This document shows, piece by piece, positions 1 to 46,458 of a stretch of 46,458 nt of DNA; the stretch's first letter is position 1; every line of letters starts with the position of its first letter. Below the pieces are notes generated by a model that was not told where the DNA came from, ran no database searches, and saw only the letters and a list, made by a program, of their open reading frames with translations. This DNA comes from a virus, in the IMG/VR virus record IMGVR_UViG_3300020027_000016, positions 1-46,458 of that record; one strand, written 5' to 3'. Position numbers and translations under genes: made by a program.

Positions 1-1230
1 ACGCATATAGAGATTTGTTCCCATTGGATTAGGGGAAATCGTCCAATGGTCATCCATGTTTTCAGGATAGATATCCATTAATTCGTTATTCACGAAAATG
101 GCATATGCACCTTCAGGATAAAGAGACATAAGATGCTTAGCTAAGTCAACATTTCCTAATTGAAAAAACTGCCAAGGCCGAAGCCAAAGGCAGGCAACGT
201 TAGCGGCATTCTGAGGCATTTCTCCAAAATACTGTAACGGTATCTTTGTATAGGTTTCCCAAGAACCAGATGAACCAGCTTGAATCCTATCAGCTTTATC
301 CTGAAAGACTGAACGAAGCATAGGCACTGACTGTAAGAACTCTAGAAGGAGATATCCGCACTCTTCTTGGTTTCTTGCATAAGCCGAAACTTTAACATTT
401 CTACCCGAGAACAACTCTTGGCAAATAATACCTTTAGGAGTCTCATCCCATCCCACAATTTGCGGAAACTTATCGGATGAGATTTGCGGCTCAACTGGAC
501 CTTGATAACCACAAGTCATACAGTTCCCGATGGGCTCAGGAGTTCCCGTTCCCCCATCAATTGCTTCGCCACACTGAGGACAATGAATCTCGAATTGAAC
601 TAAATCTTTAAATTCGATACGAGGAGTCTTTAAGGTGCCGTATTTTGGGTCTTTATGATAATAGTTATAGCCAAAAATCGTGCCGTTGTTAAAAATAATC
701 GTCAATGCTTTAATAATCTGCATTGCCGCTTTGTTATGCAGCTGATTCAACTCAGTAATGGCACCATAACCGCGAGCCGTCTCTACATCATTAGGATTAT
801 CTGGATCATCTGGAAAGTAAACGACTCCGGGAATGGCTACGGAGAGAGCGGCTACAATTACTTCTCCATAAGGACGATAAATATTAATAAGTCGAGGAGG
901 AGTCTCTCCCTCTTCCTCTAATCTATTCCAGTCGGGAACTACCCAAGTACCAGTGGTCGGATCTTGAAAGATATCAAGAATATTATTCCAGTAATACTCT
1001 AGCCGTTCCCACAGAAGTAAATAGTTATCTCGGACGAACCTATCCTCATCCTTGGCATCTCGATAGAGTTGCCCTAAGGCCTTCTGAATTTCTTCTTCAG
1101 AGAAAGGAGGAGCTTGAGGAGTCTGTTCCTCTACAAGAATCTCCTCTTGCATAACTTCTCCCTCTTCAGGAATTTCTTCCTGTGAGAAATTATCTATAGG
1201 TTCTTCTAAATAACTATCGAGCTCGTCCAT
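1..1230 (-). CDS. Portal protein, N-terminal part (runs off left edge)
   Basis: The frame is open for 410 codons from an ATG at 1230 to the window edge. Its place directly after the large terminase is the usual portal position. The first 40 residues are acidic and proline-rich. At about residues 216-239 there is a zinc-ribbon pattern, CPQC then 16 residues then CMTC. The ATG overlaps the stop of the preceding 31-residue ORF as TAATG, so translation is probably coupled. The missing C-terminal half is probably the fragment at the right edge, giving about 750 residues, close to P22-type portals. Portals form the dodecameric ring through which DNA enters and leaves the capsid. The identification rests on gene order, size and context rather than on a catalytic motif. 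Confidence 0.72.
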   Translation of the reverse strand, partial: MDELDSYLEEPIDNFSQEEIPEEGEVMQEEILVEEQTPQAPPFSEEEIQKALGQLYRDAKDEDRFVRDNYLLLWERLEYYWNNILDIFQDPTTGTWVVPDWNRLEEEGETPPRLINIYRPYGEVIVAALSVAIPGVVYFPDDPDNPNDVETARGYGAITELNQLHNKAAMQIIKALTIIFNNGTIFGYNYYHKDPKYGTLKTPRIEFKDLVQFEIHCPQCGEAIDGGTGTPEPIGNCMTCGYQGPVEPQISSDKFPQIVGWDETPKGIICQELFSGRNVKVSAYARNQEECGYLLLEFLQSVPMLRSVFQDKADRIQAGSSGSWETYTKIPLQYFGEMPQNAANVACLWLRPWQFFQLGNVDLAKHLMSLYPEGAYAIFVNNELMDIYPENMDDHWTISPNPMGTNLYMR

Positions 1231-1325
1231 TAGCACTTTCCGTAAAGAGACTTAAATGTCTTCTTAGGCTTCATTACTCTCTCTTTAGATACTGCTTCTA
1301 CTGACTTAATGCCTTTGAGATTCAT
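1230..1325 (-). CDS. 31-residue basic peptide between TerL and portal
   Basis: A short ORF starts at an ATG overlapping the end of the upstream 85-residue gene and stops in a TAATG shared with the portal start. The product is basic, with a lysine-rich middle (VMKPKKTFKSLYGKC) and a terminal Cys. No family is recognised. Overlap at both ends is the organisation of real genes in this operon, and it would carry ribosomes from the upstream gene into the portal gene. A role purely as a translational bridge is possible. Confidence 0.5.
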   Translation of the reverse strand: MNLKGIKSVEAVSKERVMKPKKTFKSLYGKC

Positions 1326-1563
1326 TTCTTGCCTCCGCTATTGCTTCTCTGTGTTCTTTCTTTAACTTCTCTGCAAGTCTACGTTTCTGACTTGCCCAAC
1401 CTGCTGAGCCTTCCAGTGGCTCAAAGTCTACATCTTCTGGAAAAGGAACTTCTTTAACTTCATTGACCTTTTCTAGTAAATCCTTAACAGTCGCCCTAAG
1501 GTAATCGACTTCATCGGCGCGAGCGGCGCATCCTGGACACTCTGCGAACTGAGATATTCTCAT
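1306..1563 (-). CDS. Small CPGC-containing protein downstream of TerL
   Basis: This 85-residue product starts inside the end of TerL (53-base overlap, different frame). The start at 1563 is chosen because GAGG lies nine bases upstream. A longer frame opens at 1704 but would overlap TerL by almost 200 bases. Near the N-terminus is CPGC, followed by a probable coiled coil (VDYLRATVKDLLEKVNEV) and a basic, alanine-rich C-terminus. One Cys pair could bind zinc only as a dimer or with other ligands. Small proteins of unknown role often lie between terminase and portal genes; no function is claimed. Confidence 0.6.
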   Translation of the reverse strand: MRISQFAECPGCAARADEVDYLRATVKDLLEKVNEVKEVPFPEDVDFEPLEGSAGWASQKRRLAEKLKKEHREAIAEARNESQRH

Positions 1564-4249
1564 CTTGAGTAACCTCAGCATGTTCACACATCCGATAAAA
1601 AGAAGTCTGATCGTTTGTCTCAGCCAGTTTTTTACTCGCAAGCCCAGTCCTTTGCTGGACTGCAAACTCATTCTTAGCTTCTGCAAAATAGTCTCTACAG
1701 CCATTAAGTAAAATCCTTAAACAATCGTAAGAGTCGTCCCCGTCGAATTCCTTAACATCTTCTTTCTTAACTTCGTCATAAACACAAGTAGAAATTGCCT
1801 CTGTTAATTGCGAAGTGGAGTTACCTTCTGGAGAACGAGAAAAAATCTGTAACTTTGGTAAGTTGTGTTCAACTTCTTCAGGTTCATAGAAAGAAGCATA
1901 TTCCCGCATTGCTTCGCTACCCTGCATTCTCTCAATGCGTCGTGCTAATTCTTGACTGAACTCACCAACAATACTTTTAACAGTCTGGAGCGGCTTCCAG
2001 CGGAGATATTCATGGACTAACTGTTTGCCAGCGACTCTATTCTTATCTCCAAGAGTAAGTCCACACTTAAATCCAGCTTCTGCTAATGATTCGGCACACT
2101 GCTCAAAGATAGTCTGATCTTGGCCTCGGTCCTGGACGGCTGACCAACAAATACGAATGTCTCTTACATTCTCAATTTCACCAGCTGAGAGAAGTGCTAA
2201 ATCTCTGGTCCATTCTCGAATCTTGACTTTCTTTACTGCATAAGTTCGATAAATGTAAACACGACCGTCAGGACTAATAGCAGCCCATATAATGAAGCAA
2301 AAAGCAGCAAAGCCCCAGTCGATGCCAATAATCTTAGGCCACCATGAAGGAATGACAAAAGGCTCGACAACATGCTGCGCATGATTAGGCTCGTCTCGGA
2401 GAGGCTCAATCCTAAATTCCTCGAAGACTTGACCTTCAAAGGTATACCAGTCTCCAAGAATCATTGCCCGGCGCTCAGCTTCGGAGGTTATCTGTTCGAG
2501 ATTCTTAAAGTAATTCGGGTTAGCGGCAATTAAGTGCGGATTATCCTTAGCCGTTGCTGGAATAAATATCTTCATTGCCCCAGTTCTTGGATCTTTAATG
2601 ATTTTTCCACCAGTTGGAGCCGGATCAATAAATCTCTTACGGAAATACACATGTCCGACGTTGCCAGGGTTACTTCCCCATCTTACAATCGAGGGTAAAC
2701 CTGAACCGACAGGGGCACGATTCCTTCTCAAAGTCAAATATTCGTACTGATATCCTGTGAAAGAGGTAGCTTCATCAAATGCAATGTATGGAAACTGACC
2801 AGTATCATACTTCTTGACGTCTTTTTCTTCTTTGAGGTGTCCGAATGTATACATTCCACCGCGAGGAAACTCCCATCTATGCTTGGAGATGTTATAAACT
2901 CCGCCCATAGAAGGAAAGTACTCTTTGGAGCGGAGAATGACTTCCTGTTCAAGTTCTGGAAAGGTTCTACGGAGTAATAAGCCTCTAAAACGAGGATTAT
3001 CTAACCATCCGTAAAGTGCTGGCATGAGCATGAGTACCTGAGTATTATGGGTAGGAATAAATGACTTAGTAATCAGGTATATTCCTCCTTCTACTTGGAT
3101 ACATTTTGTCGAAACAGATGGAATTTCTTTTTTGGACTTGAAGTAATGCCAATTTCTAGTACTAAACGTACTAGCTACAGGGAGCCGTTCTATTTTCCTG
3201 AGTAAGTTAAATACCCTTTTCTCTGTGGTGAAGTTAATCCTATATTTTTCCCCATAATCCACCCCATTTAACTTTGCTCGTCCTGTGGAGAATCCTGCCT
3301 TAATTCCAAGGGACCGAATTAAAGTTAGGGTTCCCAGGGCCAACTCTTTATTGACCACTAAAAATTCACATCTACCTTTAGAATCTATAGTTCCATCAGT
3401 ATCCATCAAACCTCGAAGCAACTCAAGGCGAGAATTTTCTGAGGAGAATAAATATTGTTCTGGTATATGTTTATTTTGTAATAAGTCTAAAGATCTAAGT
3501 AAATGATCAATTCCTAGAATTCTATAAGCGTAATTAGCAGCATATTGACTTATCTTGTATCCATAGCTTTGGATAGTATGGAGAGTCTCTGCATCATTAC
3601 AAGTAAATCCTCCACCTTGACTAGCTCCATCCCCGAGCCACGCACCTAATACATAAGGATGTAAGGGAAGATTCTTATCTTCTGTGTCAAATGCTAAAGC
3701 AACAGGAATAGAATCTGGTAACTGTTTAGTGTTTAATTCTTTAGTGGTAGCTATTCGTCCCTTAATTGACTCAGCTTTCTTAGGAGTCTGAATCTGATTC
3801 CTTAAGGCTAAGTCAGGACGCTTACCTAGAGATCGAGAAGGTCGAGAAGCTCTACGAGCGGCACGATATTTATCTGTTTGTTTCCTTGCTCTTTGCCTAT
3901 CATTATGAGTGAGGATCCACCAATTATGATCTTCTCCGGCAATAACGACTTCCCCAGAGTCAAATTCTAACTCATAACATTTATTAGAAGTGAAAATCTC
4001 GGATTCGGCAAGAACTTTAACAGGAATTCCAAATTGATTAAATACAATATCCCCAGGATGAATATCTTCCATCCTTTTGAAACCATCTGGGGTTGGAACT
4101 AGAGTATTTAAATCTAAGTCTTTCCCAGCTCCCAAAGCCCCGCCGTAACCTGCTTCATGAATCTCAAATGGAACCTGGATAAACTTCTCCTGCTTCAAGG
4201 TGGGCTTGAAGACTTGACTTTCTAAGGGAGAAGCTACCGAAATGTCCAT
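1511..4249 (-). CDS. terL: Terminase large subunit (TerL) interrupted by an intein
   Basis: The 912-residue precursor becomes a 553-residue terminase after removal of residues 44-402. The ATPase P-loop is reconstituted across the splice junction as GALGAGK/T. Walker B is IAFDEAT. The nuclease domain has IIGIDWGF as its first acidic motif and an Asp-rich segment (FDGDDSYDC) near the C-terminus that fits the last metal-binding motif. TerL packages DNA into the prohead using ATP and cuts concatemers. The start overlaps the stop of a 26-residue ORF as TAATG. The intein sits between the P-loop Lys and Thr, so unspliced protein should be inactive. Confidence 0.93.
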   Translation of the reverse strand: MDISVASPLESQVFKPTLKQEKFIQVPFEIHEAGYGGALGAGKDLDLNTLVPTPDGFKRMEDIHPGDIVFNQFGIPVKVLAESEIFTSNKCYELEFDSGEVVIAGEDHNWWILTHNDRQRARKQTDKYRAARRASRPSRSLGKRPDLALRNQIQTPKKAESIKGRIATTKELNTKQLPDSIPVALAFDTEDKNLPLHPYVLGAWLGDGASQGGGFTCNDAETLHTIQSYGYKISQYAANYAYRILGIDHLLRSLDLLQNKHIPEQYLFSSENSRLELLRGLMDTDGTIDSKGRCEFLVVNKELALGTLTLIRSLGIKAGFSTGRAKLNGVDYGEKYRINFTTEKRVFNLLRKIERLPVASTFSTRNWHYFKSKKEIPSVSTKCIQVEGGIYLITKSFIPTHNTQVLMLMPALYGWLDNPRFRGLLLRRTFPELEQEVILRSKEYFPSMGGVYNISKHRWEFPRGGMYTFGHLKEEKDVKKYDTGQFPYIAFDEATSFTGYQYEYLTLRRNRAPVGSGLPSIVRWGSNPGNVGHVYFRKRFIDPAPTGGKIIKDPRTGAMKIFIPATAKDNPHLIAANPNYFKNLEQITSEAERRAMILGDWYTFEGQVFEEFRIEPLRDEPNHAQHVVEPFVIPSWWPKIIGIDWGFAAFCFIIWAAISPDGRVYIYRTYAVKKVKIREWTRDLALLSAGEIENVRDIRICWSAVQDRGQDQTIFEQCAESLAEAGFKCGLTLGDKNRVAGKQLVHEYLRWKPLQTVKSIVGEFSQELARRIERMQGSEAMREYASFYEPEEVEHNLPKLQIFSRSPEGNSTSQLTEAISTCVYDEVKKEDVKEFDGDDSYDCLRILLNGCRDYFAEAKNEFAVQQRTGLASKKLAETNDQTSFYRMCEHAEVTQDENISVRRVSRMRRSRR
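3044..4120 (-). other. Class-3-like intein with LAGLIDADG endonuclease in TerL
   Basis: This 359-residue in-frame insertion begins DLDLNTLVPTPDG and ends FIPTHN, followed by Thr. Position 1 is Asp instead of Cys or Ser, so the standard first step of splicing is impossible. Three other residues match the class 3 (WCT) pattern: Trp after the block B His (GEDHNWW), Cys in block F (TKCIQVEG) and Thr before the terminal His-Asn. In class 3 inteins the block F Cys makes the first attack. A homing endonuclease of the dodecapeptide type is present: LGAWLGDG at about 158-165 and LRGLMDTDG at about 235-243 of the insert, both with their catalytic Asp. It looks able to splice and able to home. Confidence 0.88.
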
Positions 4250-4329
4250 TACTTTTTCTTATTAATTACGTTGCCGTTCTTATCCGTAAGAACAATAGAA
4301 ACTGGCTTATTAAATCCGATAAGGTCCAT
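4249..4329 (-). CDS. 26-residue ORF coupled to TerL
   Basis: The ATG at 4329 opens a short frame that ends in a TAATG shared with the TerL start. The peptide is MDLIGFNKPVSIVLTDKNG plus a basic tail. The VSIVLTDKNGNVI pattern resembles a short beta hairpin. No family is recognised. The exact stop-start overlap matches the neighbouring genes and supports translation, although its main role may be to load ribosomes on terL. Confidence 0.45.
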   Translation of the reverse strand: MDLIGFNKPVSIVLTDKNGNVINKKK

Positions 4330-4346
4330 TATAAAAGTCCCGCAAA

Positions 4347-4520
4347 CTACAAGAGATAAAGACAAAATGCACCGATAATAATAACACAAATAATCTTATA
4401 TACAGTTGGTTCGATATATTGACGAGCGAAGTTAAGAACAATGCCGCCAATAACTAAAAGAACTAGGAGTTGAACTAAGCCTCTTAATGAAACTGTTCCA
4501 AGAGCTATAACTAAATCCAT
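4347..4520 (-). CDS. 57-residue two-helix membrane protein (holin candidate)
   Basis: It starts in a TAATG overlap with the upstream 88-residue gene. Two hydrophobic segments are visible, at about residues 13-30 and 41-57, separated by a short polar loop (NFARQYIEPTVYK). Two short membrane spans, under 60 residues in all and a position beside another one-span membrane protein fit a class II holin or a holin/antiholin pair. No sequence signature proves it; a minor virion membrane protein is the alternative. Confidence 0.55.
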   Translation of the reverse strand: MDLVIALGTVSLRGLVQLLVLLVIGGIVLNFARQYIEPTVYKIICVIIIGAFCLYLL

Positions 4521-4786
4521 TATACTTCCTTCTTTCTTCGCTCAACTCCGATATAAGGAGTAACATTAATTGCCCTTACCATTTCAGTAAGGACAGAGAT
4601 ACCCTTGATATTTTCCTGAACTAAATTAATAAGAATTGTCTTATCGTCCTTAGCTTCTTTGCGTAATTGAAGGAGTTCCTCTTTATTTGCAATGTAGTCT
4701 TTACGTGCGATGTAAAATACAATGACCGCGAGAACGGCCATGGTGCCGCCCTTGGCGATTTCTTGCATTAGTGGAGTTAGGTCCAT
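4520..4786 (-). CDS. 88-residue one-span membrane protein with coiled coil (holin-like)
   Basis: One membrane helix lies at about residues 13-27 (GGTMAVLAVIVFYIA). After it comes a charged coiled-coil stretch (KEELLQLRKEAKDDKTILINL) and a basic end (GVERRKKEV). This layout is seen in BhlA-type and other small phage holins and in i-spanin-like proteins. It is joined by TAATG overlaps to the glycosidase upstream and to the two-span membrane protein downstream. The pair probably forms the membrane part of lysis, although the endolysin candidate lies elsewhere, at about 32 kb. Confidence 0.6.
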   Translation of the reverse strand: MDLTPLMQEIAKGGTMAVLAVIVFYIARKDYIANKEELLQLRKEAKDDKTILINLVQENIKGISVLTEMVRAINVTPYIGVERRKKEV

Positions 4787-6756
4787 TATTTCCTTGCCAT
4801 CGTAATTACGATTTTTTGACTATCCTCAGCGAGAATCTTCCAGTCAGGATGAACTGTATAAGTTCCAAAGGGCCGAACTCGAACCATACAAGCAAGATTC
4901 CCAACAATCATTCCCCAAGTACCTAGAGAATTCTCCTCTATAATTGGACAGTTACCTAAACCAATTCTAGTATACTCTCCTAATTGGAAAGTCGGAGTAA
5001 CTAATCGCAATCCAGTGACGAATGCCTTAGCACATTCTAATTCTAGTCCTACTGGCATTACTGAATTTCTACCAGATTCGTGATGATACGTGCCACCGGC
5101 ACCCATTAATTGGCAGCCTGCTCCGTGACTGTGAAAGTCAGATGGAACATTAGAGCGGCGACCGGGAATGCTATCTATCCATCCACCGATAGGCTCATCA
5201 TGGGGAATAGGACAATTTAATGCGGGAGCACCTTCAACTACTCCCCCGGTCCTATACTCAAGTAATTGTCTAAACTTCCTTGGCCATTCATTGCCCCTAT
5301 CTAAATGGACAGTAACATAAGAACCTTTAGGAAGTCCAGTGTTAGCTCCATTAAAGCTATAAACTCCAGTGGCCCAGGGAAAGTTCCAAGCACTGGTATT
5401 AAGACGGGATACAAGTCCTTCAATATTAATGCCGTTCACATCAGGTTCGTTTGTCAACTCAATGAATATATTTTTGTGTCTAGAGGCGATAGCGGCAATC
5501 TTATTTACATAATCTACTTGCTCATTTATTCCATAAGGATATGTATGGGTGACTAACTCACAATACATACCTTCTTGAGATAAGAGATTTAAGAATGAAG
5601 GGAGGGAAGTAAAGTAATTTGGGTAATCTGAAACGATTAAATCAGGAAGCCCGGTAGCGGCATTCCAAGAACACTGCCCGAATACTCGAAATCCGTTATA
5701 ACCTAAAGCAGACCAAGCCTTGACATAAGGACGAATATCCTCACCATCAAGGAATCTCTTAAATAAAAGAAAGGATGAAGCAAAACAGTAAGGGAAGATG
5801 TTATTTTGCTCATCACGAAAGACTAGATTATCTACTCGAATACGAGAAATGGTACCTGGTGGGATAATTGGTGGCTCAATTGGGGGTGAGATGGGCTTGC
5901 ACTCTTTAAACTTCCGGGCGGCGCCGGTTCTTCCTGTTCCAACTGGATTAGTAAAAGAAGCGAACATAGAACCGTCTTCTGTCCAGACTCTAGCTCCGAA
6001 TCCTGGGTTTTCTCTATCAATGAATGAGAACTCCCTACCATTTTTTAATTCATCGAGATTCCAATTAATGACGGAGACTTCCGGTTTCTTTAATGACACT
6101 GGAGGCTCCACTGGATTAAGTAAAGGAAGATTCTGAATTTCACTCAGAGTGCAAAGAGTAACATAACCGGTATTAATTCCATTTACATTAGTGTAATAGT
6201 AAAATGCTAAATTATTACTGACACGATGATAACGAAGGAAAGAAGGACCACTTTGAGATAGAACTCTAAGGGTGCCGTTATCGTTCACGACTGTCTTGCC
6301 GCTGACCCCTTGACCGACCCTAATACCATTACCAATATAAACCCACTCAGCTAGTCCAGTCACTCCACCATTACAAGAGTCGTGCCCGACTAATTCTTTG
6401 GTGTCATAATTAATATGAGAGAATCCAGTAGCCCCTACACCTGGAAATTGTCCCGGGCGTTCAGAGATAGCCAAATCTCCACCATCATTAAAGATAACAG
6501 GTGAATTTCCATAAGTAGGTTGAGAAGTATGATTCCAACCGTTATTATAAATTAAAACAAATCCACCTTCGTGAGATTTGCCTGCAAACTGTTCTCCATC
6601 TGGATGAATTCTTGAAAACATACAATCATTCCCGAATGATTCGAGGGGAATGAATTTCTTGTCAGTCTGAACGCCGGCGCCGTTAATGACAGAGATATAC
6701 TCTCCAGTTGCAAGAGCGTCGCCATAGCCACCGCCTGGGATAATGATTACTTTCAT
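4786..6756 (-). CDS. Virion-associated glycoside hydrolase (clan GH-A-like) with beta-rich N-terminal half
   Basis: The product has 656 residues in two halves joined by a proline-rich linker (about 287-301). The N-terminal half is Gly/Asn/aromatic-rich with recurring short strands (GGFVLIYNNGW, WTEDGSMFASF), suggesting a propeller or other binding fold. The C-terminal half looks like a (beta/alpha)8 glycosidase. FIELTNEPDV at about 432-440 is the Asn-Glu-Pro motif of GH5-like enzymes, with E437 as predicted acid/base. YHHESGR near residue 565 could hold a second catalytic carboxylate. It probably degrades host surface or capsular polysaccharide as a tail-associated enzyme. The polysaccharide cannot be told from sequence. 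Confidence 0.72.
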   Translation of the reverse strand: MKVIIIPGGGYGDALATGEYISVINGAGVQTDKKFIPLESFGNDCMFSRIHPDGEQFAGKSHEGGFVLIYNNGWNHTSQPTYGNSPVIFNDGGDLAISERPGQFPGVGATGFSHINYDTKELVGHDSCNGGVTGLAEWVYIGNGIRVGQGVSGKTVVNDNGTLRVLSQSGPSFLRYHRVSNNLAFYYYTNVNGINTGYVTLCTLSEIQNLPLLNPVEPPVSLKKPEVSVINWNLDELKNGREFSFIDRENPGFGARVWTEDGSMFASFTNPVGTGRTGAARKFKECKPISPPIEPPIIPPGTISRIRVDNLVFRDEQNNIFPYCFASSFLLFKRFLDGEDIRPYVKAWSALGYNGFRVFGQCSWNAATGLPDLIVSDYPNYFTSLPSFLNLLSQEGMYCELVTHTYPYGINEQVDYVNKIAAIASRHKNIFIELTNEPDVNGINIEGLVSRLNTSAWNFPWATGVYSFNGANTGLPKGSYVTVHLDRGNEWPRKFRQLLEYRTGGVVEGAPALNCPIPHDEPIGGWIDSIPGRRSNVPSDFHSHGAGCQLMGAGGTYHHESGRNSVMPVGLELECAKAFVTGLRLVTPTFQLGEYTRIGLGNCPIIEENSLGTWGMIVGNLACMVRVRPFGTYTVHPDWKILAEDSQKIVITMARK

Positions 6757-6986
6757 TTGTTATCCATCGAATCAATCATATCTTGCTTCGTATCTGTTAA
6801 TTCGGCAACGTCAAATGCTTCAAGGATTGACTTATGTTTAATTTCTTTATCCTTCTCGACGTCTAATTGAAGTGAACTTTGAGCTAAACTATGAAGTAAT
6901 CCTTTTGGGTCAAGATTACCGTTAGATTTAGCTTTCTCTATTAAAGCCTTTTCATGTTCAGGGCTTAGTTCAATTTCGTATTTCAT
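6753..6986 (-). CDS. 77-residue charged protein of unknown function
   Basis: A short, highly charged, probably helical protein (SPEHEKALIEKAKSNG at the start, DVAELTDTKQDMIDSMDNK at the end). It overlaps both neighbours by ATGA. No motif or membrane segment is visible. Its position just before the glycosidase gene suggests a chaperone or tail-associated role, which is inference only. Confidence 0.7.
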   Translation of the reverse strand: MKYEIELSPEHEKALIEKAKSNGNLDPKGLLHSLAQSSLQLDVEKDKEIKHKSILEAFDVAELTDTKQDMIDSMDNK

Positions 6987-7363
6987 TTCTTGGTACCTTG
7001 CTTACTGTTATGATGAGCAATATACATGCCCAATCCACTAAGTAATCCTGCTGCAATCTTAGCCGTTTTCGGATTCTTTTTAGCGACATCATCTAATAGA
7101 TATGTAGATGCTGCTGTTCCCAATCCTCTAATAAGAATCATTTTACCTAATCCTGGCCGTTCACCGTAAATTGGATTCTTCTCATATGTCCCAGGTCTAT
7201 TTAATGCTTTATGAGTTGAATAAATATCAGCTCCGGCGCCTAATGCCATCATTGGAATAGCAAGCTTACGAAAAGATGCCTGATTCTTTTCTTCTTTTTT
7301 TTTCTTAGTCTGAGCGGCAAGTAAAGACTGAAAAGCCATGATTAGAATTATCAGATAATACAT
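6983..7363 (-). CDS. Small membrane protein
   Basis: After an N-terminal hydrophobic stretch and a lysine-rich segment (KKKKEEKN) come three probable membrane segments around residues 35-50, 77-92 and 101-115. The motif ADIYSTHKALN...EKNPIYGERPG resembles DUF5658-type small membrane proteins, which have Asp/Thr in one helix and an E-x-NP loop. Two starts are possible: 7363, overlapping the fibre gene by 13 bases, or 7339, just after its stop. Neither has a good ribosome binding site. Function unknown. Confidence 0.6.
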   Translation of the reverse strand: MYYLIILIMAFQSLLAAQTKKKKEEKNQASFRKLAIPMMALGAGADIYSTHKALNRPGTYEKNPIYGERPGLGKMILIRGLGTAASTYLLDDVAKKNPKTAKIAAGLLSGLGMYIAHHNSKQGTKK

Positions 7364-8655
7364 GGAATACGATAAACTTGACCAGTGCCATCAGTCATAA
7401 CGATCGACGCATTGGTGAGTGCGGCCAAAATACCTGCGCCTAACCCTGTAGTTGCATTAGCCGAGACTTGATGAATGGCTTTTACTGTTCCAAATACTGA
7501 TTGTGTTCTGGCTTTTACTTGTAATGTCCCGTCCGTGGTGACATCGAAGCCGATGCCTGCGGTGTTTTCGGCATTGACAATATTTAATTGGCCGTTAACT
7601 CCTGCGCCAACAGGACCGGAATAAAGGCGAGTCACGCCAGAAAAACCAACAAAATTATTAACAGCGGCAGTTACGGCCCCCCCGGCTGTAAGGCCATTTA
7701 GTACGGAAATCGTCCCTCCACTGCTTACCACAACGGGATAACTGAGGGTTAATGCAACTGGGTCTATAAAACCTAGTCTCCACGTTCCAACTACCGTCGT
7801 CCCACTCGTCGGCAAGACTTCGGTAAAGAAGGAAACAGTCCGACTTACACTGTTATCCGTATCCCATCCTGTGCCTGATAATCTATTCCGGGGAGAGATT
7901 TGGGCAGGGACGGCTAAAGTTGCCACTGTTGCATTTTGATTTACTATTCCATCTGTGGATGTAGTTATTAAATTTAATGCTCCGCCACAAGTAAAAATTC
8001 CACTAAGAGAGAAGGTACCAGTAACGGCAATAGCATTACTTCCAATTGTAGCCCCACCTAAAGCTAAACTAGTTCCTATAGCTACTCCTAAAGTAGGAGT
8101 TGTAAAGGAAGGGGATATAAGATTAGCTTTAAGATTTAAAGCAGTTTGTAAGTCAGTCTGGTTACTTAAAGTACCTGTAATAGAACCCCAGGCCACGCCA
8201 CTAACAGGAGTTTGAAATGTAAGTAGTCCAGCACCATTAGTCGTTAAGACTTGACCATTCGTACCGTCCGGAATAAGAGAGACTAATGGAAATGAAAAGA
8301 TATCTCCACTTTCAGTAAGCCCATAAATTCCAGAAGTGAAAGAGACGGTAACAGTAACTGCCGTTCCGAGGGCGGAGATTCTTGCACGAATAAATCTTGC
8401 AGAAGTATAAGCTTGTCGAATCTCTCCATTTACATTCGTGGAAGTATCAATAGTGAAGTAAGTGACTTCATCTAATGATGCCTGTAGGAGAATCGTAGCG
8501 GAGGCTGGAGCAGATCCGTATTCGACTTGCCAAGAGACAGCATTGGCACTCGGCCCTTGTAATCCGAAAGGAGTGCCATTAGTTCCTGCCCCTCCAGATG
8601 ATGCTTGGAGTGAGAAGACTTGAATGCCGTGAGTTGCTGTCTTTCTTAAAGGCAT
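7351..8655 (-). CDS. Tail fibre-like protein
   Basis: The 434-residue protein is rich in Gly, Thr, Ser and Ala and short on charge and Cys, like trimeric phage fibres. At about residues 155-177 it contains WGSITGTLSNQTDLQTALN, a shaft motif common in tail fibres. The first 120 residues form a beta-rich domain that may attach to the virion, and the remainder is strand-turn repeats (GTFSLSGIFTCGGALNLI and similar). It probably contributes to host recognition. Its start directly abuts the stop of the upstream gene. Confidence 0.75.
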   Translation of the reverse strand: MPLRKTATHGIQVFSLQASSGGAGTNGTPFGLQGPSANAVSWQVEYGSAPASATILLQASLDEVTYFTIDTSTNVNGEIRQAYTSARFIRARISALGTAVTVTVSFTSGIYGLTESGDIFSFPLVSLIPDGTNGQVLTTNGAGLLTFQTPVSGVAWGSITGTLSNQTDLQTALNLKANLISPSFTTPTLGVAIGTSLALGGATIGSNAIAVTGTFSLSGIFTCGGALNLITTSTDGIVNQNATVATLAVPAQISPRNRLSGTGWDTDNSVSRTVSFFTEVLPTSGTTVVGTWRLGFIDPVALTLSYPVVVSSGGTISVLNGLTAGGAVTAAVNNFVGFSGVTRLYSGPVGAGVNGQLNIVNAENTAGIGFDVTTDGTLQVKARTQSVFGTVKAIHQVSANATTGLGAGILAALTNASIVMTDGTGQVYRIPCII

Positions 8656-9027
8656 TTACTCTCCAAAGGAAAGTGTATTCCAATTGAACTTTTTGGAAGT
8701 CTCCACTGATTCCTGTAACTCTTTTTCGATTGCAGCCTGTTGCTGTTGTAATTGAATTGAATGAAGTTGCATTCTTGCCTTGAATAAATCTACTGACTTC
8801 TGCTCATCAATGAGTGCCATCTGATGAACTTTTGCTTTCAGGAGAAGAAGTTCGGGGATTTCTTTTTCCGGAGCTTCCTTTTTCTCAAAGGGGAGTATAT
8901 CGCCTTGAGGGAGTACACTGGTATCTGGTGCAGTTGCCGCTGCGGGGGAATCATTAATGTCGGCGGCTGGAGCGGCACCGCTAGCATCTTTAGCATCTAG
9001 CCTATTAACTAACTCTAAGTCACTCAT
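8656..9027 (-). CDS. Coiled-coil protein of unknown function
   Basis: A 123-residue protein with an Ala/Pro/Asp-rich flexible first half and a helical second half (VHQMALIDEQKSVDLFKARM, then a Gln-rich run QLQQQQAAIEKELQ). No enzyme motif is present. It overlaps the upstream HTH protein by ATGA and abuts the fibre gene. An assembly or chaperone role for the fibre is possible, but nothing in the sequence proves it. Confidence 0.7.
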   Translation of the reverse strand: MSDLELVNRLDAKDASGAAPAADINDSPAAATAPDTSVLPQGDILPFEKKEAPEKEIPELLLLKAKVHQMALIDEQKSVDLFKARMQLHSIQLQQQQAAIEKELQESVETSKKFNWNTLSFGE

Positions 9028-9578
9028 TTAACCACTCCTCCTTCAACAACTTCATAATCACTTAATTCTTTCATATGAGGAGCATAAAGATGAAGATGGA
9101 CCTGATTCTTTTCTTCTTCATTCTTTCGACCTGACATTCTATCGGCGACGTCGGCCATTGACTTTGCAGCACTCGCTAGTGTCTTAGCATTTGCCTTTTC
9201 GAGCTTTGCGGGCAGGAGTCCCAAAGAATCTATAAGATTATTAAGTGCCATCTCTTCGGCTTCTGAACGTTTATTTTCTTTTCGAGCTTTTACTTCGTTA
9301 AGGACTCCAGTTAAGTTTTCGTCTTGAGAAGCAAAAGTACCAGAGGTTACTTTACCTGATTTAAGTTGGGAAACTCTGGAACCAGTCATTCCAAAAGTAT
9401 CACCAAGTTCTTTCTGAGTCTCATTACTCTCATGAGCAAGAATCGCAACTACTTTCCGTAACTCGGGCGGCACTGATACCTCACCACCTTGCCGCCCTCG
9501 GGAGTAAGGAATAATCTTATAGTCCATATTCTCAGGACTATTTAATCTCCGCTCGATTTCTTCATCTGAAATAATCAT
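9024..9578 (-). CDS. Helix-turn-helix DNA-binding protein, small terminase candidate
   Basis: This is the first gene of the leftward late block. Residues 52-74 (ETQKELGDTFGMTGSRVSQL) form a clear helix-turn-helix, followed by a helical, Ala/Lys-rich segment and a C-terminus with VHLHLYAPHM. A DNA-binding N-terminus, an oligomerising helical middle and a short tail is the plan of small terminase subunits, and no other small terminase is seen. TerL lies 4.8 kb downstream, so a late transcription regulator is an alternative. There is no clear ribosome binding site before 9578. The sigma-70 promoter at 9650-9678 lies just upstream. Confidence 0.6.
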   Translation of the reverse strand: MIISDEEIERRLNSPENMDYKIIPYSRGRQGGEVSVPPELRKVVAILAHESNETQKELGDTFGMTGSRVSQLKSGKVTSGTFASQDENLTGVLNEVKARKENKRSEAEEMALNNLIDSLGLLPAKLEKANAKTLASAAKSMADVADRMSGRKNEEEKNQVHLHLYAPHMKELSDYEVVEGGVVK

Positions 9579-9649
9579 AGATATTTGATTACTTAATTAT
9601 GGAACTGGAATACTTAATCTCTTACCTAGAATACTTTTATTTTAAATTC

Positions 9650-9678
9650 ATTATAACACTGCATTAAAAGAATGTCAA
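9650..9678 (-). promoter_or_regulatory. Consensus sigma-70 promoter for the late block
   Basis: On the minus strand, TTGACA (9678-9673) is followed by a 17-base spacer and TATAAT (9655-9650), a perfect match in boxes and spacing. Transcription should begin near 9643, about 65 bases before the HTH gene. The -35 box overlaps a TGTCAA half-site of the operator family found just to the right, suggesting repression or activation by a protein that binds there. Confidence 0.85.
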
Positions 9679-9712
9679 GAAGTATTTTTGATTTTTCTAT
9701 TGTTATCTTTTG

Positions 9713-9779
9713 TGTCGAATTCATGACACCTCATTGTCAAGAAATTATCATTAAGTTTCTAAGTGTCAAGAAATTGACA
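9713..9779. promoter_or_regulatory. Operator-like cluster, TGTC-N8-GACA
   Basis: Two full dyads, TGTCGAATTCATGACA (9713-9728) and TGTCAAGAAATTGACA (9764-9779), share outer arms TGTC/GACA eight bases apart. A partial copy, TGTCAAGAAATTATCA, lies between them at 9735-9750, and a half-site is in the late promoter at 9673. A further full copy sits at 11333-11348. Repeated dyads between divergent blocks are typical binding sites of a dimeric regulator. Which protein binds is not shown; the HTH protein at 9024-9578 or a host factor are candidates. Confidence 0.65.
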
Positions 9780-9894
9780 GGATTCCTAAAATTTAAAAAT
9801 TTGAAATTTTTATTTTTATGTTACCTAGATTCAGATGTTTCAAACTCTAAAGTTGTCCGTGATCAATATTGCCCCTGGTGACAGCACTAGGAGT

Positions 9895-9928
9895 CCCAAG
9901 AAAAACGCCCATATGGGGGCCTTCGGCC
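9895..9928 (-). terminator. Possible leftward terminator in the divergent region
   Basis: Read on the minus strand, the hairpin GGCC-GAA-GGCC (9928-9918) and the palindrome CCCATATGGG (9917-9908) are followed by CGTTTTTCTT. This could end leftward readthrough before it reaches the late promoter. The stems are short and adjacent, so the call is tentative. Confidence 0.35.
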
Positions 9929-9989
9929 TAGCAGATAGCAAGATGAAAGTCAAGCGATAAGCTAAAGAAAAATAAATACGATAGCCTTG

Positions 9990-10018
9990 TTGTAATGTAG
10001 GTGGACCTGTGTTATAGT
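9990..10018 (+). promoter_or_regulatory. Rightward promoter of the moron-like gene
   Basis: TTGTAA (9990-9995), a 17-base spacer and TATAGT (10013-10018) give a good sigma-70-type promoter about 50 bases ahead of the gene at 10067. Together with the strong terminator after that gene it makes a self-contained transcription unit. Confidence 0.6.
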
Positions 10019-10066
10019 CGTCTTGTTCGTTGGCAATGACGCCAGCAACAAGTGAGAGATAACACA

Positions 10067-10576
10067 ATGGACATGATTACGATTCGGACAGCGACACGGG
10101 GACGCGCACCGCAGGCGTTCAGCTATCAGGGTATCGGCAAGGTGACTGAGACTCGGGAACTCGAAACTAAGGCGGGCGAGAAGTTCCAGATCGACGAAGT
10201 GGAGACGGCTGGACTTTTTGAGTCACTCGATAGTGCTTTGGAAGCCACTGGCCTGAGCATGGAGGAAGTGTATTCGGCCATTGCTGATGCATTCAACACG
10301 AAGCAGCGGAACGAAGCATCCCCGGCCGCCGGCGTTGCTCCGCATGCGCTCGATAGCCTTGTCGCCTACATGGTCGAGAATGGCATCGTGGAGAACGACG
10401 AAAAGGAACTCAAGTCCTGGAAGCGCCGAATCAGCACGGCGGCTCCCGTTGTGTTCGATGGCCTCAGCACTCCAGCGGCAATCCTCTGGACTGGACTCCG
10501 GGATAAGGCTGGACGCTTGGCTCTCAAGTCGGGCTATACACCTGAACTGGAAAAGCCTGTTCTTGAGGAGGACTAA
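10067..10576 (+). CDS. G+C-rich, independently transcribed gene of unknown function (moron-like)
   Basis: The 169-residue product is not recognised. It is soluble, with a basic start (MDMITIRTATRGRAPQAF), an acidic middle (KFQIDEVETAGLFESLDSAL) and an amphipathic C-terminal half ending in ELEKPVLEED. No membrane span, Cys pair or catalytic motif is visible. The start at 10067 has GAGAG upstream; an in-frame GTG at 10052 is less likely. The gene is clearly richer in G+C than its neighbours and has its own promoter (9990-10018) and a strong terminator (10632-10673). These are hallmarks of a moron, a late-acquired cargo gene. Cargo at such sites often affects host defence or superinfection; that role is inference. 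Confidence 0.75.
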   Translation: MDMITIRTATRGRAPQAFSYQGIGKVTETRELETKAGEKFQIDEVETAGLFESLDSALEATGLSMEEVYSAIADAFNTKQRNEASPAAGVAPHALDSLVAYMVENGIVENDEKELKSWKRRISTAAPVVFDGLSTPAAILWTGLRDKAGRLALKSGYTPELEKPVLEED

Positions 10577-10631
10577 GGTTCTCAGTCAATACACGCATGA
10601 GTGGGGGTATCTACTCTCATTCATTCTTTGG

Positions 10632-10673
10632 CCCCCCTGTCAAGGTGACTTGACTCGGGGGCTTTTTCTTTTG
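10632..10673 (+). terminator. Strong rho-independent terminator
   Basis: GCCCCC (10632-10637) pairs with GGGGGC (10658-10663). After a 2x2 internal mismatch, GTCAAG pairs with CTTGAC around a GTGA loop of the GNRA type. The stem is followed by TTTTTCTTTT. It ends the transcript of the G+C-rich gene. Confidence 0.85.
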
Positions 10674-10727
10674 CTGGCGTCCCTCAAAACTGGACCTACG
10701 ATGCCCCTAGAACGCACGGCAATATGC

Positions 10728-10833
10728 CCAGGACGCGAGTTTAGCGGCAAACCATCTCCTACTATGGTTCAGGTCCTGGTGCGTCTCCTAGAGGCGCCTA
10801 CGCGCTTGTTGAGGTGTCCGTTCCCGGAAACGG
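10728..10833 (+). other. G+C-rich non-coding stretch with nested hairpins (candidate structured RNA)
   Basis: No credible gene lies between 10577 and 11500. This part is rich in G+C and folds well on paper. CCAGGAC (10728-10734) pairs with GTCCTGG (10773-10779), enclosing ACCAT/ATGGT (10751-10755 with 10764-10768). GCGTCTC/GAGGCGC follows (10781-10787 with 10791-10797, one wobble, CTA loop). CCGTT/AACGG comes last (10818-10822 with 10829-10833). Folding in an AT-rich genome suggests RNA function, but transferred host DNA is also possible. Strand is uncertain. Confidence 0.4.
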
Positions 10834-10876
10834 CCGAAAAGTGACCCCTCGCCTGATAAACATATCAATCTATTCA

Positions 10877-11169
10877 CTACATTAATGTAGCTATCAAAAA
10901 GCCATTACCTTATTCAATTTTCCCCTCGAAGAATCCGCCAAAACCCCGCCAAAAATCGGCCATATACCCACCAAAAATCTTCGGTGCGAAAACGTAAAAC
11001 ACGAGCGTTTAAGCCACGAACTCTCACTTTAGGGAGACCCTCCCCCTTACTCTCAACGCTGACGGCACCCTTATGTCCCCCAAATGAGACGGGTTTTCGG
11101 ACTGGTTTAGGGGGGTCTAATAATACATGTGTTAGATATATATATAGATTTATATATATATATATACAC
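10877..11169. other. Candidate replication origin: palindrome, phased repeats, AT tract
   Basis: A perfect 14-base palindrome (CTACATTAATGTAG, 10877-10890) is followed by three CCRCCAAAA repeats at 10935, 10946 and 10968. These are spaced 11 and 22 bases, so they lie on one face of the helix. The repeat group is bracketed by the inverted pair CGAAGA/TCTTCG (10927 and 10978). A pyrimidine-rich stretch and a run of mostly TA dinucleotides (about 11136-11165) follow, which would melt easily. Iterons plus an unwinding element is the usual plan of an initiator-dependent origin. No initiator was identified, so this is inference from layout. Confidence 0.4.
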
Positions 11170-11188
11170 ACAAAGATAACCTTATCCC

Positions 11189-11217
11189 TTGACCTCACGA
11201 CCCAACGGTGCTTTAAT
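11189..11217 (+). promoter_or_regulatory. Early-block promoter
   Basis: TTGACC (11189-11194), a 17-base spacer and TTTAAT (11212-11217) each miss the consensus by one base. It is the best rightward promoter before the early genes. The expected transcript would begin near 11224, immediately ahead of a CCTCCC-CAGA-GGGAGG hairpin (11226-11241), leaving a leader of roughly 280 bases before the first ORF at 11501. Confidence 0.6.
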
Positions 11218-11332
11218 GTGCCAGACCTCCCCAGAGGGAGGGGGGGAGTCTAGGCGAAGGACTTGTGAGACTTCCGTGAGCATGTCAAAATACCGGCCTA
11301 AAAGTCAGAAATTTGATGGGAAGAGGCGAAAG

Positions 11333-11348
11333 TGTCAAGATTTTGACA
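11333..11348. promoter_or_regulatory. TGTC-N8-GACA operator-like site in the early leader
   Basis: TGTCAAGATTTTGACA repeats the dyad of the 9713-9779 cluster with the same spacing. A half-site (TGTCAAAA) lies at 11283. It sits downstream of the early promoter, where bound protein could block elongation, so both blocks could answer to one regulator. Confidence 0.5.
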
Positions 11349-11500
11349 GGGAATTAGATAGAATATCTCGGGAAGTTCCATAGAAGTCTCCTCGAAGTTT
11401 CCGATAGGAAATTCCGATTAGGTAATCGAAATAGATAGCTAGACAGATAGAAGTGAATAGATTCTTGAGTGAGAGTGAGTCTCGATAAGGAAGTAAGAAT

Positions 11501-11554
11501 ATGAGCCGCCCGCACTCAGCTTTATGGTTATCGAAATTACAGAGACTGACATGA
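11501..11554 (+). CDS. 17-residue leader peptide coupled to the first early gene
   Basis: ATG at 11501 follows a good ribosome binding site (AAGGAAG, seven-base spacing), the best in this area. It encodes MSRPHSALWLSKLQRLT and stops in an ATGA that starts the next gene. The peptide is basic with one Trp and three Leu codons. A leader of this kind may simply feed ribosomes to the downstream gene or sense translation. Confidence 0.5.
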   Translation: MSRPHSALWLSKLQRLT

Positions 11555-11838
11555 ATAACATCGAAGTAGAAATAGACGAAAAGTGGAATTCCCGACGAAT
11601 ACTATTTGAAGGTGAGTCACTTGGAGCTATTACAGAGGCAAGTGGACTAGCTAAAATCCAGAAATACATCGAGCTCTGTCAGAATTGCGTAGAGTTACCT
11701 GAGATAGTCCGCGCCGCTGCCGAGCGAGTCAAGTGGAATTGGGATAATCCCGGTAAGGGTAAGGACTGGCCACAATTTCGAGCTAAGGAAAGACTAATCA
11801 AAAAGTTTCTAAAGGAAGCTGGGATCAAAGATAGTTAA
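11551..11838 (+). CDS. First main early gene, unknown function
   Basis: A 95-residue product starting MNNIEVEIDEKWNSRRILF. The start at 11551 is chosen because it overlaps the leader peptide as ATGA; an in-frame ATG at 11524 lacks a ribosome binding site. The second half is helical and basic with WNWDNPGKGKDWPQFRAKER. No family is recognised. First-expressed phage genes often act on the host, but nothing specific can be read here. Confidence 0.65.
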   Translation: MNNIEVEIDEKWNSRRILFEGESLGAITEASGLAKIQKYIELCQNCVELPEIVRAAAERVKWNWDNPGKGKDWPQFRAKERLIKKFLKEAGIKDS

Positions 11839-11867
11839 CCCTCGGAGTTACAAACAAGGATAAACAA

Positions 11868-12071
11868 ATGAAACACTTCGTGAATAAGTATTACCTAATT
11901 GAACAACTTTACAGACATTCTGTCTTTCACTCTGAGCACTGCAATACTTCAGATTGTAACTGTTCGATTGCGCCGCTGCGGGAAATTGCCGAATTCCTTA
12001 GCCGAGAATGCGTCTACGCTCCAGATACCAGAGCTAAGATTGACGATATGCTCGCTAGCTGGCCACTGTAA
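11868..12071 (+). CDS. 67-residue early protein with clustered Cys and His
   Basis: Preceded by AAGGATAAACAA, a usable ribosome binding site. The stretch HSEHCNTSDCNCS at about 21-33 groups three Cys and two His, which suggests a small metal site, followed by an alpha-helical end (REIAEFLSRECVY, KIDDMLASWPL). The reading is supported by start, position and Cys clustering. Function unknown. Confidence 0.6.
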   Translation: MKHFVNKYYLIEQLYRHSVFHSEHCNTSDCNCSIAPLREIAEFLSRECVYAPDTRAKIDDMLASWPL

Positions 12072-12087
12072 TCACCAGATACCAGAG
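12023..12087 (+). repeat. Direct repeats CCAGATACCAGAG
   Basis: The 13-base word CCAGATACCAGAG occurs at 12021-12033 and 12075-12087. Its core AGATACCAGAG recurs at 13097-13107. The second and third copies lie shortly before gene starts (12124 and 13122) and are followed by similar sequence (CTAGAGTA and CTAGGGTA). This looks like a shared regulatory site of the early block; no promoter boxes are evident. Confidence 0.4.
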
Positions 12088-12123
12088 TAGATACCTAAGT
12101 CAGAGCCTAGAGTAGGAATTAAA

Positions 12124-12300
12124 ATGACCTATCACGAATTACTAAGACAGATTGCCCAAATGACAGATTTTGAACTAGCACTAAATGTTACAATTATTGA
12201 TGAACTGGGGGATACTAAAGATGCTGAATTAACTTATCAACATGATGAGGCCGATTCCAGAATCCCAGTTATCTCTTACAGTGAACCAAGCGAATTTTAA
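12124..12300 (+). CDS. 58-residue acidic protein, unknown
   Basis: Starts MTYHELLRQIAQMTDFELAL and ends SYSEPSEF. The pattern (short helix, strand TIIDELGD, strand RIPVISYSE) resembles small phage proteins of unknown role. It is preceded by TAGGAATTAAA, a plausible ribosome binding site, and fills the gap between neighbours exactly as real genes here do. Confidence 0.65.
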   Translation: MTYHELLRQIAQMTDFELALNVTIIDELGDTKDAELTYQHDEADSRIPVISYSEPSEF

Positions 12301-12319
12301 TTTTAGGAAGTTTAGATCC

Positions 12320-12733
12320 ATGACCCAAAAAGAATTGATTATCCAGTATCTGAATGACGAACAGTTGAAAGTCGATTCAATTACATGGGATGAGGCCGGC
12401 ATAGGAGTTCTCGAAGCAAGACTAAAAGAGTTCGAAAACCTTGCTATCGAAATTCGGTCAAAGGCTACCGTAGTTTCTAAGGGTCTCCGAGAAAGGAAAT
12501 TGAAGCTCGGCAAAGGACTATGGGACAAAGGCACCTTGCCAATGGAAAATATCAAGGTCACTCGCAAGATAGGCGAGAAAGAGTTATCTAAATTCGAGAA
12601 AGGTGTCAAGACGTTTATCGATAGCGGATACGATGACTTGGACCTGATCGAATTTTACGGAGAAAAGAAAGAAAAGGAAGTTAGAGCGGCAATTTCACGG
12701 ATTAGAGGAATCGAGACTCCAGGAAGATTATAG
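12320..12733 (+). CDS. 137-residue helical basic protein, unknown
   Basis: The start at 12320 (MTQKELIIQYL) is preceded by AGGAAG nine bases upstream; longer versions lack such a site. The protein is rich in Lys and Glu. Its first third looks like helix-loop-helix (LIIQYLNDEQLKVDS) and the rest is charged helices with KEVRAAISRIRG near the end. It might bind nucleic acid, but there is no recognised domain. Confidence 0.65.
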   Translation: MTQKELIIQYLNDEQLKVDSITWDEAGIGVLEARLKEFENLAIEIRSKATVVSKGLRERKLKLGKGLWDKGTLPMENIKVTRKIGEKELSKFEKGVKTFIDSGYDDLDLIEFYGEKKEKEVRAAISRIRGIETPGRL

Positions 12734-12749
12734 TTTGAGAGAATTAAAA

Positions 12750-12995
12750 ATGGAAATTAATAAAGAGATTGATTACAAAAAGATGTTTCTAGAAGGATAT
12801 GAAGCTGAAGCAGTCACTAGTACCTTGTTTGTCGCTGAGATTGCCGCTATGACCACTTCGATTATGTGGCCAACTCGGGTAGGGATAGAACTACTCGTTT
12901 CGACCATCCGAGCGGCACCGACAGAAGAATTATCTAACGTGGTCCGTGATCTGGTAATTGAAAAAGTAGTAATGGCTCAGAGAACAGAATCATAA
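12750..12995 (+). CDS. 81-residue helical protein, unknown
   Basis: The ATG at 12750 follows GAGAG; an upstream TTG is less likely. The product MEINKEIDYKKMFLEGYEAE is followed by a mildly hydrophobic helix (VAEIAAMTTSIMWPTRVGI) and a helical C-terminus. No motif is recognised. Confidence 0.6.
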   Translation: MEINKEIDYKKMFLEGYEAEAVTSTLFVAEIAAMTTSIMWPTRVGIELLVSTIRAAPTEELSNVVRDLVIEKVVMAQRTES

Positions 12996-13050
12996 TTAAC
13001 TCATAAAATCTCGTCACAGCGAGTATAAATAGGTCACTAAGCTGTGAGCG

Positions 13051-13077
13051 TTTACTGATTGAAATCTAATCAGTAAA
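13051..13077 (+). promoter_or_regulatory. 10-bp perfect hairpin before the Cys-rich and helicase genes
   Basis: TTTACTGATT (13051-13060) pairs with AATCAGTAAA (13068-13077) around a seven-base loop. The pair CACAGC/GCTGTG just upstream (about 13016 and 13041) could form a second stem. No T run follows, so it is not a standard terminator. It lies in a 126-base gap, suggesting a processing or operator site. Confidence 0.4.
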
Positions 13078-13121
13078 GATGACACCAGGTATAAAGAGAT
13101 ACCAGAGTCTAGGGTAATAAG

Positions 13122-13394
13122 ATGGAAGCAAGGACTAAATTTGCCGCTCGGGGAAAGTATTGGAAATATGTAGAGAATTTAGGTTCTATTTCTCTTGCAC
13201 CTAAGAAAAAAGAAAAGAGAAAGCACAGCGGCAAGTGTGTCGAAGAAGTTAATGAAGACTTAATGAAAAAAGGTTTATGTAGACGCTGTAGGTCTCCAAG
13301 AGAATCTATAACTAATACATTGTGTAATATTTGTAGAAGGTTGGCAATTATTCAAACTAACTGCTCAACAATAATAAAAACATGCCAAAACTAA
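13122..13394 (+). CDS. Small zinc-ribbon protein
   Basis: A basic 90-residue protein with CRRCRSPRES then 8 residues then CNICRRL (about residues 52-74), a four-Cys ribbon. The N-terminal part is Lys/Arg-rich (KKKEKRKHSGK). A basic tail plus zinc ribbon suggests nucleic-acid binding. It overlaps the helicase gene by 13 bases. Confidence 0.7.
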   Translation: MEARTKFAARGKYWKYVENLGSISLAPKKKEKRKHSGKCVEEVNEDLMKKGLCRRCRSPRESITNTLCNICRRLAIIQTNCSTIIKTCQN

Positions 13395-15067
13395 TCTCTA
13401 TCTGCCCAAGGTGCAATAAAAAGGCTCATGAGGTATCTCATCAGATATCGAAGTATGCCAAGGGAAGAATTATTACTCTTTCTTGCGGACATAATCTATT
13501 TGAGAAGATACTTGATAAGAAGGCATGGGAAGAATTAGGGACATTCAGAGGTAAAAAGAAAAGTCCTAGACCATATCAAGGTGAAGCATATGAATTTGCT
13601 AGAGAGTCTGGATTTAGATGCCTTATTGCCGATGACCCGGGTATCGGTAAGACAATCGAGACTCTCTTGCCGCTCCGTCTCCACGGAGATATCCTTTATC
13701 CTTGCCTCATCGTAGTCAAGTCCGCTCTGAAACGTCAATACGCAGGTGAAGTCTTTACGTGGCTTGACGTGATTCCAGATATCATTGAAAGTAGTGATAA
13801 CGATTTTGCCGCTAGCGAAGTCACCATTATTACTTATGATATGTTGAACCGCATCAAAGCTCGTTGCGAAAAAGAATACGATAAGGAATGTGATGATATC
13901 AGGAAAGAACTCGGTCTAGGACAGTATCAAAGAATTCCCGAAGAATCCGCACCGCTCAAGAAGAGTCCTTTTGCCGGCCGTTTTCAGACCCTCATTCTAG
14001 ACGAATGCCAGCAGATAAGGAATCAGTCTTCGAAGCGAGCGCAATGTGTTCGTGAGATAGCGAAAGATATACCTCATATTCTAGCAAGTTCTGGCACTCC
14101 AATCCAGAATCATGCCGGTGAGTATTTCACCATTCTCAATATCCTTCGACCAGAAATGTTCTATGATTATAAGGCATATGTCTATAATTATTGCGACTGG
14201 TATGAGGGGTCAATGGGAAAGATGAAAATTGGCGGATTGCGAGATCCAATCGGATTCAAGGAAAAGACAAAAGATTTCATTATCCGACGAACGAAAGAGG
14301 AAGTCTTAAAGGACCTCCCTAAATTGGATAGAAAGTTTGTCGAGTGTGACTTCCAAAATCAAAAAATGAAAGACGCATACGCAGCCGCTCACGAAGAGTT
14401 CTTAGAGGCTTATAATGATGAGTCCAGTGAGGCTACTCACATTCTCGCCAAGATGAGTAAGCTCCGGCACATTAGTGGATTGAATAAAGTGCCGTTCTGT
14501 GCCGAATTCATTACTGATTTCCTGAATGATACGAATAAGAAAATCGTAGTATTCACGCATCATCTAGACGTTGCGGATATGCTCACTAAGCTAATCGACT
14601 ATGAGATTCGGCAAATGAATGCCGAAGAGTCTGATTTAGCTGACTGCCTTGTCTATAGCGCAGATAAGAACTCTGACCAGCGAGAAAACATTAAGCAAGA
14701 CTTCATTAAGAATCCCCGCCGAAGAGTATTGATTGGTGCCACAAAGTCTATCGGTGAAGGAGTAGATGGACTTCAGGACGTTTGCGAAGATTTCATTATG
14801 CTGGAACGGCAGTGGAATCCAAAAGTTGAAGAACAATGTGAAGCTAGATTCGTTCGATCTGGTAGTGTGGCGCAAAGTGTGAGCGGCAATTACTTACTAA
14901 CCACTGGAACCATTGATGAGTTCTTTACTAACCTACTCGAAATAAAGAGAGCTAACGTCAATAGCGCGTTAGATGGCAAAGAAATCGAATTCGGTGAGCA
15001 AAATCTTATGAAAGAATTGGCTGATATTCTTGCGAGGAAAGGGAGTAAGGCATGGAAACTAATTTGA
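13382..15067 (+). CDS. SNF2-family DNA helicase/translocase
   Basis: The 561-residue protein has both RecA-like lobes. Motif I is DDPGIGKT at 84-91. Motif II is LILDECQQ at 204-211, with Cys in place of Ala/Gly in the DExQ box. Motif III is ASSGTPIQN. The second lobe has VVFTHH, ATKSIGEGVDGLQ and LERQWNPKVEEQCEARFVRSG, the expected motif V and VI regions. An N-terminal zinc ribbon (C8, C11 and CGH at 35-37) precedes the core. Compact SNF2 enzymes in phages move along duplex DNA and are linked to replication, recombination or displacement of bound proteins. Confidence 0.9.
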   Translation: MPKLISICPRCNKKAHEVSHQISKYAKGRIITLSCGHNLFEKILDKKAWEELGTFRGKKKSPRPYQGEAYEFARESGFRCLIADDPGIGKTIETLLPLRLHGDILYPCLIVVKSALKRQYAGEVFTWLDVIPDIIESSDNDFAASEVTIITYDMLNRIKARCEKEYDKECDDIRKELGLGQYQRIPEESAPLKKSPFAGRFQTLILDECQQIRNQSSKRAQCVREIAKDIPHILASSGTPIQNHAGEYFTILNILRPEMFYDYKAYVYNYCDWYEGSMGKMKIGGLRDPIGFKEKTKDFIIRRTKEEVLKDLPKLDRKFVECDFQNQKMKDAYAAAHEEFLEAYNDESSEATHILAKMSKLRHISGLNKVPFCAEFITDFLNDTNKKIVVFTHHLDVADMLTKLIDYEIRQMNAEESDLADCLVYSADKNSDQRENIKQDFIKNPRRRVLIGATKSIGEGVDGLQDVCEDFIMLERQWNPKVEEQCEARFVRSGSVAQSVSGNYLLTTGTIDEFFTNLLEIKRANVNSALDGKEIEFGEQNLMKELADILARKGSKAWKLI

Positions 15068-15279
15068 AATTTGTAGTAGTAAATAAATCTATATCTAGTC
15101 ATTGTTGTTTTGATGCTACTGTAATGGATACAACTAAGCCAGTTACTTACAACGTCAAAGGAAAGGAAATACAATTTATTGATTCTGAAGGAGTGGCTCA
15201 TTTTAAACCAGTGTGCGAATGCTTTACTATGGATGATGCTATTTTAATTTGTAAGGCATTAAATGACCTGGAAAGATGA
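15052..15279 (+). CDS. 75-residue protein, unknown
   Basis: It overlaps the helicase end by 16 bases and the next gene by 17. The sequence is mostly beta (LKFVVVNKSISSHCC, KGKEIQFIDSEGVAHF) with a short C-terminal helix and scattered Cys that do not form a clear metal site. No family recognised. Confidence 0.65.
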   Translation: METNLKFVVVNKSISSHCCFDATVMDTTKPVTYNVKGKEIQFIDSEGVAHFKPVCECFTMDDAILICKALNDLER

Positions 15280-15601
15280 ACTCTTGTCTGCCGCTCGGGA
15301 ACTCTCTCAAAAAGAGAACCTCAGTCTTAGGTCAATAACCTTCGAGTCTCTAAAGAGAGCACAAGGCTTATGTTCATCTACCGGAGATATAAAGATAAAG
15401 CTCCACACTAACAGGCTCATGGAATTAGAAGTAAGAAAATTCCATGATGTAAGGACAGTAAGTCATGAATTAGCTCACTTAAAACACTTCAATCATAGTG
15501 AGGCTTTTTGGGAATATCAGAGAGAATTGTGTAAGAAACTTAGTTCATTGTTAGGAATGAAAGTTAGTGGAAGTTACTCTATTGCTGGGAGTTATAGATG
15601 A
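15263..15601 (+). CDS. YgjP/WLM-like zinc metallopeptidase domain
   Basis: The 112-residue protein has HELAHLKHFNHSEAFW at 68-83. HExxH, a third His six residues on and a following FW are the signature of the YgjP-like (M48-related) group. The Glu is present, so it could be catalytic. The region before it (DIKIKLHTN) matches the usual strand preceding the active helix. In bacteria such domains occur in DNA-repair proteases such as SprT and WSS1. Next to a helicase it might clear proteins from DNA, which is inference. Confidence 0.75.
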   Translation: MTWKDELLSAARELSQKENLSLRSITFESLKRAQGLCSSTGDIKIKLHTNRLMELEVRKFHDVRTVSHELAHLKHFNHSEAFWEYQRELCKKLSSLLGMKVSGSYSIAGSYR

Positions 15602-15900
15602 AGCTTGGATTTGACATAACTACTAACTCTACTCTTAATATAAGAGTTAAAACTCAAGAAGGAAGTAAGATATTCACTTGTTCTTATTGTCAATCCTTAT
15701 TTGATTTAGAAACATCATGTAAATGTGGAGCTAATCGACCAGAATCTGCCGCTGTGAAAAATAAGAAAGTCGAAGATGAAACTGTAGTCTATTGCGGCTG
15801 TAAGATTCGCCAGCGGCACAGTGGTCCATTTTACGTTTATTCTAAGTGTGATAATCATCAGGACTTTACAGATACTCAAGTGTTTGATTTAATTCATTAA
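15598..15900 (+). CDS. Double zinc-ribbon protein
   Basis: Starts in an ATGA overlap. CSYC at about 28-31 with CKCG at about 41-44 forms one ribbon. CGCKIRQ and CDNHQD around residues 66-87 form a second Cys/His group. The latter resembles the CGC-K...C..H pattern of other small proteins here (for example 16404-16562). Probably a metal-binding adaptor; target unknown. Confidence 0.7.
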   Translation: MKLGFDITTNSTLNIRVKTQEGSKIFTCSYCQSLFDLETSCKCGANRPESAAVKNKKVEDETVVYCGCKIRQRHSGPFYVYSKCDNHQDFTDTQVFDLIH

Positions 15901-15918
15901 AGATAAAGGACAATTAAT

Positions 15919-16407
15919 ATGTGCGAATTCAGTCATGAAAACTCAAAACTAATCACCTTAAAGAAAAAAGATGCAATTCTGGGCTTAAGATTCTTTAAAT
16001 TAATGGATGATGGAACTTTAAAATCATTATATGTAGAGTTTGAATTTAAATCTAAGACTTCTAAAGGTCCAATTCCAGACATGAATGGAGATTTAGGTTT
16101 CTATTCATACAACTACAACTACAACAACTACAACAACTACAACTACAACGACTACAACTACTACAACTACAACTACAACAACAACGTAGGTGCCGTTATC
16201 AAGTCATACGAAAAGGTAATCACACACTCTCATGGACAAAGAGCAGAGAGAATTGAGATTATTTCATTCCTAACTTTGAAGGACCATAAAAATAAAAATT
16301 TCCTAAAAAACTTTAATACAAAAGTCGAGGCAGCGGCAAAGAAATTCAAAGTTAAGACTCAGCCGTATCAATTTGGGGATGATTGTCCTTTTAAGGTTAA
16401 GGAATGA
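15919..16407 (+). CDS. Protein with a Tyr/Asn low-complexity tract
   Basis: The 162-residue protein has a beta-rich N-terminal 60 residues, a 26-residue Tyr-Asn tract at about 64-89, and a C-terminal part (GAVIKSYEKVITHS, KVEAAAKKFKVK). Apart from the tract there is no recognised domain. Tyr/Asn-rich stretches are prion-like and can drive self-association. The tract is coded by TAC/AAC codons and could change length by slippage without shifting frame. Confidence 0.75.
   Translation: MCEFSHENSKLITLKKKDAILGLRFFKLMDDGTLKSLYVEFEFKSKTSKGPIPDMNGDLGFYSYNYNYNNYNNYNYNDYNYYNYNYNNNVGAVIKSYEKVITHSHGQRAERIEIISFLTLKDHKNKNFLKNFNTKVEAAAKKFKVKTQPYQFGDDCPFKVKE
16108..16185 (+). repeat. TAC/AAC trinucleotide-hexanucleotide repeat
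   Basis: Twenty-six codons are almost only TAC and AAC, mainly as TACAAC units, with a single GAC. All changes are whole codons, so the frame stays open. Such uniform codons in a low-complexity tract point to expansion by slippage. Confidence 0.9.
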
Positions 16408-16562
16408 ATATCTTTCAGCAAGAAGAAATTTATACCCCTCAAAAAGGAGAAAAAGTAATAACTCTCCCTTGCGGATGTAAGGTATCAAGAATCAAAGAAA
16501 AGAAAGATAGATTTATTAAAGTTTGTCAGAAGCATGCATATAAAGGGGGAGTGAGGAGATGA
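16404..16562 (+). CDS. 52-residue Cys-rich protein
   Basis: It overlaps the upstream stop as ATGA and its own stop overlaps the next ATG. It has LPCGCKVS at about 24-31 and VCQKH at about 43-47, a probable zinc site of the CxC...CxxH kind. The basic middle (RIKEKKDRFIK) suits nucleic-acid contact. Function unknown. Confidence 0.65.
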   Translation: MNIFQQEEIYTPQKGEKVITLPCGCKVSRIKEKKDRFIKVCQKHAYKGGVRR

Positions 16563-16789
16563 TTAAAATAGATAACCTAGCAGCTTTTTACCTTAGTAAG
16601 GCAGAGATAGCAGAATTCCTAACTAATCAAAAAATAGATATTCCTGTTCCAGATAATCATGAAATGTGCATTTATATAGGGACTAAAGGTTACCCATATA
16701 CAATTTTATTTGGGAAAGATGATACATTAAATGAAGTGTATATGCACAAAGATGGACAATATATTAAATATACGAGAAGCGAGCTATGA
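16559..16789 (+). CDS. 76-residue protein, unknown
   Basis: Preceded by GGGGGAGTGAGGAG, a strong ribosome binding site. It is an alpha/beta protein (FYLSKAEIAEFLTNQ; YIGTKGYPYTILFG). No recognised domain. Confidence 0.65.
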   Translation: MIKIDNLAAFYLSKAEIAEFLTNQKIDIPVPDNHEMCIYIGTKGYPYTILFGKDDTLNEVYMHKDGQYIKYTRSEL

Positions 16790-16941
16790 ATCATTTTTGT
16801 GGAGTAGAATTCCTAGCTATCACAGTAGTGTCAGCTGTCTTCACTCATCTTCTATTCAATAGAGAGAAGGGGATGGATAAACTTTTCTTTCTTATGAGTG
16901 TGGGAACAGTTATCCTTTACTTTTATCATCCTGGGAGTTAA
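16786..16941 (+). CDS. 51-residue two-span membrane protein
   Basis: ATGA overlap with the upstream gene. Two hydrophobic stretches (VEFLAITVVSAVFTHLLF and LFFLMSVGTVILYFY) are joined by a short charged loop (NREKGMDK). It could be an early inner-membrane protein, for example for superinfection exclusion, but there is no direct evidence. Confidence 0.6.
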   Translation: MNHFCGVEFLAITVVSAVFTHLLFNREKGMDKLFFLMSVGTVILYFYHPGS

Positions 16942-16943
16942 CT

Positions 16944-17258
16944 ATGGAAAAATTAAAGACATTTAATCAAGCTCTCGAATGTATTAAAAAGACAAATCGC
17001 CCTTTTTATATTCATGATGGAAAAGAAATTAGATATGCCGAACATTTTAAATCTCCATGTCCCTGCCCACTTCAGGCAGTAGCAGAGGATTTTGGAATAT
17101 GTGATTCTAGCGGAGTTCCTCATTGGTCTGTTACTTGTGAAGATTATACTATACAGGAGCATATTGTGGTCTTAGCTGACAATCCAGAATATAGAAAAGA
17201 ACATCCAGAAGATGCAAAACTACTCCTATTAGCTTGTGGACTCGAAAATGATAATTAA
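16944..17258 (+). CDS. 104-residue protein, unknown
   Basis: An acidic soluble protein with a CPCPLQ motif at about 39-44, a possible beta-rich N-terminus (PFYIHDGKEIRY) and a C-terminus of helices (NPEYRKEHPEDAKLLLLAC). It starts three bases after the preceding stop. No family is recognised. Confidence 0.65.
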   Translation: MEKLKTFNQALECIKKTNRPFYIHDGKEIRYAEHFKSPCPCPLQAVAEDFGICDSSGVPHWSVTCEDYTIQEHIVVLADNPEYRKEHPEDAKLLLLACGLENDN

Positions 17259-17430
17259 AAAACGATTAATCACCGAGAAATTCGACATAAAGGTAGAGTT
17301 TCATAGCTCGAATCTAAAGACTAACTCTCTCATGGGAGATAATAGTGAGACTCTAGGAATTATAATTGATAATCTTATGACTTCTTTTGGAATTTCAGTT
17401 AGACGACTTGAGCAGGAGATGAAGAAATGA
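17248..17430 (+). CDS. 60-residue protein, unknown
   Basis: Start taken at ATG 17248, inside the end of the upstream gene. The product MIIKKRLITEKFDIKVEF continues as a beta strand plus helix (IIIDNLMTSFGISVRRLEQ). It overlaps the next gene by ATGA. No motif. Confidence 0.6.
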   Translation: MIIKKRLITEKFDIKVEFHSSNLKTNSLMGDNSETLGIIIDNLMTSFGISVRRLEQEMKK

Positions 17431-17615
17431 TTCCTAACTTTCTGAAACGAATTAACCAGAGTCAACTTCTAGATAAATATAGAAAGGAACGAGCGGCACA
17501 TAAGAGGCTGATTAAAAGGAATAGAACTAAGAATCCGAAGGTGCCGCTCGCCAGTCTCAAAGATTCATTTCCTATGTTCTTTCCTTATAAGGATAAAAGT
17601 GAAAAATCTTCATGA
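17427..17615 (+). CDS. 62-residue very basic protein
   Basis: Rich in Lys and Arg (KYRKERAAHKRLIKRNRTKN), so probably a nucleic-acid binder. It starts in an ATGA overlap and ends with a more hydrophobic segment (SFPMFFPYKD). The heptamer TGCCGCT discussed under findings occurs once in it and AGCGGCA once. Confidence 0.6.
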   Translation: MIPNFLKRINQSQLLDKYRKERAAHKRLIKRNRTKNPKVPLASLKDSFPMFFPYKDKSEKSS

Positions 17616-17781
17616 GATGAATCTCACTTCTCGAATAAAAGATACAGTCCTTGACTGTCTCTTAGGAGAAGCTGAGAAGATGAAACGAGACCTTGAATTT
17701 GAGATTCTTAAAGAATGTTACGAGTTTACTATTCATATGAAAGAATTCATTGACAAGAAAATGAAGGAAAAAGAATCATGA
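17599..17781 (+). CDS. Short helical protein, start uncertain
   Basis: Two starts are possible: GTG at 17599 with AAGGA upstream, or ATG at 17617 just after the preceding stop. The product is helical and charged (EAEKMKRDLEFEILKECYEF) and could be a coiled coil. It overlaps the next gene by ATGA. Function unknown. Confidence 0.55.
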   Translation: MKNLHEMNLTSRIKDTVLDCLLGEAEKMKRDLEFEILKECYEFTIHMKEFIDKKMKEKES

Positions 17782-18011
17782 CTAAACAAGAAGCAATCAA
17801 ACAACTAGAAGAAATCACTAAGAAGATGGAAGGGACGTCACTTAGATTCTTTTATCTTGTCTATGACAAAGATGAGCCAATAACTGAGCCAGATGAATAT
17901 GGTGGCTATGGTTGTGGAGCTTGTTGTATTGAAATCATTTTGTCTTCTGCTCATGAATTTCAACACTTGAATGAGGGTGCCGCCCTCAAGGTTGTGAAAG
18001 GAATTCATTAA
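17778..18011 (+). CDS. 77-residue acidic protein with GYGCGACC
   Basis: ATGA start. The middle contains EYGGYGCGACCIEIIL, three Cys in five residues in a glycine-rich loop, which could bind metal or form disulfides. An N-terminal helix (AIKQLEEITKKMEG) and a strand (RFFYLVYDK) precede it. No family recognised. Confidence 0.6.
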   Translation: MTKQEAIKQLEEITKKMEGTSLRFFYLVYDKDEPITEPDEYGGYGCGACCIEIILSSAHEFQHLNEGAALKVVKGIH

Positions 18012-18012
18012 A

Positions 18013-18873
18013 ATGCCAAATATAATTTTCGACTCGACAAAACTCAACTCATTTCAGATGTGTGCAATGCACACCAATCTCTATCATGAATTGAATCTCC
18101 GCCCAGAGACAACGGCTACTCCACTCGAAAGCGGAGATCTCCTCCATAAGATTTATGAGCAATACTACCTTGGAGTGAAAGAGTTCGGCAAAGAACTAGT
18201 CTATGATACTGAAAAGTTCAAGAAGCACCTGGACTATTGCATTAACTTCGGTAGTGAGTATTCTATCAATCTAGACTTGACTCCCGAAGAAGTGGACGAG
18301 ATTATTAAACACGCTATCGAGAATTTGACATTCTGGCGTATGGACGGAATTGAAGTCCACGAAGTCGAGAAAGCTTTTCTTGTTCCTTTATGGTCCGATG
18401 GAGATTTCAAGCTGTTCTACAGCGGCAAGATTGACTTAATTGCCACCTTTCCTGATTTGGGTAAAGTCGTAATTGATCATAAGTCTTTTCGTCGATCATC
18501 TAGTCCAGATCCATTATCTAATCAGTTTACCGGATATTCGAGCGTGGCTGGAATCAAAACAGTCGTTATTAATAAAGTCGGATTTCAGAAAACACTCAAG
18601 CCTGAACAAAGATTCATCCGCCCGGTTATTTACTACACTGATGACCAACTCAATAGATGGATTGAAAATGTAGTATGGTGGGCAAGACAATATTTAACTA
18701 TTAAAGAAAGTGGAGTATGGCCCGAGAATAGAACGTCGTGCGATAAGTATAACGGCTGTATCTTTCATAGGATTTGTAATTCTGGGACTGATGAGAGTAG
18801 GGAGTGGATTATGCAATCGGCTTTTAAGATTGGCGAGCCTTGGGATGTAACGAAGGGATTAGGCAATCAATGA
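18013..18873 (+). CDS. Cas4/RecB-like PD-(D/E)XK nuclease with predicted Fe-S cluster
   Basis: All nuclease motifs are visible in 286 residues: H45 in GDLLHKI, D141 in GKIDLI, D155-x-K157 in VVIDHKS, and Q171..Y175 in QFTGY. C17 near the N-terminus and C243, C249 and C255 near the C-terminus make the four-Cys pattern that holds a 4Fe-4S cluster in Cas4 and AddB. The family cuts or resects DNA ends. Near the Sak4-like ATPase it probably supplies 3' single strands for phage recombination, like lambda exonuclease. Confidence 0.85.
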   Translation: MPNIIFDSTKLNSFQMCAMHTNLYHELNLRPETTATPLESGDLLHKIYEQYYLGVKEFGKELVYDTEKFKKHLDYCINFGSEYSINLDLTPEEVDEIIKHAIENLTFWRMDGIEVHEVEKAFLVPLWSDGDFKLFYSGKIDLIATFPDLGKVVIDHKSFRRSSSPDPLSNQFTGYSSVAGIKTVVINKVGFQKTLKPEQRFIRPVIYYTDDQLNRWIENVVWWARQYLTIKESGVWPENRTSCDKYNGCIFHRICNSGTDESREWIMQSAFKIGEPWDVTKGLGNQ

Positions 18874-19175
18874 CTGAGGGAATTGAAAGATTCATAAAAG
18901 AATTAAAAAGGTTAGATATTAAATGGTATTTACCTAAACATGGTCAAATTAGGACAAGACCTATATATGGAGCATGTCCTATTTGTGCCGTTGCTGGGGC
19001 CGATAGTATTTTCTGGAGATCTTATTTCAGAGGTTTAGGACTAGATGAACCAGAGGCTATTGCTATTATTTCAGCGGCAGATAAGTCAGAGATGTTGAAT
19101 TATTTTTATAATCCTGTACTTCGTGCTGCTCTATTAGAAGCCTGTAACCTAAAAGAAGAAAATGCCAGTAATTAA
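18870..19175 (+). CDS. 101-residue protein with CPIC
   Basis: The start at 18870 overlaps the nuclease stop as ATGA. GACPICAVAG at about 34-43 contains one Cys pair, followed by helices (EAIAIISAADKSEMLNYF). One pair alone is not a full zinc site. Its place in the recombination cluster suggests a helper role; no direct evidence. Confidence 0.65.
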   Translation: MTEGIERFIKELKRLDIKWYLPKHGQIRTRPIYGACPICAVAGADSIFWRSYFRGLGLDEPEAIAIISAADKSEMLNYFYNPVLRAALLEACNLKEENASN

Positions 19176-19452
19176 ACACACTCATAAGTATATTTTACGC
19201 CCTACAAATAACAAGGGCGATAAGAAACTCTATTTCTGCGCTCTCCCAGACTGTTCTCATTTCATGCCTTGGCTGAAAGGAGTCTTGAATAAGAGTTCTA
19301 TCTGTTGGGAATGTGAAGAAGAATTTCTTATCACTCAGGATATTATTACTCCTAGGGAGAGTGGATATGGAATTGTGAAGCCGCGCTGTCTTAAGTGTCG
19401 AGGTAAAGTTATGGACGATTCATTTGATAAGATTTTGGATGGGATACTTTAG
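19162..19452 (+). CDS. Zinc-ribbon protein
   Basis: The 96-residue product has FCALPDCSHF at about 25-34, CWECEEEF at about 48-55 and CLKCRGK at about 75-81: three Cys pairs, enough for one or two zinc ribbons. It lies in the recombination cluster and overlaps its upstream neighbour by 14 bases. Probably an adaptor or DNA-binding mini-protein. Confidence 0.7.
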   Translation: MPVIKHTHKYILRPTNNKGDKKLYFCALPDCSHFMPWLKGVLNKSSICWECEEEFLITQDIITPRESGYGIVKPRCLKCRGKVMDDSFDKILDGIL

Positions 19453-19460
19453 GAGATATC

Positions 19461-19655
19461 ATGACTGTTAAAGATTTGAAGCATTGGCTGGATACTGTAG
19501 AAGACGAAAATACTATTGTAATGATGGAAATCCATACGGAGGGTAGTCATTCTTTTTATGTAGATTTGTCCTTCATTTGCCTTAACAAGTCTATCACTCA
19601 CCAGAATACTGACCAACTAGTGTTGTTTGGAAATACTAAAGGTGAAATTAAATGA
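19461..19655 (+). CDS. 64-residue protein, unknown
   Basis: Follows GGAGATATC, a plausible ribosome binding site. The pattern VKDLKHWLDTVEDENTIVMM with a later strand (HSFYVDLSFICL) resembles small phage proteins with a TVKDLI-like opening. It overlaps the next ORF as ATGA. Function unknown. Confidence 0.65.
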   Translation: MTVKDLKHWLDTVEDENTIVMMEIHTEGSHSFYVDLSFICLNKSITHQNTDQLVLFGNTKGEIK

Positions 19656-19789
19656 AACTAACAGTCTACTATAAAGTAACTCCAGACCGACAGAAAGTAA
19701 AATTTGAATTGAAATTCAAGAAAGATAGAGAGACTTGCCCAATTCATTTCAGTGAAAATGTATGTTCGTGGATGAGTTTATTAAGGTAG
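19652..19789 (+). CDS. 45-residue ORF, possibly first part of a frameshifted gene
   Basis: ATGA start. The product MKLTVYYKVTPDRQKVKFEL continues to FSENVC and then stops at 19789 after a less plausible tail (SWMSLLR). A second frame from 19762 carries a convincing continuation (FVDEFIKVVEQMPDVDFIDE). See the frameshift finding. Confidence 0.5.
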   Translation: MKLTVYYKVTPDRQKVKFELKFKKDRETCPIHFSENVCSWMSLLR

Positions 19790-19836
19790 TTGAACAAATG
19801 CCGGATGTTGATTTTATTGATGAAGGACGAAACTAA
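19762..19836 (+). CDS. 24-residue ORF or frameshifted C-terminus
   Basis: ATG at 19762 opens MFVDEFIKVVEQMPDVDFID, ending just before the Sak4-like gene. Its amphipathic helix and acidic end would complete the upstream beta-rich ORF as one protein of about 60 residues. It may be a separate overlapping ORF, a programmed shift product or the trace of a sequence error. Confidence 0.4.
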   Translation: MFVDEFIKVVEQMPDVDFIDEGRN

Positions 19837-19837
19837 C

Positions 19838-20695
19838 ATGGCTGATATTATAGATGTAGACCCATTAACTAGATATATGGCCATGTTCGTAGGCGCGAAC
19901 GGCTCAGGTAAATCAATTGCCATTGGTTCATGGAAAGCTAAAGGTTCAATTTATTACTTTGACCTTGATGGTCGTATGGCCTCAGTAGCTAATTGGTATA
20001 AGCAAAGGGGACTAAAGGCAGGCCAACTATCTTATGATACGTATGGTCCTGGTAACTTTATGTCTCTCTTTGATAAGTTAGAGGACTTTATTGATAGATG
20101 TGACCATGCCGCTATCGTTATTGATAGCTTTACTTCCTTTACTATCTCGGCAGTAATGTTTTGTCTTAGAAGTAGGGAACGTAAAGGTGGTGCCGCTATG
20201 GCCAAGCGTTCTAAAGGAGATATGGTCATTCCGGATTGGGATGAGTGGAATTCGGAGGCCGCCGCTGTAACCCGAGCCTTAGATTTGTGTAAGGCGATTG
20301 TCGCGAACGGCACAGATGTTATCTGGACGGCTCACCCTGTTAGTTCTACTAAGATTGAAGGAAGTAAGTATTCTGTTCAGACAAAGTATGCAGCTTATGG
20401 GCATAAGTCTGAAAGTCTTGTTCCTATTTACTTTAACGAGATTTATCACTTTGTGACAGATCACTCTTTAGACAGTGATGATGTAGCTAGAATTTGCATT
20501 ACCAAACCTATTGCTGGAGTCAATGCTAAGACGGCACTAAATATTCCAGCCAAGATTGAATGGACTGATAAAGATTTTTATCAGATATTCAGTAAGCTTG
20601 TCCGTGAGGGACAGGAAGAAGCCAATAGAAAAGGAGAACAGTATCTAATAGACAATCCAGAAGAAACACCCAAAACAAGTAACTTTCAACTTTAA
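19838..20695 (+). CDS. Sak4-like RecA-fold ATPase (recombination)
   Basis: The 285-residue protein starts at ATG 19838; an upstream in-frame ATG is in the preceding gene. Walker A is GANGSGKS at 19-26, Walker B AAIVIDSF at about 89-96, and VIWTAHPV fits a later RecA-core strand with a sensor His. Sak4 proteins are short RecA/Rad51-like annealing ATPases of phages, often beside an ssDNA-binding protein, as here. With the Cas4-like nuclease it makes a recombination set. A RepA-type helicase loader would be the alternative. Confidence 0.8.
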   Translation: MADIIDVDPLTRYMAMFVGANGSGKSIAIGSWKAKGSIYYFDLDGRMASVANWYKQRGLKAGQLSYDTYGPGNFMSLFDKLEDFIDRCDHAAIVIDSFTSFTISAVMFCLRSRERKGGAAMAKRSKGDMVIPDWDEWNSEAAAVTRALDLCKAIVANGTDVIWTAHPVSSTKIEGSKYSVQTKYAAYGHKSESLVPIYFNEIYHFVTDHSLDSDDVARICITKPIAGVNAKTALNIPAKIEWTDKDFYQIFSKLVREGQEEANRKGEQYLIDNPEETPKTSNFQL

Positions 20696-20719
20696 CTGTT
20701 AGAAGAAAAGAGAAACAAA

Positions 20720-21136
20720 ATGCGATTTACTGCGAGTCCGGATGATTTTCTGCGTGGTAGTCTTGCTGAGGTAGGTTGGCATCCTGCGGTTATCGAAGAT
20801 GCTGAGGCGAAGCTCTCAAAGGGAGGTGTCAATCCTCAGACTGGAATCGAAAAAGAGCAGGTGAATATGATGGTTGTGAAATTTAAAATCACAGCCGGAC
20901 CTTCAAAGGGAGTTACAATCTTCCGTAACTTTCCTGAGAACTTTCCTACTCTCATGATTGACATGTTGGAAAAGGGATTTGGAACAGTTATCGATAAGAA
21001 AAAAGGCTTCGATGCCGATCTGACTGCCGAGAAGCTGAAGGGCAAGACGCTCGATATTCATGTTATCCGAGGTAAGTGGGCAGGTAAAGATAAGAATGAA
21101 ATCGACGGTTATCGGAGTTACACGGGTAAGGAGTAA
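20720..21136 (+). CDS. Single-stranded DNA-binding protein candidate
   Basis: The 138-residue beta-rich protein begins MRFTASPDDFLRGSLAEVGW and holds strands consistent with an OB fold (NMMVVKFKITAGPSKGVTIF, TLDIHVIRGKW). Phage genes directly after Sak4 commonly encode SSB-type proteins of the DUF669/DUF2815-like kind. Ribosome binding site AGAAGAAAAGAG. It is followed by the structured RNA-like elements. The assignment rests on fold impression and context. Confidence 0.6.
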   Translation: MRFTASPDDFLRGSLAEVGWHPAVIEDAEAKLSKGGVNPQTGIEKEQVNMMVVKFKITAGPSKGVTIFRNFPENFPTLMIDMLEKGFGTVIDKKKGFDADLTAEKLKGKTLDIHVIRGKWAGKDKNEIDGYRSYTGKE

Positions 21137-21261
21137 TTAAATTTCACGGGGACTAGTTTTAGCGATGCCAGTACTGAACTAATTGCAATGGCTGCAAGGC
21201 TGGAGAAGGGAACTAGTGGTAACTCTATCTCTCGAATCTGATAGATCCCCGTGTATTTAAT
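21136..21261 (+). ncRNA. Candidate structured RNA 1
   Basis: In a 254-base gap, ATTAAAT and CACGGGGA (21136-21142, 21145-21152) pair with TCCCCGTG and ATTTAAT (21246-21253, 21255-21261), a 15-bp closing stem with one small bulge. Inside are CTAGTT/AACTAG (21153-21158 with 21211-21216), TTGCA/TGCAA (21183-21187 with 21193-21197) and CTATC/GATAG (21225-21229 with 21240-21244). CTAGTT could also pair with AACTA at about 21177, giving two competing folds. No coding potential or known RNA class is recognised. Confidence 0.55.
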
Positions 21262-21284
21262 TTAAAAAGTAAGTAAGTAAAGGT

Positions 21285-21359
21285 TATTAAGGTGGATTCT
21301 TTCGAATATATTGAATAAGAGAGGGCATTTCAAGAAGTGCTGGGAAGTCCACCTTAATA
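21285..21359 (+). ncRNA. Candidate structured RNA 2
   Basis: TATTAAGGTGGA (21285-21296) pairs perfectly over 12 bp with TCCACCTTAATA (21348-21359). Between them, GCATTT/GAAGTGC-type pairing (21325-21340) makes a hairpin, and a weaker TTC/GAA pairing lies at about 21301-21315, so a three-way junction is possible. It lies 24 bases after element 1 and about 30 bases before the next gene's ATG. No T run follows, which argues against a terminator. Confidence 0.5.
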
Positions 21360-21390
21360 TTTATTAATTATCCCATTAAAGGAGTAGAAA

Positions 21391-21552
21391 ATGAGCCGAG
21401 AAGAGTTTCTTTACTTGATGATGGCAGAACGGGCAGATGAGATTATCAAAGATATCAAAGATGCCGAAGAAGAAGACGACGATGAAGATGAAGACGACGA
21501 AGAAGTTGATGAATTTGAAGATGACGTAGATGAATTGGAGGATGACGTTTAA
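21391..21552 (+). CDS. 53-residue extremely acidic protein
   Basis: After AAAGGAGTAGAAA, a strong ribosome binding site, the product starts MSREEFLYLMMAERADEII and then is almost only Asp and Glu (EEEDDDEDEDDEEVDEFED). The stop overlaps the next gene as TAATG. Acidic mini-proteins can mimic DNA and block nucleases or polymerases, but low-complexity acidic tails also occur in chaperones. Function is open. Confidence 0.7.
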   Translation: MSREEFLYLMMAERADEIIKDIKDAEEEDDDEDEDDEEVDEFEDDVDELEDDV

Positions 21553-21710
21553 TGGCCAAGAGAGATAAGAACGAAATTACTATTCCAATTAATCTTGCGA
21601 AGCTTCTTGCCGCTGGGCCTGATGACCATAAGAATATCGAGACTTATGAGCAGAGTCAGGAAACGGCAAAGGCGCTCTTAAGGGTTTTGTTGGAAGTTCA
21701 GGGAAATTAA
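21552..21710 (+). CDS. 52-residue protein, unknown
   Basis: TAATG overlap with the acidic protein. The sequence MAKRDKNEITIPINLAKLLA continues to a helical end (SQETAKALLRVLLEVQGN). The first part resembles a short strand pairing followed by a helix, as in ribbon-helix-helix proteins, though too short to assign. Confidence 0.65.
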   Translation: MAKRDKNEITIPINLAKLLAAGPDDHKNIETYEQSQETAKALLRVLLEVQGN

Positions 21711-21719
21711 TCGTTAACG

Positions 21720-21758
21720 GTGCCGCTCGCTCTTATCCAAAGTGAGGGTGAGCGGCAC
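21720..21758 (+). promoter_or_regulatory. 17-bp hairpin built from the AGCGGCA heptamer
   Basis: Bases 21720-21736 pair along their whole length with 21742-21758, including four G-T wobbles, around the loop CCAAA. The outer nine pairs are GTGCCGCTC/GAGCGGCAC, containing both orientations of the heptamer that is frequent in this genome. What follows (AAACTTACAAGGAG) lacks a T run and includes the ribosome binding site of the next ORF, so this is more likely a processing or stability element than a terminator. Confidence 0.55.
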
Positions 21759-21779
21759 AAACTTACAAGGAGATTTGAT

Positions 21780-21863
21780 ATGTGGACATTTGCTAACAAT
21801 CACCCGTTTGACTTTATCGTTCTTTTATTTGTAGTTTTTTTGGGGGATTGCCACTATTATTAG
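21780..21863 (+). CDS. Short one-span membrane peptide, possibly frameshifted
   Basis: Preceded by AAGGAG. The frame gives MWTFANNHPFDFIVLLFVVF and stops after GDCHYY. A T7-G5 homopolymer lies at 21835-21846. If one base is dropped there, the protein continues as LGIATIIRAYRGTDND to a stop at 21891, a more natural end for a membrane protein (span, then basic and polar tail). Confidence 0.45.
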   Translation: MWTFANNHPFDFIVLLFVVFLGDCHYY

Positions 21864-21900
21864 GGCTTATAGAGGAACAGATAACGATTAACTTATCAAT

Positions 21901-21988
21901 CCCGGGGTGGCGAAATTGGCAGCACGCAGGAGACTTAAAATCTCCAGTTCTTCAGAACGTGGGGGTTCAAATCCCCCTCCCGGGACCA
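21901..21988 (+). tRNA. tRNA-Leu (anticodon UAA)
   Basis: A full cloverleaf can be drawn: acceptor CCCGGGG with TCCCGGG, D-arm with GGCGAAATTGGC, anticodon arm GGAGA-CTTAAAA-TCTCC giving anticodon UAA, a long variable arm typical of Leu, T-arm GGGGG-TTCAAAT-CCCCC, discriminator A and an encoded CCA (21986-21988). It decodes UUA, which suits an AT-rich phage. Confidence 0.95.
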
Positions 21989-22006
21989 CTATAAAATTAA
22001 AAATAT

Positions 22007-22273
22007 ATGCCCTATAAAGACCCAGAAGAGCAAAGACGATACCAAAGAGAACATAGACGATACCAAAGAGAACATAAAAGAGAGGAAAGAAAAGAAATGA
22101 GAAGGATAATTCAAGACTGGGAAGATAAGAAGAATATCATCATTGAGACCGAGGATGGTTTCCACATAGCTGAGTTCAGCCGTCTTGTTCCCACAGAGGA
22201 AGGTAAAAGAGTGGATGTGTATAAGAGTGTTGAATATTATCATACGTTGAAGGATGCATTGGAGGAGGTATGA
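22007..22273 (+). CDS. Arg/Glu-rich protein with a tandem heptapeptide
   Basis: Eighty-eight residues beginning MPYKDPEEQRRYQREH, an N-terminus often seen in small phage and HNH-type proteins. RRYQREH is repeated in tandem and the DNA repeat is an exact 21-base duplication (about 22033-22074). The C-terminal half (IIIETEDGFHIAEFSRL) is a beta hairpin plus helix. No nuclease motif is present. It may bind nucleic acid. Confidence 0.65.
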   Translation: MPYKDPEEQRRYQREHRRYQREHKREERKEMRRIIQDWEDKKNIIIETEDGFHIAEFSRLVPTEEGKRVDVYKSVEYYHTLKDALEEV

Positions 22274-22530
22274 TTTACGATGAAAGATATGAGCAGAAAA
22301 CTAAAGAGTTAGGATATAACGCTAAAGAATTATTACAGAATTTAGCTTCTTTTATTGAGCATGAATTACCAGATAGTGTAGCTTTTGGTCTATTCCTAGT
22401 CCCTAAAGGGGAACATTCCGTTGTAGATGGAGGAGGAATAGCTTATATATCAAATGGCGAGCGGCAAGGTTTGGCTGAATCTATTCAATTCTGGATTAAT
22501 GAATCTAAACGTCGAGGAATTATTAAATGA
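22270..22530 (+). CDS. 86-residue protein, unknown
   Basis: ATGA start. An alpha/beta protein (ELGYNAKELLQNLASFIEHE; VAFGLFLVPKGEHSVVDGGG; LAESIQFWINESKRR). The Gly-rich loop before ISNGERQG could be functional. No recognised family. Confidence 0.65.
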   Translation: MIYDERYEQKTKELGYNAKELLQNLASFIEHELPDSVAFGLFLVPKGEHSVVDGGGIAYISNGERQGLAESIQFWINESKRRGIIK

Positions 22531-22622
22531 CTCATAATTGGATAATCGGCATATCTCTTTTAGCTATTTATACTTCTTGTATTACTCTAGGAATTGTTAT
22601 AGGAAAGGAATTGAAGAAATGA
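22527..22622 (+). CDS. 31-residue single-span membrane peptide
   Basis: ATGA overlaps at both ends. MTHNWIIGISLLAIYTSCI continues TLGIVIGKELKK: one membrane helix and a basic tail. Such tiny membrane peptides are common in phage early regions; function unknown. Confidence 0.6.
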   Translation: MTHNWIIGISLLAIYTSCITLGIVIGKELKK

Positions 22623-23062
22623 ATGAACATAAAGAAAGCTGCCCCAAGCACCCTAACTACTTATCTTGGATTAGTGCTAGGGCTGGAGGTTCTATAGATT
22701 TAGGGAGGGGAGAATGTAATTGTGGAGTTACCCCAAAAAATCATTATGAAACTCTAATGAAAGAGGCAATGGAACTTCATGAGCGTAAGGCACATGACTA
22801 TTCCAAGGAGGGCGATAAGTTTAGTAACTTCACCCGAGCGGCAGAGCCAGTATCGTGGTTCAAGAATCCAATCGATCAAGTATTCATCTGCATGATAATG
22901 ATCAAGATAGCTAGACTTGCTGAACTCAGGAACGGCAAGGAAGCTAAGAATGAAAGTAAGAGAGATAGTCATATTGATTTGATTAATTACTCTGCTTTGT
23001 GGGGTTCTTTTCATGAAGGGCAGGATAATTTAATTAGTAAGGATACAACATTTAAATTATGA
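22619..23062 (+). CDS. Nmad1/DUF1599-like protein with Cys-rich N-terminus
   Basis: The start at 22619 overlaps the preceding stop. The first 40 residues contain CPKHPNYLSW and GECNCG, as in small zinc-binding phage proteins. The rest matches DUF1599 (nucleotide-modification-associated domain 1): HERKAHDYSKEGDKFSNF, then a helix with KIARLAEL and SKRDSHIDLINYSALW. The fold is related to all-alpha NTP pyrophosphohydrolases, and the conserved acidic residues suit metal binding. It may act on nucleotides used in phage DNA. Confidence 0.65.
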   Translation: MNEHKESCPKHPNYLSWISARAGGSIDLGRGECNCGVTPKNHYETLMKEAMELHERKAHDYSKEGDKFSNFTRAAEPVSWFKNPIDQVFICMIMIKIARLAELRNGKEAKNESKRDSHIDLINYSALWGSFHEGQDNLISKDTTFKL

Positions 23063-23232
23063 ACATTGATTTTTTCAATACAAAGTTCTATCAATTTTGT
23101 ACTCTCTGTGATTCTGAGCTCCCAACAGGAGCTAAGTGTATTATTGCTGATAATATCCTTATTTGTAAGTCTTGTATCAAGAAGTTAGCTGTATTCATTG
23201 ATAGAAATAAAATGGAGATAAAGGCTCTTTAA
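23059..23232 (+). CDS. 57-residue zinc-ribbon protein
   Basis: ATGA start. FCTLCDSELP at about 13-22 and CKSCIKKL at about 36-43 form a four-Cys ribbon with the spacing of a classic CxxC-CxxC mini-domain. Short basic C-terminus. Probably nucleic-acid or protein binding. Confidence 0.65.
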   Translation: MNIDFFNTKFYQFCTLCDSELPTGAKCIIADNILICKSCIKKLAVFIDRNKMEIKAL

Positions 23233-23234
23233 AT

Positions 23235-23408
23235 ATGCTAGATAGTCTAGTAAATTTCGATAATATTTTCGTAGGTCAATGTCCATTCGTAATTTGTATC
23301 GTTTGTTTCGAAACTATTAGAAAATGTAATTGTGAAGATGTCCTTCATAATTATATCTTTGAGGTTTGCATGAAGTGCCGCTCGGAGGGAAAAGATGAAA
23401 TTAGATAG
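23235..23408 (+). CDS. 57-residue Cys-rich protein
   Basis: Nine Cys are not evenly spread: CPFVICIVC at about 16-24, CNC at about 31-33 and CMKC at about 45-48. This fits a compact zinc-binding mini-protein, possibly two sites. Its start follows the preceding stop by two bases and its end overlaps the next gene by 14. Confidence 0.55.
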   Translation: MLDSLVNFDNIFVGQCPFVICIVCFETIRKCNCEDVLHNYIFEVCMKCRSEGKDEIR

Positions 23409-23562
23409 GGATTGGAATAAAGGAAAAATAAAATTTGGAAGTCGATGGGTTATGTTTAGACGTAACTACGGAAATAAGTATTATTTTTCTTGGTTAAAGG
23501 ATGGATTTGTTCTACATTTCTGGTTTCTGACTGTTATTGGCAAGCCACTTCCAGATGAATAA
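23395..23562 (+). CDS. 55-residue basic aromatic protein
   Basis: MKLDRDWNKGKIKFGSRWVM is followed by RRNYGNKYYFSWLKDG and a hydrophobic end (FVLHFWFLTVIGKPLP). The end could be a weak membrane segment or a beta hairpin. It overlaps the start of the polymerase gene by eight bases. Not recognised. Confidence 0.6.
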   Translation: MKLDRDWNKGKIKFGSRWVMFRRNYGNKYYFSWLKDGFVLHFWFLTVIGKPLPDE

Positions 23563-26068
23563 GTATATCCCAGGAACAGGTAATCCGAAAGCTAAACTAC
23601 TAATAGTCACGGATTACCCTAACGAGCAAGAATCAGATTTCGGACGTTATTTTTCGGGTCCAGATGGTCAAACTTTATGGTCAATTCTGGAAGAGTTAGG
23701 TTTCCCTCCTGAGAATGTCTGGTCAACGGCTGTCTATAAGTATCACGTTCCTTATGGATTCCGAAATCTTCCGTCAGTCTGTGATAAGGAGAAAGAAGAA
23801 GAAAACTTCTGGTTAGAAGTCAGAGATATAGACCCAAATTGTATCCTCGCTCTCGGAGAAGAAGCATTTAAAGTAATAAGAGGACATGGAGGAGTCAATA
23901 AGTGGCGCGGCTCTATTCTCATGACTAAGTTTGGAGACTATAAAGTAGTTGGGACTTTACATCCTGGCTCAGTAACGAGATTTAAAGACTCCAATTTCAG
24001 AAAGCAATATGACTATATCTGGAAATCGATTATTAAGGTTGATATCCAGAGAGCTATCGAGGAGAGTCGGGAGAAAGAGAATAACCTAGAAGAACCTTTT
24101 ATTCAGGTATGTCGAGACTCGACTCAGTTAATGAGATACCTAGAGAGAAATGAATCTAACGAAAAGATAGCTCTAGATATCGAATCTTTTAACTGTATTC
24201 CGATTATGATTGGAATGGCATGTAGTAATAATGAGGCTCTAGTTGTGCCGTTATTCAATACTCTCGGAGCATTAAATATCGGAGGTATTCCGCCTTCTGA
24301 TCAGGCATATATCTGGCTTCTCATTAATAAGATGCTCAAGGAGAAAAAGATAATCGGTCAGAATTTTAAGTATGACCAAGAGAAATTAGAAATGTTAGGT
24401 TTCTCTTTCAATCCTGATAGACCTATCTATTCGGATACGATGATTAAGGCTCATACTCTTAATCCTGAATTGCCGGCGAAGAATATGCAGACACTTCAAT
24501 CTATCTGGACCCGACTTCCTTATCATAAAGATGAAGGTAAGGAATTTATCAAGGGTAAGATGAAGATTGAAAAGTTGTTCCATTATTGTGGATTAGATGT
24601 TATTTCCACTTTTCAGACTGATGCGGCGATGGAAGACGATTTACATGAACTATCAGCATTTTACGGCACCGATTTAGTCTCCTACTTCTATGACTATAAG
24701 ATGCTCCTCCACCAAGTATATCTGGACTTGGAGAGAGTAGGATTCAAGTATGATTTTGATGCTCAGAAAGCATTAAAGATTAAGTATCAGACTCAACATG
24801 ATTTAGTCCAGGCACGACTCTCAATAGCCGCTCCCGACTTCGTAATGAAAGGAAAGAAATGTCACGAGGGGCATTTGATTAACGTGATGAGCCCACCGCA
24901 AATGAAGAAGTTCATTTATGAGTATCTTAAGTCTCCAAAACGGCTACTTAGAGGTAAGTTGAAAGCGGATGAAGATACAGTTATCTCTCTTTTGAATAAT
25001 GTAATTAAGGACGCTCGAAGGACTGATATTTTACTTGATATTCTTGAAGATAGAAAAGTGAGGAAAACTCTTGGAACTTATGTCAACGCCCCGCCAGATG
25101 TTGATGATAGAATTAGATGTTCATATAAGATTACTGGCACTGAGACTGGCCGTACATCGAATTCGATCCTTAAGCCACCCCTTAGACCAACAAAGTCAGG
25201 ACACGCTTTCCAAACTCTTACTAAGCATGGAGAAATTGGAAAAGACATTAGAACACTCTACCTCGTAGATGAGGACTGGGCTATGGTCAATATTGATTTA
25301 TCTCAAGCCGAGCCTAGAATTGTTGCTCATCTTTGCAATGATGAAGAACTATCTAAGGCATTTCGGAGCGGCAAGGTAGACATTCACAGACGCACAGCGG
25401 CACTAGTCTTGAACCTGATGAATGAATTGAACTTATCTGAAGAATACCTAGAGATAGCCGATAGTATTCCTAAAGATAGTCCCCAAAGATTCCTTGGCAA
25501 AGTGTGCCGCAACGGCGGCAATTATGACATGGGCAAGAAAGAGTTAGCTATTACTATCTCCACTCAAGCCAAAAAAGAAAAGATGGATGTGAGCGTATCT
25601 GAGTGGAGGGCGAATAAGATGCTAGAATCTTTTCATGCTCAGTCTCCTAAGATTCGGGGGGTATTTCACGCTGAGGTAAGAGAAGCATTGGATAACTATC
25701 GAAGGCTTATTAATCCTTATGGGAAGTTAAGGGTATTCTATGGTAGACTAAATGAGAAGTCTACGTATGGAGAAGGATATGCTGAGATTCCTCAAAGTAC
25801 AGTAGCCGATCATGTAAAGGTGGCTCTATTGAAAGTGAGAAAGGAAATGCCAGACTTCAAGAAGATGTTACTTGGGGAATCTCACGATGCGATAACAGTT
25901 AGATTTCCTTTAGGAGAATATATTGATAGAGCTAAAGTAATTAAGAAGTATTTCGAGACTCCGATTGACTTTAGTAACTGTACTTTGAAGCGTGGACTGT
26001 TGAGTATTCCTAGTGATTTAGAAGTAAGTTTCACACATTACGGTGCATTGGAGAAGATGAAAATATGA
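23555..26068 (+). CDS. DNA polymerase I-family enzyme fused to an N-terminal uracil-DNA glycosylase-like domain
   Basis: The 837-residue protein (ATG 23555) has three parts. Residues 1-170 resemble family 4/5 uracil-DNA glycosylases: GTGNPKAKLLIVTDYP, a G-x-F-S-G-P-D-G segment and HPGSV with H136. Residues about 200-360 are a 3'-5' exonuclease with DIES (208-211), NFKYD (D274) and YCGLD (Y344, D348). The polymerase core has motif A (VNIDLSQAEPR, D581), motif B (RFLGKVCRNGGNYDMG) and motif C (ESHDAI, H777-D778). It is the replicative polymerase. Similar N-terminal domains occur in SPO1-type phage polymerases. Whether the glycosylase part still cleaves uracil is unclear, because the first-motif Glu/Asp is replaced (TDYPNEQ). 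Confidence 0.92.
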   Translation: MNKYIPGTGNPKAKLLIVTDYPNEQESDFGRYFSGPDGQTLWSILEELGFPPENVWSTAVYKYHVPYGFRNLPSVCDKEKEEENFWLEVRDIDPNCILALGEEAFKVIRGHGGVNKWRGSILMTKFGDYKVVGTLHPGSVTRFKDSNFRKQYDYIWKSIIKVDIQRAIEESREKENNLEEPFIQVCRDSTQLMRYLERNESNEKIALDIESFNCIPIMIGMACSNNEALVVPLFNTLGALNIGGIPPSDQAYIWLLINKMLKEKKIIGQNFKYDQEKLEMLGFSFNPDRPIYSDTMIKAHTLNPELPAKNMQTLQSIWTRLPYHKDEGKEFIKGKMKIEKLFHYCGLDVISTFQTDAAMEDDLHELSAFYGTDLVSYFYDYKMLLHQVYLDLERVGFKYDFDAQKALKIKYQTQHDLVQARLSIAAPDFVMKGKKCHEGHLINVMSPPQMKKFIYEYLKSPKRLLRGKLKADEDTVISLLNNVIKDARRTDILLDILEDRKVRKTLGTYVNAPPDVDDRIRCSYKITGTETGRTSNSILKPPLRPTKSGHAFQTLTKHGEIGKDIRTLYLVDEDWAMVNIDLSQAEPRIVAHLCNDEELSKAFRSGKVDIHRRTAALVLNLMNELNLSEEYLEIADSIPKDSPQRFLGKVCRNGGNYDMGKKELAITISTQAKKEKMDVSVSEWRANKMLESFHAQSPKIRGVFHAEVREALDNYRRLINPYGKLRVFYGRLNEKSTYGEGYAEIPQSTVADHVKVALLKVRKEMPDFKKMLLGESHDAITVRFPLGEYIDRAKVIKKYFETPIDFSNCTLKRGLLSIPSDLEVSFTHYGALEKMKI

Positions 26069-26337
26069 TTGATTGCTCATGTTGTGAGTGTAAGGGGAGA
26101 GCCTGCTTAACTGACCATCCAGGACATTCACATAGAACTAAAGGAATAAATATGAATAACATTAGAAAAGAATACTTAGGTGATGGAGCTTACATTCAGT
26201 ATGACGGCTGGAATTTTATCCTGACTACTGAAAATGGAATTCAAACTACAAATGAAATTGTACTAAATCCAGAAGTAGCTAAATCTTTACTTGATTACAT
26301 CAACAAGATTAACGAAATGAATAGGACAAGAGAATGA
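26065..26337 (+). CDS. Small phage protein with Cys-rich N-terminus; internal start likely
   Basis: ATGA overlap with the polymerase opens MIDCSCCECKGRACLTDHPG, a cluster of five Cys. An internal ATG at 26152 with AAGGAATAAAT upstream gives MNNIRKEYLGDGAYIQYDGW, which resembles a widespread small phage protein of unknown function (strand-rich, ending in a helix). The gene may therefore produce a 90- and a 61-residue form, or be a recent fusion. Confidence 0.65.
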   Translation: MIDCSCCECKGRACLTDHPGHSHRTKGINMNNIRKEYLGDGAYIQYDGWNFILTTENGIQTTNEIVLNPEVAKSLLDYINKINEMNRTRE

Positions 26338-26534
26338 GTTACGCAAAATATCAAAGAACACTTCAATTCACAGCAGGTCCGAATGAGTTTACATTTAGAG
26401 CTTGTGAGGAACATAAAGAAGGATTAACAGATAGGAATAAAATGCCTAACTGTTTCTTCGGATTAGAGTCAGACAAAGTGGAGGATTTGAATGAAGAAGA
26501 TGGTGAGCTTTGTTGGTTTTGTCAGGAACCTTAA
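26334..26534 (+). CDS. 66-residue protein with CWFC
   Basis: ATGA start. The sequence has ACEEHKEGL at about 22-30, PNCFFG in the middle and LCWFCQEP at the end, Cys/His positions that could form one zinc site. Acidic overall. Unknown function. Confidence 0.6.
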   Translation: MSYAKYQRTLQFTAGPNEFTFRACEEHKEGLTDRNKMPNCFFGLESDKVEDLNEEDGELCWFCQEP

Positions 26535-26561
26535 TTGCCGCTCACGTTATAATCGAATAAA

Positions 26562-27764
26562 GTGAGTTGGCTTGATGATTTAGTTGAAGCGGCCGCAGCG
26601 GCAGAGACACCCTCTAGTTACATTTTTTGGAGTGGAATTGCCACAATCTCGGCCATTGTTTCCCCCAATGTCTACATCAATCGTGGAGGCATATATAAGT
26701 TATCACCTAACGTATTTGTGATGTTGATAGGGGAGTCAGGACTCGGTAAGGGATTTCCAATTGCAATCAGTAAGAAACTTGTAAAGATAGTAAACAATAC
26801 GAGACTCATATCAGGCCGAAATACAATTCAAGCTATCGTCAAGGATTTAGGTACCAGTGAAACGGACCCGAAAACTGGAGTTCCTAAATTTAAAGACGCT
26901 AGAGGTTATGTTGTCAGTGGTGAGTTCTCGACTCTTGTTCAAGAAGATAAAGCCGCTCTGCCTATCTTAACGGAATTGTATGACAAGCACTGGAATGAGG
27001 ATTGGAAAAATACGACGAAAGGTGCCGGAATTGATGTTCTGCACTCTCCTACTATTACCTTACTTGGGGGGTCAACTCCTGAGCATTTTGCTAATGTAGT
27101 TCCGGAGTCAGATGTTAAGGGAGGATTCGTCGGTAGAATCCTTACGGTATATGAGGAAGATCGCTCCAAGATTAATCCTTTAGAGGATACCGAAGCCGTA
27201 GTCGAATTTCCATTTGAAAGATTATCAGTCTATCTGAAAGAGTTAGCCAAGGTAAAAGGAGACTTTAAGTTTTCAGATATAGGAAGGAAATTCTGGGTCA
27301 AGTGGTATACGGAAGTTAGGGGTAAGAAATTTCATGACCCGACTGGAGCAATTAATAGACTTCCTGATAACGTATTAAAAGTAGCTATGTGCTTATCACT
27401 CTCTGAAAGTCCTGAATTGATTATTGATGCTGTGCATATTGCCGAGGCTGTAGAAAGGTGCATGGCATTGACTGTAGATTCAAGAAGATTAACTGATGGA
27501 AAGGGAGCAAGTGAGTTAGGTATCCCGACGAAGCTAGTTATTTGGACTCTCTTTAAGTTACCTAGTCATGAAATAGAAAAAGGTAAATTACTCCGAATGC
27601 ACTATGGGCAATTTGATACTTACTCGCTTGATAGAATTATTGTAACTCTGGAACAGGCAGGACTAGCGAAATGTTTCCAGAGAGATAAAAAGGTATGGCT
27701 AAAGATGCCAGATGAGGCTGTTGAAAGTTTGAAGAAAAATGAAGAAAGGATAATGGTGAAATGA
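26562..27764 (+). CDS. DUF3987-type helicase/ATPase
   Basis: GTG start at 26562, giving MSWLDDLVEAAA, the usual opening for this group. The 400-residue protein has Walker A GESGLGKG at 57-64, and FSTLVQED and ITLLGGSTPEHF as further core motifs, then a helical C-terminal domain. DUF3987 proteins are RecA-like ATPases related to primase-associated replicative helicases. After the polymerase it is the likely replicative helicase. No primase domain is seen in it or nearby. There is no clear ribosome binding site before the GTG. Confidence 0.75.
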   Translation: MSWLDDLVEAAAAAETPSSYIFWSGIATISAIVSPNVYINRGGIYKLSPNVFVMLIGESGLGKGFPIAISKKLVKIVNNTRLISGRNTIQAIVKDLGTSETDPKTGVPKFKDARGYVVSGEFSTLVQEDKAALPILTELYDKHWNEDWKNTTKGAGIDVLHSPTITLLGGSTPEHFANVVPESDVKGGFVGRILTVYEEDRSKINPLEDTEAVVEFPFERLSVYLKELAKVKGDFKFSDIGRKFWVKWYTEVRGKKFHDPTGAINRLPDNVLKVAMCLSLSESPELIIDAVHIAEAVERCMALTVDSRRLTDGKGASELGIPTKLVIWTLFKLPSHEIEKGKLLRMHYGQFDTYSLDRIIVTLEQAGLAKCFQRDKKVWLKMPDEAVESLKKNEERIMVK

Positions 27765-27970
27765 AGCTACAAGATAGTACTAGAGTTATAATCCATGAAG
27801 TTTGTATTTGTGGTCACGCAAAGCCTGATCATATTACTATTGTTCTCAGGGAGAAAGCAGTACATGACCTTAGGGAATGTCATGACCCAGAGTGTAATTG
27901 TGATAAGTTTGTGGATAGTGGTGAAACTTTAGAAATGACCATCATTGAAAAGTATCATAAATTATACTAA
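27761..27970 (+). CDS. Small zinc-binding protein
   Basis: ATGA start. CICGHAKPDH at about 15-24 and CHDPECNCDKF at about 40-50 form a Cys/His site widely seen in 70-residue phage and actinobacterial mini-proteins (CxCGHxxxxH...C.C..F). It is the last gene of the rightward block. Function unknown. Confidence 0.75.
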   Translation: MKLQDSTRVIIHEVCICGHAKPDHITIVLREKAVHDLRECHDPECNCDKFVDSGETLEMTIIEKYHKLY

Positions 27971-27977
27971 AGTAGAA

Positions 27978-28007
27978 AAGTAGGTGTCAATAAAATGACA
28001 CCTACTT
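27978..28007. terminator. Terminator between the convergent blocks
   Basis: AAGTAGGTGTCA (27978-27989) pairs perfectly over 12 bp with TGACACCTACTT (27996-28007), loop ATAAAA. On the minus strand the hairpin is followed by a T-rich tract (TTCTACTTT), so it should end the late transcript best. It may also stop the early one. It contains a TGTC-N8-GACA dyad as part of the stem. Confidence 0.8.
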
Positions 28008-28020
28008 AATTAAAAGAAAT

Positions 28021-30858
28021 TTATCGAATTTTCAACCAATCAAGATAGTTAGTTTTAGGCGCTGTCTTATTCTTTTTCTTCTTACTCTCAGGCTTATAAG
28101 ATTGCACGTTAAGTCCGAAGAATGAAAGTAAAGAAGGAGTGACTAGTTCTGGATCGTTTTTCTGTACTTCTTTAACTGTTTCTAGGAACATAGGTGCCGC
28201 TAAGGATACCAGAGTGCTTGGCCCGGTAACTTCTTGGCCGACCATATCTTTTTTATCAATAAAGTTGGCAGCGGCACCTACTAATGGACTAACCTTACTA
28301 CGAGTAAAGTCAACTACAGTATCAAGTCTTCCCTTACTTCCGAAATCCTTACCCATTTCAGTAATCTTACCACTAGTGTTAGACTTTCTTTCCCCAGTAG
28401 CCATTCTACTAAGGAAAGTGACATACTGTTGAAATCCAGCCCAAGGCTCGAATCTAGTATCTCCTACTTTTAACTTCATGTAATCACTACTTCGGGGATC
28501 TTTTTCAATCGTGCCTCCGTAGAGAGTCTTCATAAGATTTAAAGTGGTATAGCCATAACCTAGAGTGGCAAGTGCAGATTTAGCATATTCTTTACGGACT
28601 ACTGGATTCGCATTTAAATAATTTCTAGGATTAAGTAAGTGCATTCTCGATGCCTGAAATCGGGGAGAGAAAAATGCAGTATTGAGGATATGGGCATTCT
28701 TCTCCCCAAATTTGCCAAGACTTCCCCGACCTGTAGCGTTATTAACGAAGCCTACCATACCTTGCATAGCTTCTTCAAATTCATCCCCGGGAAGGTTCAT
28801 CGCTTCAATATTTTTAGTTAATCTTTTAGCGGTATCCAGACGAAGCTTAGTTTGAAATAGATCAATTCCCCTAGCAGTTTGCTTATAACCAGGTAATCTA
28901 TTGACCCTATCTGACATGAGGTACTCTTCGTTTTTAGGAAAAGATACTCCCATATTTTCAAACTTCTTCAAATCAGGATCAAGCTTGATATCGGTCATCA
29001 TTTTCTCAGCGGCATCTTTACTAAAGGTAGCCTTCATCATTTCTTTTGCTGACTTCCAGTACTCTCTAGTATGAATTAATCCTGAAGAATTGCGCAAAGG
29101 AATAGAAAGATCCATACCGGCACGAAGTGACTTAGTATCATTAGCAAGATTCTCTAATTTATCCATTCCCACTTGACCAATACCACCGTGCATATGAATG
29201 ACGTTCTTACCAAAGTTCTCACCAAATACTTTATCCAATTCACGTAATCTGGAAGTGGTGGGAACGGCACCGGAGAGTAAATCTCTAAATGCTTCCTCGG
29301 CGTGAAGGGCATCAAAAGCTGATGACTTGCCCTTAGCATTGATAAGATTATAAACTTCTTGAATATCCTTTTTAGGAAGATTAAGAGGAGTAAATTTAAA
29401 AGATTTAGACTCGATACCTCTAAGAATGCCTAATTTTTGTAGATGTCCTTTTTCTCCTGGTTTAATATTAAGCATGGCCTTAGCGGCCTGTGATCTTTTT
29501 CCTCCTAAATCAGCTTTAATTTTTCCCCTCAACGGTGCCGCTCGGCGCAATGCTGCGTATACCTTATCAGCAGCTGGGTTTAAAGGTTTAAATAATTCCT
29601 CTTTACTCTTAGGAAATCCAGGAAGCCCAATACCCCCACTTCCTTCATCTGGATTATAAACAGAAGAAAGTTTAACATTTTCTCCATCTGGAGTGTCATT
29701 GTAAAGTTTACCGGCTGAGTCTTTAACTCTCTTACCTAAAATTCTAATCTGACTATCATTAAGTCCAGTTACTTTCTTTAAGAAAGTAGAATAAGCATCA
29801 TGAGACTTAGGTTTAACTTTAGGATTATACAGAATATAAGCAGCCTTATCTATGTCATTCTCAAACTGGATATTCTTATTAATGAATCTAGGTTTAGCCC
29901 CACTTAAAGTTTTTGGGAGTCTAGGAAGTTCAGAAGTAGACTTAGGAACTTTCTTATCAGACAAGTCGATAGGTTTAGAAGTGGATGGACTCGGAGCGGC
30001 ACCTTTAGTTTGGCTGATTGGAGTATCAGTCTTTTTCGGAGCCGTTACGAACACCTTACCGTCTCTTTCTTCAATCTTATATCCCTTACCCTCGTATTCT
30101 CCTAATACCTCAGAGTGTGGGTTATGATATTCATATTCTCCATTTTTTCCTAAGGTAGTCCTGGGCTTAGGTCTGGGGACTGCTTTTAGGGACTCTCCGA
30201 CCTTATTAGAGTTCCTAAATCCGAGGATTGAGGCTACCGTCTGGACTCCCCCACCTATCATTCCAGCCTTGTCCCCTTGCCTGTAGGAATCAATAGTATC
30301 ATTAACTCCTGTTAGTGTAGTTATTCCAGTGCCTAGCTTGTTAGCTGTACTAATACCTTCGACAGTTTTGATACCTTTATCTAAGGCTGATTGAGTCTTT
30401 ATAGCAGTACCGGCTAACTCCTTAGTCTTCTTTAATTTAGAAGCTATTTGTGCCGCTTCGTTAGCCGCTCGGAGTCCTTTAACAGCCTTTACTCCCAAAC
30501 TTAATCCACCAGATAATGCTCCAGTGGTTAAGTTAATAGGAGAAGTCATGTCGTCGGCAATAGAACTAACTACCTGATGAGCAGGAGAATGTCGGGGAAT
30601 AGATAGTCCTCCAGCTATAGGAATATCTACATAACTCATCAACTTAGAGGGAAGATTAGTAAGAGGCTTATTTAACTTAGATAAAAATGACTCTTTCTTT
30701 TCTACTTCTGGAGCTTTAATCTTTAACTCATTAATTTCCTGTTGATTAATGAAATCGTTAAAGTCTCTCTCCTTTGGCTTATTGATAGGATCAGACCAAG
30801 GCATCTCATAACTTCTACCTGTCTGCTTATCCCTAAATTTAATAGTGGAGGCTTGCAT
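28021..30858 (-). CDS. Large internal virion (ejection) protein
   Basis: The 945-residue last gene of the late block. The first 100 residues are polar and proline-rich. A helical, Gly/Ala-rich stretch (SGGLSLGVKAVKGL) follows, then a basic linker with RPKPRTTLGK. The C-terminal 300 residues contain LNTAFFSPRFQASRMHLLNP, FEPWAGFQQYVTFLSRM and a lysine-rich end. The NTAFFSPRF/FEPW pattern is familiar from large polyvalent or internal proteins of phages with short tails. It probably leaves the capsid with the DNA. TAATG coupling with the upstream gene. Confidence 0.7.
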   Translation of the reverse strand: MQASTIKFRDKQTGRSYEMPWSDPINKPKERDFNDFINQQEINELKIKAPEVEKKESFLSKLNKPLTNLPSKLMSYVDIPIAGGLSIPRHSPAHQVVSSIADDMTSPINLTTGALSGGLSLGVKAVKGLRAANEAAQIASKLKKTKELAGTAIKTQSALDKGIKTVEGISTANKLGTGITTLTGVNDTIDSYRQGDKAGMIGGGVQTVASILGFRNSNKVGESLKAVPRPKPRTTLGKNGEYEYHNPHSEVLGEYEGKGYKIEERDGKVFVTAPKKTDTPISQTKGAAPSPSTSKPIDLSDKKVPKSTSELPRLPKTLSGAKPRFINKNIQFENDIDKAAYILYNPKVKPKSHDAYSTFLKKVTGLNDSQIRILGKRVKDSAGKLYNDTPDGENVKLSSVYNPDEGSGGIGLPGFPKSKEELFKPLNPAADKVYAALRRAAPLRGKIKADLGGKRSQAAKAMLNIKPGEKGHLQKLGILRGIESKSFKFTPLNLPKKDIQEVYNLINAKGKSSAFDALHAEEAFRDLLSGAVPTTSRLRELDKVFGENFGKNVIHMHGGIGQVGMDKLENLANDTKSLRAGMDLSIPLRNSSGLIHTREYWKSAKEMMKATFSKDAAEKMMTDIKLDPDLKKFENMGVSFPKNEEYLMSDRVNRLPGYKQTARGIDLFQTKLRLDTAKRLTKNIEAMNLPGDEFEEAMQGMVGFVNNATGRGSLGKFGEKNAHILNTAFFSPRFQASRMHLLNPRNYLNANPVVRKEYAKSALATLGYGYTTLNLMKTLYGGTIEKDPRSSDYMKLKVGDTRFEPWAGFQQYVTFLSRMATGERKSNTSGKITEMGKDFGSKGRLDTVVDFTRSKVSPLVGAAANFIDKKDMVGQEVTGPSTLVSLAAPMFLETVKEVQKNDPELVTPSLLSFFGLNVQSYKPESKKKKNKTAPKTNYLDWLKIR

Positions 30859-31928
30859 TACTTGATAACCTCGAATCTATTATCTCCCCCACCGCCACGT
30901 TTCATTCCTAGAATTTCATCAATTCTTCGCTGAACGGCACGAGAGAATACAGGAAGTAATGGATCATTAGGATTACTCAGATTTTCATAACTAATATTTC
31001 CGTTCTCATCAAATGCCTTTTCGAGACCTTGATAGCTTGGGTTAGTCAGAAGTTCTCGAATAGCTAACTTTCTAGCACTGTCCTGGTCAGCGGCAGATAC
31101 AAAGCTACCACCAGATGTAACTTGGGGAACATCTTTCAATGCTCTTTGATTAGCAAAGTTCTGTCTAGAGAGAGTTAATGAGTTTCCTAATTGTCGTCTA
31201 TCATTTGCAATTTTACTATTTTCAGTATCTTGAAATGAAGGTCTAAACTTTCCAGCAGAGGTGAATCCATTATTAGCAACATTGAAAGTTCCTAATTCCC
31301 CAGTTACTGTGTTAAATTGAGGACTTCTGCCTCTAATAGCAAGTATAGAGTCAGTATCTCGAATGGTATTATCTAATGCTCGATTCTGCCTAGCTTCTTG
31401 AGTTCTAAACTCTTCTACATTTCTGCTATGGGTAGTGTCATACTCATACATAGCTCTTTTACGTTTAGCTTCTTCTTGCTGCAATTTGATAGCTGCCTGT
31501 TCATAATCAGCATTATCATCGTCAAAAGCCCGCTCAAGAGAGTATTTTCCTTTAGCTGTCTCAAGTCGATTACCAAAGTCGCCAACGGCTCTTTCATAAG
31601 GTGCCCTTATCGCTCCTTGACTCTTTTCCATTCCTCCACTATCCCCAAGGCTTTCAAGAAGTGAGCCAAGGAGCACAGATCCAATTTTAGCTCCTTTACC
31701 CCTTTCATAATCAGATTGTTGAGGAACTCCCTGATCTAGCATCTTATAATATTCAGATTGTCTAGGGTCAGATTTCCTATAATTCTGAATGAAAGTTCTT
31801 TCCTCTGGAATTTCCCTTTCAGGAAAAGTTTCTTCATTCTCAGGAAAGTAAAGTCCTTCAAATGCCCTCTGTCGAGGAGTTCTCTGATTAGGATTTTGAA
31901 ACATTAAATTTCTAAATGCTGAATTCAT
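30858..31928 (-). CDS. Internal virion protein candidate
   Basis: A 356-residue polar protein. The N-terminus is rich in Arg, Glu and Asn (NQRTPRQRAFEGLYFPE). A long charged helical middle (AIKLQQEEAKRKRAMYEY) suits a coiled coil, and the C-terminus (AVQRRIDEILGMKRGGGGD) is Gly-rich. It lies between the endolysin and the largest ejection protein, coupled to both by TAATG, like the internal core genes of short-tailed phages. No domain is recognised. Confidence 0.65.
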   Translation of the reverse strand: MNSAFRNLMFQNPNQRTPRQRAFEGLYFPENEETFPEREIPEERTFIQNYRKSDPRQSEYYKMLDQGVPQQSDYERGKGAKIGSVLLGSLLESLGDSGGMEKSQGAIRAPYERAVGDFGNRLETAKGKYSLERAFDDDNADYEQAAIKLQQEEAKRKRAMYEYDTTHSRNVEEFRTQEARQNRALDNTIRDTDSILAIRGRSPQFNTVTGELGTFNVANNGFTSAGKFRPSFQDTENSKIANDRRQLGNSLTLSRQNFANQRALKDVPQVTSGGSFVSAADQDSARKLAIRELLTNPSYQGLEKAFDENGNISYENLSNPNDPLLPVFSRAVQRRIDEILGMKRGGGGDNRFEVIK

Positions 31929-32266
31929 TATTTCCTACCTTCGTGTTCTAATGAATAATGATTACCGTCCTTGAATCTGCCGCCCCATCGACATAATGGA
32001 TGTAAGTTTTCCCAAATTTCACCTAGAGGACGATGAGACTCAGTAGAACTGAGATAAACTCCGTCTTTAAAAAGATTCAAATCAATAGCTAATCTTTGAG
32101 TATGAAGTGAATCTTTAACTCCTTTACCTAATTCAGCTAACCTTACACATTCCTCTGCTGACCTTTCAGCAGTCCCAAAGGTAAACTCATAACCTAGCTT
32201 AGTTCCCTCAACAATGAGAAGAACGACTAGATTAACGAAAAGAGATTGTTTTTCTCGGAGAGTCAT
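31928..32266 (-). CDS. Endolysin: M15-type peptidoglycan peptidase
   Basis: The 112-residue product starts at 32266 (GGAGG four bases upstream, TAATG with the preceding gene); a longer frame to 32290 is not needed. The motifs SLH (S53, H55), AIDLNLF (D62) and DGNH (H103) are the zinc ligands and catalytic region of M15C L-Ala-D-Glu endopeptidases. The WGGRFKDGNH end is typical of phage lysins such as the A500/T5 group. No signal peptide, so it needs a holin, plausibly at 4.3-4.8 kb. Its place among ejection proteins also allows a virion-associated role. Confidence 0.87.
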   Translation of the reverse strand: MTLREKQSLFVNLVVLLIVEGTKLGYEFTFGTAERSAEECVRLAELGKGVKDSLHTQRLAIDLNLFKDGVYLSSTESHRPLGEIWENLHPLCRWGGRFKDGNHYSLEHEGRK

Positions 32267-33381
32267 TAACCTCCCCCACCAGCTTCCCATGGACCAGTAA
32301 CTCTAGGCATCCTTGGTCCGCCCATTCCAATTAATCCAAGTCCAGCATTAGCTCCAAACTTTAAAGCTCCTCCTAATCGACTAGTGTTATTACGTCGATT
32401 ATTGATAAGATTCTGAGCATTCCCAGTCCTGGCTCCAATTCCACCTAAATATTGATCTCGATTCCTTCCAACATTAGAATTATCAGTATCATAGAGTCCT
32501 TGAATGCCTCCGATTCCATAACGTCTTGCATCTTCAGCAAATCCTTGATCGTATCGAGAGTTATCTTCTCCGAATCGTGCCCAGTCTAATCCTATTCCCT
32601 GATCAAATTGGCTAGCCGACTGTCTACGATTAGCATTTCCTTCATCGGCTCCAAATTGACCAGAGGAGTTAAATCTATTTAAATCAGTCTCCATTCCACC
32701 GAGGTTAGTCAACCCTCCAAGACCTGCAAGTCTTCCTTGCTGAGTCATTTCAGCAATGTCACCTTCTACCTGTCGAGAAGCATTAAATCCTTCTCGTCCT
32801 GCTTGCCTTCCAATTTCTGCCATTTGAGCATCAAAGCCAGGACTGTATCCACCTTGCTGTCCCATCCTTCGTTTTGCGTTACTCTTATAAGCATCATAGA
32901 ATGCTGGAATCTGTGCCGTTGCTCGATTCCTTAAAGCCGTTCCATCGACTCCCCCAGTCTTAGCAAAGTCTTCATATCCTGACCTTGCAGAGCCAAAGTC
33001 CCCGAGAGAGGCATTATTAAAAGAAACATCCCCTCCATAAGAAGAACCACCGCCTCCCATTCCTTGCATGGAAGAACGATTAATTCCTGGTGTAGCGGCA
33101 GAGCCATACATATCTAATAGTCGTGACCTTAATTGATCAGCGGCTCCCTGACCAAAATCTCCTTCTAAGTATTCAGGTTCTCCACTCCCCCCAATGCCTG
33201 GATTAGAGCCACGGCCAAAGCGAGCGGCAAGTCCTCCACTCTGAGTAGCCATCTGAGGTGGACGATAATTAGGATTCCTTCTATCTCCCCTAGCCGAGCG
33301 ATTAACCGAGCCGTATTCAGAATCGACTCGTCCTAATTCCCTATCTACACTTCCAGTGTTCCCATCATTATTATTTCCCAT
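32266..33381 (-). CDS. Gly/Arg/Asn-rich virion protein
   Basis: The 371-residue product starts at ATG 33381 with GGAG six bases upstream. It is disordered-looking, with Gly, Asn, Ser and Arg runs, few Lys, and recurring FG/YG/RYG motifs (SGQFGADEGNANRRQ, FAEDARRYGIGG). The composition resembles internal proteins that pack with DNA. No domain is recognised. Position next to the endolysin and the large internal protein supports a core/ejection role. Confidence 0.65.
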   Translation of the reverse strand: MGNNNDGNTGSVDRELGRVDSEYGSVNRSARGDRRNPNYRPPQMATQSGGLAARFGRGSNPGIGGSGEPEYLEGDFGQGAADQLRSRLLDMYGSAATPGINRSSMQGMGGGGSSYGGDVSFNNASLGDFGSARSGYEDFAKTGGVDGTALRNRATAQIPAFYDAYKSNAKRRMGQQGGYSPGFDAQMAEIGRQAGREGFNASRQVEGDIAEMTQQGRLAGLGGLTNLGGMETDLNRFNSSGQFGADEGNANRRQSASQFDQGIGLDWARFGEDNSRYDQGFAEDARRYGIGGIQGLYDTDNSNVGRNRDQYLGGIGARTGNAQNLINNRRNNTSRLGGALKFGANAGLGLIGMGGPRMPRVTGPWEAGGGG

Positions 33382-33383
33382 AT

Positions 33384-33770
33384 TTACTCCAATTCTAAAA
33401 CTAAACAAATACCTTTTGCTGGCTTGAAATTAAATTTCCTAGAGGTTAGAATTTTTGCAAAGTCTTCATCTACGAAAGCAAATATCCTTTTGGCTCCTGC
33501 TTCTTTTGCGTCTTTCTTAGATTGCTCAAGGAGTGTCTTAAATGCGACAGTTTTATCTTTAGGATTTCCTTTACAGTAAAGGATAGCTTCGACAATAGAT
33601 CTATTTACGCCAAAAGCAATAACTTCTTTATCTTTCTCAACAACGGCAGCCGTCATAAAATTGACAGGTAGCGGATTGTTCTCATAAGTAGATGAGATAT
33701 CCTCAATTTTAGTGATATCTTCCATTACTGGTCGTCTTACTGTATAATTAGAAGGATGTGCCTGTAACAT
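33384..33770 (-). CDS. GNAT-like acetyltransferase or T7 gp13-like virion assembly protein
   Basis: One hundred and twenty-eight residues. The order strand (FMTAAVVEKDKEVIAFGVNR), helix (KTVAFKTLLEQSKKDAKEAG), strand (KRIFAFVDED) and C-terminal FNFKPAKGICLVLEL follows the GNAT fold, but the acetyl-CoA loop (R/Q-x-x-G-x-G/A) is not obvious. Such proteins in tail gene clusters are often structural and may be catalytically dead. Overlaps the upstream gene by 23 bases. Confidence 0.6.
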   Translation of the reverse strand: MLQAHPSNYTVRRPVMEDITKIEDISSTYENNPLPVNFMTAAVVEKDKEVIAFGVNRSIVEAILYCKGNPKDKTVAFKTLLEQSKKDAKEAGAKRIFAFVDEDFAKILTSRKFNFKPAKGICLVLELE

Positions 33771-34554
33771 AATATCTCAATCCACTATGGTAGAAAACAA
33801 AACGATTAGAAGTCTTGTTAATACCAATAATACCGTCAGACTCCGGTCCGGCCGCTGGCAATTCTGTGAATACCTTAGCTGGTATAGCTATCCATCCTTT
33901 TGGAGTGTTGTCGATAGCAGCACTCTCTCCGAGTCGAAATACATCTTCCTCATCTAAAAGAGCAAAAGCTAGAACATCGTCATCATCGAAATTAGAGCAA
34001 AGGATATCCTTACCTGAGAACGACCAGGTATCCCGAAAGTCTCCTAGTACAGTATCATACCAGTTAAAAGCTAAATCGCCATTAATCAGATCAACTCGAA
34101 CGGCACCGATAGTAGCATCATCTCTATCAAATACACTTCCATCCCAAAAGGAATTCTGACTAATGAAGAAATCTCCATCTCCTATTGAGCCAATTCGGAA
34201 ATAAGATGAAGGAGTAACAACTGGATCGGATACTAAATCCCCAAAACCAAACTTAAGAAATGGCTCCTCCTCATCATCTTGTACTATTTCCTGTCCACGA
34301 GAAAAGGAATTAACTCTATCAGTATAGGCTAAATGATATGACTCAGGTATAGGCCCGACTAGATTAGCTGCATTCAGGGAGGTAAGATTAAATCCGCTAA
34401 CGGCAGGTAACGGCCCATCAAATACGGCATTGAATACCTCATTCAAGTCCTGGTTCATTCGATTAACTAAGTCATAAGTCTTAGCAGGATCGAGGTAGCC
34501 GCTCTGGAATGTATTAGTAAGAGTCTTGATTATAAGGTTATTTTTTGAAGGCAT
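33748..34554 (-). CDS. Tail fibre/appendage-like protein
   Basis: The 268-residue protein has a helical start (DLVNRMNQDLNEVFNAVFD) and a beta-rich, Asp/aromatic-rich remainder. FRIGSIGDGDFFISQNSFWD, LAFNWYDTVLGDFRDTWSFS and FRLGESAAIDN repeat a short strand-turn plan. It ends with a small globular motif (RFVFYHSGLRYYVTGTSF) often seen at the tip of phage fibre or appendage proteins. Probably contacts the host; the target is unknown. Confidence 0.6.
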   Translation of the reverse strand: MPSKNNLIIKTLTNTFQSGYLDPAKTYDLVNRMNQDLNEVFNAVFDGPLPAVSGFNLTSLNAANLVGPIPESYHLAYTDRVNSFSRGQEIVQDDEEEPFLKFGFGDLVSDPVVTPSSYFRIGSIGDGDFFISQNSFWDGSVFDRDDATIGAVRVDLINGDLAFNWYDTVLGDFRDTWSFSGKDILCSNFDDDDVLAFALLDEEDVFRLGESAAIDNTPKGWIAIPAKVFTELPAAGPESDGIIGINKTSNRFVFYHSGLRYYVTGTSF

Positions 34555-35014
34555 CTTGTCTTCTTTTTAGTATCCTTCTTGCTCGCTGCTTAGCATTTTT
34601 ACAAAGTCTACAAACTCTTTTATTTCTAATTTCTCCCCCAAGTCTTCCATAGTCATAAATAAGAGTATTCTTCTTATTATATTCATGGCCTTGAGGACAA
34701 TGAGTCTTATTCACTAAATGATGTTTTCCCATTTTTATAATATCATTAGTATTATCTCTCTGAGTCCCGATATACAAATGATCAGGATTCCAACAATTCT
34801 TATTTAAACATTCTAATTTATGATTAATATTTAATGGGGACCTTAATTCGAAATCCATAAATATCCAAGCAGCTAATCTATGGACTCTATATCCTTTATA
34901 GGTGCCATACCCAAAAGATATTAGGCCAGTATAAAGCCAGCAATTTCCTTCTTTAACTGTCTTACTATTTAAATACTCAAAGATTTGATTCTTAGGTAGT
35001 AATTTATTAGTCAT
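34538..35014 (-). CDS. HNH homing endonuclease
   Basis: The start at 35014 follows the stop of the nozzle gene; an overlapping longer frame begins at 35053. The 158-residue protein has VHRLAAWIF, NINHKLECLNKNCWNPDHLY (HNH_3-type core with His, Asn and His) and YIGTQRDNTND, then a zinc-binding end (CPQGHEYNKKN...CRLCKNAKQRAR). This family are free-standing mobile genes lodged between structural genes. It overlaps the fibre gene by 17 bases, which suggests a well-adapted insertion. Confidence 0.9.
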   Translation of the reverse strand: MTNKLLPKNQIFEYLNSKTVKEGNCWLYTGLISFGYGTYKGYRVHRLAAWIFMDFELRSPLNINHKLECLNKNCWNPDHLYIGTQRDNTNDIIKMGKHHLVNKTHCPQGHEYNKKNTLIYDYGRLGGEIRNKRVCRLCKNAKQRARRILKRRQDAFKK

Positions 35015-35015
35015 A

Positions 35016-36887
35016 TTAGCGTGGCCTTTCGTCCGCATACTCACTACCTTCAATAACGATAGAATTCACTTTATACTTCTCATTTAATCCATCAATAGTA
35101 AACTTCGCTAAACATTGCTCACTCACTAAGTTAGCTAACTGAGCATACTCTCTGCCCGGTAATTCAGTAGTAGGGATAGAGGCTAAAGTAGCCGTTACGA
35201 CGTCATCTTCTCCGTAGAGTATAATGTCAACAGTGCATGGTCCTTGGATTCTAATCCTTACTCTATCAACCTGAGTAACTCCGAAAGAGAATCGAGTCGG
35301 TGCTAATTTAAAGAAGGACGCGACAGCGGCACCTAAATCACTCCCTGGTTCATTGACAGTTAGAGTAGCAATGCTATCTAAAGATGAAATTCGAGTTACA
35401 AGATTAGGAATTCCAGTAGTGAAGTCAGTATACACTAATAAACTTGTAGGTGCCGCATCAAATTGCCATAACGACCACTTAATGTCAGCACTACTCATTC
35501 CATTACGATAATCACCGTAAAGGATATGACTTATTACTTCACTATCATCGAGAGGAATTAAGAAGTAAAGCCGTTTATTAATTGGGTCATTCACTGCCTG
35601 AATGAGATAGGCAAATTCCTCATTAACTCGAAGCCATAAATCTCGAATCTTGTAACTTAACTCAGGTTCCGCAAAAACACCATTAAAGAAGTAAATAGCT
35701 CCTTGAGATGCCAAAACGAATCCAGTAGAATTAGAACCCTTAGCATCGAGAATATCAGCAATTCCGTTAGGCTCAGTTCCAATAGCTTTCTCGAAATTAA
35801 TTACCTGCCACGTCGATGCTTCTTCTCCGTTATCTTCTGTGAGATATCCGCGAGATTGCTTATAAACATGGAGCGTTGTTCTAAACTCAATGCAGCATCT
35901 GACTCCAGTATTGTCGGTAGGGTCTGTAACAAGAAATCCACTTGTTTCGGAGAAAGCTTCTGGCTCTCCAGGCTCTGATACTCGAACAAGGGTAGGGTCG
36001 TCAAATTCTCCATAGGATACTAGCCTACTATTAAAGTCAAGTAATCCAACTCCAGCTGGAATAGTTGATAATTGAGTAAAGAGATAATTAGCTTCATCTA
36101 CTAACTGTTCATCAAAGAAGGAGACACTATAAGTAGTGGTTATATTATCATCAACGCGAGCAAAGAAATATAAAGGTAGAAATTCAGCTTTAGATACATC
36201 ATAAGGACCACCTAAGGGTCCAAGAGAACCTAACTCATTTGCTTTAGTAACAATAATCCATCGAGCTTTCGTCCCAGCCGGCCCCAAAGGAAGATTGCTG
36301 ATATCAAACTTATAAGAGCCAAAAGAATCAAATCCGACAAATGGAGTTGCGGGATTTGTGATGAATCCAGAAGCTGTCTCGAAAGCATAAGAAATTAAGT
36401 AAGTGCCAACATCTAAATTGCCGCCGACCACAGCGGCACCTGTTAATGGAGTAGTTGGTGCCGTTCCCCCGGCATCTCTGATAGTCGTGCCGTCGTAGAC
36501 TTGGACATTAACATTGTCGAGTCCAGTTTTACCATTAGAAGGGGAGATATAGCAGCGACCAAAGAAATTTGTGAATCCAAATGACTTCATTAAAACATTA
36601 GTATAGATAGGAGTTACTGTACTAATAAGAACGTCAAATAGTTGACCAATATTATTTAATGCTAAGATTCTTGGTATATTAGTGCCAGTAAAGGGAGGAT
36701 TCGGTTTATATAAAGCTGTATAAATAACATTCGGAATACTGAGGTAAGCAGTGAGCCCATCTCTCATTGCTACCCCAGCATCCGCATAGATAGTATTCAG
36801 GCAGTCCACAAAATGATCTTGCGGAGTATCGTCTTTAGGGCCGCGAACCCAAAGACCATTAAACTTATTAAAGACTGTCTGAGCCAT
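35016..36887 (-). CDS. Tail nozzle/hub protein (T7 gp12 or P22 gp10-like)
   Basis: The 623-residue beta-rich protein starts MAQTVFNKFNGLWVRGPKDD, has segments like a beta-propeller (QGAIYFFNGVFAEPELSYKI, LLDFNSRLVSYGEFDD) and ends with a small beta domain. Size, position after the adaptor-like gene, and sequences such as TLHVYKQSRGYLTEDNGEEA (typical of the stabilisation/nozzle family) support the call. It would form the tail tip channel in a podovirus. Confidence 0.7.
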   Translation of the reverse strand: MAQTVFNKFNGLWVRGPKDDTPQDHFVDCLNTIYADAGVAMRDGLTAYLSIPNVIYTALYKPNPPFTGTNIPRILALNNIGQLFDVLISTVTPIYTNVLMKSFGFTNFFGRCYISPSNGKTGLDNVNVQVYDGTTIRDAGGTAPTTPLTGAAVVGGNLDVGTYLISYAFETASGFITNPATPFVGFDSFGSYKFDISNLPLGPAGTKARWIIVTKANELGSLGPLGGPYDVSKAEFLPLYFFARVDDNITTTYSVSFFDEQLVDEANYLFTQLSTIPAGVGLLDFNSRLVSYGEFDDPTLVRVSEPGEPEAFSETSGFLVTDPTDNTGVRCCIEFRTTLHVYKQSRGYLTEDNGEEASTWQVINFEKAIGTEPNGIADILDAKGSNSTGFVLASQGAIYFFNGVFAEPELSYKIRDLWLRVNEEFAYLIQAVNDPINKRLYFLIPLDDSEVISHILYGDYRNGMSSADIKWSLWQFDAAPTSLLVYTDFTTGIPNLVTRISSLDSIATLTVNEPGSDLGAAVASFFKLAPTRFSFGVTQVDRVRIRIQGPCTVDIILYGEDDVVTATLASIPTTELPGREYAQLANLVSEQCLAKFTIDGLNEKYKVNSIVIEGSEYADERPR

Positions 36888-36899
36888 AACTAGAAAAAA

Positions 36900-37880
36900 T
36901 TAAGCAGGCTGACCGAAGGCAAGATCAGCCTGATCGTTAACGTAATTCATCCAGAAGTCGCTAGACGCTCCAGTATAACCAGATGAAGGAGCAATCTGAG
37001 CTTCAGTGTTATTGAAGAAGTTCAAATGCACCTGATTATTTCCACCCTGAGTAGAGACGAAAGTGGTAGAGATAACCTTATTCGTGGAGCCAGAGCCGGC
37101 AGTAAGGAGTTCATTTCCTTTAATGATTCCATAGCTCAATGACATTTTAATATCATTGAGATTCTGCTGGAAACGATTACCTGCCCCAACTTCACCAATC
37201 TTCCATGAGAGCGGAACGGCAATGCCAGTAGAGATACCCTTGATAGCTGTATCTCCAAGAGCCTGGAATCGAGAATTAAGAATAGTTACATAGCCGCAAC
37301 CACCTACATCTTCGATTCCAATTCCATTAGCGCCGCCCCCGACCATATACATGCCTAAGAATTGCGCATGTCCACCGTCCATATCAGAAGCCGTTTCTGC
37401 CCGTGATAATCTAACACAAGCAGAAGCGGCAACAGGAGCCATCTGGAAGTTAGCGAATGTCCATCCCGATTCTCGAACCTTCAATAAAGGAGTCATTGCC
37501 GTTGGACTAGAAGGCGATAGCCATGAAGCGCCACCACCAGTAGCCACACCACCATCAGTCGCTTGACGAGGCTGATTACCGGCACCGATAATCATTCCAT
37601 CAAATACATCCTGCGGAGTAACGGCCTGTTCGCGGAATACACCATCAATGACGAGAATGTCATAACTACTCATCTTTGCTAGTGCATAAGTAATAGTAGC
37701 AAATCCATCTCTAGGACTCCTACCTACATGGCCATTACTGCCAGTATAAGTAGCTCCTTCTCCATTTGCATACCAAATATTTCCAATCATAGTAGGATTC
37801 AAACCAGTAACGAATCCACCTCGATTGAAAAAGTCCTTAATTGACGCCTGATAATTTCCCGGGTAAATCTGTGGTAACAT
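36900..37880 (-). CDS. Beta-helix-like virion protein
   Basis: The 326-residue protein has a Gly/Asn/aliphatic repeat pattern (YDILVIDGVFREQAVTP, VTILNSRFQALGDTAIKG, IIKGNELLTAGSGSTNKV) like right-handed parallel beta-helices of the pectate-lyase type. FATITYALAKM near residue 61 matches the opening of many such domains. Catalytic residues cannot be placed. It could be a capsid decoration or a tail appendage. GGAG six bases before the ATG lies in a closing stem (see 37887-37918). Confidence 0.6.
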   Translation of the reverse strand: MLPQIYPGNYQASIKDFFNRGGFVTGLNPTMIGNIWYANGEGATYTGSNGHVGRSPRDGFATITYALAKMSSYDILVIDGVFREQAVTPQDVFDGMIIGAGNQPRQATDGGVATGGGASWLSPSSPTAMTPLLKVRESGWTFANFQMAPVAASACVRLSRAETASDMDGGHAQFLGMYMVGGGANGIGIEDVGGCGYVTILNSRFQALGDTAIKGISTGIAVPLSWKIGEVGAGNRFQQNLNDIKMSLSYGIIKGNELLTAGSGSTNKVISTTFVSTQGGNNQVHLNFFNNTEAQIAPSSGYTGASSDFWMNYVNDQADLAFGQPA

Positions 37881-37886
37881 AGTACG

Positions 37887-37918
37887 CTCCGATTCAATTG
37901 AATCGCCTTTCGGCGGAG
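37887..37918 (-). promoter_or_regulatory. Structured leader that may hide a ribosome binding site
   Basis: On the minus strand CTCCG (37918-37914) can pair with CGGAG (37891-37887), whose GGAG is the ribosome binding site of the beta-helix gene. Between them lie CGCC-GAAA-GGCG (GNRA loop) and the perfect palindrome GATTCAATTGAATC. The outer and inner helices compete for some bases, so it could be an on/off fold. No ligand class is recognised. Confidence 0.45.
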
Positions 37919-37928
37919 TTAACTTTCT

Positions 37929-38609
37929 TTAATAATCCCCTAACCAAGTTCTACTTCTTCCGTTCCTAAATGGCCTCCTTCTGACTCTTAATCCTTGATG
38001 ATTCTTCACCAAATTTGCAATTAATAATTCTAGTGATTGTGCCGCTGAGATATCCAGGGCATCCGCAAGTTCTAGCTGCTTTCTAATGAATCTTGCAGAC
38101 AGTGCCGCCGTTTTATAAGCAAGAAAATTATTCGCCCCTGCCTGATTTTCAAGGCTTCCAGACTCAGTAGTGATACTACCCTGTCTCCAGTAATAAAGTC
38201 TTACTTGTCTAGCCTCAGTGGCCCCGACAAAGTTAATACAGTTATGACGGAAATCCCAATATGTTAAGACTGTTCCCTGATTAAGAGATAAGTCATAAAT
38301 ATTTGCAACTTCTTTCATATCACAGTAGTCTGCTTCTTGAGTGCTTCCGTTTCGTCTCTCTTTAAGGGAAATAGGTAAAAAGAAACTAGTAGGAAGACTA
38401 AGAGTAATAGTGCCTGCCGTTACCGTGCTCTCATACTCAGAAATTAAATTTAAAGGACATTCATTTACTTGCAGTTCCTGTTCGAGTTGCTGATTAGCCA
38501 TCTTGAGATAAGGAATCTGAACTGCATAAGTGAATAGACTCTTTCCGGGGTCATTTAAGAGCGCAGCGGCAGAGTCCATTACGTCGCCGGCTGTATAAGG
38601 TGCTGCCAT
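37929..38609 (-). CDS. Tail adaptor (T7 gp11/tail tubular A-like)
   Basis: The start at ATG 38609 has GGAG upstream; the frame also opens with a TTG one codon earlier. The 226-residue protein starts with helices (DVMDSAAALLNDP) and has LPTSFFLPISLKERRNGSTQ and VRLYYWRQGSITTESGSLEN in the middle, followed by a helical AALSARFIRKQLELADAL and a basic tail. This is the plan of portal-tail adaptors in T7-like and P22-like phages. Probably joins portal to nozzle. Confidence 0.65.
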   Translation of the reverse strand: MAAPYTAGDVMDSAAALLNDPGKSLFTYAVQIPYLKMANQQLEQELQVNECPLNLISEYESTVTAGTITLSLPTSFFLPISLKERRNGSTQEADYCDMKEVANIYDLSLNQGTVLTYWDFRHNCINFVGATEARQVRLYYWRQGSITTESGSLENQAGANNFLAYKTAALSARFIRKQLELADALDISAAQSLELLIANLVKNHQGLRVRRRPFRNGRSRTWLGDY

Positions 38610-38612
38610 CAA

Positions 38613-41180
38613 TTACTCCAAATCTGGATCTGCGCTAGGGAGAGCGCAATCATTTAAAATTGTTATCGTTACTGTATCGGCTAAGGTTAAACAAATAGAA
38701 GTCGCAGCTAACTGAAGTACATAAACTCCAGCTAATGAAAACGCTGCTGTTGGATCTTGAATTGCTGAGCTACTAAAATTAACTGATCCAGGACCGCTTA
38801 CTTTAGTCCATAGAAAAGTAACTCCAGTAGTTCCTACAACAGTTCCATCTAACTGAACAGTTACTCCAAGTAAAGCCTGCTGGTCAGTTCCTGCATTAAC
38901 GGAAACAGGATTTGCGCATGTAATAGTAATAGTGACATCATCAGTAGCAGAGCCAGCGCCATTATTAACCGTAAAGCGGAATACATAAACACCTGAAATA
39001 GTAAAAGTAACTGTCGGATCATCAATAGCAGGATTACTAAATACTGCGGTTCCTGGACCTGATACCTGAGTCCATAAAACGGTCACATCGGCGCAAGGAA
39101 AGTTACCGGCACCGGCAGTTCCATTCATTTGAACTATATCAAAAGCAGGAACAGATTGATTAGGCCCAGCATCAGAAGTCGGCAATAAACTCCCAGGAAC
39201 TATCTCTCCTTCATCTTTAAATGCAATCCACTTTGTTACTATAGTATCCGTACTTAGAGAGGAATCTAAAGAGAAACCATCGGTCGTTAACGCCGTTATG
39301 CCAGTAGTGTTAGTAGTCGTTTCATCCCAGAGAGAACTATCTGCGCCAGTATGGACTAGGGCACTTCTCCATTGTGGGATAACAGCATCAATTATCTTAC
39401 CAGTAACAAATGCTGGTTGGAAGTCAACCCCTGTTACTGTTTCGCTCGCTCCAGTTCCAATAAATTGATTATAATTGAATAAATCATCTAGTCCAAATAG
39501 CATCCGAATAGCAAAGTAATAATAGACACTAGCAGATTTTAGCTCTGCTCCGAATGTAAATCCATTACTTACTAAACTATCAATGTAATCTACAACTGTC
39601 GTAGTGTTGTCTAAGGGGACACTATCTCCAGGAATTTCCTGATCTGAGCAGTAAACAAGAACATCGTCTCCTTGAACCATAACAAAGTCAGGTTCCCATG
39701 CTGCTTTAATGGTCACGGTATCTAATGCCTGAGCTCCAGGAAAACCAACGAAGGCTCCATATCGAAGATACTTACAATCTACTCCGATGCCTCCGTCTTG
39801 AATACAAAGTGCTATGTAAGTTTGTCCAGATTCAAAGGATGGACCAATAGTAAATCCATCATCAGTTATTAACATTACTGCTAACGGATCTACTGTAGTA
39901 GTATTAATAACTCGACTTTGGGTTCCCCCGTTACATCCTACTTTGAAGAAACCTGCTTCATTAGTACCAGAATATTTCTTTACAAGAATAACTTGGGGCC
40001 TGAATCCAACACCTGTAATTTCCTGAAATGTCCCGGTAGCAACAAAAGTAATGACATTGTGCTTCCATGATTCTTCTCCTGTTAATTCTTTTGGTAAATT
40101 ACTACCAGCGTGAAGAACTTCGATATATTGTTGAGCTAAAGTAACAACTTGAGTTCTTCGATTTTGCGCACCATAAGTTAAACTATTAAAGTCAGCATTA
40201 GTGAGAGAACCCATTTGCTGATAGAAATAAGGATAAGTGGGATAGGCCATGACAACCCCAACTGTATATTGAGTATTGTTTATAAGTATGGACTCATCAC
40301 CATCTGCATCTGCTTTAATAGTAGTATACAGATTAAATCCTGTAATACCAGAAAGTCCTAAATTAATTGCGCTTGTATGAGAAAACTTAACTTGGGCATC
40401 TAATACTGAGGATACAATCGCTCCACTTGTTGAAATACCAAGTGGAATATTGGTGATATTTTGATAGACACCTGACCAGCTAGAGGCAACCATAGAAGTC
40501 GCTGAGGCTCTGGTAATCCTAGTAGCTGCGGGAAATACTGGTGTCTGTGCCTCAACTATCTGAGAATACCAATCGTCGAAGGATATATTATAAAGTCCGC
40601 CAGTAGTTTGATGATTACCTAAAGAGGGAGGAGGAAAATCTGGACTGGCAGTAATACCCGTAGCTGAACCTGTTACAGTAAATAGTAAAACTCCGGCCTC
40701 GGTATAAATTGAGCAAGTCGCAGCGGCAGAAGCCTCAGAGCCATTATCAGTTAATGTCATGGTGAGGTCAGCACGATACCATGTATCAATTGCTAAAACT
40801 TCAGTACTAAGTCCACCTTGACCCCCATAAGCTACAATCTGAACGGTCATAGCGGCACCAATGCGTAATTGGCATCCAGTTATTGGATCATTAAATGGGG
40901 AAAACCCCACTATCATTGGGAAATCAGTATCAATCGTTTGCTCAATCCTGAAAAGTACTCTGCAAACTCCAGTAGCAAATGAATTAGTAATTCCTTGACC
41001 AGCATCTGGAGTAGGACCAGTTAAGGAACCTGCTCCAGACGCTGATCCGTCAAAACAACGTAGATAGTATTCTCCTGTCCTTGCATTGCCATCATCGACA
41101 AACAAAGCTTGTGAATTAGAGTTCGGCCAATCTACCTTGCCGCCCTCGAATCCTGTGAAGAATATATCGTATCCGGCCAT
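38613..41180 (-). CDS. Large virion surface protein with two PKD/Ig-like repeats
   Basis: The 855-residue protein is Ser/Thr/Gly-rich. The N-terminal 220 residues look like a concanavalin-type lectin fold (MAGYDIFFTGFEGGKVDWPN; GGLYNISFDDWY near 205). A beta-rich middle (330-660) includes repeated sections with G-F-x-P-x-V or D-G-F-T/S (FRPQVILVKKYSG, FQPAFVTGKI). Two PKD-type repeats follow at about 669-754 and 755-840, each with AG-x-(D/N)-Q, a W-x-(Q/K)-VSGPG core and a G-V-Y-V end. Likely a capsid decoration or adhesin that binds glycans or mucus, by analogy with Ig-like domains on other phages. Confidence 0.7.
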   Translation of the reverse strand: MAGYDIFFTGFEGGKVDWPNSNSQALFVDDGNARTGEYYLRCFDGSASGAGSLTGPTPDAGQGITNSFATGVCRVLFRIEQTIDTDFPMIVGFSPFNDPITGCQLRIGAAMTVQIVAYGGQGGLSTEVLAIDTWYRADLTMTLTDNGSEASAAATCSIYTEAGVLLFTVTGSATGITASPDFPPPSLGNHQTTGGLYNISFDDWYSQIVEAQTPVFPAATRITRASATSMVASSWSGVYQNITNIPLGISTSGAIVSSVLDAQVKFSHTSAINLGLSGITGFNLYTTIKADADGDESILINNTQYTVGVVMAYPTYPYFYQQMGSLTNADFNSLTYGAQNRRTQVVTLAQQYIEVLHAGSNLPKELTGEESWKHNVITFVATGTFQEITGVGFRPQVILVKKYSGTNEAGFFKVGCNGGTQSRVINTTTVDPLAVMLITDDGFTIGPSFESGQTYIALCIQDGGIGVDCKYLRYGAFVGFPGAQALDTVTIKAAWEPDFVMVQGDDVLVYCSDQEIPGDSVPLDNTTTVVDYIDSLVSNGFTFGAELKSASVYYYFAIRMLFGLDDLFNYNQFIGTGASETVTGVDFQPAFVTGKIIDAVIPQWRSALVHTGADSSLWDETTTNTTGITALTTDGFSLDSSLSTDTIVTKWIAFKDEGEIVPGSLLPTSDAGPNQSVPAFDIVQMNGTAGAGNFPCADVTVLWTQVSGPGTAVFSNPAIDDPTVTFTISGVYVFRFTVNNGAGSATDDVTITITCANPVSVNAGTDQQALLGVTVQLDGTVVGTTGVTFLWTKVSGPGSVNFSSSAIQDPTAAFSLAGVYVLQLAATSICLTLADTVTITILNDCALPSADPDLE

Positions 41181-41363
41181 TTAGCTCAGAACAACAATTC
41201 GAGGACTAACAGTTAAATCCTTGAAAGCAGTAGTGCTTGGATAGTCAAGTTCATCACTCTCAATAACTACGACGTTATCACTAGTAATAGATTTGACGTG
41301 ACCACTGATAGAGACTGCATCCCCAACGGCTAACGGATTTCCATTTTTATCATTTGATGCCAT
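41181..41363 (-). CDS. 60-residue beta-rich virion-region protein
   Basis: Sequence MASNDKNGNPLAVGDAVSIS with GHVKSITSDNVVVIES resembles a small SH3-like or OB-like barrel. It lies between the zinc-ribbon protein and the large surface protein. The ATG follows AAGGAGTATT. Function unknown; a capsid cement is one option. Confidence 0.65.
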   Translation of the reverse strand: MASNDKNGNPLAVGDAVSISGHVKSITSDNVVVIESDELDYPSTTAFKDLTVSPRIVVLS

Positions 41364-41371
41364 AATACTCC

Positions 41372-42019
41372 TTATGCTGTAGCGAACCGTGCTTTATTCT
41401 TATTGTAAAGTTCAGGATTAATAATGAAACGGCAATTGCTGCAAATCATCGCATCTTTACTTACTGGACTCTTACAAGACTCACAGAGATTAGACTTTAA
41501 CTCAAAGTCATCGACGTTCCATTCACGTTCCACGTTAAGATAATTGCAAGCCGTTCTCTGGAGCTTCGTAATAAACTTACTTTGGCGATTCTTGGCCCAT
41601 TCATTATCCGCGATAAGAACGAGATTCTTCATCCAGGCGACAGTGCTTCTCTTGGCAGTCTCTAATTTATCCTTATGCTTGGCGAGAATCTCAGCCGCGT
41701 CAACGGCACCAGGAATCCAGAATAATCCCGGAACTGGAAGTGTGCCATCTTCATTCGGCATTCCAGTGGTGCCAGTGGCGGAAGCAATATAATCATTAAT
41801 AACAGAGTCAGCGACCATCTCAGCCGTTATCGGGGTCCGGCGGAAGTCTCTCATCTTTTCAGAGTGAGGAATGGGGCTAAGCTCGAACGCATCACCAATA
41901 ACAAGTAGAGTGAACGAATCTTTCTTTGCCTTCTCTAACTTATAAGTCTGAGGGAGCAATCCCGGCTTAATTTCCTTAATTGAAATCGGAACTGTACTGA
42001 CGATCGTAACTTTAGCCAT
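41372..42019 (-). CDS. Virion-region protein with C-terminal zinc ribbon
   Basis: Start taken at ATG 42019 (AAGG upstream; overlaps the preceding stop); an upstream frame to 42085 lies within the previous gene. The 215-residue protein has an alpha/beta first half (DSFTLLVIGDAFELSPIP) and a helical middle (AEILAKHKDKLETAKRSTVA). Near the end CESCKSPVSKDAMICSNCRF is a textbook zinc ribbon. It lies among head genes, so it might be a head-assembly or head-completion factor. Confidence 0.65.
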   Translation of the reverse strand: MAKVTIVSTVPISIKEIKPGLLPQTYKLEKAKKDSFTLLVIGDAFELSPIPHSEKMRDFRRTPITAEMVADSVINDYIASATGTTGMPNEDGTLPVPGLFWIPGAVDAAEILAKHKDKLETAKRSTVAWMKNLVLIADNEWAKNRQSKFITKLQRTACNYLNVEREWNVDDFELKSNLCESCKSPVSKDAMICSNCRFIINPELYNKNKARFATA

Positions 42020-42560
42020 TGAATACCTTATTCGGGACGGTAACGGCGCCACCATCATGGAGGGCCGACTGGATAGCTGTGCCATCCAATTTGTTTAAAA
42101 TGTCTGAACTTTCTTTAGACATCTTTTCATTATGATTATACTGTGCCTGTTCTCTAGTCTTAGGAACGACTGAAGCAGGAACATCTACAGGAATAATCTT
42201 TAATGCTGCCTTGACTACGAGTTCCATAATGTCATAGTTCAGCGGCAATCCTTTTTTAAAAGCATAGAGCGGCTCATAAGTAAAGGCACCCTCAAATACA
42301 TCCTGAAAATTATTAGGATGGAGGCGCTCAATTACCCACTGACCATCTAACCAGCCATACTTTGGGGCATTCCTAACTCCGGTTTCTCCACGAAGAAAGA
42401 TACCCCCTTCTGAAAAGATTCTATGTGTTCCATATTGTTTCTCATACTGTTCATCTGAGAATACAATTCGGAAATGGGGGAGTAAAGTTTCGACATGAAT
42501 GCCGTATCTCTCCCTTAACTTATTATTGAAATTCTGTGCGTCGATTGAATCTGATAACAT
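42012..42560 (-). CDS. 182-residue head-region protein, unknown
   Basis: The mixed alpha/beta N-terminal part is NNKLRERYGIHVETLLPHFR. It also contains YGWLDGQWVIERLHPNNF and ends in a charged helix and a flexible tail (HDGGAVTVPNKVFNG). No recognised family. Conserved head-completion proteins are often near this position. No ribosome binding site is visible; a hairpin lies between it and the decoration gene. Confidence 0.65.
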   Translation of the reverse strand: MLSDSIDAQNFNNKLRERYGIHVETLLPHFRIVFSDEQYEKQYGTHRIFSEGGIFLRGETGVRNAPKYGWLDGQWVIERLHPNNFQDVFEGAFTYEPLYAFKKGLPLNYDIMELVVKAALKIIPVDVPASVVPKTREQAQYNHNEKMSKESSDILNKLDGTAIQSALHDGGAVTVPNKVFNG

Positions 42561-42567
42561 TAAGTTT

Positions 42568-42596
42568 GGGAGTGGAACTTATTAGGCTCCACTCCC
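42568..42596 (-). terminator. Hairpin after the capsid/decoration genes
   Basis: GGGAGTGGA (42568-42576) pairs perfectly with TCCACTCCC (42588-42596). Read leftward it follows the decoration gene and precedes AAACTTAATG, so a T run is missing. It may act as a partial terminator, a processing site or a 3' stabiliser that raises head-gene mRNA relative to downstream genes. Confidence 0.5.
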
Positions 42597-42607
42597 CTTT
42601 CATTTTT

Positions 42608-42937
42608 CTAAGCTACGTAAGAAGGGTAAAACTTAGACGTGTAAGGATTATAAGTAAATTCCAACTTCTTACCTACAACGGCGGTTCCGGCAACGGCAAT
42701 GTTAGTAGCTGTAGTCCATGTAAAAATACCAGTCGGGAAGAACGTCAGAGTCCCCTGAAAACTAGCATATGGAACAGTAATACCAGTGATTGCATTTGTG
42801 CCACTCACTACTGTATGTAGATAAGTGGGTGTGATTACTCCGGCAGGTGATGCCCTCGTAGTCGGATCAGTAATCCTATTCTGATCGGAACCGAAAGGAT
42901 TACTCTGCTGCTTCTGGATATCAGATACTTGACTCAT
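42608..42937 (-). CDS. Head decoration-like protein
   Basis: The 109-residue protein is Thr/Gly/Ala-rich, beta-strand-rich (AGVITPTYLHTVVSGTNAIT; LTFFPTGIFTWTTATNIAVA) and directly follows the major capsid gene. A small beta-rich protein next to the capsid gene is typically a trimeric capsid-stabilising protein. No sequence family is recognised. Confidence 0.6.
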   Translation of the reverse strand: MSQVSDIQKQQSNPFGSDQNRITDPTTRASPAGVITPTYLHTVVSGTNAITGITVPYASFQGTLTFFPTGIFTWTTATNIAVAGTAVVGKKLEFTYNPYTSKFYPSYVA

Positions 42938-42945
42938 AATTCTCC

Positions 42946-44217
42946 TTAGTAGCCAGTCGGAACATCAAGTCCGTAGATATAAGCGGCAGTGGCAGGATTC
43001 TTACAGAAAAGGTTCCATGAAGCAACCAGATAGAACAACTGACTGGTAGCAACACCCCCACTATTACCACGAACCTCGAAGAACTTCTTTCCCCCAACAT
43101 CATAGAAACCTGGCGATTTCATTTCCGCTCGGCCCCAGAAATTGGAAGCAATGAAGTCAATACGAGTCATATCCCAGTGAATAGACTGCTGAACAGTGAC
43201 ACCAGCAAGCTGCATTGCATCAGGATTGTAGAATTGGTCAAGACCAGGAGTACCAGAGGGCGGCTTATTGATAACAGTAGTAAGCTGTCCTAACTGTTCA
43301 TAAGCATCCAACTGAGCAGGATTCAACCACGCCTTCAGCTTCAACCTTTTTGCTTCCATAAGACCGATTCGATTCATCATCTTATTCAGAGTCAGTCGAA
43401 CCTGTGGAAGCTGAAGTGGGCCAGCGGCATTAGTACCAGTAGAACGAATCTCAGGATTATCTGCCCGAGAAAGTCCTAACCAAGTACCAGTAGAAGCATT
43501 GCTATTGTGATACGGGACACCATAGAGTGAGACAGGATTGGCCCCTGAAACACCGTCGATAACCAATACGTCAGTTGCAATGAAGTCAGTCGTGTTCGGA
43601 GTTGTCTTGATAATCTTATTAGCCGAGTCGTAATAAGTAATCTCGACAGCGCCAGCGGCAGTACGATTCGTGGCCAGAGTTGCGTCATAAACATTGACTT
43701 TCTGACCAGACCTGAGAAGCATAGCTCCGAAACCATCACTATCAAGAGTAACAGTATCGAAACCAGCACCGGCAGACACTGCACTAGCCGTTCCCAAAAC
43801 ACCAGTGCCAGCCTGCATACAGAGAGCATCTGAATCGTGGCGGAACTGAGGCATAGAGCTAGAGACTAACTTGTTAAAAGCATTAACAACTGCTTTCCGA
43901 GTATCATCCGTAGCCCATTCGGCTTTCTTAGTCCATTCACATCCAAAGCGGAGATTAATAGTGTTGATAACTGCCTTATCGTAGTAAGGAGCGCCACCAC
44001 GTCCCAGATCTCCACCATCGGAGTCAAACTGACCAAAATTGCCGCCCGGACGCATCATTAAAGGAATACGCATATCCCGAGCAGAAATCCGCTCGACATT
44101 GGCATCCTTATCAATACTTCCGTAAAACGTATCATCTTTCTCGTACAGTCCTTCTACTAATGGAGTCACTCGCTCCATTTCAGCAGAAATAACTGATTCA
44201 CTATTCTGTACAGCCAT
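42946..44217 (-). CDS. Major capsid protein
   Basis: The 423-residue protein follows the acidic scaffold gene. The N-terminal half contains RDMRIPLMMRPGGNFGQFDS and the expected E-loop-like Gly-rich segment. The middle carries an A-domain-like stretch (QKVNVYDATL, VLVIDGVSGANPVSL), and the C-terminal third has LKLKAWLNPAQLDAYEQL. Its length and position fit an HK97-fold shell protein of a short-tailed phage. The fold is inferred, not proven. Confidence 0.8.
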   Translation of the reverse strand: MAVQNSESVISAEMERVTPLVEGLYEKDDTFYGSIDKDANVERISARDMRIPLMMRPGGNFGQFDSDGGDLGRGGAPYYDKAVINTINLRFGCEWTKKAEWATDDTRKAVVNAFNKLVSSSMPQFRHDSDALCMQAGTGVLGTASAVSAGAGFDTVTLDSDGFGAMLLRSGQKVNVYDATLATNRTAAGAVEITYYDSANKIIKTTPNTTDFIATDVLVIDGVSGANPVSLYGVPYHNSNASTGTWLGLSRADNPEIRSTGTNAAGPLQLPQVRLTLNKMMNRIGLMEAKRLKLKAWLNPAQLDAYEQLGQLTTVINKPPSGTPGLDQFYNPDAMQLAGVTVQQSIHWDMTRIDFIASNFWGRAEMKSPGFYDVGGKKFFEVRGNSGGVATSQLFYLVASWNLFCKNPATAAYIYGLDVPTGY

Positions 44218-44223
44218 TCAAAC

Positions 44224-45450
44224 CTACTTTGTATATGTAATCTTCCCGGCTAGCACATCTGCATCAGTTGTCTTGGACCAGTCAATCTTTTTGAAATCAA
44301 CCTTACCGTTAGACTTTCCTGGTGCCATGTTACTAGAGGGAATACGTTTAACTTCTTTCTTAGTCTCATCTTTCATTTTAAACTTGTCATCAAGTTTATA
44401 CTCAGATAAGACTGCCTTACGAGCCTTGGAAATCTCAACACTTGCGCGTGACAGAAACGCGAATTTAATGCTGTCTTTCAAGTAAAATTGAAATCCATCC
44501 CTCGCTGCTTTATTCCAAAGTGCATTCATCTTATTCATATGGGTTCTATCTTTTTCAAGAGTTTGTCCAATTCTCTTATAGATATCGTTGACCATAGAAT
44601 TAATAAGTGGCTTAGCAATTCCTGAATTTTCAAATTGCTTACCAATTAATGACTTAGTTCTCTTCTCGATAGAATTGGCGACTTCTTTAGTAAATTCCTC
44701 GCTTTTGCGGGTCTCAAATTCCCGTTCCTTCTTATCAATTTCATCTTCCTTACTATTATCTCTCGGTTTGAGCCCTTCATCTTTAGCTAAATCGGTATCT
44801 CCGAACATGAACCAGTTAAGGTTCTCGGCAGATACCTTTAATCTTGGATCGCTAGACTTTGCCGCTGCCCGAAGCGCTTTCTTAATTTCAGGGTAGATCA
44901 TCCCGAAATACAAGTCTTTATTTTCAGCTTGTAAAGTAGTCGTGAAGTTAGCGACGAATGTCTCTAATGCCTTCTTATTCGTCTGCCCGAGCGTCTTAAT
45001 AATGCCCTCAGACTTGCCGGCCATTAAATCTTTTTCGTAAACAGCAAAGGCTTCACCCGTCTCAAATGCCTGTTTGGCATCTTCAACAGTGGGATAGTAC
45101 TTAGAATACTCTTGCTCACGGAAAATGACTGAGCGGAGTTCGGGAACTTTCTTTAGAAGTTTAGCATCATAAGACTTGAGTTTCTGATAAATAGAATCAA
45201 AGGCTTCTAAATCTTCTTCCTCATCATCTTCAGAATCATCTGATTCCTCCTCAGATTCTTCTTCATCTTCAGATTCTTCTTCAGAATCTTCCTTATCATC
45301 ATCTTCTTCAGTTTCAGGAGAATCATTGACATCATCTTCCTCATCAGCAGATTCTTCCTTTTCAGTCTTATCTTCCTTATCTGGCTTACCTTCCTCCAGA
45401 TATTTCAATTCATCTTCCATTCCTAAAACGTCCGCAATTCCTTCAGCCAT
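44224..45450 (-). CDS. Scaffolding protein
   Basis: The 408-residue protein has an acidic N-terminus (residues 12-83, almost only Asp, Glu and Ser) and a helical, coiled-coil-prone middle. It ends in a basic segment (KKEVKRIPSSNMAPGKSNGK) that suits contact with the capsid protein. Position between portal and major capsid genes is the standard scaffold place. No protease signature, so removal of scaffold may be by exit rather than cleavage. Overlaps the portal end by eight bases. Confidence 0.78.
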   Translation of the reverse strand: MAEGIADVLGMEDELKYLEEGKPDKEDKTEKEESADEEDDVNDSPETEEDDDKEDSEEESEDEEESEEESDDSEDDEEEDLEAFDSIYQKLKSYDAKLLKKVPELRSVIFREQEYSKYYPTVEDAKQAFETGEAFAVYEKDLMAGKSEGIIKTLGQTNKKALETFVANFTTTLQAENKDLYFGMIYPEIKKALRAAAKSSDPRLKVSAENLNWFMFGDTDLAKDEGLKPRDNSKEDEIDKKEREFETRKSEEFTKEVANSIEKRTKSLIGKQFENSGIAKPLINSMVNDIYKRIGQTLEKDRTHMNKMNALWNKAARDGFQFYLKDSIKFAFLSRASVEISKARKAVLSEYKLDDKFKMKDETKKEVKRIPSSNMAPGKSNGKVDFKKIDWSKTTDADVLAGKITYTK

Positions 45451-46458
45451 TTACCTTATCCTTGTTTGTTGGCTTAGACTCAGGTGCCGCTGCCTGTTGT
45501 TCAGCAATTTGTCTAGCCTGTTGAGCAGCTAATACTTCTTCGTGAGCGGCAAGATGCTGAATACTTGCCATCATTCCTTCTTGACTTAACATTCTTCCTT
45601 CTGGGCCTTCTAATAAAGATTTAAGAGTCTCTGCGTGAATGGCGTTGTTATCTACCATTTCATTAATGGGAATCGGAATCCCCTGACTCAAATCTTTAAA
45701 TTCTTCTAACTGTCTCAATCTACTATCTTCTCCAGGAATATACAAGTCTGAGATACCATAGGCATCCTTGAGGATACCTGAGTTCCTTGGATGAGCTAAG
45801 ACTTGTAAGACAGCATCATTATTTAATGACATTAACTGCATCATGGCATCTTTCCGAGCGGCCCATGTTATAGGTAACTGATCAGCACTCTCAGGCTCAC
45901 ATCTTCCTATCTTACCTGTGAGAGATGCTTGTCGAATCCAGACATTAACGAATCCTCCGCCTTCTCGTTTGGCGAAGTTCTCATCCATTCCGAGCTCTTT
46001 AAGGACATTAGCCTTTTCTACTGCGGAACGAGATTGAAAGTCAGCCCAGAAGGTGGAGATAATCTTCCAAATAGTTCCTAACCTCTGGAGAGCCTGAGCC
46101 TTGGATTGCTGGTACTCAGCGGCAGTCTTACTTCCACCTTGAGCAGGGCCACCATAGACTGATGGATATGCACCAGATACGAATTGAGCATCATTATCAA
46201 TGTGCTGACGAAGTGGATCTATTTCTTGAGAAAGAATAGCTGACTTGACAGTGTGGAAGCCGTCGGCAATTGTCTTTCCAGGAACAGGCTTGGCTTGAGT
46301 AACCATTCCTGGCTTGGCACGACTTCCACCATATTTAGTGAAATCAAGGACTCTCGGATCAGCAAAGGTTTCTGGAATTCCATATTCAGCAGTCTGTAAT
46401 TCAATTTCTACGAGTTCGGCACGAATATCTTGAATAGTAGCAAGATTCTCACCGAGAG
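45443..46458 (-). CDS. Portal protein, C-terminal part (runs in from right edge)
   Basis: The frame is open across the window edge for 337 residues up to the stop at 45443; ATG 46306 is internal. The text before it (LGENLATIQDIRAELVEIEL) is a helical segment. The C-terminal part includes GIPIPINEMVDNNAIHAETL and an Ala/Gln-rich helix (AHEEVLAAQQARQIAEQQA) like the barrel helices at the end of P22-type portals. It directly precedes the scaffold gene. Most likely it is the second half of the portal whose first half is at 1-1230; the reading frames differ by one base at the simple junction. Confidence 0.72.
   Translation of the reverse strand, partial: LGENLATIQDIRAELVEIELQTAEYGIPETFADPRVLDFTKYGGSRAKPGMVTQAKPVPGKTIADGFHTVKSAILSQEIDPLRQHIDNDAQFVSGAYPSVYGGPAQGGSKTAAEYQQSKAQALQRLGTIWKIISTFWADFQSRSAVEKANVLKELGMDENFAKREGGGFVNVWIRQASLTGKIGRCEPESADQLPITWAARKDAMMQLMSLNNDAVLQVLAHPRNSGILKDAYGISDLYIPGEDSRLRQLEEFKDLSQGIPIPINEMVDNNAIHAETLKSLLEGPEGRMLSQEGMMASIQHLAAHEEVLAAQQARQIAEQQAAAPESKPTNKDKVNG

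Follow-up and report, generated by a model that had tools for sequence, protein, structure and literature searches.

A heptamer, AGCGGCA, iterated throughout a phage genome and exchanged for other words among related phages

Why should one short word recur throughout the genome of a virus? The window analysed here (the whole stretch of 46,458 nucleotides of an IMG/VR virus record) is the genome of a soil-type phage, in which a first-pass annotation had claimed approximately 60 scattered copies of AGCGGCA (TGCCGCT on the other strand). The function of HIP1 and of other highly iterated words has never been settled.

Abundance of AGCGGCA and its independence of codon usage

Exact counting made the claim stronger: the window holds 65 copies (43 AGCGGCA and 22 TGCCGCT), against 2.8, 2.4, and 2.8 expected under Markov models of order 0, 1, and 2, respectively, in agreement with the chance expectation of 2–3 copies given earlier. 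The excess is approximately 23-fold and the density 1.4 per kb, or about one copy per 0.7 kb. No other 7-mer in the window is as over-represented as AGCGGCA, and its reversed sequence, used as a control word, has 0 copies. The positions listed in the first-pass annotation all hold, save 10742, for which the true start is 10743. The copies are:

202..208, +, AGCGGCA copy, intergenic
724..730, -, AGCGGCA copy
2522..2528, +, AGCGGCA copy
3857..3863, +, AGCGGCA copy, inside terminase intein
5491..5497, +, AGCGGCA copy
5656..5662, +, AGCGGCA copy
6297..6303, -, AGCGGCA copy
7313..7319, +, AGCGGCA copy
7663..7669, +, AGCGGCA copy
8935..8941, -, AGCGGCA copy
8971..8977, +, AGCGGCA copy
10474..10480, +, AGCGGCA copy
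10743..10749, +, AGCGGCA copy
12685..12691, +, AGCGGCA copy
12842..12848, -, AGCGGCA copy
12911..12917, +, AGCGGCA copy
13142..13148, -, AGCGGCA copy
13227..13233, +, AGCGGCA copy
13668..13674, -, AGCGGCA copy
13807..13813, -, AGCGGCA copy
14882..14888, +, AGCGGCA copy
15289..15295, -, AGCGGCA copy
15747..15753, -, AGCGGCA copy
15812..15818, +, AGCGGCA copy
16332..16338, +, AGCGGCA copy
17492..17498, +, AGCGGCA copy
17542..17548, -, AGCGGCA copy
18421..18427, +, AGCGGCA copy
19073..19079, +, AGCGGCA copy
20107..20113, -, AGCGGCA copy
20191..20197, -, AGCGGCA copy
21608..21614, -, AGCGGCA copy
21721..21727, -, AGCGGCA copy, intergenic
21751..21757, +, AGCGGCA copy, intergenic
22460..22466, +, AGCGGCA copy
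22837..22843, +, AGCGGCA copy
23376..23382, -, AGCGGCA copy
25367..25373, +, AGCGGCA copy
25396..25402, +, AGCGGCA copy
26536..26542, -, AGCGGCA copy, intergenic
26597..26603, +, AGCGGCA copy
28195..28201, -, AGCGGCA copy
28270..28276, +, AGCGGCA copy
29008..29014, +, AGCGGCA copy
29536..29542, -, AGCGGCA copy
29995..30001, +, AGCGGCA copy
30451..30457, -, AGCGGCA copy
31089..31095, +, AGCGGCA copy
33094..33100, +, AGCGGCA copy
33223..33229, +, AGCGGCA copy
35325..35331, +, AGCGGCA copy
36432..36438, +, AGCGGCA copy
37425..37431, +, AGCGGCA copy
38040..38046, -, AGCGGCA copy
38565..38571, +, AGCGGCA copy
40722..40728, +, AGCGGCA copy
40851..40857, +, AGCGGCA copy
42241..42247, +, AGCGGCA copy, scored intergenic
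42982..42988, +, AGCGGCA copy
43423..43429, +, AGCGGCA copy
43654..43660, +, AGCGGCA copy
44860..44866, -, AGCGGCA copy
45485..45491, -, AGCGGCA copy
45545..45551, +, AGCGGCA copy
46118..46124, +, AGCGGCA copy

An excess of this kind could be an artefact of codon or codon-pair bias, of Ala-Ala richness, or of low-order base composition, and two observations would fit such an origin: 47 of the 60 genic copies lie in the frame that encodes Ala-Ala, and the expectation rises to 13.3, 30.7, and 56.8 copies under Markov orders 3, 4, and 5. The higher-order predictions are circular, however, because most of the hexamers that inform them are AGCGGCA itself (65 of 78 GCGGCA and 65 of 83 AGCGGC). Synonymous-codon shuffles of the genes give a mean of 5.2 copies and a maximum of 13 (12 in a second run of 1,000 shuffles), compared to the 60 observed. 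The base before the codon pair GCC GCT is T in 32 of 40 instances (38 per cent expected; P-value = 8e-8), and the base before GCG GCA is A in 15 of 17 (P-value = 4e-7). The 13 genic copies in other frames (0.9 expected) and the five between genes (0.2 expected; P-value = 2e-6) bear out the earlier statement that copies occur in all frames, on both strands, and in gaps, and that a single amino-acid preference does not suffice; the density is equal in genes and gaps. A comparable 7-mer excess is missing from 24 of 25 unrelated phages, the exception being a carrier of HIP1. These tests already refute a compositional artefact, which has next to no probability left, and the refutation proposed in the first-pass annotation, by an order-5 model or codon-pair preference, fails, with the former circular and the latter rejected.

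Ala-Ala pairs are themselves over-abundant in the window's proteins (104 versus 70), and 57 of the 104 are encoded by GCC GCT or GCG GCA. Word-encoded pairs are conserved somewhat less often than other Ala-Ala pairs (11.8 versus 17.4 per cent kept). Both features suggest that the word has been pushed in against protein conservation, although a strong mutational drive could do likewise.

Exactness, spacing, and orientation

The word is exact. Most one-base variants of AGCGGCA occur at background level, the enriched ones being AACGGCA (8-fold; 27 copies versus 3.4 expected in the window) and GGCGGCA (5-fold). AACGGCA belongs to the looser family suspected earlier. The proposed flank extension to GGTGCCGCTCG is matched exactly only three times, but a flank signal does exist, with C or G at position -1 in 49 of the 65 copies and at -3 in 52. 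Motif refinement by EM drifted to a codon-periodic signal and was dropped.

Spacing between copies is compatible with random placement (coefficient of variation 0.84; 0.78–1.23 for random placement), and a packaging or nucleoid ruler based on regular spacing was rejected. Relative to transcription, 24 copies are sense and 36 antisense. The strand ratio is 43:22 in the window and approximately 1:1 in two compared genomes (G002 and G044), and no strand or transcription polarity is consistent across the genomes compared, whether sought as the orientation bias of Chi or as the excess on the lagging-strand template that primase sites would show. A DUF3987 helicase bears the name primase in PHROGs, but no catalytic primase domain was identified.

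Different words in related phages

Relatives of the window, which are phages of approximately 46–48 kb with 32–42 per cent identity in the DNA polymerase, were found through that gene, used as a marker of the phage family and not as a reader of the word:

23537..26068, +, UDG-DNA polymerase A fusion

Most relatives below approximately 45 per cent G+C carry a GC-rich word of their own at a density similar to that of the window. AGCGGCA is also the word of three relatives (L016, L092, and L237); the others have AGCSGCT, AGCCGG, CGGCCGC, CCTCGCG, ACACGCG, CGCGCGC, and more, some of which (CGGCCG, AGCSGCT, and CGCGCG) are palindromic or nearly so. Words mostly track phage clades, with a drifting core that is CGGC in the window's clade and of a CGCG type in the other, but they change between close relatives. 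The same word can also recur on distant branches: AGCGGCA in the window and its three sharers, and CGGCCGC in the L244 clade and L068. No gene was found to be more similar between distant sharers of one word, which removes a co-inherited phage gene as the cause of shared words and is as expected if the reader lies outside the phage.

Density remains close to 1 per kb even though the positions of individual sites are replaced at an almost neutral pace. Between L016 and L092, which both use AGCGGCA, only 2 of 32 AGCGGC sites are identical in aligned DNA, and 16 pairings taken together retain 37 of 118 sites, versus 28.5 expected from permuted control words. As to the retention in relatives that the first-pass annotation had asked for, a high-density word is kept, but neither its letters nor the places of its copies stay the same.

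Comparison with known iterated words

Word density without fixed positions or polarity resembles HIP, Chi, or uptake words rather than a regulatory site. DNA uptake sequences of Neisseriaceae and Pasteurellaceae are exact short words, dense genome-wide and on both strands. They are a cellular competence signal with no known role for a phage of this kind; they also differ in that the words of the window's family vary between close relatives.

A close likeness is to HIP1 (GCGATCGC) of cyanobacteria and its alternates GCsGC, rCCGGy, and GGCGCC (PMC4390886). As with HIP words, AGCGGCA is a short, GC-rich, exact word found about once per kb, far above composition (65 copies in 46.5 kb), different GC-rich words substitute for it in related genomes, and near-miss variants fall mainly toward its ends. 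The alternate HIP cores even lie inside words of the family (GCsGC in AGCSGCT and AGCGGCA, rCCGGy in ACCGGCT, and GGCGCC in CGGCGCC). HIP words, however, belong to cells, are palindromic, and are linked to a methyltransferase, whereas AGCGGCA is asymmetric, switching occurs here among phage lineages, and no methyltransferase was found in the window by family searches of most genes and a motif scan.

Chi sites of phages (RecBCD/AddAB) are likewise short, GC-rich, and host-specific, with density mattering over exact position (PMC3784561). Their published enrichment has a median observed/expected ratio of approximately 2–3, at 0.2 per kb (PMC3784561), and in Staphylococcus phage 80alpha six Chi sites, all on one strand, compare to 1.85 expected. 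The 23-fold excess of the window is far beyond both and without polarity, in a phage with its own exonuclease and Sak4. The resemblance to AGCGG, the Chi core of B. subtilis, lends the Chi option little weight: AGCGG is in excess only where C follows (83 of 107), it is absent from most words of the family, and no polarity is consistent. A simple Chi reading through this core was rejected.

Candidate readers of the word

We favor the reading, at a probability of roughly 0.45, that AGCGGCA is a recognition word set by the host and tracked by the phage. It would persist genome-wide as the target of a sequence-specific, DNA-reading protein that the current host supplies, perhaps a Chi-type regulator of recombination or exonuclease activity, or a repair-linked methyltransferase as proposed for cyanobacterial HIP words. 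Copy number and the distance to the next copy would matter, and not the place of each copy; point mutations that create the word would be favored wherever the encoded protein can bear them, in most cases as Ala-Ala, and the loss of old copies would be unconstrained. A lineage meeting a reader of another specificity would swap its word genome-wide, and relatives would carry different words because of such changes. The pattern points to a protein that reads sequence, most likely the host's, as having shaped these whole viral genomes; we infer both selection or drive by a reader and the reader's belonging to the host. Further support comes from a randomly drawn virus with a phage-type terminase (G321), in which GCGATCGC occurs 102 times in 107 kb (0.95 per kb); here a word known from cells recurs in a virus at a comparable density. 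Among the classes raised by the first-pass annotation (Chi-like, methylation or nucleoid, and uptake-like), the general one, a recognition word selected for density rather than position, is supported. The suggested search for the word in candidate hosts gave no match: in approximately 430 genomes, from Bacteroidota, Nitrospirota, Latescibacterota, and other groups, AGCGGCA nowhere approaches 1.4 per kb, and a GTDB search with the polymerase returned, among the matches listed, only generic PolA at 30 per cent identity or less. Chi and primase sites should be polar, so the lack of consistent polarity speaks against a host-set word. A GCSGC methyltransferase alone would be insufficient, since AGCGGCA is not palindromic and AACGGCA lacks GCSGC.

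Words that mostly follow the phage tree would be explained equally well by a phage-encoded replication or recombination protein that uses the word as its own Chi, priming, or pausing signal, with a specificity that drifts along with the lineage. This is the main rival, though less likely than a host-set word. Candidates are, for example, a Cas4-like exonuclease with Sak4, a SNF2 helicase with a zinc ribbon, or a priming factor. In its favor are the clade-wise drift of word cores and a compact set of SNF2 helicase, Cas4-like exonuclease, Sak4, PolA, and DUF3987 helicase that is family-wide. Yet polarity is missing, distant sharers of a word have no specifically common gene, and more distant relatives (L009–L012) have an equivalent module (PolA, PD-(D/E)XK nuclease, and AAA protein) and no such word. 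Somewhat more speculatively, the word may be a switchable mark of "self" at approximately 1 per kb, changed by lineages like a password and read by the phage resection machinery (Cas4-like exonuclease, Sak4, and SNF2 helicase) or by a host sensor; a change of word would then rewrite dozens of sites by point mutation. The near-neutral turnover of positions also accords with an improbable alternative in which the word has no function and biased mutation or repair, through methylation-linked mismatch repair or gene conversion, makes it faster than it decays until an equilibrium density is reached, a ratchet that Elhai proposed for HIP words (PMC4390886). The absence of a phage-encoded methyltransferase from word-rich members argues against it, as do the excess and lower conservation of Ala-Ala, which strong drive could nevertheless produce. 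Cluster A mycobacteriophages have stoperators, scattered sites that are particular to lineages and vary together within the phage family; they are 13 bp long, occur in approximately 30 copies per genome, mostly oriented with transcription, and are bound by a phage repressor (PMC6550527). A similar role for AGCGGCA, with a repressor that would bind the copies and silence transcription, is very improbable, given a 7-bp word with 65 copies, 60 of them genic, in both orientations and at positions that are not kept; orientation and turnover largely refute it, and family searches of most of the window's genes found no repressor or integrase.

A phage family with many different words offers natural replicates for comparing word, gene content, and eventually host, and these could help find the reader. 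If the host sets the word, the word could be used to assign uncultured phages to their hosts, a use to which G321 with its HIP1 copies points; if the phage does, the word would be a viral counterpart of Chi. Only a lead, confounded with G+C content and clade, is a ParB-methyltransferase that is absent from the word-rich members of the family and present in 20 members of a GC-rich, weak-word group, with a partial match in L280 and similar annotated genes in the distant relatives L009 and L012.

Excess and recognition of AGCGGCA

The heptamer AGCGGCA/TGCCGCT occurs 65 times (43 + 22) by exact count of the 46,458-base window, an IMG/VR virus record, where base composition and Markov models of orders 1–2 predict 2.4–2.8 copies, confirming the first-pass annotation (about 60 copies, with 2–3 by chance). 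It is the most over-represented 7-mer of the window (z about 35–40), and the control word, AGCGGCA read backwards, has no copies there. Higher Markov orders predict more copies only because the hexamers within AGCGGCA mostly represent AGCGGCA itself. Synonymous-codon shuffles that preserve every protein give 5.2 genic copies (maximum 13) versus 60 observed. The word-completing base is far above expectation before GCC GCT (P = 8e-8) and before GCG GCA (P = 4e-7), 13 copies lie outside the Ala-Ala frame (0.9 expected), and five are intergenic (0.2 expected). Thus AGCGGCA is imposed on the DNA itself, and the earlier claim that amino-acid preference is insufficient stands, given the shuffles and the off-frame and intergenic copies. 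Ala-Ala is the site of 47 of the 60 genic copies, and Ala-Ala pairs are over-represented in the window proteins (104 versus 70), as expected if AGCGGCA is placed where proteins tolerate it.

Most one-base variants are near background; of the looser family suggested earlier, AACGGCA is borne out (8-fold), and GGCGGCA is 5-fold enriched. Variants of the last base have weak effects, and positions -1 and -3 upstream favour C or G. This profile is that of a sequence-specific DNA-reading protein (hereafter, reader) for which a CGGC-type core is fixed and the ends are less strict. Spacing of the copies fits random placement.

Gene content of the window

1511–4249, minus strand: large terminase with an intein (about aa 44–402) that carries a homing-endonuclease domain
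13382: SNF2 helicase with an N-terminal zinc ribbon
18013: Cas4-like exonuclease
19162–19449: 96-aa protein with three Cys pairs (zinc-ribbon-like), conserved and beside Sak4 in many relatives
19790: Sak4
21901: tRNA-Leu
23537: UDG-PolA fusion
26562: DUF3987 helicase

The window genes tested yielded no integrase, repressor or methyltransferase. The late genes are nearest to relatives L032/G011 (terminase 70 per cent, capsid 59 per cent) and the early genes to another clade; by gene similarity, the window is a mosaic, with AGCGGCA in both halves.

Iterated words across the family

About 140 IMG/VR relatives (polymerase identity 32–42 per cent) were retrieved with polymerase-alignment patterns; complete ones are mostly 45–49 kb. 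Many below about 45 per cent G+C bear their own iterated GC-rich word.

Iterated words and the relatives bearing them
AGCGGCA: L016 (44 copies), L092 (21), L237 (14 in 16 kb)
AGCCGCT/AGCGGCT: L241, L249, L250, L018
AGCCGCA: L020
AGCCGG: L021, L013
CGGCCGC: L244 clade and distant L068
CCTCGCG: L067, L091
ACACGCG/CACGCGC: L036, L038
CGCGCGC: L275
AGAGCGCG: L082
CGCGCCCG: L086

Some AT-rich members (e.g. L233, L272, L288) have no such word. The median top 7-mer z is 8 in 25 unrelated 40-kb phage pieces versus 11.5 in 21 family genomes, the window ranking first (32.5), and the synonymous-shuffle z is 5.2 versus 10.1. The phenomenon is family-wide and unusual. Members above about 48 per cent G+C show little word excess, perhaps since enough GC-rich words already arise by chance there.

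Five relatives (L040, L038, L041, L036 and L050) carry a second enriched word of ACCGGG/ACCCGGA type (CACCGGGA, CACCCGGA) alongside a CGCG-type word, and family member G022 (L049) has an AT-rich palindromic one, ACATGTAA/TACATGTA (24 copies versus 1.9 expected).

In the GC-rich, weak-word group (L025, L031, L079, L255, L263, L268 and others), a ParB-methyltransferase fusion lies immediately upstream of the polymerase. Distant relatives L009 and L012 have annotated genes resembling it, but the word-rich phages of the family lack it. This pattern is a side lead, confounded with G+C and phylogeny.

Words track clades on the polymerase tree, yet differ between close relatives (L013 versus L236, L021 versus L016) and reappear on distant branches, with no gene unusually similar between distant sharers. 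Site positions are not conserved in aligned DNA: AGCGGCA carriers L016 and L092 have 2 of 32 AGCGGC sites in common, and persistence over 16 pairings is 37/118 versus 28.5 expected from permuted control words. Of the site retention in relatives raised earlier, only density is maintained, while positions turn over. Words show no consistent strand or transcription polarity.

Comparison with known words and possible origin

Density kept without fixed positions marks Chi, uptake and HIP words rather than operators. Chi, an option in the first-pass annotation, is possible, but AGCGGCA lacks Chi polarity and its excess is about ten times larger than that of phage Chi, both as published (PMC3784561) and as measured here in Staphylococcus phage 80alpha. 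HIP-type behaviour is favoured because several family words contain the alternate cyanobacterial HIPs GCsGC, rCCGGy and GGCGCC (PMC4390886) and because HIP1 itself (GCGATCGC) has 102 copies in 107 kb (0.95/kb) of G321 (IMGVR_UViG_3300036939_000084; L510–L511). G321, which has a phage-type terminase, came from a random draw of 20 virus records and is probably a cyanobacterial virus bearing the word of its host. AGCGGCA is not a HIP-like palindrome, and no methyltransferase such as that of HIP systems turned up among the window genes tested; we claim membership in none of these classes.

As for function, we infer that a reader owned by the host would set the word and the phage would follow it, the first-ranked of three readings (probability roughly 0.45). 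A phage-encoded reader is a rather unlikely source, and a mutational ratchet that produces the word without function is more doubtful still. A GTDB scan by polymerase gave no host among the matches listed, and of about 430 genomes from a few phyla, checked for the enriched word as proposed earlier, none has AGCGGCA at phage-like density.

In three Bacteroidota genomes of about 4.2 Mb (G118, G215, G255), the control word ACGGCGA/TCGCCGT has no copies versus tens to thousands in other genomes; this full avoidance is perhaps due to restriction.
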